DNA of 44,940 nucleotides from a virus. A program made the translations under genes and the position numbers. The DNA lies in the IMG/VR virus record IMGVR_UViG_3300032113_000026, positions 1 through 44,940 of that record. One strand, given 5' to 3'. The notes below the pieces were generated by a model. The model ran no database searches and had not been told where the DNA came from. It was given only the letters and a program-made list of their open reading frames with translations. Shown here one piece after another: positions 1-44,940 of the stretch. Positions within the stretch are counted from its first letter, which is position 1, and every line of letters begins with the position of its first letter.

Positions 1-8
1 AAAGAAAC

Positions 9-36
9 TTGAAATTAAATATTTATCATTTATAGA
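9..36 (+). promoter_or_regulatory. Possible host sigma70-like early promoter
   Basis: A TTGAAA box at 9-14 is followed after 16 bases by TATAGA at 31-36, ahead of the first gene at 88. The -35 is good but the -10 matches TATAAT at only four positions and lacks the last T. A host-read promoter is expected at this end of a T7-like genome because the phage polymerase must first be made. TATAGAGG (31-38) also recurs inside several genes, so the match may be chance. Confidence 0.25.
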
Positions 37-87
37 GGTTTGCTCTAGATTAAATCTATTGCAACCTAAACCTAAAAAGGAAACATC

Positions 88-810
88 ATGAACATCGAAG
101 AATTTAGAAAGTTACAGGGTCTCGGATCTAAAGGGACTTCTAAGGCTAAAGATGAAGTGCTTGCATATATAGAGTATAACATCAGAGCTAGAGAGTATAG
201 ACTAAAAGCTAAAGTAAAAGCTAAGTCTAAAGCTAAAGCTGAAGTGCTTGCGTATAAAGAGTACGCTTCTAGAGCTAGAGAGTATAGACTACAAGCTAAA
301 GTAGCTGAAAAGCTTAACTCTAAGGTTAAAGCTAAAGCTAAAGTAAAGGCTAAGAATGAATGCTTAGCGAAATTCGAGACGAACTCAACTCAGGTCAATT
401 TGACTGTTATGGGTGAGAGCTGCTGCTTTCTGCGAGGTACAGGGTATAAGGAAGCTTTAGGTTTATGTGAAGGTTCTGTACATGAGTATCTTATTTCGCT
501 AAGAAGCGCAAGTAAGGAAGATAAGCTCATCGCTAAGGTAGCATTTGCTAAACCAAGCGATATACTTATGAAGGTTAGTATCTCAGAGGAGTTCTATACA
601 ATAAGGTATGGAGGTAATTTAGTTATACGAAAATATCCTATAGACGAGCCAGAGAGCCTTTATACGTTTGAAGAAGCTCTTGATCTTGTCGACAGTGGAC
701 GTAGAAAGAAGATGGTAGCTAAGCTTAGAGGCTTAGAGCTAGAGTTTCTTGCCGCTGTACAAGTTGGTCTTTATCATTGGGAGAACACCATGCTATTAAA
801 ATCGTACTAG
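88..810 (+). CDS. Early Lys/Ala-rich repeat protein of unknown function
   Basis: This is the first gene of the window, 240 residues, with a good ribosome site (AAAAAGGA) before ATG 88. Residues about 18-95 are a highly basic region rich in KAK and KAKVKAK runs. It contains two copies of a 29-residue unit with the signature EVLAY..EY..RAREYRL, followed by more Lys/Ala repeats. The remainder (about 100-240) is a mixed globular region. I do not recognise the family. Its position upstream of the RNA polymerase gene is that of early host-takeover genes in T7-like phages. The basic repeats could bind nucleic acid, but that is inference only. Confidence 0.7.
   Translation: MNIEEFRKLQGLGSKGTSKAKDEVLAYIEYNIRAREYRLKAKVKAKSKAKAEVLAYKEYASRAREYRLQAKVAEKLNSKVKAKAKVKAKNECLAKFETNSTQVNLTVMGESCCFLRGTGYKEALGLCEGSVHEYLISLRSASKEDKLIAKVAFAKPSDILMKVSISEEFYTIRYGGNLVIRKYPIDEPESLYTFEEALDLVDSGRRKKMVAKLRGLELEFLAAVQVGLYHWENTMLLKSY
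154..306 (+). repeat. Two imperfect 87-bp coding repeats
   Basis: The stretch starting GAAGTGCTTGC at 154 recurs at 241, an offset of 87 bases or 29 codons, in frame within the first gene. Each copy ends in a region rich in AAAGCTAAAG repeats. The copies differ mostly at scattered bases, as expected for an older in-frame duplication. Confidence 0.75.
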
Positions 811-814
811 ATTT

Positions 815-836
815 AAGTAAATAGTACTATATACTT
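815..836. promoter_or_regulatory. 22-bp near-perfect palindrome before the RNA polymerase gene
   Basis: Bases 815-836 form an inverted repeat in which AAGTA and TACTT flank a self-complementary ATAGTACTAT core, with a single A/A mismatch pair. A short T run follows, and an 11-T tract (849-859) lies just before the ribosome site of the next gene. It could be a weak intrinsic terminator for early transcripts, an RNA hairpin, or a protein-binding operator. The stem has very few G/C pairs, so terminator strength is doubtful. Confidence 0.5.
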
Positions 837-870
837 TTTACCACTTTATTTTTTTTTTTGGAGCAATACC

Positions 871-3030
871 ATGAACGTTAAAACAATTAATGCAGAAGCT
901 GCCAGCAAGATTGACCGTTTCGCAGCAGTAAACACTATCGTCAGCAAATATGTGTTAGATATGCCACATATTCAGAACTCCTCAAGACAAGAGTTTAGCA
1001 AAAGCAACGAATATTGGCTTATAATTTTGACTACCATCTTAAACAATGGTTTTACTAATGAGCTTCTACTAGCAGCTAGTTTTAAAAAGAACTTAACTAG
1101 AATGCAGAAAGTAGATGGTATACTTATGAAGCTTGACTTTACACAGGAAGAGGGTCTCGAACTAGCTAGAAAGATTAGACCTTTTCTTTATTTGAACATT
1201 ATTGAGAATGATGGTTATCATCCTTTGGTAGAGAAGAGAAGCTCTATACATTCTTATGAAGCTGATGGTGTAGAGATTAAGACTACTGTATGGAAGTTGA
1301 CTCCAGCTATAGAAGAGTTGATAAACCTAAAGCTACTATCTCTTAAAGATAAGGCGATAGGTAAAGCTACATTACTGCTAGATGCACCTAAACCATGGAC
1401 TGGTAACAGAGAAGGTGTTATGGATGAATATCGTCGTCCACTAAGCAAAGCATATATTGGTGATATGCCTGACGAGCCTTTAGCTGTAGTTAATAAGCTA
1501 CAAGCTGTCCGTTTAGCTGTTAGTAGCAGCAGTATTAAACAGAGCTTACATCGTGTTAGTAATTTGCACAAGTATAAGCCTAACGTCAAAGGATTGCATA
1601 GTAGTGTGCAGAAGGATGAGCTTGATAAGTTTGAGAGTAAGACTCGCGCTTATCAGCAGATCAGTCAGTATCCTATAGGTACAACTGGATACTTGACTCA
1701 GTTGATAGATTATAGAGGTAGAGTATGTTATCTTAATAGAAGTGCTACTCCACAGGGTTGTAGTTTTGAAAAGGCAGCATTTAAGTTTGCTGATAAAGTA
1801 GCTTTCGGTTTAGGTTGGGAGCGTTGCTTGTTCTGGCTACATGCTGGTTTAGCTAGAGAGTTTGGCTTTATAGATGCAGGTAATGGTGAGGATTATACTC
1901 GTGAAGAACAAGCAGAGTATGGAAAGCAGATCAGCACCACTAGTAGGAGTCACGATGAAGTTGTAGAGTACTTTAAATTGTTTCCTCCTAAACAGATTAA
2001 ACGTGGAGACAGTGACTTAGCTTGGAGTATTATACAGGAGATACAAGCATTTAATAATCATTGCTTAACTAGTGATCCTAGCCTTTTTATGTCAGGGTTT
2101 GTATATCAAGTTGATGGTAAGGCTAATGTACTACAACATATGAGTGCTTTAACTCGTTGTGGTGCTACAGCAAAGGCTTGTAATGTAATCAGTTCTACAG
2201 GTCGTCCAAGAGATCCTTACAATATGCTTTATAACGCTATTGTAGAGACTCTACGGCATGATGTAAAAGTAGAGTATATACAGTTGAAGGCTGAGTTGTT
2301 AACTGAAGTGCTTAAACTTGGACGTAATACGTTTAAGGTTCTCATGACTTACTGTTATGGTGCTAGTGCAGGTACTATCGTCTCTGGGTTTATGGCAGCT
2401 CTAAGCGGTACTCCTGCAGAAAGTAGAGAGCATAGTGACTGTTTGTATAATATATTTGAGCTAGTGGCTTTAGAAGAGTTCCCTGCTATATTTAGCCTGA
2501 AAACGTTTATGCATAAAGTAGCTGATCCTATATTGACTGAGCAGTTTGGTGCTGAAGAGCCGGGTGGCAATCGTAGCGGGAGTCCTCTGACTTATACATT
2601 AGATGATAAAGATGTTCGTATGACTTGGACTTCACCTAGTGGGTTTAAAGTGCAGCATCTGCATTTCGAGCAAGAAGTTATTCGTACAGGGTTTATAAAC
2701 ATATCGCCAGACGGTGATAAGGATTATGACTATAGAAAGATGTTGACTGCTCTTAGTCCTAACTTCGTGCATAGCCTTGACGCTGCTCACCTTGGTAAGG
2801 TGGTACTAGCATTTGATCATAACATGGTTACTATTCATGATAGCTATGGATGTCATTTAGCTTATGTTGATGAGCTTTTAGAAACTATTAAAGTGGAGTT
2901 TGTTAAAATGTATAAAGAGCCTTTGTTGAATAAGTTTGGTAAGGAGATTAATCCTAATTCTCAAGATTTCATGAGAGATCCAGACTTTGAAATTGATGAA
3001 GTATTACATAGTAACTATTTATTTAGTTAA
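871..3030 (+). CDS. T7-type single-subunit DNA-directed RNA polymerase (RNAP1)
   Basis: A 719-residue single-subunit polymerase that would transcribe phage genes after host RNA polymerase has made it. Visible motifs in order are PKPWTG in the N-terminal half, IDYRGRVC (T7 DWRGRVY), motif A VDGKANVLQHMSAL with catalytic D415, motif B ending TYCYGAS with Y496, SPNFVHSLDAAHL, and motif C IHDSYG with D657. The C-terminus NYLFS resembles the T7 end DFAFA. T7 RNAP is 883 residues, and the shortfall is mainly N-terminal, where the T7 promoter-melting domain lies. The specificity loop between the SPSGFKV and SPNFVHS motifs is shorter than in T7 and lacks its R/N/R/Q signature. Spacing between the motif B Lys (K489) and Y496 is one residue shorter than in T7. 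ATG 871 follows GGAGC. Confidence 0.96.
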   Translation: MNVKTINAEAASKIDRFAAVNTIVSKYVLDMPHIQNSSRQEFSKSNEYWLIILTTILNNGFTNELLLAASFKKNLTRMQKVDGILMKLDFTQEEGLELARKIRPFLYLNIIENDGYHPLVEKRSSIHSYEADGVEIKTTVWKLTPAIEELINLKLLSLKDKAIGKATLLLDAPKPWTGNREGVMDEYRRPLSKAYIGDMPDEPLAVVNKLQAVRLAVSSSSIKQSLHRVSNLHKYKPNVKGLHSSVQKDELDKFESKTRAYQQISQYPIGTTGYLTQLIDYRGRVCYLNRSATPQGCSFEKAAFKFADKVAFGLGWERCLFWLHAGLAREFGFIDAGNGEDYTREEQAEYGKQISTTSRSHDEVVEYFKLFPPKQIKRGDSDLAWSIIQEIQAFNNHCLTSDPSLFMSGFVYQVDGKANVLQHMSALTRCGATAKACNVISSTGRPRDPYNMLYNAIVETLRHDVKVEYIQLKAELLTEVLKLGRNTFKVLMTYCYGASAGTIVSGFMAALSGTPAESREHSDCLYNIFELVALEEFPAIFSLKTFMHKVADPILTEQFGAEEPGGNRSGSPLTYTLDDKDVRMTWTSPSGFKVQHLHFEQEVIRTGFINISPDGDKDYDYRKMLTALSPNFVHSLDAAHLGKVVLAFDHNMVTIHDSYGCHLAYVDELLETIKVEFVKMYKEPLLNKFGKEINPNSQDFMRDPDFEIDEVLHSNYLFS

Positions 3031-3042
3031 ATATTAGAGCTT

Positions 3043-3065
3043 AACTCTAGTATTATACTAGAGTT
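3043..3065. terminator. Perfect 10-bp stem hairpin after RNAP1
   Basis: AACTCTAGTA (3043-3052) pairs perfectly with TACTAGAGTT (3056-3065) around a TTA loop, 12 bases after the RNA polymerase stop codon. There is no U tract directly after it, so it could be a terminator or pause site for a phage polymerase, an RNase III processing site, or an operator. Together with the palindrome at 815-836 it brackets the polymerase gene. Confidence 0.5.
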
Positions 3066-3098
3066 TAGGCTGTTAATTTAAAAAAAAAAGGAAATGTT

Positions 3099-3215
3099 AT
3101 GTTAGAATGTATTGAGCTTGGTATGGATTACGAGATGTATTGTGATTGGTGCGGAGAAGCAGAACCAGTTGAACAAGAGCTATACGAGATGTATTGTTTT
3201 TTTGAATTTAATTAG
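3099..3215 (+). CDS. Small Cys-containing acidic protein, unknown
   Basis: A 38-residue open frame starts at ATG 3099 behind AAAAGGA, following a run of ten A. It contains a CDWC pair and repeated DYEMYC / LYEMYC phrases, so a small metal-binding fold is possible. The next gene starts 9 bases downstream. I do not recognise it. Confidence 0.5.
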   Translation: MLECIELGMDYEMYCDWCGEAEPVEQELYEMYCFFEFN

Positions 3216-3224
3216 AGGTGTATT

Positions 3225-3530
3225 ATGTTTTATGCAGTTAATATCAGAGCAAGAATAGTAATCGGTAGAACTAGAGTTTATTGTGGTAGACCGAAAGCTG
3301 GTAGTTTAAGTCCATTAGGTAATCCATTTACTGTTGAGAAGTATGGCAGAGATGGTTGTATAGCTATGTTTAAAAAGCATATGGATAAGGATGTTAAAAT
3401 TCCAGGTGCTTTTAGAGATGAGATGATTAGACTATATAGAATGAGTGGTGATGTTGAATTAGCTTGCTTTTGTAAACCTAAATCATGCCATTGCGATCAT
3501 TTAGCTGATTTTTTAAATCAGTTTTCCTAG
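3225..3530 (+). CDS. DUF4326 family protein
   Basis: A 101-residue protein with the features of the DUF4326 family: an N-terminal R.RVYCGRP segment, SPLGNPF at about residues 29-35, and a C-terminal Cys/His block LACFCKPKSCHCDHLADFL (about 80-98). That block probably binds metal. Proteins of this type are common in phage genomes, and I know of no firmly established role. The leader GAGGTGTATTATG recurs exactly at 3743-3755, and the gene is followed by a decayed partial copy of itself. Confidence 0.8.
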   Translation: MFYAVNIRARIVIGRTRVYCGRPKAGSLSPLGNPFTVEKYGRDGCIAMFKKHMDKDVKIPGAFRDEMIRLYRMSGDVELACFCKPKSCHCDHLADFLNQFS

Positions 3531-3738
3531 CGGCTCAGTTAGAGCTTAGACCTAGCGGTCGGCTTAGTAAAATTAACGAGGGTTCTTATGCTGTTAATAT
3601 TAAAGTAGAGGGGTGATTTTTTATGATGTTATATTAGAGTCGGTAAACCGAAATCTGGTTTAAGTTCTACTGAGAAGTATCTGTTAAAAGGTGCTTTTAG
3701 AGATGATTGTTAGCTTGCTTTTGCAAGTTGTTTTTAAA
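3531..3738 (+). pseudogene. Decayed, internally deleted copy of the DUF4326 gene
   Basis: This stretch has no usable open frame, but its sequence follows the upstream gene in order. TGCTGTTAATATTA (3589) matches the start near 3234. GGTAAACCGAAATCTGGT near 3642 matches GGTAGACCGAAAGCTGGT near 3285. GAGAAGTAT near 3672, AGGTGCTTTTAGAGATGA near 3690 and TTAGCTTGCTTTTGCAAG near 3710 all match parental segments, with stretches missing between them. It ends where a copy of the same leader begins. The best reading is a tandem duplication eroded by deletions. Bases 3531-3583 also hold CCTAGCGG twice (3527 and 3551), with no gene seen. Confidence 0.75.
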
Positions 3739-3752
3739 TTTTGAGGTGTATT

Positions 3753-3950
3753 ATGAGTGTTTTATTGTTTTTAGTAAGTTCATTAGGTCTTATTTTATTC
3801 AGTCTAGTCGTTGTTTGTTTGTTAGTAGCTTCTATGACGTTAATAATAGGTAGTTTGTTTAATGCTTTGTTAGTGACTGTGAGATTGTTTGAATTAGACA
3901 GTCATGAGGGTTTCAGTATTGACCTACGTACAAGGGCTAGAAGTGTATAG
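3753..3950 (+). CDS. Small membrane protein, unknown
   Basis: A 65-residue protein. I chose ATG 3753 because GAGGTG lies just upstream; an in-frame TTG at 3741 is less likely. Residues 2-46 are strongly hydrophobic and long enough for two closely spaced membrane helices, followed by a charged tail ending RTRARSV. Its leader is a copy of the leader of the DUF4326 gene. Small early membrane proteins in phages often alter host functions, but none is indicated here. Confidence 0.55.
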   Translation: MSVLLFLVSSLGLILFSLVVVCLLVASMTLIIGSLFNALLVTVRLFELDSHEGFSIDLRTRARSV

Positions 3951-4143
3951 TATTATTAAACACCTGCCAGAGGATTTGAAACCTCTGGTAGAAGCTATTC
4001 CTGAAGAAGTGTTCAATTATATGTGGGATAAAGATATTATGGCTGTTTTCACCAATAAGGGTAGCATGTCCGAAAGGCAGGATATGTGTATTAAGTTGAA
4101 TAAGTTAGCTTTAGTTATTCAAAAGTTTAAGGGGGAGAGATGA
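3904..4143 (+). CDS. Hypothetical small protein
   Basis: A 79-residue open frame overlapping the previous gene by 47 bases. An in-frame GTG at 3943 would almost remove the overlap. The product is mixed helical and charged (LPEDLKPLVEAIPEEVFNYMW, then a Lys-rich end). No family is recognised. It joins the next gene through an overlapping ATGA. Confidence 0.5.
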   Translation: MRVSVLTYVQGLEVYSIIKHLPEDLKPLVEAIPEEVFNYMWDKDIMAVFTNKGSMSERQDMCIKLNKLALVIQKFKGER

Positions 4144-4280
4144 AGATATTTACATGGGCTAAGGCTCAATTAGAAGTAGACAGAAATAGAAAGCTTCAGG
4201 AAGAAGCTTGTAAAAAGCGAGCTATAGAGCTTGCTTTAATTGACTGTAAAGAACGAGAAGCGTGTACGAAACGCTCTTAG
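4140..4280 (+). CDS. Hypothetical 46-residue helical protein
   Basis: A short frame from ATG 4140, preceded by GGGGGAG and overlapping the previous stop as ATGA. The product is charged, probably one long helix, with three cysteines (about positions 24, 36 and 42). No function is recognised. Tight coupling with both neighbours supports it as a real gene. Confidence 0.45.
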   Translation: MKIFTWAKAQLEVDRNRKLQEEACKKRAIELALIDCKEREACTKRS

Positions 4281-4402
4281 TTAAATGCATGCAAGAGAAT
4301 ACTAGAGAAGGGGCTGTGGATGCTTTTAGATATATAGCAGAGCAGCTTAACTTCGAGTACGAATACTTAGAAATGGTTAAGGATATTTATGGACGTTATT
4401 AG
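4262..4402 (+). CDS. Hypothetical 46-residue acidic protein
   Basis: A frame from GTG 4262 to TAG 4402, overlapping its upstream and downstream neighbours by 19 and 14 bases. The product is acidic with an aromatic C-terminal half (FEYEYLEMVKDIYGRY). It is unrecognised. The start codon is non-ATG and the ribosome site (GAGAAG) is weak. Confidence 0.4.
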   Translation: MYETLLVKCMQENTREGAVDAFRYIAEQLNFEYEYLEMVKDIYGRY

Positions 4403-4520
4403 ATATCTTGGAACTACAGAAGTTGATTTCTTAGCTTACCTTGGAAAGTTTAGTTGGGTGAGATGTAAGAAATGTACTGTTAGGGTGTTATCTTGTATGA
4501 TTAACGTGAGACCATTTTAA
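4389..4520 (+). CDS. Hypothetical 43-residue protein
   Basis: A frame from ATG 4389 to TAA 4520 inside the row of overlapping early micro-genes. A CKKC pair sits at about residues 26-29 and a third Cys near 36. It is not recognised. Evidence is limited to the open frame and its packing. Confidence 0.35.
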   Translation: MDVIRYLGTTEVDFLAYLGKFSWVRCKKCTVRVLSCMINVRPF

Positions 4521-4531
4521 TAGAGGTAGAG

Positions 4532-4984
4532 ATGAAAGAGATTATTAAAAGACTAGAGATATTATTAGAAGATTTGAAGTATAAGGCGTTGACCTTAGAA
4601 GAGAAATTAGAGAGGGTAAAATTAGGTGAGTATAGGTTAGATTGTTTAGAAGTGAGATTAGCTATAATTAAAGTGTGTGATACTCAGTTTATAACAGATA
4701 ATCTATTTGAATATGATTCTAGTGAAGCTGTTAGACTAGAAGCTGTAAAAAGATGTGCTTTAAAAGATATTTTTAGGTTTTCTGAAGATACTCTTACAAT
4801 TAGGCTGGTAGCTGTGGAGAGGTGTAATGCTGAGGATTTATATAAGTTTATAAATGATGATGAGTGCATAAGAGCTGTAGCTGCTAGGCGTTGTTTGAAG
4901 AAACTTTTACCTGTGTTTATACAGGATGATTGTGAGAAGGTTAGAGACATTGCAATTGAACGATTTGGAGAGAGTTATGAATGA
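4532..4984 (+). CDS. LRV/HEAT-like repeat protein, copy 1
   Basis: A 150-residue protein built, after a helical N-terminus, of about four units of 23-26 residues. Each unit reads (V/I)R..A..RC....L..F..D. This pattern fits leucine-rich-repeat-variant or short HEAT-like solenoids, which are usually protein-binding surfaces. Cys recurs at the same place in the units. The start follows AGAGGTAGAG. The gene ends in GESYE and overlaps a shorter paralogue that ends the same way. A binding role against a host protein is inference from the fold type and early position. Confidence 0.65.
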   Translation: MKEIIKRLEILLEDLKYKALTLEEKLERVKLGEYRLDCLEVRLAIIKVCDTQFITDNLFEYDSSEAVRLEAVKRCALKDIFRFSEDTLTIRLVAVERCNAEDLYKFINDDECIRAVAARRCLKKLLPVFIQDDCEKVRDIAIERFGESYE

Positions 4985-5294
4985 TGTGATTAAAGTGTTA
5001 GAAATACTTATAGAAGAGCTTGACTATTTAGATAGGGTAAATAAGTGTGCAGCTGAGGATGTTTATGAATTCTTTCAGGATGGCTCTGTAAATATCAGAT
5101 TGATAGCTGCGGAGAGATGTAAACTTAAACATTTACCGAAGTTGTGTTATGATGAAAGTACAGAAGTGAGATTAGTAGCTGTTAAACGTTGTAATAAAGA
5201 TCTGTTAATTACTTTTATGGATGATCCATCTAAAGAGGTTGTAGATATTGCTATTAAACGTTTTGCTAAATTACATGGGGAGAGTTATGAATAA
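4977..5294 (+). CDS. LRV/HEAT-like repeat protein, copy 2
   Basis: A 105-residue paralogue of the upstream gene. The N-terminal phrase VIKVLEILIEELDYLD mirrors IIKRLEILLEDLKY in copy 1, then about three RC...L..F..D units follow, and it ends in the same GESYE. Copy 2 lacks roughly one to two repeat units. I prefer ATG 4977 because GGAGAG precedes it, and the same GAGAGTTATGAAT junction occurs at both gene boundaries. The Cys spacing is kept. Confidence 0.65.
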   Translation: MNDVIKVLEILIEELDYLDRVNKCAAEDVYEFFQDGSVNIRLIAAERCKLKHLPKLCYDESTEVRLVAVKRCNKDLLITFMDDPSKEVVDIAIKRFAKLHGESYE

Positions 5295-5586
5295 CGAATT
5301 AAAAAGATTATGTATAGGACAAAATGATGTAGTGCCAATGGTTGAAGTAAAGCCTTACAAAGAGGATGCTATAGTACAGGTTAAAGTAGGTAGAAGATAT
5401 GTACCACTTGATAGTATATTAGGTTATAAGAGTAATGGTATAGTATGCAACACTTGTGATATAAATGTTGTTATGGATTTATTGGAAAGAGATCTTAGTA
5501 TTGGACTGTTGGATAATGCTATTAGTTATGTAGCACTTGAACATAGTTTTAAATTAAGATTGAAAAAAGCAAGGCTTGAGTTATAG
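5287..5586 (+). CDS. Hypothetical 99-residue protein
   Basis: It starts at ATG 5287 within the GAGAGTTATGAAT junction and overlaps the previous gene by 8 bases. Residues 20-45 look like a beta-rich segment (VEVKPYKEDAIVQVKVGRRY), followed by a helical C-terminus. No family is recognised. It is the last gene before a structured 90-base leader and the replication block. Confidence 0.55.
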   Translation: MNNELKRLCIGQNDVVPMVEVKPYKEDAIVQVKVGRRYVPLDSILGYKSNGIVCNTCDINVVMDLLERDLSIGLLDNAISYVALEHSFKLRLKKARLEL

Positions 5587-5593
5587 TCAATAG

Positions 5594-5660
5594 CACTAGC
5601 TTCTAAGGAGGCTAGTTCTCTTGGTTACCACCAAGAAACAAAGATGACATTCCGTTGTCT
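5594..5660 (+). promoter_or_regulatory. Three tandem stem-loops in an intergenic leader
   Basis: Stem 1 pairs 5595-5603 with 5608-5616 (nine pairs, one G-U, loop TAAG). Stem 2 pairs TCTTGGT (5619-5625) with ACCAAGA (5630-5636) around TACC. Stem 3 pairs 5642-5648 with 5654-5660 with two G-U pairs. They fill the gap between the early genes and the gene at 5677, whose ribosome site TTAGGAG follows at once. Possible roles are mRNA processing, stabilising the downstream message, or termination of early transcripts. No U tract follows. Confidence 0.6.
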
Positions 5661-5676
5661 AAATTAGGAGATAAAT

Positions 5677-6093
5677 ATGAAAATTAATATGAAAGGCGTT
5701 ACTACTAAATCAAATGCAGTTAAATTAACTACTACAACAATGAATGTAACTCAGTTACGTGAAGCTGTTAAGGTTGGTGTTAAGGTTGATGTTAAAGGTG
5801 TTACTGTAATATCAGTACGTTTAGGTCAGTTGCCTGTTAAAATCTTTGATACAGATGAAGGTATGACTAATGTAGCTTATGTTGCAGATGGTAATGAGGA
5901 TGCTATCAAAACAGTAACTGATGCTGTTAAGGTTGAGATTGCTGCTGGCGGTTTGGATAAAACTTTGTTAGAGTTACAAGCTCGTATTCGTGAGATTGCT
6001 GCTACTCGTAAAGCAACTGCTAAGAAGCTTCGAGAAGATAAAGCAGCAGCAACAGAAGAATTAGCAGAAGAAGCTGATCTCTCTGAATTGTAG
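5677..6093 (+). CDS. Hypothetical protein with acidic C-terminal tail
   Basis: A 138-residue protein with a Val/Thr-rich N-terminal half and a helical second half, ending in an acidic tail (EELAEEADLSEL). Its ATG 5677 has a good ribosome site and sits behind a structured leader, suggesting high expression. It is translationally coupled to the primase gene (TAGTG overlap). Acidic tails occur on phage DNA-binding replication proteins such as T7 gp2.5, but I see no OB-fold signature, so function is unassigned. Confidence 0.6.
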   Translation: MKINMKGVTTKSNAVKLTTTTMNVTQLREAVKVGVKVDVKGVTVISVRLGQLPVKIFDTDEGMTNVAYVADGNEDAIKTVTDAVKVEIAAGGLDKTLLELQARIREIAATRKATAKKLREDKAAATEELAEEADLSEL

Positions 6094-6842
6094 TGGATTG
6101 GCTAACTGTTGCTGAACGGTTAGCTGTAGGGAAATCCAAGAGGGTTAATTGTGAATGTGGTGATGGTCATTCCGCCAGCATCTCACGATTACCTCTTGGG
6201 TACTCTTACTTTTGTTTTAGATGTTCTAAAAAGGAGTTTATTAGAGGTCATTTAGAAATTAAGGATTTAAAACCTATAGAAGAGGAGATAGTATGCATAG
6301 AACTACCGAAGAGTGTAGCATTGCCGGATATAGCGAGGATTTATTTGTGGAAGATTGGAATAGGAACGTATTTAATAGAAAAGTACGGGATAACTTGGAG
6401 TATAAAAATGGAAAGGCTAATACTTCCTTGCGAAGTGAATCAAGAGCTAGTAGCTTATATAGGAAGAGATGTGAGCGGACGAAGGAAAATAAAAGCGGTA
6501 AACTCAATAGACAGAAACAGTCCTTATCATATGTCGAAGAATAGCTTAGGTGATATAGTATGTTTGGTTGAGGATTACTTTTCTTGTATAAAGGTTGGAG
6601 AGGTTATACCTTGTATTAGTTTGAATGGTACTAAATTAAGTAGTGTTGAAGAGCTTAAGGGGTATAAGACTGTTGTGATTTGGTTAGATCCAGATAAGGC
6701 TGGTAGAAATGGAGCTATTAAAATTAAGAAACAACTACAGAGTCAGTTTGTTATAGTTATAATTAATAGTAAACGTGATCCTAAGTATCATAGTATTAAG
6801 GAGGTTAGAGATGCTATTAGTGCTAAAGTTGCTTGCTCATGA
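6093..6842 (+). CDS. DNA primase (Zn-finger plus TOPRIM)
   Basis: A 249-residue primase that would make RNA primers for the lagging strand. Residues 20-44 hold a zinc-finger-like set (C20, C22, H26, C41, C44). The TOPRIM core follows in the second half: LVEDYFSCIKVGE carries the conserved Glu, and VVIWLDPDKAGR carries the metal-binding DxD. In T7, primase and helicase are fused in gp4; here they are separate, adjacent genes. The start is GTG 6093, sharing a base with the previous stop codon. The helicase gene starts within its last codons. Confidence 0.85.
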   Translation: MDWLTVAERLAVGKSKRVNCECGDGHSASISRLPLGYSYFCFRCSKKEFIRGHLEIKDLKPIEEEIVCIELPKSVALPDIARIYLWKIGIGTYLIEKYGITWSIKMERLILPCEVNQELVAYIGRDVSGRRKIKAVNSIDRNSPYHMSKNSLGDIVCLVEDYFSCIKVGEVIPCISLNGTKLSSVEELKGYKTVVIWLDPDKAGRNGAIKIKKQLQSQFVIVIINSKRDPKYHSIKEVRDAISAKVACS

Positions 6843-7998
6843 TAGAAAGGAGTACGATCGTGTAGAGAGGTATATAGACTTCTCTAGGTGGGAGAGACCA
6901 GAGAAGAATGTGCTAAAGGTGTTATTATCTTATAAGGAGGAGGTAGATCTTCCTGATATAGAGAGTATATTATGTACTAGATATAAGGATAAAGATGTTT
7001 ACAGACGTATAGTTAGAAATATGAGTAAACCTTTAAATGCGACTATGAAGGCTTGTGTACTAGAGCAGATACTGAGTACTAATCTAGCTAATGATTTAAC
7101 GGATAAGTTATATAAGTTTGAAAGCGGAGAGGAGATTAATATTATAGATGAGGTTAAGAAGAGTCTCTCTTTAGCTGATGTACAGGTAGTACCTAAAGAT
7201 GAGGAGGCTGTTATGGATGGTTTATTTGAAGAAATTACAGGTGGTTTGGTTTGGAGTATTCCTGTTTTAAATGACTACTTACGTCCACTAAGGCCTGGAG
7301 ATGATCTTATTGTTGCTGCTAGACCTGACATGGGTAAGACTACGTTTCTAGCTCAAGTAATGACTGGGATGTTATGTCAGACTGATAAGATTGGAGTTTG
7401 GTTTAATAATGAGAGTAGTAAGAACACTATACTAAAGCGTTGTATACAAAGTAGTCTTGGTGTATTAAACTCAGAGATGCGAGAGATGCATGCTGCTGGA
7501 GTTCTTAAAGAGAAGTATTATAAGGCTATGGGTGGAGTTGATAAGATACTGGTGTTTGATATTCATGGTAAGTCAGAAAAAGATATAGAGAAGATACTTG
7601 ACGGTTTAGATAATGTTGGTATAGTGGTGTTTGATATGCTGGACAATGTAAGATTAAGTACAGAAGCGTCTGGTGATAAGTCTTATAAAACACTTGAGAA
7701 GCTTTATATATGGGCTAGGGAGCTTGCTGTTATAAGAGAGTTTGTAACTATAAAGACTTCACAGATATCAGCTGATGGAGCTGCTGTGCCTTATCCTATG
7801 TGTAGTTTACTTAAGGATTCTAAAACAGGTAAGCAAGGAGCTACTGATACTATATTTTTAATAGGACACAACAACGAAGATGGGCAAGAGTTTGTAAGGT
7901 ACTTCTCATGTCCTAAGAATAAATTAAGGAAAGAGGGTAGTAAAGTGATGAGACTACAAATGATATTAAATGCTGATAGGGCAAGATATGAAAGTTAA
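6811..7998 (+). CDS. DnaB/gp4-type replicative helicase
   Basis: A 395-residue RecA-fold helicase of the DnaB superfamily (SF4). Walker A is ARPDMGKTTF with K176, and Walker B is IVVFDML with D275. WFNNESSKN after Walker A and the late TDTIFLIGHN / FSCPKNKLR segments fit the family. I chose ATG 6811 because AAGGAGG sits 6 bases upstream; an in-frame ATG at 6775 would add 12 residues and has no such site. It should assemble as a hexameric ring at the fork and work with the upstream primase. Confidence 0.85.
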   Translation: MLLVLKLLAHDRKEYDRVERYIDFSRWERPEKNVLKVLLSYKEEVDLPDIESILCTRYKDKDVYRRIVRNMSKPLNATMKACVLEQILSTNLANDLTDKLYKFESGEEINIIDEVKKSLSLADVQVVPKDEEAVMDGLFEEITGGLVWSIPVLNDYLRPLRPGDDLIVAARPDMGKTTFLAQVMTGMLCQTDKIGVWFNNESSKNTILKRCIQSSLGVLNSEMREMHAAGVLKEKYYKAMGGVDKILVFDIHGKSEKDIEKILDGLDNVGIVVFDMLDNVRLSTEASGDKSYKTLEKLYIWARELAVIREFVTIKTSQISADGAAVPYPMCSLLKDSKTGKQGATDTIFLIGHNNEDGQEFVRYFSCPKNKLRKEGSKVMRLQMILNADRARYES

Positions 7999-8224
7999 AG
8001 AATTTGTAAAGCTTATAAAGAACTTTAAGGGAGTATACATTAATGGTTATGTTGAATCAGCTTACTTTGCTACAGAGGATAGGGTGCTTACTGTTCTTAC
8101 TTATGGTGATAGATCAAGTGGTGAGCAGTTGGTAAAGGTACTTGAGGGTTTCAATGGGCATATAGCTATTGAAGTTGATAATGAATGGGAACATGTGGAG
8201 ATTAATGATGTTGAAGATATGTGA
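7988..8224 (+). CDS. Hypothetical small protein
   Basis: A 78-residue protein starting at ATG 7988, inside the last codons of the helicase gene. It begins MKVKEFVKLIKNFKG and ends in an acidic stretch (WEHVEINDVEDM). Short proteins of this kind (MKV.EF...L) are common in phages, and I cannot name a function. An earlier in-frame ATG at 7970 is less likely. Confidence 0.5.
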   Translation: MKVKEFVKLIKNFKGVYINGYVESAYFATEDRVLTVLTYGDRSSGEQLVKVLEGFNGHIAIEVDNEWEHVEINDVEDM

Positions 8225-8300
8225 ATGGGTGGTTACAGGAGTATTTGGGCTAGTTTTGTTTGTTTTATTTCTAATGATATTCTTAGGGTTTCAGGCATGA
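8211..8300 (+). CDS. 29-residue single-pass membrane peptide
   Basis: A frame from TTG 8211 to TGA 8300. The product is almost one hydrophobic helix (GVFGLVLFVLFLMIFLG). It overlaps the preceding gene, and its stop overlaps the ATG of the next as ATGA. The start codon is uncertain, so it is a weak call supported mainly by hydrophobicity and packing. Confidence 0.35.
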   Translation: MKICEWVVTGVFGLVLFVLFLMIFLGFQA

Positions 8301-8389
8301 AGATGTTAAATAAGGTGGTTAAGGATAGTTATGAATGGGTTATTATAGCTCTGGTTTCAGTAGCATTGGCTTGTTTAACTTATGTATAG
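8297..8389 (+). CDS. 30-residue single-pass membrane peptide
   Basis: A frame from ATG 8297 to TAG 8389. A short charged N-terminus (MKMLNKVVKDSYEW) is followed by one hydrophobic helix (VIIALVSVALACLTYV). It overlaps both neighbours. It could be a small accessory membrane protein, with no function recognised. Confidence 0.4.
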   Translation: MKMLNKVVKDSYEWVIIALVSVALACLTYV

Positions 8390-8546
8390 ACTAAGTGATA
8401 AAGAGATGTACATTGAGGAGTACGAGCCAGTAAATCATTTGGAGATGGAGATAGCTAGAGTTAAGAGATTAAAACCTCAAACAGAGGAAGAAGCAGAGGC
8501 TTCTTTTGGGTTTTGGGACAGAGTGTTTTGTGTTTTAGGGAGATGA
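8382..8546 (+). CDS. Hypothetical 54-residue acidic protein
   Basis: A frame from ATG 8382 to TGA 8546, overlapping the previous frame by 8 bases. The product is acidic and probably helical, with an aromatic C-terminus (FGFWDRVFCVLGR). No family is recognised. Confidence 0.4.
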   Translation: MYRLSDKEMYIEEYEPVNHLEMEIARVKRLKPQTEEEAEASFGFWDRVFCVLGR

Positions 8547-8547
8547 T

Positions 8548-8703
8548 ATGGATAATGGTGAAGCTAAGCAAGCAAGAGCTACAGCTAGGAAGTTAGGTGG
8601 TAGAATTTATATACTAGGTGATTTAAGTTTCTGGGTATTTGTTAAAGATAATATTGAGTATAAGTTCAAAACTTTAGAGGAGTTTATGGTGTGGGCTGTA
8701 TAA
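8548..8703 (+). CDS. Hypothetical 51-residue protein
   Basis: A frame from ATG 8548, behind AGGGAGA, to TAA 8703, overlapping the start of the DNA polymerase gene by 13 bases. It has a basic helical N-terminus followed by a short beta-like stretch (GGRIYILGDLSFWVFV) and an acidic helix. It is unrecognised, but the ribosome site is good. Confidence 0.45.
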   Translation: MDNGEAKQARATARKLGGRIYILGDLSFWVFVKDNIEYKFKTLEEFMVWAV

Positions 8704-10952
8704 CTATTGATTTAGAAACTAGTATATATAAATCCTATAAGAGAACTGCTAATCCTTTTGATAATCGTAACAGAGTTATAATGACGGGTTACAAGTATGA
8801 TGATCAAGAGGCTATTGGGATGTACTTTAAAGAAGAAGCAGATGAGATACTACCAGAGCTTGATGTTGATCTTATGATAGGGTTTAACATTAAGTTTGAT
8901 ATGCTGTATTTCTGGGAAGAGTTAAAGTTTAGAGATTTTCTTTTAAAAGGTGGAGAGATTTATGATTGTCAGTATGTGGAGTATCTGTTGGATGGTGCTG
9001 CGAGAAGAAGCCATATGGGTAATTTGTCCGATACTGCTGTTAAGTACGGTGGGACTGCTAAGCTTGATGTGGTAAAAGAGTTATGGAAGGAGGGTGTACA
9101 GACTATTGATATACCTGAAGAGACTTTAACGGCTTATCTTTTAGGAAGTGAAAGAGATGGTGTAGAGGGTGATATAGATAATACTTATAGAGTTTATCTT
9201 GGACAACAGGTGAGGATAGACAAGCTTGCTAATCCTGAAGCGTTCAGAGCTATGGTTAAGAACAGAATGGATGGATTGCTTTGCACTACTGAGATGGAAT
9301 TTAACGGTTTGTATATAGATCTTGATTCATCTGAAGCTATTAGAGATAAGCAGGTTAAGCTTATGGAAGAGAGTCTTGAAGAGTTGACTAAATTCTTACC
9401 TGAGCTTCCTGAAGGGTTTGTGTTTAATTGGAAGAGTAATGTACACAAATCTTGTGTGTTGTTTGGAGGTACTGCAAAGTATTCTAAATGGTTACCACAT
9501 TTACTAGATGGTAAGAAGTGCTACAGTAAGAAAACTGTTAGGATGCCTATGTTTGGTGGAGTAGTAGGTATAGGTGTGAAGTCAGGTGAGCTTTATTATT
9601 TAAAGAGTCCTACAGGAGATGTAGTAGGTAAGAAGGGTAGATATATAAAGCAAGATTGTTATAAGTCAGGTAAAAGAATTGGAGAAGGCAAGTTTAAGAA
9701 TGTAAAGGTTGATGACTTGACCAAAGTGAAGGGTAAGATAAACACTTTAACTTATACTTTTAAGGGTGTTACTACTCCTAAGGAGGAATGGGAACTAGCT
9801 AGTACGGATGCTGCTGGAAATAATCTGTATACTACTAACAATGTAGTGATGAGTGAGATTAGTAAATCGGATGTGGAGATGTGTAAAGCTTTAGGGGTTT
9901 ATATAAAAACTAATAAGGATTTAGGAACTTACTTCTGGATAGACAACGGTAAGGGTAAGAAGGGTATGTTGACGTTATGTCAAGGTAATATTATACATCA
10001 TTCTATAAATCATGTTAATACTGTTACTACTCGATTGTCAAGTAGTAATCCTAACAGTCAGAACATACCTAGAAAAGGTAATTCAGAGGTTAAGAAGCTA
10101 TTTACTAGCAGGTTTAAAGGACTTATGGCTGAGATTGATTTTAAACAGCTTGAGATACTGGTACAGGCTATATTGACTGGAGATGATGAGCTTATAAGTG
10201 GTATAAACGATGGTATTGATTTCCATTGTAAAAGACTTGCTCTACAGAAAGGAACTTCTTATGAAAAGCAGTTAAAGCTTTATAAGGCTGGAGATCCTCA
10301 AACTGTAGAAGATAGAGTAAAAGCAAAGGGCTTTAGCTTCCAAAGAGCGTTTGGGGCAGGAGCTAATGCTATAGCTAAGACTAATGGTATGGATATAGAT
10401 GTAGTTAAGCAGATGATTAAGAACGAAGAAGAGTTATATCCTAATATTACTGCTTTTGATAATATGTTAAAGACGCATATTATAAATAATATGACTGGTA
10501 ATAATCATGTAATAGTTAAGGGCGCTATGAGAACAGGTAAGGAGAGTGCTTGGCAAAGTCCTTTTGGAACTATATTTAAATGGTTTCAGGAAGAGAGTGA
10601 GTATAGTAGTAGTGGTTTAGATTTCTCACCTACACAGAGAAAGAACTATCCTGTACAAGGTACTGGGGGTGAGATTATGCAAACAGTGCTTGGAAAGTTG
10701 TATCGTTGGTGGATTGGTAAGAGTGATGAATTTAGAGCTAACGTAAAGTTGGTTAATACTGTACATGATTGTGTGGTATTAGATGGTGAAGAGAGATTTT
10801 TACTTCCTGCATTAGCAGAAGTAGAAGATATTATGACAAACGTACATATATACTATCTTGAAAGTTTTGGAATTGATATACCTGTAAGATTTAAGGTAGA
10901 TACTGAGATTGGTAAGAACTTATATGATATGAAACATTGGAGTAGAAAATGA
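8691..10952 (+). CDS. Family A DNA polymerase with 3'-5' exonuclease
   Basis: A 753-residue replicative polymerase of the T7 gp5/PolA type. The proofreading domain shows ITIDLETS (D7, E9) and MIGFNIKFD near residue 65. The polymerase domain shows motif A EIDFKQLE (D483), motif B R.KAKGFSFQRAFGAG, and motif C NTVHDCVV (H692, D693). In motif B, F550 aligns with T7 Y526/Klenow F762, and F554 takes the place of the usually conserved Tyr (T7 Y530/Klenow Y766). About 130 residues after the exonuclease domain (roughly 250-385) look like an enlarged Lys-rich thumb region. The start is GTG 8691, 8 bases after GAGGAG. The next gene overlaps by 4 bases. Confidence 0.93.
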   Translation: MGCITIDLETSIYKSYKRTANPFDNRNRVIMTGYKYDDQEAIGMYFKEEADEILPELDVDLMIGFNIKFDMLYFWEELKFRDFLLKGGEIYDCQYVEYLLDGAARRSHMGNLSDTAVKYGGTAKLDVVKELWKEGVQTIDIPEETLTAYLLGSERDGVEGDIDNTYRVYLGQQVRIDKLANPEAFRAMVKNRMDGLLCTTEMEFNGLYIDLDSSEAIRDKQVKLMEESLEELTKFLPELPEGFVFNWKSNVHKSCVLFGGTAKYSKWLPHLLDGKKCYSKKTVRMPMFGGVVGIGVKSGELYYLKSPTGDVVGKKGRYIKQDCYKSGKRIGEGKFKNVKVDDLTKVKGKINTLTYTFKGVTTPKEEWELASTDAAGNNLYTTNNVVMSEISKSDVEMCKALGVYIKTNKDLGTYFWIDNGKGKKGMLTLCQGNIIHHSINHVNTVTTRLSSSNPNSQNIPRKGNSEVKKLFTSRFKGLMAEIDFKQLEILVQAILTGDDELISGINDGIDFHCKRLALQKGTSYEKQLKLYKAGDPQTVEDRVKAKGFSFQRAFGAGANAIAKTNGMDIDVVKQMIKNEEELYPNITAFDNMLKTHIINNMTGNNHVIVKGAMRTGKESAWQSPFGTIFKWFQEESEYSSSGLDFSPTQRKNYPVQGTGGEIMQTVLGKLYRWWIGKSDEFRANVKLVNTVHDCVVLDGEERFLLPALAEVEDIMTNVHIYYLESFGIDIPVRFKVDTEIGKNLYDMKHWSRK

Positions 10953-11677
10953 ATATTGAAGAATATAATACAAGTATTAAAGAAGCTGGACTGAATGCTA
11001 GAAAATCAGCAGAAGAAGCTTTGGGAAATGAGCCTTTAAATAAAGGTGGTTGTACAGTTAGATTGCAAGCTGTAGTAGAGCTTGGGTTGCAAAAGTCATC
11101 TAACCCAGAATGGAATGATAAGTTTGAGAGACGTTTATCATTTGAGGTGTGTAGTAAAGCACATAATACAGGAAAAGCTGGAGAGTTAAATCATAGGTTA
11201 TTGCACCTTTATGTACCTGTGGCTACTACATTTAGTCCTAAAACATTAGAGAGCCGTTTGTTATCTGCTTTGGATTACAATAAAGATAAGGGTAATGTGA
11301 CAGATCATTTAGGACAACCATTTAAAGGTGTTATTAAACATGTAGTTAAGGATGGTAGAGTACTAGAGAAGCTTCGTGTGAGTCCTGATGATTATGAATT
11401 TTCAGCTCCTATTAATGAAGATTTAGAAACTGGTGAAGTCTCTATATTAAATGTTCCTGAGTTATTACGTAAACCTCTTATGTTTCTTTGGGAAAACCCA
11501 TATATGCCTGATGGTATGTATCTGGAAGCATGGAATAGCCTTTATGTAGAAGGTGTTTATAAGGATGGTAATAGTAAAAACACTTTACAGAATATCATTA
11601 AAGGAGGGTTACAGTTCAAGGGAAGTAGATTAGAGAACTTGATTGAAGATGCTAAAAGCAACTTTAAACCATTCTAA
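10949..11677 (+). CDS. Probable single-stranded DNA-binding protein
   Basis: A 242-residue protein between DNA polymerase and exonuclease genes. A segment near residues 33-105 (TVRLQAVVELGLQ, then ERRLSFEV, then LHLYVPVATTFSPKTLESRLLSAL) has the order of beta strands seen in a group of phage SSB-like proteins, in which the DNA-binding strands precede an S.LR..L helix. The position also fits. It lacks the strongly acidic tail typical of T7 gp2.5 and ends FKPF. The assignment is tentative. Confidence 0.45.
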   Translation: MNIEEYNTSIKEAGLNARKSAEEALGNEPLNKGGCTVRLQAVVELGLQKSSNPEWNDKFERRLSFEVCSKAHNTGKAGELNHRLLHLYVPVATTFSPKTLESRLLSALDYNKDKGNVTDHLGQPFKGVIKHVVKDGRVLEKLRVSPDDYEFSAPINEDLETGEVSILNVPELLRKPLMFLWENPYMPDGMYLEAWNSLYVEGVYKDGNSKNTLQNIIKGGLQFKGSRLENLIEDAKSNFKPF

Positions 11678-12555
11678 TGTGGATAGGTCAGGTTGATGCT
11701 GACAGGTTAGCTTGGGCTTACGCTAATTTAGGTAATCCCATAAGCTACTGTGAACAGGGCATAATGAGAAACTTACAGAGACTTAAAGTAGCTGCTGGCT
11801 GCGATAAGCTTAATCTTCATGTAACACTTGGAAATAAGGGAGGTAGAGAGGTTGTAGCTACTATTAAACCTTACCAGGGTAACCGTAAGGGTAAAGTTGA
11901 TAAAGAGAAAACAGATATGATAAATCTGTTGAGGCACTATATTGGGGATATCAGAACTAATGATATGGTTGGTATAAAGTGGTTAAATCAAGAAGCTGAT
12001 GATGGTATATGTCAAGTTCAAAGCTTAAGTGACAAAAGTATTGTAATTAGTGACGATAAAGACCTCAGAATGATTAGAGGTTGGCACTATGATAGAAAGG
12101 CTGAGGTTAGATTCTTAGTTAAGGACTTTGGTAAGGTACTTCGTAAGGAGAACAAAACTAAAACTTTATGGGGTGTTGGAACTTGTTTCTTCTGGCATCA
12201 GATGCTTATGGGGGATGCTGTAGATAACATTCCGGGATTAGAGAAGATGTCTGTTGACACTGTTAATGAGTTCTTTCCTATAAAAAGTAAAAAGAGAAAC
12301 CCTAAATTATGTGGACAAGTTAGTGCTATGAAATTACTAGATGGGCTTAAGACAGATTTAGAATGTTTTGAGCGTGTGTTAGGGTGTTATAAAAGTTATT
12401 ATGAACATGGTGAGGAGAGGTTCTTTGAACAGAGCGTACTGCTATGGATGCGTAGGAATGATAATATATTTGATGTATTAGATTTTCTCGAACCTTTAGG
12501 CTTTAAATATAAACCTCCTCAGGAACTGGTAGATAAAGTTAAGGAATGGCTATGA
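11677..12555 (+). CDS. 5'-3' exonuclease (FEN/T7 gp6-like)
   Basis: A 292-residue flap/5' exonuclease that would remove RNA primers and degrade host DNA. Conserved acidic clusters are visible: D7 region (GQVDADRLAW), EADDGI near residue 107, ISDDKDLRM near 128, and the helix-hairpin-helix-like GDAVDNIPGLEKM near 183. ATG 11677 overlaps the previous stop by one base. It sits with polymerase and ligase, completing Okazaki fragment processing. Confidence 0.85.
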   Translation: MWIGQVDADRLAWAYANLGNPISYCEQGIMRNLQRLKVAAGCDKLNLHVTLGNKGGREVVATIKPYQGNRKGKVDKEKTDMINLLRHYIGDIRTNDMVGIKWLNQEADDGICQVQSLSDKSIVISDDKDLRMIRGWHYDRKAEVRFLVKDFGKVLRKENKTKTLWGVGTCFFWHQMLMGDAVDNIPGLEKMSVDTVNEFFPIKSKKRNPKLCGQVSAMKLLDGLKTDLECFERVLGCYKSYYEHGEERFFEQSVLLWMRRNDNIFDVLDFLEPLGFKYKPPQELVDKVKEWL

Positions 12556-13280
12556 GACCGCAGTTAGCGTTAAACATAAATAAATGTAGTAAACGTAGAT
12601 TAGATGCCTTAAGAGGTAAAAAGGTTTTAGTAAGTGAGAAGCTAGATGGTCACTACGGTTATATAAATGCTGGTGATAATACAGTGTATAGTAGAACAGG
12701 TAAGGTAATTAATCTGGACATTGAATGGGAAAAGTTTAATGGTGAGGGTAGGTTTATATTTGAAATGTACGATGGTGGGGATGCTTATAGTGCTAAGAGT
12801 GCTATCAGTACAGGAGTTATAGAGTTACATTTGCATGATGTAATAGTTGATATTAGGGAAGATGCTCTTGAGCGTGTTAAGAGACTTGAAGATTATGGAA
12901 TCTTTACAGTTGTTAAGCACACTGAGGAGAACTTTGATGATAGGTTAGCTTTAGCTGAAGAGGTTTGGTCTGCTGGTGGTGAAGGTATAATGCTTAAGAG
13001 TGGTTGTTATAATCCAGGATGTAGAGACAGTTCTTTGATGAAGCTGAAGAGAAGCATTAAAGTTACTGGTAAGGTTACAGGACACCAGGAAGGGATAAGT
13101 AAAGGTAGCTTTGTAGTTATGCTTGATTCAGGAGTTGAAGTTAAAGTAGCTGGTATTACAGATGATCTGTTTATAAGAATGTGTAAAGAGCAGCCTAGGG
13201 TTACTTTAAGCTGTATGGGAATTAATGCTTCAGGTAAACTTAGAGAGCCTAAGTTTAATACTATTCATTGGCAAGGTTAA
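12552..13280 (+). CDS. Minimal ATP-dependent DNA ligase
   Basis: A 242-residue nucleotidyltransferase-type ligase. Motif I SEKLDG holds the adenylated Lys K30. RTGK follows, then FIFEMYDGG (motif III), EGIMLKSG (motif IV) and LMKLKR (motif V). A short OB-fold domain ends the protein. It is smaller than T7 ligase (359 residues), and no extra DNA-binding domain is seen. I prefer ATG 12552 (AAGGA 6 bases upstream, ATGA overlap with the exonuclease stop) over ATG 12546. Confidence 0.9.
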
Positions 13281-13567
13281 CGGCTAGACTTGTTAAGATG
13301 GCTAGGGAAAGATTGGTATTTTCACAGGGAGGTAAATGTGAAATATGTGGTATGGTTTTTACAAAAAGAGATTATGCTGTGTTAGATCATTGTCATGAGA
13401 CAGGTAAAGTGAGAGGAGCTATACATAACAGTTGTAATGGAGGTGAAGGTAAGGTAAGACATAAAGCGAGCTGGTCACATAAGGGTGTTAGTAAGACAGA
13501 TTTTCTTATAGGTTTAGGAAAGTACTTAGAGAAGTATAAACTAGATCCTAGAAGTATATCTAGATGA
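13268..13567 (+). CDS. Endonuclease VII-like Holliday junction resolvase
   Basis: A 99-residue HNH-type nuclease of the recombination endonuclease VII family. It has C24-x2-C27, then [12 protein letters not shown] (D40, H41, H43), then HNSCN with C56 and N57. Family members cut branched DNA, clearing replication intermediates before packaging. In T4 endonuclease VII the zinc is held by two Cys pairs; here the second pair appears as H53/C56. The start is TTG 13268, overlapping the ligase gene, or ATG 13298. T7 uses an unrelated resolvase (gp3), so this is a functional replacement. Confidence 0.85.
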
Positions 13568-15756
13568 ACATGGCAGACCAGATTGCTTTTGAAGAGCAAA
13601 GTCTTAAGGAACATAGGGATAGGTTTCTAAGTAAGTTTGACGGTACACTTCCAGCAAATAGGCTGGCTAAGGCTAGATTGTTGGAGGTTTCCAAAAAGCT
13701 GGAAGTGTTATCCAAAACTGGCGGTAGTGCTGGTAGATATAATAAAATACTTAAAGACAGTGTTATAGACAACGATTGGATAACTGTAGCGTATATAGGT
13801 ATATCAGAGTTGTTTAAGGTGCTTTATACAGATGCTAATACTTTACAGAATATAATACATGATGTAGGGACGCAGTTGGAGAATAACTTTAGGAGTATGA
13901 TATTCCAAAGAGACCATAGTCATAGAGTTAAGGGTCTTAATAAACAACTTGTAAGTACTAATAGTAGGGATAAAGCGTTTGCAGAGAGAAGCATTCGTGC
14001 TATTATAAATGATAGTAACTTAGATTGGAAGAAGTGGGATAGGGTAACAATAGGACATGTTGGATCAAGGATTATAAGATGTGTTCTTGATGTATACGCT
14101 GATATATTCTCAATAGAGATGTATAACGTTGGTAATAAGAGCTGGAATAGAGTAGTGGTATCTGAAAAGTATAAGGATTGGAAAGATGAATATGCTGAGT
14201 TTGCTGCTGTTCAACATACTAGCCCTTTACCGCTTATGATTAAACCTTTAGATTGGACAGGTGATGAGGTTGGTGGTTATTATACTGCTGCTTTACAAGT
14301 TAAGCAGATAAAGAGTCACAGTAAGTTGCATGATAAGAATACTTCTACAGGTGAGTTGCATAGGAAAGCTATGAACAGACAACAAGCTGTAGCTTGGAAG
14401 ATTAGTGGTATACTTGAGGTACTACAGAGTATGCTTAGTAATGATGAGTTTAAAATATTTGATAAACATGTTTACGTTGACTATAAACCTAAGGAGCTTG
14501 AGATACATAAGGAGTTTAGAACTAAGGATCAAGAGGCTATAGTTAAGGTTTGGAAGAGGCTTAAGAGGGATGATTATACTGCTGAGATTAAGTGGAATAA
14601 CTATATGCAGAAGAATAGCTATACGCTTAAGGCTGCATTAAAGCTGAGATCTTGGGGAGAGCATTATTATGTGTATACATGTGATATGATAGGGAGGATG
14701 TATTCATTAGGTAAGGGTGTGAATCCACAATCTAGAGATTTAGAGAGAGCATTAGCAGACTTTAGGGATGAGGTAGTAGTAACTACCAGAGGAGTGGAAA
14801 GAATAAAGATACATACTGCTAATATGTATGGTATAAAAGGAAGTGAAGAGGATAAGCTTAAATGGTGGGAAGATAATAAGGACATGATATCGGCTTGTAA
14901 GGATTATAAGTGTATGCTTTGGGTAGATGCAGATAAACCTTTTTGTTTCCTAAGAGCTTGTATGGAGGATTTCAAGAAGAGTTCATTACCAGTAGCTATA
15001 GATGGGGTATGTAATGGTATACAACATTACTCTGCACTGTTTAGAGATGAGGTTAGTGCTAAACATGTAGGTATAGGTGTGTCTGAGCCGTCTGATCTGT
15101 ATACTGTGCTGCTTGATAAAGTTTATGATAAAATACCTTTGGATGTTTTAAATAGAAAGGTTATAAAGAAGATGGTGCTTCTTGTAGTGTTTGGTAGCGC
15201 TATACATAGATTAAGTTGGAAGTTGCATGAGTTCTTTGAAGATAATGGTATTAATTTGGAACAAGATTTAATTGACAAAGTAACTAAAGTTATAGTTAGA
15301 GTTATGAAAGAGGAGATTAGTTGTGTGCTAACTGGAACGAAATTACTTCAAGGTAAGGTTAACGGATTTATGTCTTGGACTACACCAGTTGGGTTTAAGG
15401 TGTTTCAACCTTATACTAAGAATAATAAGACTAGGATTAATTTAGTTATAGGTAGGCCTATTAGGATGCAGTTGAACAACCCTACTGAAGAGGTTGATGT
15501 GAGAAAGCAGAAACAGGCTTACCCACCTAATTACATACATAGTTTAGATAGTAGCCACGCTGTTGATATATGTAATAATACTACAGGGCCTATACGTTGT
15601 ATATTTGATGATTTTGCTGTGCATTGTAATTACGTAGACAACTTAGAGAGAGTGGTACAAGATACGTTTGTGTGTATGTATGAGAATCTTATTGAAAAGA
15701 AGCTTGGTACATTAGATATTAATAAAGTAAAAGGTAGTAAGTACTTTTTCTGTTAG
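13564..15756 (+). CDS. Second T7-type single-subunit RNA polymerase (RNAP2)
   Basis: A 730-residue protein with full-length T7 RNAP architecture. KPLDWTG and DMIGRMY..GVNPQ are followed by motif [20 protein letters not shown] (D480; T7 D537). Motif B reads [16 protein letters not shown], keeping the R627 and K631 equivalents (K535) but with F543 where T7 has Y639. The specificity loop keeps R624, N626, R634 and Q636, matching T7 R746, N748, R756 and Q758 with identical spacing. [14 protein letters not shown] follows, then motif C I-F681-D682-D683 instead of HDS. It ends SKYFFC. The catalytic Asp pair is intact, so it is probably active. It differs strongly from RNAP1 and likely serves another promoter class. 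ATG 13564 overlaps the resolvase stop. Confidence 0.92.
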
Positions 15757-15817
15757 GAGATTGTTAGATTTAGAAGAGTTAGAAGAGTTTAATTTATTGG
15801 ATTTATTGGAGGAAAGT

Positions 15818-16306
15818 ATGGACATAAGTGAGCTATATACGCTGTTGCTTAAAGGTAATAAAACACGGGTTGCACATTTTGTAAAGCACTTAGAGAAGTA
15901 TGGTGTGGATAATAAATTGTGCGAAGTAACTGAGACGAGTTTAGGAGAAACTTATAGTAGAACGATGGAGGTTAAAGCTGGTTCATTTGTTCTAGGTGAG
16001 AAACATAATACTGGATATGACTGGGCTATGGGTGGAGATATGATTATTCGTGAGTTGAACTCAGATTTTGGAGAGAAGCTGTCAGGAATGTTAGTACGAG
16101 GATCATGTAAAGAAGGAGTTCAGAACTTAGGTATGTGTCTAAGTGATGTTAGTTGGACTACTTATCATAAAGTACCTGAGGATGTTCCTTTAGAATTTAA
16201 AAAGGACTGGTTGCAGGGAATTTATGTAAAGAGTGTTGAGAAGCATAAAAGAGAAGTTAAGGGTGTGGCTAATGAGCATTGGGAAGAATGTCTTTCGCCG
16301 CAGTAG
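15818..16306 (+). CDS. Cupin-like phage protein of unknown role
   Basis: A 162-residue protein from ATG 15818, which has GGAGGA directly upstream; a TTG at 15761 would add 19 residues. VKAGSFVLGEKHNTG, a central MGGDMIIREL and the later VSWTTYHKVPEDVP follow the order of a group of phage cupin-like proteins that carry a WTT.H motif near their end. It lies between RNAP2 and the head genes. The role is unknown, with small-molecule, sugar or structural binding as options. Confidence 0.5.
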   Translation: MDISELYTLLLKGNKTRVAHFVKHLEKYGVDNKLCEVTETSLGETYSRTMEVKAGSFVLGEKHNTGYDWAMGGDMIIRELNSDFGEKLSGMLVRGSCKEGVQNLGMCLSDVSWTTYHKVPEDVPLEFKKDWLQGIYVKSVEKHKREVKGVANEHWEECLSPQ

Positions 16307-16560
16307 CAGTAGCTGTAGTAGTTGCAGGAGCAGCTTACTACACTACAGAGCAACAGAATGATGCAAATGAAGAAGCACAGAAAGAAGCTAGAAGAGCTGC
16401 TAGAGAAAAGTTATCTGCAGATAGAAAGGCTGATTATGAGAATAGAAAGAAAGATGAATTCTCAAGCACAGTAGGTAAAGGTATTGGAGATATTGGAGTA
16501 CTTAGTACTCAGGTTGATAACAATCTATCAAGTACTTATAATAACGATCTTAAGTTATGA
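16288..16560 (+). CDS. Small membrane-anchored or head-tail assembly protein
   Basis: A 90-residue protein whose first 20 residues are hydrophobic (FAAVAVAVVVAGAAYYT), followed by a highly charged helix. I chose ATG 16288 over TTG 16279. Its position just before the portal matches small virion or assembly genes of T7-like phages (T7 gp7.3 is 99 residues), but no sequence signature proves this. The hydrophobic start could be a signal or anchor. It overlaps the portal gene by 4 bases. Confidence 0.5.
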   Translation: MSFAAVAVAVVVAGAAYYTTEQQNDANEEAQKEARRAAREKLSADRKADYENRKKDEFSSTVGKGIGDIGVLSTQVDNNLSSTYNNDLKL

Positions 16561-17957
16561 ATGAACGTTATAATGAACTAGTGCAAGACAGAACAGAGTA
16601 TACTGATAGATGTGAGCAATATGCTATTTGGACATTACCTAGTATGCTTGTAGATTATAATGAGGATACTAAGGATGTAGGTATTCAGCATGATTATCAA
16701 AGTTTAGGAGCTAGAGCTGTAACTAACTTAGCGAATAAGTTAATGTTAGCATTGTTTCATCCTAAGAATCCTTTCTTTAGGCTTACTATAAGTGATAAAG
16801 AAAAAGAGGAGCTTCTTGAACAGTTTGGTACAGAAGCTGAGTTAGATAGACTATTAGCTAGAGTAGAGACTTTAGCAACTGGTGAGTTTAACAAGGGTAA
16901 CTTTAGAGAGAAGACTATAGAAGTGCTTAAGCATTTAATTATATCAGGAGATTGTTTGATAAAATTTAATGATGATAGTATGGTGGTTTATAACATGTTA
17001 TCTTATGTTAAACAAATTTCTAATGAAGGTGTATTAGAAGAATTAATCATCAGAGAGCAAAGAGATGAGGAAGATTTGTTTACTATAGTTAAGCTTGAGG
17101 GTTCAAAGTATAGAGTTACTCAACAAATTGCAGATGGAGAAGAAACTCATGTAAGGGATTACGCTAAGGATAAGCTGCCATGGGTTAGTCCATATTGGCA
17201 GAGAGTTGGATTGGAGCATTATGGAAGGGGGTTAGTGGAAGAGTTGTCAGGTGATTTTGTGCAGATAAGTAATGTATCTGAGAGTATAGCTAAATTAACT
17301 GTTATAGTTGGGGATGTCAAGTTTCTTGTAAATCCCGAAGGCAATACATCAGTAAAGGATTACAATGATGCAGAGGTTGGGGAATACCTATCAGGTAAAC
17401 CCGGAGATATTGTAAGCACTGGTATAGAGGCGCAACCACAACTAGAAGCATTGATTAACCTTAGGAACGACTATAAGCGTGATATTGGTGGAGCATTCCT
17501 TTTGAATAGTGCTGTACAAAGAAACGCTGAACGTGTGACGGCTACTGAAATAAGAGCTAACATGCGTGAATTAGAAGAGACTTTAGGTGGTGTGTACTCA
17601 ACTCTTTCAGTTAATCTACAATTACCTTTTGCTAAGAGATTAGTTAGTATGTTATCTGAGGAGTATAATTCTCTGGTGGTTACTATACTTACTGGAGCAG
17701 AAGCGTTAAGTAGATTCTCTGAATTAGAGAGTTGGAAGAATTTGTTCATTGATTTGAGCAATTCACAGAATGTTCCTCCTGATGTGATGGATAGGATTGA
17801 TCCTGATAAATATATAGCTGTGTTATCAGCTGGGTATGGATTAGATCCAGATAAAGTGTTAAGGACTAAAGAAGAATACGCGGCTCTAGTTGAAAATAGA
17901 CGTGTACAACAACAACAGGCTTTAGAAGATGAAGCTGCAATCAAAGGAGAAGTTTAA
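16557..17957 (+). CDS. Portal (head-tail connector) protein
   Basis: A 466-residue T7 gp8-like portal, expected to form the 12-fold ring at the unique head vertex. Family features include an N-terminal YNELVQDRTEYTDRCEQYAIWTLPS, the LGARAVTNLANKLMLALFHP stretch, a central EHYGRGLVEELSGD, and near the end AERVTATEIRANMRELEETLGGVYS. T7 gp8 is 536 residues, so this is a compact version. It is followed with overlap by the scaffold gene. Confidence 0.92.
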   Translation: MNERYNELVQDRTEYTDRCEQYAIWTLPSMLVDYNEDTKDVGIQHDYQSLGARAVTNLANKLMLALFHPKNPFFRLTISDKEKEELLEQFGTEAELDRLLARVETLATGEFNKGNFREKTIEVLKHLIISGDCLIKFNDDSMVVYNMLSYVKQISNEGVLEELIIREQRDEEDLFTIVKLEGSKYRVTQQIADGEETHVRDYAKDKLPWVSPYWQRVGLEHYGRGLVEELSGDFVQISNVSESIAKLTVIVGDVKFLVNPEGNTSVKDYNDAEVGEYLSGKPGDIVSTGIEAQPQLEALINLRNDYKRDIGGAFLLNSAVQRNAERVTATEIRANMRELEETLGGVYSTLSVNLQLPFAKRLVSMLSEEYNSLVVTILTGAEALSRFSELESWKNLFIDLSNSQNVPPDVMDRIDPDKYIAVLSAGYGLDPDKVLRTKEEYAALVENRRVQQQQALEDEAAIKGEV

Positions 17958-18526
17958 TGGATACTCGTGAAGAGTTTTTAGAAAAAGCTGGTATTCCAGC
18001 TACAACTGTAGAAGCTAATGGTGGAGAACTTACTAGTTCTCAACAGGAGTTAATTCGTAAGGAATATGGAGGAGCTATTCTTGATTTACTGAATAGTGAA
18101 ACTAAATACCGTAGAGAAGAAAATGCACGAGTTGCTAGTGTAAAAAGTGATAATACTAATAAGGTGCTTGCAGAGATGTTCTCTGATGTAGAAGGTGATC
18201 CTATAGGTAACTTCACTTTAGTTCAGAATTGGGCTAAGATTAATTTGGATAGTGATACTTTTACGGAATTAAGTAAAATGGTAGCAGAAGGTGGTATGAC
18301 TCAAAAAGCTGGTTTGGATATACTACGTAAAGAGTATGAGAAGGATAATGTACTTAGTACTAAAGAAGTAGAAGGTGGTAATAATAAGGTAGGTAAGGAA
18401 ATGATCTCATCTGATGAATGGCTGAATCGGTTAGATAAGCTTGATGCAGATGGGTTAGGACGCGATAGTAAACAAGGGTTAGCTCTTGAGAAGCTACGTG
18501 AAAATTCAATGGACAACTGGGAGTAA
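17957..18526 (+). CDS. Capsid assembly scaffolding protein
   Basis: A 189-residue acidic, mostly helical protein between portal and capsid, the position of T7 gp9. The C-terminal part (DEWLNRLDKLDADGLGRDSKQGLALEKL) is the charged helical type that contacts coat subunits. Sequence alone is weak, and the assignment rests on position, size, acidity and predicted helicity. ATG 17957 overlaps the portal stop. Confidence 0.75.
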   Translation: MDTREEFLEKAGIPATTVEANGGELTSSQQELIRKEYGGAILDLLNSETKYRREENARVASVKSDNTNKVLAEMFSDVEGDPIGNFTLVQNWAKINLDSDTFTELSKMVAEGGMTQKAGLDILRKEYEKDNVLSTKEVEGGNNKVGKEMISSDEWLNRLDKLDADGLGRDSKQGLALEKLRENSMDNWE

Positions 18527-18530
18527 TTAA

Positions 18531-19721
18531 ATGGCTGAGATTTTAGCAGGTAGTAAATTTACAACATCGCAAGCTGAGAAAGGCTGGTTAGCAGGTAAAG
18601 ATACAGGTAATATTCGTGTATCTTCAGGACAGGTGGAGTGGGAAAAAAAGCTTATTCGAGAAGTATTTGAGAAGAGTAAGTTTGGTGGTATGGGTGCTTT
18701 TGACCGATTAGTTGGTACGGATCAGTGGAAGTCTAAGATGTTTGGAGGCGGTGGTTTAAAACCTTTATATAAGGGTGTAATTGCTGATAATGCTGAGGGA
18801 CTTACTGTTGACTTTGGAGCTCGGATTGATAGTCCTCAAATTTGTCGAAGTAAGATTGCTTTTGTAGAAGAGTTCTTCAAGGATTATGACTATCAGAAAG
18901 AAATGCGTGTTAGTCATGCACGTGAGATAACTAAGTTTATTGATCCGTTGACTCCATTGATGGCTGTTAAGGGTAGTCAGATTACAGCTAAGCAGATTGT
19001 TGTTGATGCTAATGGTAGTCCTACTGGCGCTAATGACCTAAATGGTGGTTGGTATGACCAAAGTACAGGTGCTTATCGTGTGTCTGGAGCACAGGCTTGG
19101 ACTTCATTAGAACGTGATACACCTAAGGGACATAAAGGTGGTACTGCTGTTGAACTATTCGATGTGAATGATGAGTATGATTGGCGTAAGATTAGTGAAG
19201 CTATTCTTCGTATTAGTATGAATCTAATGTTGAATGATATTGACATGGATGGGAGTGATGGTTATCTTTGGTTAGATCCAGTGATTTATAACGTGTTAAT
19301 GCGTAATGAAGATCACTTAAATCTAGTGTTTGATACAGTATCTGATAATGTACATACAGGACGTGCTGTAAGTTTACATGGTGTACCTATTCGTACTACA
19401 AATCGTTTACCTAAGGTAGGTGATGTTGGTAAGGTACATCCGTTGAGTAATGCAGCTAATGGGTTTAGTTACAATACTACTTTACAAGATGCACTTTGTA
19501 TCGCTGTCTGGTTTGCTAAGAATTCTGTCAAACGTATTAAATTGTTTAATACACAGAGTTTTAATCATTATCAGGAATTAGATCATGCACGTTACTTAGA
19601 TGATATTATCTGTGTAGCTGCTGCTCCTAACGAGATTCAGTATACTGCTGCAATCTTTCGTAAGTTGGAAGGTAATCATACTAAAGCATTACTTGAAGCG
19701 CGTTATTTAGGTAGCTTATAA
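18531..19721 (+). CDS. Major capsid protein
   Basis: A 396-residue HK97-fold coat protein of the T7 gp10 type. It follows the scaffold by 4 bases with GGGAG upstream. Recognisable stretches include SPQICRSKIAFVEEF, LDPVIYNVLMRNEDHL and HGVPIRTTNRLPK in the C-terminal half. No frameshift product comparable to T7 gp10B is evident, because the next gene starts immediately. No terminator follows, unlike T7, where the main terminator comes after gene 10. Confidence 0.88.
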   Translation: MAEILAGSKFTTSQAEKGWLAGKDTGNIRVSSGQVEWEKKLIREVFEKSKFGGMGAFDRLVGTDQWKSKMFGGGGLKPLYKGVIADNAEGLTVDFGARIDSPQICRSKIAFVEEFFKDYDYQKEMRVSHAREITKFIDPLTPLMAVKGSQITAKQIVVDANGSPTGANDLNGGWYDQSTGAYRVSGAQAWTSLERDTPKGHKGGTAVELFDVNDEYDWRKISEAILRISMNLMLNDIDMDGSDGYLWLDPVIYNVLMRNEDHLNLVFDTVSDNVHTGRAVSLHGVPIRTTNRLPKVGDVGKVHPLSNAANGFSYNTTLQDALCIAVWFAKNSVKRIKLFNTQSFNHYQELDHARYLDDIICVAAAPNEIQYTAAIFRKLEGNHTKALLEARYLGSL

Positions 19722-22700
19722 GTGTTTAAACTAGATGCGATAAACTTTTTATTGAATCTAGTTGGGGCAACAAGTGTGGAGTCTGAGGACTCTGCACATC
19801 CTCAAGTAGCTGCTATAAAGAGTAGATTAGAAGAGGCTAATGAATTAGTACAAAGAAGAGGTTGGTGGTATAATACTGCTAGAGACATTGAAGTTGATGT
19901 AGGAAGTAGTGGACTTCGAGAAGGTATACTACGTGCTGTTCCTGCTAATAAACGAATAATTGTTACTGGGGATATATTCTGGGAAGTTAATAGTGCTAAT
20001 CAGATAACCAGTGGTGTAGTCCTTTGCGAAGAAGTTATATATAAATTATCTTGGGGGATGACTCCTTATTGTATACAAGAGTTGATAATGTATGTAGCTG
20101 CTGTCGGTTTAGTAAGAACTGACATAGAGGATGAGGAAAAGATAAAAGGGTTAGAAGTAACTTTAAAGGGTATAGAGAAAGAGTGTAAGTCTGAACATGA
20201 TGAACATCAGATTTTACCTGACCATGAAGAAGCTATTCATGCTAGTATAAACTATGTGTTACATAAACTTGGTTTAGAAGAAACTATAAACGCTACTAGC
20301 AAGAGACCTGATGTATGGAAGATTAGGTTGATGTTATACGCAGAGTTAGCTGCTACTAGTGCATTAGGTTGGAATTATAATACTAGATGGAACTTTACGT
20401 TAAGTAATCCTAGTAATCCTAATACTGTACCAGAGGCTGTAATGTCTGCTCATACTAAGGATAAAAGTATAGTTCATAGAGGTAACTCATTCATTAAGAA
20501 TGGGGCTGTAGTTGCTGTTGCTGATGTACCTTTAAATAAGGCTGTATACGCTCTGTTGTTTGTAGAGACACCAGTGTTATTAGCTGAGGTTATTAGACTT
20601 AAGGTTGCTATAGAAGCTCTATTAGCTAGTGATTTAGATAAAACTAGTGTTGTTAATAATCTAGAGGAAGAGCTTAAGGTTAGATGGGAACAGTGGTTAG
20701 TGGAGAATGCTAAACATAAGGAATATGCTAAACATGAAAGCCCTTTATTAGTAGCTATTAACTATGTGCTTGAGAAGAAAGGTGAAGAAGAGGAGTTAGA
20801 TGAGACTACTAGTAGACCTGCTGTATGGAGAATAAGGTTAGATCTATATGGGATGTTAGCTGCATTTGCTGCACAGGGTTGGAATTATAATACTAGAAGA
20901 AACTTTAACATGGCTGATACTGGTACATTGATAGATGCTAATGTTATGTCAGCAGAGTGTGCAGATAAAAGCATATCTTTCCGTAGAAATGGTTTTGTTA
21001 AAGATGGTGTTGACCTACAAGTTAGTAGTGTACTTCTTGAGAAAGCTGTTTATCATTTGTTGTTTGTAGAGACACCTATTTTAGTTGTTGAGATAATTAA
21101 GATTAAGGTTGCTATAGAAGCGTTGCTTACTATGAGAGATCGTGGTGATATAATCACTGTTTTACGAGAAGAGCTTAAGGTTAAGTGGGCTGAATGGTTA
21201 ATAGAAGATGCTAAACATGATGAGTACCCAGAAGCTGAGACTGATTTACTAAATGCTGTAAATTATGTATTACGTAGGATTGGTAAGGATATAGCTCTTG
21301 GAGAGACTACTACTAGACCTGAAGTTAGGGAAATTTTATTAAACATATATAAGGCGAAGGCAGATGTACAAGCTACTGGTTGGCATTTCAATACTAAAAG
21401 AAACTTTACTCATTTTGGTAATGTTCCTAATAATGTACTCTCTCTTGAGTTAAGAGATAAGAGTAAACGATTTACAGGACAGACTGAAGATAACTTTGGT
21501 GAAGTTACAGGAGAGTTGTGTGAACGTGCAGTTTATGATTTAGATTTTCAGAAGATACCTAATACACTACAGGATATAATTAAGACTAAGGTTGCTATTG
21601 ATCTTATGATGGATATAGGTAAGGATACTGCTTATTTAAATGGGGAGTTAGCTCCTCTATGGGAAGCTTGGGTTGAAGAAGATAGTAGACATGTGGAGTA
21701 TCCTGATTCAGAGGGTTCTTTACTAGCGGCTGTGAACTATGTGTTACATAGAACAGGTGAAGCTGTTACTTTGAGTGTAGATAGTACTAGACCTGAGGTT
21801 AGGGATATTATACTTAAGTTGATGAAGATGAAGAGGACAGTGCAGACTATAGGTTGGAATTACAATACTAAGCATGCTATGAACTTATCAGGATTTCTTG
21901 GTAATGATGTACTGAGTACAGAGTTGAGAGATAAAACGTTAAGACAGGTTGGAGCTACTATACAGGATTACAATGGTACTGTGACGTCAGGATTATGTGA
22001 ACGTGCAGTTTATGATTTAGATTTTGGTGATATTCCTGAGAACTTACAGAACGTAATTAAGATGAAGGTTTGTGTTGATTGTGTGCTTGATCTTAAGGAA
22101 GCGAAGGATGTAGCTTATCTAAGTAAGGAGATTGATGCTGCTTGGTTGGTTTGGTTAGAGCAGGATAAGTTAAGAGAATTTATTAAACCTAATTCAGATA
22201 AATTTCTATTGGCTATTAATTATTGTTTACAGTTGAATGGAGACAGATTAGCTAGGTTGTCTGAGAATACAGAACCTAATGCTATGGTAGTTAAAGAGAT
22301 TATAGATTCTTTATCAGAAGCTTATCAGAGAGATATAAATTGGTTTAACAGATATACTGATATGAAGGGAGAGGAAGTTTTATTACTTGATAATGTGCTT
22401 GATGTAGTATGTGAGGATGAAGAGTATATATGGACTGGAACAGAGTTTTGGGATCTTGAATTGAATAAGGTTGTAGAAGCTAAAAATGTTATATGTGAGT
22501 ATGTTATATATAAGAAGGAGTTTAATGATTTGCCTCTGGTAGTTCAGAAGATGCTTCAGATAAATGCTGCTATAGAATATATAACTAGAAGTAATAAGCC
22601 TAATGTGTTGGAGAAGTTGAGACCGTTAGTTTATATACAGAAGAGAGCTAATGCAGAAGTGCATCAAAACAATCTTAGGATTACTAGGCTTAATGCTCTT

Positions 22701-22763
22701 GATAATTCTAGAAATAGTAGAATAATGAATCACTATAGAAGTGGTATGGAGAGTGGTTGGTGA
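19722..22763 (+). CDS. Six-domain tail tubular protein A (gp11-like gatekeeper), tandem fusion
   Basis: A 1013-residue protein made of six tandem copies of a gp11-like domain of about 160-170 residues, whereas T7 gp11 has one (196 residues). Domains begin near residues 4, 169, 339, 506, 664 and 825, each with (A/S)INYVL..G or similar. Each has a GW.(Y/F)NT core (48-52, 216-221, 386-391, 553-558, 711-716; NWFN at 873-876) and then a VYxLxF..(I/T)P strand and helix. T7 has RGWTFN and YDEMP at the same places. Domains 2-3 and 4-5 resemble each other most. gp11 forms a 12-subunit ring between portal and nozzle, so two chains could supply 12 domains. The start is GTG 19722, directly after the capsid stop codon. 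Confidence 0.85.
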   Translation: MFKLDAINFLLNLVGATSVESEDSAHPQVAAIKSRLEEANELVQRRGWWYNTARDIEVDVGSSGLREGILRAVPANKRIIVTGDIFWEVNSANQITSGVVLCEEVIYKLSWGMTPYCIQELIMYVAAVGLVRTDIEDEEKIKGLEVTLKGIEKECKSEHDEHQILPDHEEAIHASINYVLHKLGLEETINATSKRPDVWKIRLMLYAELAATSALGWNYNTRWNFTLSNPSNPNTVPEAVMSAHTKDKSIVHRGNSFIKNGAVVAVADVPLNKAVYALLFVETPVLLAEVIRLKVAIEALLASDLDKTSVVNNLEEELKVRWEQWLVENAKHKEYAKHESPLLVAINYVLEKKGEEEELDETTSRPAVWRIRLDLYGMLAAFAAQGWNYNTRRNFNMADTGTLIDANVMSAECADKSISFRRNGFVKDGVDLQVSSVLLEKAVYHLLFVETPILVVEIIKIKVAIEALLTMRDRGDIITVLREELKVKWAEWLIEDAKHDEYPEAETDLLNAVNYVLRRIGKDIALGETTTRPEVREILLNIYKAKADVQATGWHFNTKRNFTHFGNVPNNVLSLELRDKSKRFTGQTEDNFGEVTGELCERAVYDLDFQKIPNTLQDIIKTKVAIDLMMDIGKDTAYLNGELAPLWEAWVEEDSRHVEYPDSEGSLLAAVNYVLHRTGEAVTLSVDSTRPEVRDIILKLMKMKRTVQTIGWNYNTKHAMNLSGFLGNDVLSTELRDKTLRQVGATIQDYNGTVTSGLCERAVYDLDFGDIPENLQNVIKMKVCVDCVLDLKEAKDVAYLSKEIDAAWLVWLEQDKLREFIKPNSDKFLLAINYCLQLNGDRLARLSENTEPNAMVVKEIIDSLSEAYQRDINWFNRYTDMKGEEVLLLDNVLDVVCEDEEYIWTGTEFWDLELNKVVEAKNVICEYVIYKKEFNDLPLVVQKMLQINAAIEYITRSNKPNVLEKLRPLVYIQKRANAEVHQNNLRITRLNALDNSRNSRIMNHYRSGMESGW
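21519..22025 (+). repeat. Thirty-base identical repeat within the six-domain tail gene
   Basis: A 30-base segment starting TGTGAACGTGCAG at 21519-21548 recurs identically at 21996-22025, encoding CERAVYDLDF in domains 4 and 5. Exact identity over 30 bases in otherwise diverged domains points to a recent duplication or gene conversion between them. Confidence 0.8.
22721..22743 (+). promoter_or_regulatory. T7-promoter-like sequence before the nozzle gene
   Basis: Inside the end of the six-domain tail gene, GAATCACTATAG (22727-22738) matches the T7 promoter GACTCACTATAG from -11 to +1 at all but one base. Upstream bases match only in part. It lies about 20 bases before the nozzle gene start. 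RNAP2 keeps the T7 residues that read this region, so a true late promoter is plausible, but a single coding-region match may be chance. Confidence 0.3.
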
Positions 22764-25492
22764 GGATAGAAGGACATTTACCTCCGCCTATATTAGGAGT
22801 TAGTACAGCTACTAGAACTAAGATGGGTGACGGTAAAGCAGTGGTGCAAGAGAATTTTAGAAGCAATCCTAAATTTATGCTTAAGAGAAGACCTCCTATA
22901 CAGTTTGTGAGGAAACTATCAGATGGAATTAGGAAGTTAATATTTCACTATGTAGAGAGGTTAGGTAAGATACTTGGGGTGATACTATATGACGATGGTG
23001 AAGTTCAGGTATGGAGAGACCATGTGATGACTAGTAGGTATTTACCTACAGAATATATGGGTGATCTTAAGGATATGAGAGTGCTTAGTATAAATGACTT
23101 TATAGTGATATTGAATACTGATAAAGTAGTAGCGATGGATGATTTTATTAAAGGTCATGATAAACAGTGTACTCATATAAATGTAGAGATAGCTTTAGCT
23201 TACGAAAGTAGCGTTAAGTTAGAATTATCTAGAGTTAGTCCAGAAGGTGTGGTTAAGGCTGTAAAGTATATTACTTATACTGTAGATGCTGTTAATTATG
23301 ATACAGATGATTATGGTGCTGCAGATAAGTCAAGAAGCACTTATGAGGTTGCTAAAGGTTTAATGGCTAATATCAGTGGTAACGACTATGCAGGTGCTAT
23401 AGGTGATTTACCTAGTGTTTGGTCTGCTGTTGATAACTTTGGTAAGTATGTAGGAAGCATAGGTGATGCTAATGGTTGGGCTGAGTATCAGGCTGTAAGA
23501 AGTGATCTTGCTACGCAGAAGGCAGACATAGATGGACAAATAATGGTTCTATTAAATGACATGAAGTTACTGTCTGGTGAGCTGTCAGGTGTAGCAGATC
23601 CTGTTGGATATGATGCGACATATGCAGCGTTAAGTGTACCAGTAGGTGGTATACAGGGTATTATAGATTACATGCAAGGTGTGTTAAACAATATATCAGG
23701 TAGTGGTCTAGATGACTCATCTATGAACATTTGGATAAGTCAAGCACAAGTTGCTAAGGATTTATCGCTTGGTTATTTGAGTACATTAGCTGCTCCTCCT
23801 ATAGCGGAGTTGATGCTAGGAAGCTTTAGAGCTAAACAGTTGGGTAGTAATATATCAGTTTACATTGATGAAGAAGGTACTTTAGATACTGTGCAGATTA
23901 CTATGGAGAAAGGTAGTGGAGATGGTAACATTTCTATTATACATCCAGTGACTGCAAGTACATCAGGGTTACCATTATATGCAGCAGCAGGATCAGTGCT
24001 TACTATAGAGCCAGATCCTAGTAATGATAATGTTACTAAGACTTCAGGGAACTATTATCTAATAGCTAATCCTATCAAGAAGGGAGCATTAGATAAGGAG
24101 ATGACAGAAGTTATTTGGCAAGAGACTGCGAATCCTTGGATAAAGAACAGAATTAATCAAGGTACTATGCCTTGTACTTTAATGGTTGGAATAGAGCCTA
24201 CTATAGATGGATCAGAGATAGTAGCATCTTGGGATTTAGGTAGTAGTTGGAGAGATAGAGAGAAAGGTGATGAGATAAGTTGCCCTAATCCGAGCTTTAT
24301 AGGTAAGACAATTAATAGTATGACGTTCTTTCAAGGTAGGATGGTGTTTATTAGTGATGATAATGTGGCTATGACTGAGACTACAGATGTGTATAACTTC
24401 TTTAAAGCAAGTGCGCTTAAGTTGTTAGTTACAGATCCTGTTGATGTAGGGAGTAGTGCATTGGCTGTTGATAAGTTAATATATACAGCTGTGCATAATA
24501 AGGATTTACTTTTATTTAGTAGAAATGCTCAGTTTAAGATTCCTGGTAATAAAGCTATAACTCCACAGAGCATTAGTATGTCATTAACTACAAGACATGA
24601 TATAGATGTAAACGTGAGTCCTATAGAAGTTGGTCATAGGATATTCTTTGGAACTGACTATGGTGATAGTGCTGGAGTGCTAGAGTATACTGGTCTAGTT
24701 AACACTACTATGGATACTACATTAGATATAACTAGTGATGTAGTTGGTTATATAAGAGGTGATCTTAAGATGTTTGCAGCTAGTAGAAATCTAAATGTAA
24801 TGGTATGTACCAGTACAAATGAACCTGGTAATGTACTATTCGTGAATGAAATGTTTGGTAAATACAATTCTTGGAGTAAGTGGATACTACCAGAGTGTGT
24901 AATAGAAGGAGCTTACTTTACTACAGAGCATCTATATGTGATAGTGACTAAGGATGTCACGGAGCTGAAGAGGTTTAAGTTAAGTAAAGAGGAGACTAAG
25001 GGTTTAGGTGAGATTTATCTTGATGATATACAACCTGCTGATAACATACCTTTAGGTTATGGTGAGTATGTAGCGTTTGCTGGTGAGGATGGTGATTTTA
25101 GGGAAGTGGGTATAACATCGGCTGAATATGTTGGTAAGAGATATACTTCAGTGTATATACCTAAGCCTATATACAGGAGTGATAAAGGACAAGCTCAGTT
25201 AGGTGAGAGGATTAGAGTGACTAGTTTCCACGTACATACGGAGAATACTTACAAGTTAAGTATGGAGAAGGTTGGGTTTGGTTCAGTGCCTAATAAACAT
25301 ACAGTAGAGAATTTATCTAGAGTTAGTAATGATATACTTTATAACTACTGTTGGGATGGTGTAGCGGACTTTTATTTTAAGGACGATATGCTTTTATTTG
25401 ATGCTAAGTTTTCTACAGATAGTTATTTAAACTGTACTGTGAACTCTATAATGTGGAGAGGTCAGTATAAAGAACGCTCTAGAAAACTATAA
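22760..25492 (+). CDS. Tail tubular protein B (gp12-like nozzle)
   Basis: A 910-residue T7 gp12-like nozzle protein (T7: 794). The N-terminus shows the family pattern: PPILGVSTATRTKMGDG, then VQENFRSNPKFMLKRRPP, then YDDGEVQVWRD. The second half has the beta-rich FFQGRMVFISDDNVAMTET and FSRNAQFKIPG phrases. An insertion at about 160-330 is helical and Asp/Gly-rich, unlike its surroundings. GTG 22760 overlaps the previous stop with GGAGAG upstream; TTG 22757 is also possible. It should form the six-fold distal tail and bind the six-domain ring above it. Confidence 0.9.
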   Translation: MRIEGHLPPPILGVSTATRTKMGDGKAVVQENFRSNPKFMLKRRPPIQFVRKLSDGIRKLIFHYVERLGKILGVILYDDGEVQVWRDHVMTSRYLPTEYMGDLKDMRVLSINDFIVILNTDKVVAMDDFIKGHDKQCTHINVEIALAYESSVKLELSRVSPEGVVKAVKYITYTVDAVNYDTDDYGAADKSRSTYEVAKGLMANISGNDYAGAIGDLPSVWSAVDNFGKYVGSIGDANGWAEYQAVRSDLATQKADIDGQIMVLLNDMKLLSGELSGVADPVGYDATYAALSVPVGGIQGIIDYMQGVLNNISGSGLDDSSMNIWISQAQVAKDLSLGYLSTLAAPPIAELMLGSFRAKQLGSNISVYIDEEGTLDTVQITMEKGSGDGNISIIHPVTASTSGLPLYAAAGSVLTIEPDPSNDNVTKTSGNYYLIANPIKKGALDKEMTEVIWQETANPWIKNRINQGTMPCTLMVGIEPTIDGSEIVASWDLGSSWRDREKGDEISCPNPSFIGKTINSMTFFQGRMVFISDDNVAMTETTDVYNFFKASALKLLVTDPVDVGSSALAVDKLIYTAVHNKDLLLFSRNAQFKIPGNKAITPQSISMSLTTRHDIDVNVSPIEVGHRIFFGTDYGDSAGVLEYTGLVNTTMDTTLDITSDVVGYIRGDLKMFAASRNLNVMVCTSTNEPGNVLFVNEMFGKYNSWSKWILPECVIEGAYFTTEHLYVIVTKDVTELKRFKLSKEETKGLGEIYLDDIQPADNIPLGYGEYVAFAGEDGDFREVGITSAEYVGKRYTSVYIPKPIYRSDKGQAQLGERIRVTSFHVHTENTYKLSMEKVGFGSVPNKHTVENLSRVSNDILYNYCWDGVADFYFKDDMLLFDAKFSTDSYLNCTVNSIMWRGQYKERSRKL

Positions 25493-25501
25493 GGAGGGAT
25501 T

Positions 25502-26062
25502 ATGTCAATATATGGTGAGGCTATAGGGTCGTTAGCTGGTAATGCTGTGCAACTTCTTGATGATAGAGAGGAGACTGCACTTTATAATGATACTTATAAT
25601 AAGTGGAGCAGTTTCTACACTAAGCGGGAGAATACACGTAGACAAATGGATACTTTAGGATTTGGTATACAACACTTGAATAAAGAGGGTGTATTGAGTG
25701 ATGATCGTATTAGAAATGAACAAGATAATAAAGAAGGTAAGATAGCTGTTAGTGCTGCTGCTGCGGGTTTGCGGGGTAGTAGTGTACATAGCAACACTTA
25801 TCAGACTAAGGTTACTGAAGCGTTCTCTCTAAGAGATTCTGAAGCTAAACGTGAAGAGAAGAGGAAGGGGTACTTAGAACAGAACAGACAGTTAAGGTAT
25901 AACCTTAACAATATGAAAGAGCCTGAGGATAAGAAGAAAGATAATCCTTGGTTGGCTGCTATAGGTAGCAGTGCTAGTATAGTATCATCGCAAGAGTTTG
26001 CTGATGGAGTTGTAAATGCTTGGGATTCAGGAGCTGAAGCTTGGGGTTCAGAAGCTAATTAA
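25502..26062 (+). CDS. Internal virion protein, gp14-like
   Basis: A 186-residue protein with AAGGAGG just upstream of ATG 25502. T7 gp14 is 196 residues and lies at the same place after the nozzle gene. It has a Gly/Ala-rich patch (AVSAAAAGLRGSSVHSNTYQ), then a basic coiled-coil-like helix (EAKREEKRKGYLEQNRQLRYN). In T7, gp14 is ejected first and forms the outer-membrane part of the DNA channel. Assignment rests on position, size and these features. Confidence 0.75.
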   Translation: MSIYGEAIGSLAGNAVQLLDDREETALYNDTYNKWSSFYTKRENTRRQMDTLGFGIQHLNKEGVLSDDRIRNEQDNKEGKIAVSAAAAGLRGSSVHSNTYQTKVTEAFSLRDSEAKREEKRKGYLEQNRQLRYNLNNMKEPEDKKKDNPWLAAIGSSASIVSSQEFADGVVNAWDSGAEAWGSEAN

Positions 26063-26064
26063 TT

Positions 26065-26085
26065 ATAGAGGGCTTGTCCCTCTAT
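26065..26085 (+). terminator. Eight-bp stem hairpin between ejection-protein genes
   Basis: ATAGAGGG (26065-26072) pairs perfectly with CCCTCTAT (26078-26085) around CTTGT. It begins three bases after the gp14-like stop, just before the ribosome site of the next gene (TAAGGAGG). No T tract follows. Likely roles are message processing or partial termination that tunes the ratio of small to large internal proteins. Confidence 0.5.
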
Positions 26086-26098
26086 CTAAGGAGGTAGA

Positions 26099-29000
26099 AT
26101 GGATTTTAATATAAGTGCTGAGAATGATGTTTATGCAGGTATTATTGAAAAGAAAGAATCATCTAATCCACTGGTTATTAAAGCGGATGTGAGCACCCGT
26201 CAGGGTATGACTGACAAAGATGGTAATAACATCAAGAAGATTGCTGGTGGTTTAGCTGATGGTTTGACTAGAGTGGCTGATAATCTTGTTAAGGTTGATG
26301 AGAGTAGACGGTCTGTAGAAGCTAGTATGAGACAGGGACAACAGCTTGGTATAAATGAGGTTGATCGTAGTAGAAAGCGTGGTGACTGGGTTAAAGCATT
26401 GGCTGGGGAAAGCTTAGAGTATAGAGTTGTTCAACAGCAAGCGTTGATGAACAATATGGATGCTTTACATATTGAGAATGTAGCTTTAGTAGATAAGTCT
26501 GCTAATATATCTACTGAGGACTTGATTAAAAAACAACAAGAGATGCTGCCTAAATATCTTGAGAACTTTGAAGGTGATTATGAAACACAGAAGCTGATCA
26601 TAGATAAGTTTAATAAAGATAGTTCTGAGTTGTCTAGAAAACATGCAAAGGCTAGAGCTGCTTATGTAGCTTTGGAAACTCAAACTGTTGCTAAGGACTT
26701 TTTAGGAAAGCAAGCTGACAGGGTTGCTCAAGATGTGGAAGATGCTCAAGGTGATCCTGTAAGGTTGCAGGAGATTGGTAAGAATCTGATGGACACTATA
26801 AACGGTAGTCAGGATATACTTGCGCTTAGTAAAGAAGCTAGAGATGCTGTTTTGAAGGATACTGTAGTTAATAGGCTTATAGATGGCAAGATAGGAATGT
26901 ATAGAGCTATGAAAGAGTTTGGCGGTCTTGATAAGTTCTCTACAAAGAATCAGAAAGAAGTTGCTAGGGCTATAGTTAAATATGATGTCAGTACTGGTAA
27001 GCTACTAAGCACTGGTAAGCTAAGGTTGAAAGAAGCGTTAGGAACGGATGGTTATGATGCTAAGGTTATAGAGTATAGAGCTAAATTAGCTGCTAGAAAC
27101 TCAGGTACTGAAGCGCATAGACTTATGACTGCACAGTTTAGAGCTGAACAGTTAGGTTTGTTTCAAGCTACTAAGAATAAGACTGAAGCTGAGGTTAAAG
27201 CTCAGAAGAAAAGTGAGTTTGATTTAGCTTTGGATGAATTAAAGAATCCTGATGCTTATGGTGTTAAAGATAAGGACGTTCAAGATGACGTTGTTAAAGA
27301 TGAGGACGTTAAAGTTGTTAAAGAAGTTAAATTTGAAACTAGACCTAATAAGGCTACTGATTTTAAGACTTTAAATACAGGAGGATATAGTAAGAGAGCT
27401 ATGGCTATGTATAAGCAACCTAAAAGGCTAAGTGCCTATGAGGCTGCTAAACCTATGATGATAGAGGCTGCTAAAAGAGCTGGTATAGATCCTGGAGCGA
27501 TAGCAGAGATTGCTAACTTTGAGAGTAGCTTTATAAGTACAGCAGCAGCGTTTGGTGGTAAGAGATCAGATTATTCAGCTTTTGGTTATGGACAGTTTAT
27601 AAATACGACTTGGGTTGCGATGATTGGAAAGTATGGTAAGAAGTATGGTATAAATCCTAAGACACCTGGAAAGTATCGTAATGATAAGAAGATTCAGATG
27701 GCTATGTTAGCTGAGTTTACAAAAGAGAATATGGCTTTAGGTAAAAAGAATGGTGGTGGTGACGATGCTGCTAATATATACGCTTACCATAATCTAGGTG
27801 GTGGTAAGGCTAATCAGTTCTTTAATGAGTTGAGAAAGAATCCTAATAAAGCTGTTGGTAAGAAGTATGGCGGGATTATGTCTAATAAGGTAGTAAGTGG
27901 TAATAGAAGTTTATATGGTGACGGTACGTGGACGTATGCTAAGGTATATAAGGCTATGCAGGGACATATGGAAAAAGGAAGAATGTTCGCAGCTGATATT
28001 AGAGGTAATATAAATAAGGGTAAGGCTCAAGTTAAAGGATTTGATGAGGGTCGTGAACAAGAGAATAAAGAAAGGGATGTTAATACTGTTGGTAAGATGG
28101 ATGCTGTAGAAGCTTCAGGAGTGCAGAAGGAGTTTGACGATAATGTTAAGAGTAATCCTAATGAAACTGTTAAGGATGTCATATCTCTGGATACTATAAG
28201 ATCTAATCCTAGTGTTTATGGAGATGGTAGTAAAACGTTTAAAACTTTAAATAAAGAGAATGAACAGTTTACTCCTAAGAAAGTATCTTTTACAGATGTT
28301 AAAGGGGTAGAGAAGATAGCTGAAAAGGATAACAAGAGGGACGGGGCTATACAAAGGCTTAAAGCTATTATAGATACACAGCCTACAGGTACTCCTGAAG
28401 AAAAAAGGGTACATACTAGTAATGTTATTAAAGCTAGAGCAGCTCTGATAGATCTTGAAAAGAAGACGGCGAGTGATACTATAAGTGATTTACAGACTAG
28501 AATAAAACAAAGATCTGAGTTGTTTGATATGAATGAGATAGCTAGTAAGCCTGATCTATTTGCTGGAGTTATAGAAGAGTTAGGAGATGAGATTAATTCA
28601 GCTACTAATGAAGATATAAGACTACTGTTGATGGAACAGATGAACAGATTCAAAGGTGAAAAGAAGAAGCATGCAGCGAAGAGAGATGAAAAAGGAGGCT
28701 TTATAGAGGATGTTGAAAAGAGAAGTGAGATACAGCAGCAGGAAGGAAGTATTAATAGGAACGCTGATCTAGCTCAAAACAACCTGATAAGTGATAAAGC
28801 AACTAAGAAGGCTGCTAATGCTTTAACTGCTGTGAAGAATATACTTGGTAATGATAGTGGTTGGGAAGGAGATACTCCTAATATTAAAGAAGCTATAAAG
28901 CAGTTGTATAATCCTGAAGTTGGTTTGAGATATGCTAAGGAATCATTTAAAAATGAGACTATTAAAAACCCTGTAGTTACTGAATTTGTCGGTAGCATGA

Positions 29001-29929
29001 TGGAAGATCTTGGCAGTCTTTGGAATCTTAGAAAAGGTACAGAGGGATATGGTTACATGAACAAAGGAGCTGAAGATGGTTTTAACACTTTAGTTGAATT
29101 AAATAAACATAAAGGTAGAATGGCTGCTAATTTTAAAGTTACTGAGATGAAAGATATAGATACATTTATAACTGCTAAACGATTAGGTAGATTACCTAAT
29201 GAGATTTATAAGGAGATAAATGAAAGTAAAGAAGCTAAGGAGGAGTATAAGCTATATACTAGCAATGGTTCTGTAATGAGTAATGTTGATGAAGCTTTGG
29301 ATTTAATAAATAGTACAGGTGGTCATAAAAGAGCAGGATATAGTCAGAACTCTTTTGAGTTTAATGATATCAATAAGGCTTTAGAGGCTATAGAATATGC
29401 AGAGAAGCATGCTAGTGGTACTAACAATATTAGAAAACTAGCTGAACAGATAATGTTTAGAGATAGTGTGTCTTTAAATGGTAGAGTGTTGTTTAATGCT
29501 AAAGAGCTAGATAGTATACCTGTAAATGTAGATGGAGAAGAATTTGAATATAGTATTCAAGATGTGTTAAACAACTCTGCGGACTTTAATGACTTTGCTT
29601 TAAATACTGGTGCAGGTGGTGTATTTGGTGTGGATCAAACAGATAAGAAAGACTTTATGTTTGGTAGATTACCTATGAAGTCTGTTGCTTGGGATAAAGA
29701 TAATAAGATGTTACTGCTGCAAGCAGAGGGCAACAGTGCGTCTGTGAGAATTAGTTATGATATGATACTTGGTTATGCTAAGGAAACTCATGCTAAGACT
29801 GTTGCTTATAAGGCTAATCAGCGTTTATTTAACAGTACTATAGGTGGGTATTTACCTAATGAGCGTAATGCTAGACGTTGGGCTAAGGAGTCTAGTGTTG
29901 TTCAAGGTATTAAAAAAATTTTTAAATAG
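26099..29929 (+). CDS. Internal virion protein with lytic transglycosylase domain (gp15 position)
   Basis: A 1276-residue ejection protein. Residues about 440-640 carry a lysozyme-like lytic transglycosylase fold: a helix YEAAKPMMIEAAKRAGIDPG, catalytic-Glu motif NFESSF with E475, then SAFGYGQFINTTW and later NIYAYHNLGGG. This would open peptidoglycan during DNA entry. The flanks are long, charged and helical. In T7 the transglycosylase is at the N-terminus of gp16, while gp15 (747 residues) lacks it. Here it sits mid-chain in the gene at the gp15 place. GGAGG precedes ATG 26099. Confidence 0.85.
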   Translation: MDFNISAENDVYAGIIEKKESSNPLVIKADVSTRQGMTDKDGNNIKKIAGGLADGLTRVADNLVKVDESRRSVEASMRQGQQLGINEVDRSRKRGDWVKALAGESLEYRVVQQQALMNNMDALHIENVALVDKSANISTEDLIKKQQEMLPKYLENFEGDYETQKLIIDKFNKDSSELSRKHAKARAAYVALETQTVAKDFLGKQADRVAQDVEDAQGDPVRLQEIGKNLMDTINGSQDILALSKEARDAVLKDTVVNRLIDGKIGMYRAMKEFGGLDKFSTKNQKEVARAIVKYDVSTGKLLSTGKLRLKEALGTDGYDAKVIEYRAKLAARNSGTEAHRLMTAQFRAEQLGLFQATKNKTEAEVKAQKKSEFDLALDELKNPDAYGVKDKDVQDDVVKDEDVKVVKEVKFETRPNKATDFKTLNTGGYSKRAMAMYKQPKRLSAYEAAKPMMIEAAKRAGIDPGAIAEIANFESSFISTAAAFGGKRSDYSAFGYGQFINTTWVAMIGKYGKKYGINPKTPGKYRNDKKIQMAMLAEFTKENMALGKKNGGGDDAANIYAYHNLGGGKANQFFNELRKNPNKAVGKKYGGIMSNKVVSGNRSLYGDGTWTYAKVYKAMQGHMEKGRMFAADIRGNINKGKAQVKGFDEGREQENKERDVNTVGKMDAVEASGVQKEFDDNVKSNPNETVKDVISLDTIRSNPSVYGDGSKTFKTLNKENEQFTPKKVSFTDVKGVEKIAEKDNKRDGAIQRLKAIIDTQPTGTPEEKRVHTSNVIKARAALIDLEKKTASDTISDLQTRIKQRSELFDMNEIASKPDLFAGVIEELGDEINSATNEDIRLLLMEQMNRFKGEKKKHAAKRDEKGGFIEDVEKRSEIQQQEGSINRNADLAQNNLISDKATKKAANALTAVKNILGNDSGWEGDTPNIKEAIKQLYNPEVGLRYAKESFKNETIKNPVVTEFVGSMMEDLGSLWNLRKGTEGYGYMNKGAEDGFNTLVELNKHKGRMAANFKVTEMKDIDTFITAKRLGRLPNEIYKEINESKEAKEEYKLYTSNGSVMSNVDEALDLINSTGGHKRAGYSQNSFEFNDINKALEAIEYAEKHASGTNNIRKLAEQIMFRDSVSLNGRVLFNAKELDSIPVNVDGEEFEYSIQDVLNNSADFNDFALNTGAGGVFGVDQTDKKDFMFGRLPMKSVAWDKDNKMLLLQAEGNSASVRISYDMILGYAKETHAKTVAYKANQRLFNSTIGGYLPNERNARRWAKESSVVQGIKKIFK

Positions 29930-29937
29930 GAGGTAGT

Positions 29938-32900
29938 ATGGCTAAGGGGTATGATCCAGATACTTGGGAAGGGAACAGAGAGAGAAATCTAACTGCACAT
30001 GAAGCAGATACTGATCTTGGGAAGATAGAGAATAAAGCTGCTCATAAGATTATAACTGATGATACTAAGATTAAACAGGATAAAAGTGGGTTTGGTTTCT
30101 TTGGTAGAGATTTAGTTAATACTGACATTGAAACTTCTAGAGGGTTAGTTGATATGAAGCTAGCTTTTGTTGATAATGAGATTGGAACTATGTCAGATGC
30201 TTATGGACAGAATCCTGATCCTGAGAGAGCTAAGTTGAGTGATGCATTTTCTGTAGGTAGAATGAAGGTTCGTCATTTAGAAGGTGGATTGACTGAGGAT
30301 AAAGTTAATGGTGTATTAGAACGAAAGGCTTTGTATAATAAGGCTGTGGTAGCTCTTGAGAATAAAGAGATAACTCATGAACAATTTCTTGATGTACTTG
30401 GTGATACATATGCAGGAGAGGCAGGTAAAGATGTTGTTAAATATCAAGAGATGATACAGAATCAGAAACAATCTTTACCTTATGAAGTTGCTAAAAGCGT
30501 TGAGTATAATCGTATTCCTGGTCAAGGTACTAGAAGTGGAGTTAATAAGCCTAGAGAATTAGGTTGGTTTGAAAGCTTAAAGAAGACTGTACGTGATGTA
30601 GATACTGGTGGAGTGTTAGGTGGTGAGTATTCAGTTGCTGCTGCTAATGCTAATCAGTTCTCATTATCTAAGAGCCTTTTCCTACATCAAATGGAGAAAG
30701 AGGCTAGGGAGCTAAAGGATGAGAGTCTTCCTGGATTTGATGTAGAATTAGCTACAAAGGGTTTGAATGAAGAGCAGAAGAAGGATGTTATAGAGGAGCT
30801 TGAGGAGTTTGGAGAATACGCTGCTCAAAGAGTGTCTGCTGAGTATGAACAGTTTAATAAAGAGACTAGTGTAATAGAGGGTGCAGGGCTTTGGGAGAAT
30901 CTATATAGTGGTGTAGGTGGCGGTTTATTACAACTGCCTATGTTATTAGCTGGTGGGTTGGTTGCAGTACCTATACGTATGGGTGCATCAGCTATACCTG
31001 TAGTTGCTCCGAGATTAATGTCAGCTATGTCTCAATTGGCTAAGTATACATCTCCGATGTTTAAGAAGTCTTTAGCGTTAGGTGCTGAAGGTGCTGCTAA
31101 TGGAGTTGCGCTATCAGCATTGGTTGGGGAAGCTCAACTAGCTAGTGATAGAAGTATGACTAAAGAGAGATATAAAGAACAGTTATTGTTTGGAGCTGCT
31201 TTTGGAGCTGGTATGGGAGCTTTATCACCTATGGTTGGTAAAGGTTTCAATGCTGCAATGAGTTGGAAACGTAAGAGAGCTAATGATAGGACGGTATTGA
31301 ATGAGGCTATTGATAATCATGAAGCTAACTCTAATGCTGCTGATAATTTAAGTGATAGTGTAACTGCGCTGGAAGTTCCTGATGAGACTGTAGCTGATTA
31401 TGTATATACACAGAGAAACGGTGTTACTAACGAAGAAGTATCTACTAGAGTAGCTAACGACAGAGTGAAGGCGGGTATTTTAGCTAGAGATAAGACAAGA
31501 GACTCTGGCCTAGAGGCTTTTGATGTAAAACCCTTAAGTGAAAGGTTACAAGACACAAAGAATACAACTGAGGCTTTTGATGTGAAGCAAAGTGAAGGGC
31601 TACATAAAAAGAGTCCAGAATCAAATGTTCAAAAAACTTTAAGTGAGGCTTTAAGTGGTACAGTAAAGGTTAAAGATGAACCAAAGAAGGTTAAAGCTGA
31701 TAATAATACTATAGCAGTAGCTGCTAACATTAAGAGGGTTGAGATACCTAGGACTGAAGAAGGTATTCTTGCTAGAGATATAGTAATAGCTAAGAAAGAA
31801 CTTAAAGAAGCTGAAGAAGCTTTAGTAGTGTTAGGAGAAAAGATACCTGTGGAGATGACGACAGTAGAAAAGGACTTGCAGGGCGTTACTAAGGGATTAA
31901 CTGCGAATGAAGCAGAGATGGCTAAGATAGAACTTGAGATGGAAGTTATGAAGAAGAAGCTTAATATTAAACGTTGGGTATGGGATGATGAGGCGGTTAC
32001 TATGTCACAAGAGGAGTTGGTGAATTTACCTGAGGAGTTTAAGGACGTTAAGACAGGTTATTCTGAAGAAGTTAGTACACCTCTATATGTTAAGCAACTT
32101 GGTATGATGGAGGAAGCTGTTAAACAAGTTAAAGTAGTTGAGGCTCAGGCTAAGGCTAAGGTTAAAAACTTATATAAGGAGTTTGAAGGTGAGACTACCG
32201 TAAGAGATGCGCTGACGCGTTTGAGTAAACAGGATTTAACCGAGGAGCAAAGAAGTGTGTTGAAATTACTGCAGACTCGTGATATAGATGAGAAGTTTAC
32301 AGTAAAGGAACGTTATGCAAAGGAAACTGATAGAATACCTAGAGGTGCTTATACTAAAGATGGTGTAGAAGTATATAAGAGTACACTTAGTAATAGAGGT
32401 TTTATTAATACTAGCTTACATGAGATAATTCATGCAGCTACTAAGGTTAAACTTAAAGAACGTGATAACACTGATTTGTTAAATATAGCAGGAGAGCTTA
32501 AGAAGTCTCCTGACAAACGACTTAGGGAAGTTGCAGATTCAGTTGATGAAATGCTAACTTACGCTGCTACTAGTCCTAATGCAGGTAAGCTTATGAAAAA
32601 AGTGGCTGTAGGTGATAGTGATGCGCATACTGAAATTATGAAGGTGCTTGAGGATATTATAGCTCCTAGTTATGAAGATAAGATAAAAGCTAGGTTAGGT
32701 AAGAGTCTTGGTGAAATACATGGTGAGGGTACTTTAACAAAACGTTTGAAAGAACAGGCTAAGAAGCAACAGGTTTTAACTTTTCAAAAAGCGGATGCTG
32801 ATGGTGTTGCGCTGCTACAAGCTAAAGCGGAAAAGGTTACTAGTCTATATGAGATACGAATAGAGAGACCATTAGAAAATGATATTGATAAGTCAATAAA

Positions 32901-35505
32901 GACTTTGGCTAAACAGAAGGATCTTTCAGATACTAATGTAGAATTATTATCTTATTTACTACGAAGAAAGAAGGAGATAGAAACAGGTGAGTACGCTGTG
33001 GATATGCCTATGCTGGCAGCTAAGGGTAAGAACTTAAATACTATAACTGATATAGATTATGAAGCTACTGGGATTGATCCTGTGACTAAAAGATTTAGTG
33101 TACAGGGAGATACGAGTTTAGACAAGTTAAAGAAAATAGTTAATGGACTGACTGAGAACTTCAGTACTGATACTAGTAAACTTATTAGTATGATTGATGT
33201 TATTGATAATACATTTGATGTAGTGCCAAATGAGATTTTAATAAATATTGGTAAAAAGTTGTGGGGAATTGATAAATTCTCTAGGGTAAGTATAAAGAAT
33301 ACTATGGAGTTACCTTCAGGAAAGTTAAAGTTAGATGAGTTAAGAAAGTATATAAAACATTCTGATATATCTGGTGAGAGTTATTACATAAATGAAGATA
33401 CATTTACTAGGAATTCTGAACAGAAAGATGGGTTTAATATATTTGATGATTTTGATGAGTATGGAGATTTACGTAAAACAGATTACAGACAACAGTTGTC
33501 TGATGAGCTGCATGATGTTGAGGTAGATAAGCTTGCTGTTGGTACGAATGTAGATAAAGTGTATGATGTAAATGCTGACGCTAAACAAAGTATACATGAT
33601 GCTTATAAGGAAGTTGGGATGTTTAAGAGTGAGTTGACAGAGTTAGACAGACTCTATAAAGAAGTAGAGCTCAAGGCTGATTTAGAATATGTAGGCACAA
33701 CTGCTAATACTCCAGAGAGGGTAGCTGTAGTGACACGTTGGAAGAGATTGCTTGATGATATGGCTGAAACAAGAGCTGAGAAGAGTAGATTTCATAATCA
33801 GTACAAGGACATTGTGGGAAGATTAGCTTTTAAATACATCCAGAAGATGCATGATATAAAGCCTAAGGACACTTTTGTAAGAGTTGGTAAAAACTTTGAT
33901 GAGGTTCACAAAAGAACTCCCAAAGAAGTAGTAGAACAAGCTCAGTTTGTAAGGAAGGATCTAGATGAGGGTTTAGAATGGCTTCGTAACAATGGTGTTA
34001 AAAAGATTGACGAGGATAGTCCTAAAGTGCTTAGAGATAATATTGATGAGTGGAATGAGGAAGGTAAGTTTAGTAATTTTCTAACTGAGAAGTATAAGGT
34101 TGTAGATGCTATGCGTAATAAGCTTAAAGAGGTGAAGGCTAAGGAGATTGAGAAAGCGTTGAATGCTTCTGGGTTTACTAAAGTTCCTAAACGCTATTCT
34201 GAACACTTTCTTGGTAAAGATAACAAGTACAAGCTAAATAAGGAGCGGAAGTTAGCTGAAATTAGAGTATTGAAAGGTAAGACTAAAAAGGATTTAAGTA
34301 AATCTCAACTTATAGAGTTAGATGATTTAATTGATACTGAGATTGGAGCATTTACTAAATACGCTGAGAACTTGAAGAGAATACAAGGAGAGCGGAAACT
34401 GGTTTTGGGTAAGGGTAAGATTAATCTACAGGATAATGCTTATAAAGCTGAGATAAACAAAGTAGGTGAACATGTTAGTAACAGAAAACGAGAAGATATA
34501 AACAACTTTGTTGCTGGTGCTACTTCGGAGTCTGAAATTGCTATGAACCATACGAGTATACTTGAGGAGGAAGTTCTGGCTCAAGCTAGTGAGAAGTTCT
34601 TTTCAAAACATGGTATAGTTAGTACAGATAGATTGTCTGGTGCAGAGTTTACAGGTGCTGAGTATAGACTGAAGAGAGAGCGTTTTAATAGGAAGACTGC
34701 TTTGGAATTAAATAAGGTTATGAAGGCTGTAATGAAGAGCAGTACAGAAGAAGAACGTGTATATGAGATGATTACTGGGGAAATACGTAAGACGTTGGAG
34801 AAGGATAGTATATTTGAACCCAGTGACTGGAAGATTGACAGGGATGATGTATTTGATAGATTACGTGAGGACGATGCTGAAGTTTATGCTGGAACAGTAG
34901 TGACTGAGAAAGAGTTACCTAACGTAGAAGAGTTTCTACAACCTATTAATATAGTTGAAAGTACAAGTCTAAACTTAGCTAAAACAGCAAAGCAGAGAGA
35001 GAGTGCTATAATTGATATGCACAACTATCTTGCTGAAATGACTGGTAGTATAAGAAGTATTAAGGACTTTGCTAAACATAAAAGTATGTTGGATCTGTTT
35101 AATGAATTACCTAAGGGTATAGAGAAACCATTTCCTGACGCAATTATAAAAAAGGAAGGACTTACTATTGAACAGCAGAGGGTTAAGTTGATAGATAAAA
35201 AGAAAGCTAAGGATTTTAACGATGAACTGGCTGCTACAAAGCGTGAAGAGTTAGAGGTTGTTAATGCTAAAGAACGTGACGCTAAACAGAGCAAGCATAA
35301 GAAGTTCCGCATGTTAGTAGAGGCCAAAAGAGGGGATTATGATGATGTTGATCCTGTTATTATGAAAGAGTTAGTAGAGGTTATGAAGAAGGTAGATGAC
35401 TCTAGTGTTAAGGAGTTAGATGCGCTTAAGAGTAAATTAAATAAAGCTAAGGAGAACCTGCAGAATGAGAAAAGGTTATATAAGAACAGTAATCCTTGTG
35501 AATAG
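29938..35505 (+). CDS. Giant ejection protein (gp16-like N part) with HEIIH metallopeptidase motif
   Basis: A 1855-residue protein, the largest in the window. Residues about 320-440 contain Gly/Ala-rich hydrophobic segments (GGGLLQLPMLLAGGLVAVPI; LLFGAAFGAGMGALSPMVG) suited to membrane insertion during ejection. At 828-832, SLHEIIHAAT is a gluzincin-type HExxH (H828, E829, H832). A DEMLTYA segment with E871 stands 39 residues later as a possible third zinc ligand. The arrangement recalls peptidase domains of large phage polyvalent proteins delivered into hosts. The rest is long charged helices. T7 gp16 is 1318 residues and has no such peptidase. AGGAGG precedes ATG 29938. Confidence 0.8.
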   Translation: MAKGYDPDTWEGNRERNLTAHEADTDLGKIENKAAHKIITDDTKIKQDKSGFGFFGRDLVNTDIETSRGLVDMKLAFVDNEIGTMSDAYGQNPDPERAKLSDAFSVGRMKVRHLEGGLTEDKVNGVLERKALYNKAVVALENKEITHEQFLDVLGDTYAGEAGKDVVKYQEMIQNQKQSLPYEVAKSVEYNRIPGQGTRSGVNKPRELGWFESLKKTVRDVDTGGVLGGEYSVAAANANQFSLSKSLFLHQMEKEARELKDESLPGFDVELATKGLNEEQKKDVIEELEEFGEYAAQRVSAEYEQFNKETSVIEGAGLWENLYSGVGGGLLQLPMLLAGGLVAVPIRMGASAIPVVAPRLMSAMSQLAKYTSPMFKKSLALGAEGAANGVALSALVGEAQLASDRSMTKERYKEQLLFGAAFGAGMGALSPMVGKGFNAAMSWKRKRANDRTVLNEAIDNHEANSNAADNLSDSVTALEVPDETVADYVYTQRNGVTNEEVSTRVANDRVKAGILARDKTRDSGLEAFDVKPLSERLQDTKNTTEAFDVKQSEGLHKKSPESNVQKTLSEALSGTVKVKDEPKKVKADNNTIAVAANIKRVEIPRTEEGILARDIVIAKKELKEAEEALVVLGEKIPVEMTTVEKDLQGVTKGLTANEAEMAKIELEMEVMKKKLNIKRWVWDDEAVTMSQEELVNLPEEFKDVKTGYSEEVSTPLYVKQLGMMEEAVKQVKVVEAQAKAKVKNLYKEFEGETTVRDALTRLSKQDLTEEQRSVLKLLQTRDIDEKFTVKERYAKETDRIPRGAYTKDGVEVYKSTLSNRGFINTSLHEIIHAATKVKLKERDNTDLLNIAGELKKSPDKRLREVADSVDEMLTYAATSPNAGKLMKKVAVGDSDAHTEIMKVLEDIIAPSYEDKIKARLGKSLGEIHGEGTLTKRLKEQAKKQQVLTFQKADADGVALLQAKAEKVTSLYEIRIERPLENDIDKSIKTLAKQKDLSDTNVELLSYLLRRKKEIETGEYAVDMPMLAAKGKNLNTITDIDYEATGIDPVTKRFSVQGDTSLDKLKKIVNGLTENFSTDTSKLISMIDVIDNTFDVVPNEILINIGKKLWGIDKFSRVSIKNTMELPSGKLKLDELRKYIKHSDISGESYYINEDTFTRNSEQKDGFNIFDDFDEYGDLRKTDYRQQLSDELHDVEVDKLAVGTNVDKVYDVNADAKQSIHDAYKEVGMFKSELTELDRLYKEVELKADLEYVGTTANTPERVAVVTRWKRLLDDMAETRAEKSRFHNQYKDIVGRLAFKYIQKMHDIKPKDTFVRVGKNFDEVHKRTPKEVVEQAQFVRKDLDEGLEWLRNNGVKKIDEDSPKVLRDNIDEWNEEGKFSNFLTEKYKVVDAMRNKLKEVKAKEIEKALNASGFTKVPKRYSEHFLGKDNKYKLNKERKLAEIRVLKGKTKKDLSKSQLIELDDLIDTEIGAFTKYAENLKRIQGERKLVLGKGKINLQDNAYKAEINKVGEHVSNRKREDINNFVAGATSESEIAMNHTSILEEEVLAQASEKFFSKHGIVSTDRLSGAEFTGAEYRLKRERFNRKTALELNKVMKAVMKSSTEEERVYEMITGEIRKTLEKDSIFEPSDWKIDRDDVFDRLREDDAEVYAGTVVTEKELPNVEEFLQPINIVESTSLNLAKTAKQRESAIIDMHNYLAEMTGSIRSIKDFAKHKSMLDLFNELPKGIEKPFPDAIIKKEGLTIEQQRVKLIDKKKAKDFNDELAATKREELEVVNAKERDAKQSKHKKFRMLVEAKRGDYDDVDPVIMKELVEVMKKVDDSSVKELDALKSKLNKAKENLQNEKRLYKNSNPCE

Positions 35506-35513
35506 GGGGTATT

Positions 35514-38009
35514 ATGGTATGTAGAGTTCCAAAACTTAAAGAAGCTGAGGCAGAAGTTAAGAGAGCTAGGGAAGAGTATGAAGCAGGTGTAAAGAAACAT
35601 AAGGCTAATTTAGATGATGTTGATACAAGTGCTAGGAGTGTTATTAATAAATATAAACTTAAAGATCCAGAAAATGCTCTAGTTTTAGATCAGGCTTTAA
35701 AGAGACAAGCTAAAGAGGATAAGGTTAAGAGTATAGTTAAGATAACTAATGCTATAGATGACTTTAATAGAAGTGGTTTAATGGCTCTAGTGCAAGAAGC
35801 TAGTAAGCCTAGTTCTACAGCGGACTGGTTAGTTGGTAATCTGTTGAGATGGAATAAGTCAGTGGGTGGTAAACTTAGAAGTAGTAAGCTGCAAACTGCT
35901 CAATGGATGAGTGCTAATATATTCGGTGTACCTGAAGGTGAGGGTGGTCGTATGACTAGATTAGCTAGAGCTGGTGAGTGGCAGATGCATAGTTTGCAGA
36001 TGCTACAAACTGCTGGAGAGGGTAGGTTGAAGGTGGCTATGAAGGAGATAGCTAAGAGGAATGGTATATGGCAAGAGACTAAATTAGTAGAGAGGATTGG
36101 TAGTACACATCCTTTTATAAAGAAGTTAAATGAGGATGTACATATACATCTTAATGACTTAAGGTTTGGTAGGAAAGGTAGTGAAGATCTAGATGTACTT
36201 GCTGTTAGTAAAGTGTTGGATAACTTTAATAAAAGCTCTTTCGCTGAAAGTAGTAGGAATGGATTTGTTGTAGGTACTCTTGAGGATAACTATCAGAATT
36301 TGAGACTGCATAAGAAGGAGCTTGAGATACTTCGTGAAGAAAGAGGCGATAAGTTTGTGTTTGATCTGATAGCTGGTGGGTATAAGGAGACTGGTATGCA
36401 GAATATACTGGCTAAGAAGCTTATAAAGGGTATGGAAGAGGTAGATGAATATTTCTCAAGTACATTTAAAAGTAGCCTTCCTAAGTTAAGGGAGATGGAT
36501 ACTGCGTTTGAGTTGGATGGTGTGAGTCTACGTAGTATACTTGATCTCGATATAAAAAGTCAGATGGATACATCAGCTAGGAATACTGCTGGATGGGTTG
36601 GACTAAGTAAGGCTACTAAAGGAGTTATAAAGACTCCTAGTGATCTTGAGACTTTGGTTGATATGCTTAAAAGAGAGGGTGTTAAAAAGGGTATTGATAC
36701 TAGTGATATAGAAACTTACATACAGGATGACATGAATAGGATGTTTGGACAACCTGTTAGAGGTGGCTTAGCTCATGAGGTTGTTGCTTTAAAGAACTTA
36801 GCTACAGGTGTTATGATGGGTAAAAGTGGTATAGCTCAGAGTATGGATAGTGGTAGTGCAGCTATAAAGGGTATATTTAATCTACATGATGATAAGTATC
36901 TTAGCAGACTGCTTGAGATGACTGGAGATAGATGGGAGAAGATACCTATAATGAGGGAGCTACAGAGTATGATTCATATGCTTGATGGTTTAAGTGAAAT
37001 AAAGAACTATGCTAGGTTTATAGAACGTGGTGAGCTTAATGATATATCTAAGGTTAGACAGATGAGTATGTCTACTTTAGATTTACTAACTGGAGGTAAT
37101 AAAGCCCCAGAGTTGTTGAGTACATTAAATAAGGTGAACTTTAATAATGTAGTTAGTAATAAACAGAGTGAAGTTATTATGGCTAGTTATATGCTTAGTG
37201 TTGCTAAACATTTTAATGATGGTAGCAGCAGTCTGTCAATTGCTAGGCTTATGGATGCTGGGTTGACAGACAGATTTGGTAAGAGTGATATTATGACTGC
37301 TGCTTTTAAGAATAGTGAGTTCGATGAGCATGGGCTGCTTAAGAGTCTTAACTTAGATAAATGGTCAGAGGAGGCTAAAGAGAAGTTTACTATTGCTATA
37401 TTACGTACTGAGAGTACAGAAGTTCAGAGGACTCTTGTAGGAGATTTACCTACTTGGGTTAATCCTCTGGCTTTTCAGGTAATAAACCAGTTTAAGGAGT
37501 TCAGTATAGTAGGTACTAGCAAGCAGATGCACAGACAGGTTAAGTTTGCTGATAAAGAAGCTGTATTGTCTGTAGCTATGAATGTAGCTTTAGTTGGTTT
37601 AGTAAGGACTGGGCAGTTTAAGGCTGCTGCTGGAGCTAAGGCTTTAATTACTGGTGATGATTTCTCATCTGCAATAGAAGAAGAGGTTACTTATGAACAA
37701 GCTAAATATCAAAACTACATTACACACTTAGGAGCTGCTAGTTTAGCGTATGAGTTTATAGCTGCTGGAGAAAAAGCTTTAGAGCAGAAAACTGTACCTG
37801 AGATATTAGAAGAAGGTGGGCTGAGTCTTCTGACAGGAGTGCCTGTAGGAGGTGTACTAAAGAGCTACTATGATACTGTAGAAAGCGTTATATTAGATGA
37901 GCCTGCTATTAAAACATTAGAAGATGCTAGAAAGCTTTTGTGGTATCAGAACAGTGTATACGCAGATATGATACTAAGCAGTATGGAGGAGTTTTATAAA
38001 AAGTTTTAA
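35514..38009 (+). CDS. Ejection protein, gp16 C-terminal-like
   Basis: An 831-residue protein, in another frame, starting 8 bases after the previous stop with AGGGGG upstream. It begins with a coiled coil and then resembles the C-terminal half of gp16-type inner-core proteins. The late segment DLPTWVNPLAFQVINQF, then FSIVGTSKQMHR, is typical of that family, and Gly/Ala-rich amphipathic stretches follow (VALVGLVRTGQFKAAAG). The T7 gp16 role therefore appears split over two genes here. The end of the upstream protein and the start of this one are both charged coiled coils that could pair. Confidence 0.72.
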   Translation: MVCRVPKLKEAEAEVKRAREEYEAGVKKHKANLDDVDTSARSVINKYKLKDPENALVLDQALKRQAKEDKVKSIVKITNAIDDFNRSGLMALVQEASKPSSTADWLVGNLLRWNKSVGGKLRSSKLQTAQWMSANIFGVPEGEGGRMTRLARAGEWQMHSLQMLQTAGEGRLKVAMKEIAKRNGIWQETKLVERIGSTHPFIKKLNEDVHIHLNDLRFGRKGSEDLDVLAVSKVLDNFNKSSFAESSRNGFVVGTLEDNYQNLRLHKKELEILREERGDKFVFDLIAGGYKETGMQNILAKKLIKGMEEVDEYFSSTFKSSLPKLREMDTAFELDGVSLRSILDLDIKSQMDTSARNTAGWVGLSKATKGVIKTPSDLETLVDMLKREGVKKGIDTSDIETYIQDDMNRMFGQPVRGGLAHEVVALKNLATGVMMGKSGIAQSMDSGSAAIKGIFNLHDDKYLSRLLEMTGDRWEKIPIMRELQSMIHMLDGLSEIKNYARFIERGELNDISKVRQMSMSTLDLLTGGNKAPELLSTLNKVNFNNVVSNKQSEVIMASYMLSVAKHFNDGSSSLSIARLMDAGLTDRFGKSDIMTAAFKNSEFDEHGLLKSLNLDKWSEEAKEKFTIAILRTESTEVQRTLVGDLPTWVNPLAFQVINQFKEFSIVGTSKQMHRQVKFADKEAVLSVAMNVALVGLVRTGQFKAAAGAKALITGDDFSSAIEEEVTYEQAKYQNYITHLGAASLAYEFIAAGEKALEQKTVPEILEEGGLSLLTGVPVGGVLKSYYDTVESVILDEPAIKTLEDARKLLWYQNSVYADMILSSMEEFYKKF

Positions 38010-38018
38010 GGAGGTTTT

Positions 38019-38342
38019 ATGGAAACGGTTAGAGATAGTTTATTTTCAGCTATTGAGAAGAACCAATTAGAGATAAAGTCTATAAGAGAGGGACATGTAG
38101 CGACTAATAAGTTGGTATTAGAACTTGAATACAGGTTGAGGCTTGATAGATTAGAGAATGAGAAAGAATGTTTAAATATAAATAAGAAAACATTGGAAAC
38201 TGTGCATAGGACTTTTGTTAGTAAGGACGCTCTTAAGCAGACTTTTAATAGGTATCATGCATATATTATTGGTGGAGGTTCTATTATAACTATATTGTAT
38301 AGTTTGTTTGCATCGGGAGTGCTACATGTCACAACTACATGA
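38019..38342 (+). CDS. Coiled-coil protein with C-terminal membrane segment, holin candidate
   Basis: A 107-residue protein behind a strong AAGGAGG. Residues 1-80 form a charged helix. Residues about 84-103 (YIIGGGSIITILYSLFASG) form one membrane segment. In T7 the holin gene 17.5 lies just before the small terminase gene, and this gene has the same place. Most holins have their membrane segment earlier or in pairs, so a spanin-like or other membrane role is possible. Confidence 0.4.
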   Translation: METVRDSLFSAIEKNQLEIKSIREGHVATNKLVLELEYRLRLDRLENEKECLNINKKTLETVHRTFVSKDALKQTFNRYHAYIIGGGSIITILYSLFASGVLHVTTT

Positions 38343-38616
38343 TAAATTAAGTAGTTTACATGAGAAGCTTGTAGAAGATATGATACAGCTTTTGGATTTA
38401 AGAGAGCCTATATATAGTAAAGAACTTATAGATGGAGTTATTGTGCATATAGATACAGGACTAACTAAATCAGTAGCTAGTACACAAGAGAAGAGTCTGA
38501 TGTTAAAGTTATTAGCTCAGAATGAAATTAAAGCAGAGGTAGAACATATGAATACGATGGGTAAATTACATAAGAAATTGGCTGGCAGACGGATGCCTGA
38601 ATTAAATGGAGATTGA
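38326..38616 (+). CDS. terS: Small terminase subunit
   Basis: A 96-residue helical protein before the large terminase gene, the place of T7 gp18 (89 residues). ATG 38326 has CGGGAG 6 bases upstream; an in-frame ATG at 38308 lacks such a site. It overlaps the preceding gene by 17 bases and the large terminase by 11. Small terminases bind DNA as rings and guide packaging. Sequence signatures are weak, so position is the main evidence. Confidence 0.65.
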   Translation: MSQLHDKLSSLHEKLVEDMIQLLDLREPIYSKELIDGVIVHIDTGLTKSVASTQEKSLMLKLLAQNEIKAEVEHMNTMGKLHKKLAGRRMPELNGD

Positions 38617-40372
38617 GGAGCTGTTGAAGGGTGAGGAGGCTTTTGAGAGCCTACCAGAGCAGGATCAGCTTAAGATTCAGAAGTGGGATAGCTTATACGC
38701 TTTACAAGACCACTACCCACTATTTAAAATCTTTATGAAAGATTGTTTTAGGGAGTTGAAGGGGTTTGAGACGGATAAGTTACAGCAAGACATAGCTGGA
38801 TTTATGCAGGAGACTGATAGATTGCAAATGGTTCAAGCTCAACGTGGGCAAGCTAAGAGTATGATTGGTGGAAGCTATGTAGTGTGGAGATTGATACAAG
38901 ATCCAAGTACTAGAGTGCTTATAATATCGGCTGGTAGTGATGTGGCTAATGAGATAGCTACTTGGGTTAAGTTAATTATTGACAATTGGGATATTTTAGA
39001 ATGTTTAAAACCAGATAGAAGTCATGGTGATCGTACCTCAGCTAGTGCTTTTGATGTACACTGGATGATTAAGGGTACTGATAAAAGTCCTAGTGTTAGA
39101 AGTATTGGTATAACTAGCAACTTAGCTGGAAGACGTGCTGATTTGATACTAGCTGATGATATAGAGAGTAGTAAGAATGGGTTGACTGCATTACAGAGAG
39201 AACAACTGACTCACTTAAGTAAGGATTTTCCTAACATATGTAGTGTTGGTAAGATATTGTATCTTGGGACTCCTCAAACTACAGATAGCCTTTATAATGG
39301 TTTGGAAGAGAGGGGTTACAATGTACGGGTATGGCCTGGAAGGTATCCTACTAGAGATGAGGAAGTATTTTATGGGGAGAGACTAGCTCCTTATATACAG
39401 AAAAAGTTAATTGATGATAAGGATCTTAGAACAGGTGGAGGTGTTAACGGTAAACGTGGACAGCCTACTAGTGAACTTATTAAAGATGAAGAGCAACTAA
39501 CTGCTGATGAGTTGGAGATGGGAGATGCTTACTTTGATTTACAGGTAATGTTAAACACTACTAAAAGTGATTTAAGATTATATCCACTAAACACTAGAAA
39601 GTTATTGATATTGGATGTTCCTGTGGATAAGAATGTAGGGGATATGGTATGGTTGCCTAACCCTGACAAGAAGATGAGTTATGATTATGAGGTTTATTAT
39701 CCACATAATGTATCTGTGGAAACGTTTGAATATGAGGGTAAGATGATGTATATTGATCCTGCTGGTGGAGGTGCTAATGGTGATGAGACAGTTGCTGTAG
39801 TTAGTTATTTACTGCATGGTTATGTGTTTATACCTGAGATGTTGGCGTTACAAGGTGGATACGATGAAGGTGTGTTTATAGATATAGCTGAAGCTGCATT
39901 AAGGAATGGAGTGAGGACAATAGTAGTAGAAGAGAACTTTGGTAAAGGTGCTTTTGCTGTTATGTTAAGACCAGTTGTGCAAAGGGTGTTTAAGGAAGCT
40001 GGTAAACAGTTTCCAGAGGTTGTTGATGATTGGGTCAACACTAATAAAGAGAAACGCATAATTGATACATTAGAACCTATAATGGCTAGAGGTAAGTTAG
40101 TACTTTCTCCTGAAGTGTTGGAGTATGATAGGGTAAGTGTAAAGAAGTATCCTAGCAAACATCAAGATGATTATAGATTGATGTATCAGATGAGTAAAAT
40201 ACAAGTAGGTAAGAGGAGCTTAAAGCATGACGATAGACTTGATAGTCTTAGTGGTGCTGTGAGACACTGGTTAGAGCGTTTAAACGTAGATCCAGTGAAG
40301 AGAATAAACGAGACTAAACTGGACTTCGGAGAGAAGGTAAGGTATGGTACATTCAGTAAACGTAAGTATTAG
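38606..40372 (+). CDS. terL: Terminase large subunit (packaging ATPase/nuclease)
   Basis: A 588-residue protein, the same size class as T7 gp19 (586). The Walker A variant is QRGQAKS (K84), Walker B is ADLILADDIE (D184-E187), and the coupling motif region YLGTPQT follows. The nuclease domain starts at MYIDPAGGGANGDET (D384), with VVEENFGKG later and KHDDRLDSL near the end. It pumps DNA through the portal and cuts concatemers. Terminases of this family generate direct terminal repeats, in line with the repeat-containing right end. Confidence 0.95.
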   Translation: MEIEELLKGEEAFESLPEQDQLKIQKWDSLYALQDHYPLFKIFMKDCFRELKGFETDKLQQDIAGFMQETDRLQMVQAQRGQAKSMIGGSYVVWRLIQDPSTRVLIISAGSDVANEIATWVKLIIDNWDILECLKPDRSHGDRTSASAFDVHWMIKGTDKSPSVRSIGITSNLAGRRADLILADDIESSKNGLTALQREQLTHLSKDFPNICSVGKILYLGTPQTTDSLYNGLEERGYNVRVWPGRYPTRDEEVFYGERLAPYIQKKLIDDKDLRTGGGVNGKRGQPTSELIKDEEQLTADELEMGDAYFDLQVMLNTTKSDLRLYPLNTRKLLILDVPVDKNVGDMVWLPNPDKKMSYDYEVYYPHNVSVETFEYEGKMMYIDPAGGGANGDETVAVVSYLLHGYVFIPEMLALQGGYDEGVFIDIAEAALRNGVRTIVVEENFGKGAFAVMLRPVVQRVFKEAGKQFPEVVDDWVNTNKEKRIIDTLEPIMARGKLVLSPEVLEYDRVSVKKYPSKHQDDYRLMYQMSKIQVGKRSLKHDDRLDSLSGAVRHWLERLNVDPVKRINETKLDFGEKVRYGTFSKRKY

Positions 40373-40380
40373 GAGTAATT

Positions 40381-40719
40381 ATGCAAATAAATAATGTAGA
40401 AGCGGTTTTATTAGGTGATCTTGCAAACGCTAGTCACGATATCAATCAGTTACGGTCAGTTACTAATGTAATTGGCAGAGGACATTATAGCAATGTTCAA
40501 GTAGCAATAGCTACTGATGATAAGTTTTCAGGATCAACTGAGACTAACGATAGTCAAGCTGTGTTTGTGAGTCTTGGTTATATGAAACCTTGGTGTAGAG
40601 TTGGGCAGATTGAAAGTTTGATCTGGGATAGTAAGTTTTCAGGAAATAATCCTGATTTAATTAAACATTATAGCACTATTGTGCCTAACTTTAATTATGA
40701 TACAGGAGAGCATGCGTGA
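40381..40719 (+). CDS. Hypothetical protein of the adhesion block
   Basis: A 112-residue protein with GGAG before ATG 40381, placed between large terminase and the fibre genes and overlapping the next by 4 bases. It contains two DDKFSG/DSKFSG-like phrases about 40 residues apart, suggesting a short internal repeat. It is probably a small tail or fibre-associated protein, by context only. Confidence 0.5.
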   Translation: MQINNVEAVLLGDLANASHDINQLRSVTNVIGRGHYSNVQVAIATDDKFSGSTETNDSQAVFVSLGYMKPWCRVGQIESLIWDSKFSGNNPDLIKHYSTIVPNFNYDTGEHA

Positions 40720-42602
40720 GTTTAACACTTAGTACGTTACCTTCCTTTACTAACAGACATGAGAATGAGGTGTTCGCTGTTGGTACGGGAAAAGGAGAGA
40801 TACTGACTATAAATACCAGTTTGAACTTACTTACTGAAGAGGTGATAGCTGGTATTGATGAGTTGATAGTGCTACAGGGTGGTAATCCTGTGGTAGGGGC
40901 TGTTGAAGATGTTAAGGTTATAAATGAGTTAGGTAATCTTAAGTTAGATGAAATTGTTGATGGTATTGATGAACATATTGCTGTAAGTAGTAATATAAAT
41001 GCTGTTAACACTAGTATATTAGGAAGTGCAATAGAGACTAATAGTAAGTTAGATGCGCTTAATGCGAGTAATACTACAGACAGTCTTAATTTAGAGACTA
41101 GTAATCATAATGATCATTTAGTTGAAAAGGCTGTATTGGATAGCATCTTTGATATAGAGTTATTGTCGTTACAGCATCTGCAGGAAATTAATACTGATTT
41201 AGATACTGTTAATGTAAGTTTAGGTGAAAGTAATGTACTTAGAACTGATGCTAATTCTACGTTAAATGATAGTCTAGCGGAGTTACGTAATATATTCAAT
41301 GAAGTGTTTACTACTAATGCTACGCTAAGAGATAATGAGTTTGCTAGAGATGCTGATAGTGATGTAGAGCAGGCATTGCTACAAGCAATAGAAACTAGTA
41401 ACAACACTTTTAGAGATACTGTAAGTACAGTAGTTAAACAAGATGAGTTAATTGCAGGTAATCAAAGCAACTTTGATAGAGCGTATGCTAGAATGCTTAT
41501 AGATACTAATCAGTTGAGTTCGATCAAGGATAGGGTTGGTACACTTCAGTCTGTTGTTAGTACAGAGGTAAAGCAGGATGAGATGATATCTGCTATTAAT
41601 GGAATTACTCTAGATACTAACCTTCTAGCGACTGCAGCTAAACAAGATGTTGTACGTGATGTCCTACTTGGGATAAATACAGCAACTAGTGGTACAAATG
41701 CAGGAGTAACTCAGTTAGGAACTCAATTATTAACTGTAGCTAAAGAGGCGAAGCAGGATAATCTAATTGCAGACAATCAGAGTAACTTCGATAGAATGAA
41801 TACTAGAATGGTTACTGATACTAATCAGTTTAGTTTGATTAAGGATGGGATAAATCAACAGACTCCTCTGATTACAGAGATTAACAATAAGGTTAGTACT
41901 GAGGTAAAGCAGGATGAGATGATAGCTGCTATTAACGGAATTACTCTGGATAATAGCCTTACATCGACTGCAGCTAAACAAGATCTTATGAATCTTAATC
42001 TAAATCAGATAAATTCAACAACTACTGATGTAGGTTCAAGAGTAACTCAGTTACAAACTCAATTATTGTCTGTAGCTAAAGAGGCGAAGCAGGATGCGAC
42101 GATATCTGCGGTATTTAGTGTTAATAATAATGTTAATATAGGTAATAGTAAGCTTGATAACATTAGTGGAGATATTGGTAATAATCCTCTATTAAGCTCT
42201 GTGCAGGAGTATACTAGACAAGCTGCTGATAATACTTCAGCGTTGGTGATAGCAAGTAGTGCGGATGTGCAGCAGCAGAGTCGTATAGAAGGATTACTTA
42301 CAAACATTGATTTAGAGTTAGATAATGTAACTGCAGGATTTGTTGGTAAGGCTACTGAGAATAAACAGGATGTAGAGCTAAATTGGTTAAGTAATATTTA
42401 TTACAGATTAGTTGATACTGTAGCAAGATTAGATAGTTTAGAGGCGAATCAAGGATTTAAGGTTGTGAGTCACGATGAAGCTCTTATAACTTATGTTGGT
42501 GGAGATCCTGTTAAAACTATTTATAAGCTTGCTGGTAATGTTGTTGGAACTCTAGTGCAGACGTTTGTAGATGGGAACGTAACGAGTTATAAGTATGTAT
42601 AG
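40716..42602 (+). CDS. Tail fibre shaft-like repeat protein
   Basis: A 628-residue Asn/Ser/Thr/Asp-rich protein made largely of heptad-like units. Phrases such as VSTEVKQDEMI.AINGITLD, AAKQD, VTQL.TQLL.VAKEAKQD and NQSNFDR...RM..DTNQ recur about twice, 112 residues apart. The AKQD pattern is common in phage structural and fibre proteins and suggests a trimeric coiled coil. It starts at GTG 40716 after AGGAGAG and overlaps the next gene. It likely forms an extended fibre that carries the following receptor-binding protein. Confidence 0.65.
   Translation: MSLTLSTLPSFTNRHENEVFAVGTGKGEILTINTSLNLLTEEVIAGIDELIVLQGGNPVVGAVEDVKVINELGNLKLDEIVDGIDEHIAVSSNINAVNTSILGSAIETNSKLDALNASNTTDSLNLETSNHNDHLVEKAVLDSIFDIELLSLQHLQEINTDLDTVNVSLGESNVLRTDANSTLNDSLAELRNIFNEVFTTNATLRDNEFARDADSDVEQALLQAIETSNNTFRDTVSTVVKQDELIAGNQSNFDRAYARMLIDTNQLSSIKDRVGTLQSVVSTEVKQDEMISAINGITLDTNLLATAAKQDVVRDVLLGINTATSGTNAGVTQLGTQLLTVAKEAKQDNLIADNQSNFDRMNTRMVTDTNQFSLIKDGINQQTPLITEINNKVSTEVKQDEMIAAINGITLDNSLTSTAAKQDLMNLNLNQINSTTTDVGSRVTQLQTQLLSVAKEAKQDATISAVFSVNNNVNIGNSKLDNISGDIGNNPLLSSVQEYTRQAADNTSALVIASSADVQQQSRIEGLLTNIDLELDNVTAGFVGKATENKQDVELNWLSNIYYRLVDTVARLDSLEANQGFKVVSHDEALITYVGGDPVKTIYKLAGNVVGTLVQTFVDGNVTSYKYV
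41442..42095 (+). repeat. Imperfect 336-bp tandem repeat in the fibre gene
   Basis: Segments near 41556 and 41892, and near 41706 and 42042, match at a constant offset of 336 bases (112 codons). The element starting at 41442 recurs at 41757, a 21-base shorter offset. Two diverged in-frame copies make up this part of the shaft. Confidence 0.75.
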
Positions 42603-44115
42603 GTTAGATGTTAAGACAGGTTTGGTTTGGAAGCTAACAGGTGGGACAGGTGTGATAACAGATGTGACAGAGGTGGTGACAGATGTATATGCTTATGTTA
42701 GAGCGTTTGATCCTTATACAACAGGTGTATATGGTATAGATTTACCTGCAGTGACTTTAGTTAGATATGATGCTAATGGATTTACTGTAATGGGATTGGA
42801 TGGAGTGGTTATATTTAGTAAAGCTTTGCCTGGGATAACTTGTGTAGTAGGACATGCTGGAATAATTTTTTTAGGTACTGGCAATAGGTTGTATGGGTAT
42901 AACTTTCGAGGTGGCGCTTTTACAAGCTTGGATGAGACTACTTATATATTGCATGGTGATCTCAACGCTGGTCTGAGTGATGTGCTGCTATCTACAGATT
43001 CTTTCCTTGGTGTAAGTGCTTCGATTACAGCTCTAGCTGCTGAAACTGGAACGCTTTGGATCGGTACTGAAGGAGGTGTTACAAAACATACATTAACAGG
43101 AAATTCGAGTACTCATTGGACGAGTGCTTTAGGGATTTGTGAGAGTGTATATGTTAAAGATGGTTTAGCGACGTTTATAACTGGAGGGGCTGGAAATCCT
43201 GTACATGTTATGAAGCAGAGTGATACAAATGGGGACTATAACAACGCTGCGTATACTATGTATCATGGAGGGACTAGTGTGACAAAGATTCGTGAAGAAG
43301 GTGGTCTTATAATAAGTAGTGATAAAGATAGTCATCTAACTGCGGAGAGGTTGTACAGAATTGATTATGAAGATAGACTGAAGGGTATTATAAGCAACTT
43401 GGTTAATACAGGTTACATGGCTTTTGATGCTTATATAAGTATATTAAATGGTGATGTAGCTACTGTTAACGAGGTTGGTATAGATGTTACGGCTACTGGT
43501 ATTGTTAAGAACGGCATGTATTCAGGGTTTTCGTCAGGAAGTATGAAAACTTCTGTAGGGGATAATTTTAGTTTATCTTGTTGGGTTGAGGTTATTGCTG
43601 GTAGGGTGTATATAGCAGGGAGTGCTGATGAGTCTCTTTCTGATGGTGTTTGGATATTGAGAACAGGTAGTGGTAATTTGCAGCTAGGGACGTATAATGG
43701 TGGGTGGTTATTAGTGCAGGCTCCAATTACTATAGGTAAACATCTTATAAATATTACTGTTAATAACAACTATGTTAATATGTTTATAGATGGTGTAGTT
43801 AAGGCGGATGGTGCTGTATATGCTAAGAGGAGTAGTACTCAGATTGGTTGGGCTATAGAAGCAGTTTCAGGAGAAGGAGGTGTGTTGAGTAAGCTTAGAT
43901 GTGCTGGTCCAATAGGTTCTGCAGCTGTTGCTAAGATGTATGCGAATGAAGTAGCAGATGAGTATGGTTTGGCTCTTGGAAGTAGAGTGGTTACTGACAC
44001 AAAGAGCAATGATTGTGTAGTTTTTGATAATGCAGCATCTTTTAGGGTAGCTGGTATGAAGACTACTATAGATGCTGCTGGACCGTTAGATTTCTCAGGT
44101 GATGTGTATAGATAG
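42595..44115 (+). CDS. Receptor-binding/tail fibre protein with propeller-like and LamG-like domains
   Basis: A 506-residue protein. Residues about 1-265 look like beta-propeller blades: LYGYN, GTLWIGTEGGVTKHTL (close to the LWIGT..G blade motif), and several short Gly-rich strands. Residues about 270-455 resemble a concanavalin/LamG-like jelly roll: DNFSLSCWV, VYIAGSADES, HLINITVNNNYVNMFIDGVVK, then AAVAKMYANE. Such domains bind glycans, so a host-surface adhesin is likely. The start overlaps the shaft gene by 8 bases. Confidence 0.65.
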   Translation: MYRLDVKTGLVWKLTGGTGVITDVTEVVTDVYAYVRAFDPYTTGVYGIDLPAVTLVRYDANGFTVMGLDGVVIFSKALPGITCVVGHAGIIFLGTGNRLYGYNFRGGAFTSLDETTYILHGDLNAGLSDVLLSTDSFLGVSASITALAAETGTLWIGTEGGVTKHTLTGNSSTHWTSALGICESVYVKDGLATFITGGAGNPVHVMKQSDTNGDYNNAAYTMYHGGTSVTKIREEGGLIISSDKDSHLTAERLYRIDYEDRLKGIISNLVNTGYMAFDAYISILNGDVATVNEVGIDVTATGIVKNGMYSGFSSGSMKTSVGDNFSLSCWVEVIAGRVYIAGSADESLSDGVWILRTGSGNLQLGTYNGGWLLVQAPITIGKHLINITVNNNYVNMFIDGVVKADGAVYAKRSSTQIGWAIEAVSGEGGVLSKLRCAGPIGSAAVAKMYANEVADEYGLALGSRVVTDTKSNDCVVFDNAASFRVAGMKTTIDAAGPLDFSGDVYR

Positions 44116-44136
44116 GTTTTTAAAGAAGGAGGTTAT

Positions 44137-44226
44137 ATGACGAAGAGTGAGATTAAAGAGGATGTTGATTGGTTACTTAAGGAGATGGACAAAATTAAAG
44201 ATAGGAAGAAACTTGAAGCGAAGTAG
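44137..44226 (+). CDS. 29-residue charged peptide with strong ribosome site
   Basis: A frame from ATG 44137 to TAG 44226, preceded by AAGAAGGAGG, one of the best ribosome sites in the window. The product is a single charged helix (EIKEDVDWLLKEMDKIKDRKK). It may be a real small protein or a leader whose translation brings ribosomes to the overlapping next gene. Confidence 0.45.
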   Translation: MTKSEIKEDVDWLLKEMDKIKDRKKLEAK

Positions 44227-44659
44227 AGGTTGGTACGCTTATCTGTTAGGACCGAATAAGCCTGAAGTGGAGGAGGTTAAGATAGAAATGAGAGAGCCTA
44301 ATAATTGTACTTTTGTGTTTGATCTGCTTCCAATGGAGTTCAAGAACTTCCATCTTAAATGGATTCAGATTGAAGATGATGGTGAGTTTATAGATCTAAA
44401 GGTTTCTTCGGTAGATCTAATCGCTATGCCTGTTAGTGACAATAGTATAGTCTACGAGGGAGAGACTATCACGTTTGGAGTCACTAGTGATGATACTTAC
44501 GGATACTATTATGAATCTGGTATAGTGTTCTATGATTACTTAGGTGAGAGGTACTTTGTAGGTACTGATAGAAGAATTGTTGTTGGGGATGTAATACAAG
44601 CTGATTTAATTGATGGTAGGGTACAATTGATGACAAGATGTACAAGACCGTCATCATAA
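44213..44659 (+). CDS. Hypothetical beta-rich protein at the genome end
   Basis: A product of about 148 residues if started at TTG 44213, which follows AGGAAG and overlaps the leader peptide by 14 bases. The same frame is open further upstream to GTG 44147 (170 residues), but those starts sit awkwardly to any ribosome site. The chain is beta-rich, acidic and aromatic (GYYYESGIVFYDYLG). By context it belongs to the adhesion block. No family is recognised. Confidence 0.55.
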   Translation: MKRSRGWYAYLLGPNKPEVEEVKIEMREPNNCTFVFDLLPMEFKNFHLKWIQIEDDGEFIDLKVSSVDLIAMPVSDNSIVYEGETITFGVTSDDTYGYYYESGIVFYDYLGERYFVGTDRRIVVGDVIQADLIDGRVQLMTRCTRPSS

Positions 44660-44749
44660 AACCGGCAAGTAGTGACCAGTTTCATGCTGGGGTTTAGGAT
44701 GCAGATGGGTCTATATGGGCCTATTTGTATCTAAAAACATAGGATTACA

Positions 44750-44773
44750 TATAGTGAGCAACCACTATAGAGG
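44750..44773. promoter_or_regulatory. Dyad with T7-promoter-like cores on both strands
   Basis: TATAGTG (44750-44756) and CACTATA (44763-44769) form a perfect inverted repeat with a 6-base spacer. On the + strand, CACTATA is followed by GAGGGG, so initiation at G44770 is plausible. On the - strand, CTCACTATA matches T7 -9 to -1 exactly but would start with T. It could be a right-end promoter comparable to T7 phiOR, or simply a hairpin. Confidence 0.35.
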
Positions 44774-44858
44774 GGGGGGAAGATAACTTGGAGTCATATA
44801 TTAATAGAACCTTGAGTTGTTAATATAATAAGTATTAAGAGATAAGGGGATAGTATTC

Positions 44859-44940
44859 GAGACCCTATTAAAGATTAAGATTAGAGATAGAGACCCTATT
44901 AAAGATTAAGATTAGAGATAGAGACCCTATTAAAGATTAA
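44859..44940. repeat. 31-bp tandem repeat cut by the window end
   Basis: Two complete and identical units (44859-44889, 44890-44920) and the first 20 bases of a third (44921-44940) lie head to tail. Each begins GAGACCCTATTAAAGATTAA. T7 carries short CCTAAAG repeats inside its terminal redundancy, and these may be comparable. Because the array reaches the edge, its length is unknown and assembly collapse is possible. Confidence 0.85.

Follow-up and report, generated by a model that had tools for sequence, protein, structure and literature searches.

Two full-length, deeply diverged T7-type RNA polymerases with altered active-site residues in one podovirus contig

The viral contig IMGVR_UViG_3300032113_000026 (44,940 nucleotides, analysed whole and called the window here) encodes two full-length, deeply diverged single-subunit RNA polymerases (RNAPs) in one podovirus. 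Both belong to families that share descent with the RNAP pairs of Foturvirus and Tawavirus phages, and both carry altered residues in their active sites. The reading favoured here, to which a probability of roughly 0.6 is assigned, is that the window represents a phiKMV-like podovirus of the Autographiviridae, within a wider group of phages with two T7-type RNAPs, in which RNAP1 would hand transcription over to an RNAP2 of relaxed ribose selectivity. The two genes are as follows:

871-3030, + strand: RNAP1, a 719-aa single-subunit T7-type RNA polymerase, second gene of the contig and in an early position; RNAP1 clade, with the enzymes of R8W, H4/4, JSF7, phiV141 and K437b
13564-15756, + strand: RNAP2, a 730-aa single-subunit T7-type RNA polymerase, flanked by endonuclease VII and the portal region; RNAP2 clade

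Two enzymes of separate families

Both reading frames start with ATG and are open throughout (about 2.2 kb each). RNAP1 and RNAP2 match the Pfam family RNA_pol (E=2.6e-37 and 8.7e-54, respectively) and the RNA polymerase family PHROG 414 (7e-64 and 2.7e-125), and their AlphaFold models resemble T7 RNAP (pLDDT 78.6 and TMq 0.68 for RNAP1; 86.7 and 0.83 for RNAP2). The Pfam fold, motifs A, B and C and two catalytic aspartates are found in each (Asp415 and Asp657; Asp480 and Asp682, equivalent to T7 D537 and D812), as are equivalents of R425, R627, K631 and H784. These concordant matches bear out the sequence-only reading, which had described two complete T7-type RNAPs with little other similarity between them (identity is about 31% over 115 aa). 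Its account of motifs A to C holds for the catalytic aspartates, but it overlooked that the motifs are abnormal: of the near-invariant active-site set, RNAP1 lacks Y427, G542 and the K631-Y639 spacing, while RNAP2 lacks R423, Y639 and H811. Judged by these residues, homology to T7-type RNAPs is not in doubt for either enzyme, whereas canonical activity is.

In phylogenetic trees, the RNAP1 sequences form one clade and the RNAP2 sequences another. A single clade joining them is rejected (p-AU 0.006), and a recent duplication with it; RNAP1 and RNAP2 are members of two old families found side by side in the same phages. Kinship between RNAP1 and the RNAPII of phage N4 was also rejected: a first tree placed the window RNAP1 with N4 gp16, a grouping flagged as a long-branch artefact that disappeared with full RNAPII sequences and additional RNAP1 sequences. 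A grouping of N4 RNAPII with the RNAP1 of the closest relative of the window (L194, see below) is rejected as well (p-AU 1e-4), and N4 RNAPII forms a separate clade. N4 RNAPII (gp15 and gp16, Schitoviridae) is, like the window RNAP1, a T7-type and early enzyme (early by gene position in the window), but it is made of two chains, and N4 possesses, in addition, a giant virion RNAP of about 3,500 aa; in the window RNAP1 is unsplit, and the largest ORF, of 1,855 aa, has a T7 gp16-like internal virion protein as its only match.

The pair in other phages

The same pair, with synteny, is present in the Alteromonas phages R8W and H4/4 and in the Vibrio phages phiV141, JSF7 and K437b (K-series), and likewise, synteny included, in at least four IMG/VR contigs (G002, G011, G020 and G046, the last being L194). 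The RNAP pair itself is thus already known, because isolated phages carry it and the H4/4 genome paper states that there are two RNAPs (PMC5658483); a literature search found no study of the function of the pair or of which RNAP transcribes what. The idea that more than one RNAP is restricted to N4-like phages is thus not supported.

By trees and synteny, the window carries an enzyme of the RNAP1 clade at its left end and one of the RNAP2 clade ahead of the portal. The same holds for Foturvirus (vB_AspP-H4/4, vB_AmeP_R8W), where RNAP1 lies at the left end, RNAP2 has endonuclease VII on one side and the short tail fibre/portal genes on the other, and both enzymes are orthologous to those of the window, although only about 30% identical; Y639, R423, G542, H811 and the motif-B spacing are all normal there, unlike in the window. 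Tawavirus (JSF7, phiV141) and the unclassified K365-K466 series match the window in the pair and its positions; the enzymes of these Vibrio phages are 29-30% (RNAP2) and 25-28% (RNAP1) identical to those of the window, with normal active-site residues. RNAP2 at first looked absent from the contig G001 (L014), but this contig is without the entire region and is hence not evidence of absence.

The window RNAP2 gene adjoins the structural genes, as in phiKMV and RHEph02, single-RNAP phages whose sole RNAP occupies this position. RNAP2 would thus be the resident enzyme, in the endonuclease VII-RNAP-portal slot, and RNAP1 an additional polymerase of far older ancestry, retained, like that of T7, close to the left end. 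The metagenomic contig terminates within a 31-bp tandem repeat, as might be seen in a chimeric or erroneous assembly joining RNAP genes of different phages; such an origin is nonetheless highly improbable, as the order of nearly all genes, both RNAPs included, recurs in independent genomes, some of which come from isolates.

Promoters and division of labour

The sequence-only reading had deduced two promoter classes, partly from residues of the specificity loop:

15433-15471, + strand: RNAP2 specificity-loop segment R624-Q636, which fits T7 R746/N748/R756/Q758 by spacing and is not conserved in relatives

The RNAP1 loop is indeed shorter than that of RNAP2, and the R, N, R and Q residues do fall at the T7 positions by ungapped spacing. 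That they are retained is not supported, however: the corresponding residues are V, H, R, K in the nearest relative, and T, K, R, K or R, D, K, T in others, so that the agreement with T7 is not an inherited one and tells little about promoters. Two promoter classes are not supported either: a repeat scan that recovers the T7, KP34 and RHEph02 promoters detected no repeated promoter-like family across the window and five two-RNAP phages, and in the window repeated-word scans, intergenic comparisons and a sigma-70 scan showed no excess over expectation. Furthermore, the single RNAP of KP34 reads two unrelated promoter classes (PMC6834552), and hence two RNAPs need not mean two promoter classes.

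These promoter results also bear on the possibility that both enzymes are active with no cascade between them, sharing promoters, acting in parallel, or with one of them serving as a replication/primer or packaging enzyme. Distinct promoter classes were not detected in any two-RNAP genome scanned, and KP34 manages two classes with one enzyme; yet the gene positions are fixed and different in all genomes seen, and the DNA-contacting loop is not of the same length in RNAP1 and RNAP2, making this arrangement quite unlikely. The location of RNAP1 near the left end and of RNAP2 just before the structural genes is compatible with a cascade of early RNAP1 and later RNAP2. Under the favoured division of labour, the host RNAP would make RNAP1 first, RNAP1 would transcribe the early/middle block, including the RNAP2 gene, and RNAP2 would then transcribe the structural genes. 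Against this scheme stands the possibility of a third transcription system of divergent type.

Active sites and the closest relative

Tyr639 is the residue by which T7-type RNAPs distinguish RNA from DNA building blocks, and the textbook rule holds that Tyr639 and Gly542 are required. The relevant sites in the window, kept or altered, and the DNA polymerase used for comparison are as follows:

2113-2130, + strand: RNAP1 motif A, catalytic Asp415 (T7 D537) to Val420 (T7 G542; codon GTA)
2323-2358, + strand: RNAP1 motif B, Arg485 to Tyr496 (RNTFKVLMTYCY), with one residue fewer between the equivalents of K631 and M635/Y639
2839-2841, + strand: RNAP1 motif C, catalytic Asp657 (T7 D812, HDSYG)
14689-14691, + strand: RNAP2 Ile376 at T7 R423; Val in the nearest relative, Arg in 178/178 others
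15001-15003, + strand: RNAP2 catalytic Asp480 (T7 D537)
15154-15192, + strand: RNAP2 motif B, Arg531 to Phe543; Phe543 (15190-15192, TTT) is at the T7 Y639 position and is common to the nearest relative
15604-15609, + strand: RNAP2 motif C, Phe681 (T7 H811) and catalytic Asp682 (T7 D812); Phe at H811 in the window only
8691-10952, + strand: family A DNA polymerase, used as a rate control, through which the closest relative was reached (L194, 54% identical)

Scanning IMG/VR with RNAP1, RNAP2 and TerL as single proteins gave no close relatives, and the closest one, IMGVR_UViG_3300012933_000174 (L194/G046, 49,450 bp; identity 54% for DNA polymerase, 61% for TerL and 38% for RNAP2), was reached only via the DNA polymerase alignment. 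The two form a sister lineage to the Alteromonas/Vibrio two-RNAP phages. As in the window, the RNAP2 of L194 has Y639F and has lost R423; unlike in the window, nothing is abnormal at G542, M635 or H811 or in the motif-B spacing, and RNAP1 is divided between two ORFs (406 and 498 aa) separated by a 189-bp spacer. The split point coincides with that of N4 RNAPII, although the L194 split is independent of it. An intron was considered and rejected, as there is no Rfam match and the spacer, while structured (z -3.9), contains a stop, a start and a small ORF of its own.

RNAP2 departs from otherwise all but invariant positions by R423I, M635L, Y639F and H811F. Y639F together with R423I/V is common to the window RNAP2 and its nearest relative (L262) and absent from 178 other enzymes, while D537, D812, R627, K631 and H784 are kept. 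Natural absence of the ribose-discriminating Tyr is otherwise unseen among the sequences compared here. The KP34 RNAP with a Y639F-type change retains NMP incorporation and admits dNMPs (PMC6834552), and such changes weaken discrimination in T7 and Syn5 (PMC6834552; PMC11617373). Engineered T7 Y639F and G542V and KP34 Y603F are the same substitutions, at ribose-discriminating residues, as in the window enzymes, but they were made in the laboratory; those of the window are natural and their effect on these enzymes is putative. Lacking the Tyr639 hydroxyl, RNAP2 would discriminate rNTPs from dNTPs less well than its relatives and would still make RNA.

RNAP1 departs by Y427C, G542V and the missing residue between K631 and Y639, at positions that are likewise all but invariant. 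Position 542 is Gly in 178/178 other enzymes and Val in the window RNAP1 alone, which would thereby gain a side chain at this steric position. The motif-B deletion is also found in the window RNAP1 alone (its nearest relative, L263, has normal spacing) and may impair the enzyme. Taken together, it is tentatively suggested, as a proposal more apt to fail than to hold in full, that this lineage pairs a natural Y639F-type RNAP2 of relaxed ribose selectivity with an RNAP1 that became a two-part heterodimer in the sister phage, independently of N4 at the same site, and gained a G542 side chain in the window.

The same residues could instead signal loss of function, with one or both enzymes decaying and the phage relying on the other enzyme or on the host RNAP. 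Of all enzymes in the set, those of the window deviate most at near-invariant columns (4 and 3 departures, against none in 155/174), only RNAP1 combines G542V with a motif-B deletion, RNAP2 is fast-evolving in the window lineage (distance ratio 2.30 vs 1.38 for DNA polymerase), and no promoter family was found. Decay is nevertheless judged unlikely: both 2.2-kb frames are fully open, with confident AlphaFold models, all catalytic Asp, Lys and Arg residues and His784 are kept, RNAP1 has diverged at the genome-wide rate (1.43 vs 1.44 for TerL), and the two main changes of RNAP2 are common to a relative only 38% identical, and have therefore outlasted a long divergence. Partial decay of RNAP2 is possible, given its fast evolution and the further odd changes M635L and H811F in the window copy.

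Three further links were discarded. Joint loss of ribose residues in both enzymes has odds of about 0.2 by chance (hand calculation; 4 and 5 departures, 25 conserved columns, three ribose residues) and is therefore not claimed, the claim resting on the shared Y639F of RNAP2. The DNA polymerase O-helix change Y554F also occurs in 3/52 other DNA polymerases, and Tyr depletion or a changed genetic code is dismissed by ordinary amino-acid make-up and codon use.

Implications

Phages with this RNAP pair are small and tractable systems in which to study a two-enzyme cascade outside N4. With its split RNAP1, L194 adds an independent second example to the question of why RNAPs become heterodimeric, a question named as unclear (PMC4496689). 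The window lineage is also a natural test of the textbook Tyr639/Gly542 rule, and if the proposal for the active sites is true, this is a phage transcription system in which one or both enzymes select sugars in an unusual way. Should an enzyme with Phe639 prove to work, it would demonstrate that nature can dispense with strict ribose discrimination, and would be a ready-made polymerase source for 2'-modified RNA.

Two RNA polymerases in one podovirus

The window spans an entire IMG/VR virus record (44,940 bases) and carries two genes for single-subunit RNA polymerases (ssRNAPs) of the T7 type:

871-3030, + strand: RNAP1, 719 aa; Pfam RNA_pol (2.6e-37); PHROG 414 RNA polymerase
13564-15756, + strand: RNAP2, 730 aa; Pfam RNA_pol (8.7e-54); PHROG 414 RNA polymerase

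The sequence-only reading, that one podovirus holds both enzymes, is borne out by the agreement of ORFs, Pfam/PHROG matches and AlphaFold models. Both models are good (mean pLDDT 78.6 for RNAP1 and 86.7 for RNAP2), and T7 RNAP complexes are their best PDB matches (TMq 0.68 and 0.83). The window also encodes a primase, DnaB-like helicase, family A DNA polymerase, exonuclease, ligase and endonuclease VII, as well as portal, tail tubular, internal virion and terminase proteins; two large genes 3' of the terminase (40716-44115; 628 and 506 aa) had no convincing family match.

Several other regions are of note. The tail tubular protein A gene (19722-22763; 1,013 aa) comprises approximately five to six degenerate tandem TTA-like units, with six PHROG 446 stretches and matches to the protein of Alteromonas phage R8W at five places, whereas relatives have one unit of ~196 aa. 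The stretch 3586-3726 resembles a degenerate, shortened copy of the adjoining gene 3225-3530 (PHROG 464), and looks like a small phage pseudogene. The first gene contains an 87-bp tandem repeat (139-303) encoding a Lys/Ala-rich stretch. At the contig end (44859-44940) is a perfect 31-bp tandem repeat of 2.6 copies, a feature expected close to the terminus of a T7-like genome, at which assembly breaks off.

Occurrence and history of the pair

The proposed search for the pair in phage genomes (tblastn, 50,697 records) found both enzymes in Alteromonas phages R8W and H4/4 and in Vibrio phages JSF7, phiV141 and the K series; a search with RNAP1 of R8W (E <= 1e-50) gave 26 records with an RNAP1, 23 from Vibrio and 3 from Alteromonas phages. 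Gene-by-gene inspection of H4/4, R8W, phiV141 and K437b (a K-series phage) shows RNAP1 in the early region at the left, with endonuclease VII (or MazG) on one side of RNAP2 and the portal region on the other; in JSF7 the order is unchanged, on the opposite strand. IMG/VR contigs G002, G011, G020 and G046 each carry a gene of the RNAP1 type and one of the RNAP2 type. The observation is real and interesting, and the pair itself is already in published genomes: the H4/4 announcement mentions 'two DNA-dependent RNA polymerases' (PMC5658483). No literature on their division of labour was found among open-access papers. Two IMG/VR contigs of a different virus kind (L023 and L029; 66.7 and 51.1 kb) have two ssRNAP genes ~9 kb apart that fall outside the RNAP1 and RNAP2 clades, and two-RNAP genomes therefore seem to have originated more than once.

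In trees, RNAP1 and RNAP2 sequences form separate clades (SH-aLRT 95-100), and their union is rejected (p-AU 0.006), indicating that the pair is not a recent duplication. RNAP2 nests within the enzymes of single-RNAP podophages, and the RNAP1 branch lies far outside; in phiKMV and RHEph02, the sole RNAP occupies the RNAP2 position. The simplest reading is that RNAP2 would be the resident enzyme and RNAP1 an acquired one, with joint descent afterwards.

The window and its closest relative

The DNA polymerase alignment brought in L194 (G046; IMGVR_UViG_3300012933_000174; 49,450 bp), nearly all of whose genes are syntenic with the window, at identities of 54% (DNA polymerase), 61% (TerL), 37-38% (RNAP2) and 35% (major capsid protein). 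The enzymes of the two pair in both RNAP clades (support 99-100), as sisters to the Alteromonas and Vibrio enzymes; a search for a third member of this lineage found none. Within the two-RNAP group, the window stands as a deep branch with unusual substitutions. The ratio of window-to-others distance to R8W-to-Vibrio distance is 2.30 for RNAP2, 1.38 for DNA polymerase, 1.44 for TerL, 1.43 for RNAP1 and 2.75 for the major capsid protein; RNAP2 is fast, and so is the capsid protein. The latter (18531-19721) is more diverged than RNAP2, with 27% identity to R8W as against ~50% between R8W and the Vibrio phages.

L194 encodes RNAP1 as two separate ORFs, 1059-2279 and 2469-3965; the 189-bp spacer between them contains a stop and a 28-codon ORF, and includes a strong hairpin. 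The break ('...FANKTSLAG / MKTLKRAFFWL...') coincides with that of N4 RNAPII gp15/gp16 ('...FAEKEVID / MQTFTAREYL...'). Being known from one contig, the break could conceivably be an assembly fault; as for kinship with N4-type RNAPII, that grouping is rejected (p-AU 1e-4), and the split is therefore independent of N4. How heterodimeric RNAPs arose and what advantage they confer has been termed unclear (PMC4496689).

Promoters and specificity

The predicted two promoter classes may or may not exist. A scan for repeated 18-mers (<=3 mismatches), which recovers the promoters of T7 (16 partners), RHEph02 and KP34, found no promoter-like repeat in the window, R8W, H4/4, phiV141, K437b or JSF7, all repeated words of the window being within coding sequence; intergenic comparison and sigma-70 scans for promoters were also negative. 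The supposed retention in RNAP2 of T7 residues R746, N748, R756 and Q758 resembles a chance match, the equivalents being V/H/R/K in L194, T/K/R/K in R8W and R/D/K/T in the Vibrio phages. Gene order would suit a cascade from host RNAP to RNAP1 to RNAP2. Near the left end of H4/4 (216-272) and R8W (27-68), TATGTCTCTTTTG recurs two to three times in closely similar form, and a similar word occurs downstream of the capsid gene; these are possible control or packaging sites.

Altered active sites

R423, Y427, G542, K631, Y639 and H811 (T7 numbering) are invariant across 178 other ssRNAPs. RNAP2 of both the window and L194 has Phe at 639 and Ile/Val at 423, while M635L and H811F occur in the window's RNAP2 and not in that of L194. 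The window's RNAP1 alone carries Y427C, G542V and a K631-Y639 spacing shortened by one residue, L194 being normal at all three. The remaining catalytic residues are all present in both window enzymes, which rank as the two most deviant in leave-one-out analysis at near-invariant columns.

Y639, H784 and G542 are reported to sense the ribose (PMC11617373), and laboratory Y-to-F substitutions at the Y639 site of KP34, T7 and Syn5 RNAPs retain RNA synthesis while admitting dNMPs or weakening discrimination (PMC6834552). By homology, RNAP2 would be predicted to retain activity but to select the ribose less strictly; that F639 is common to two RNAP2s at 38% identity argues against simple decay, even though RNAP2 is fast. 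The features that merit bench work are the natural Phe639 of RNAP2 and, in L194, an RNAP1 split independently of N4.
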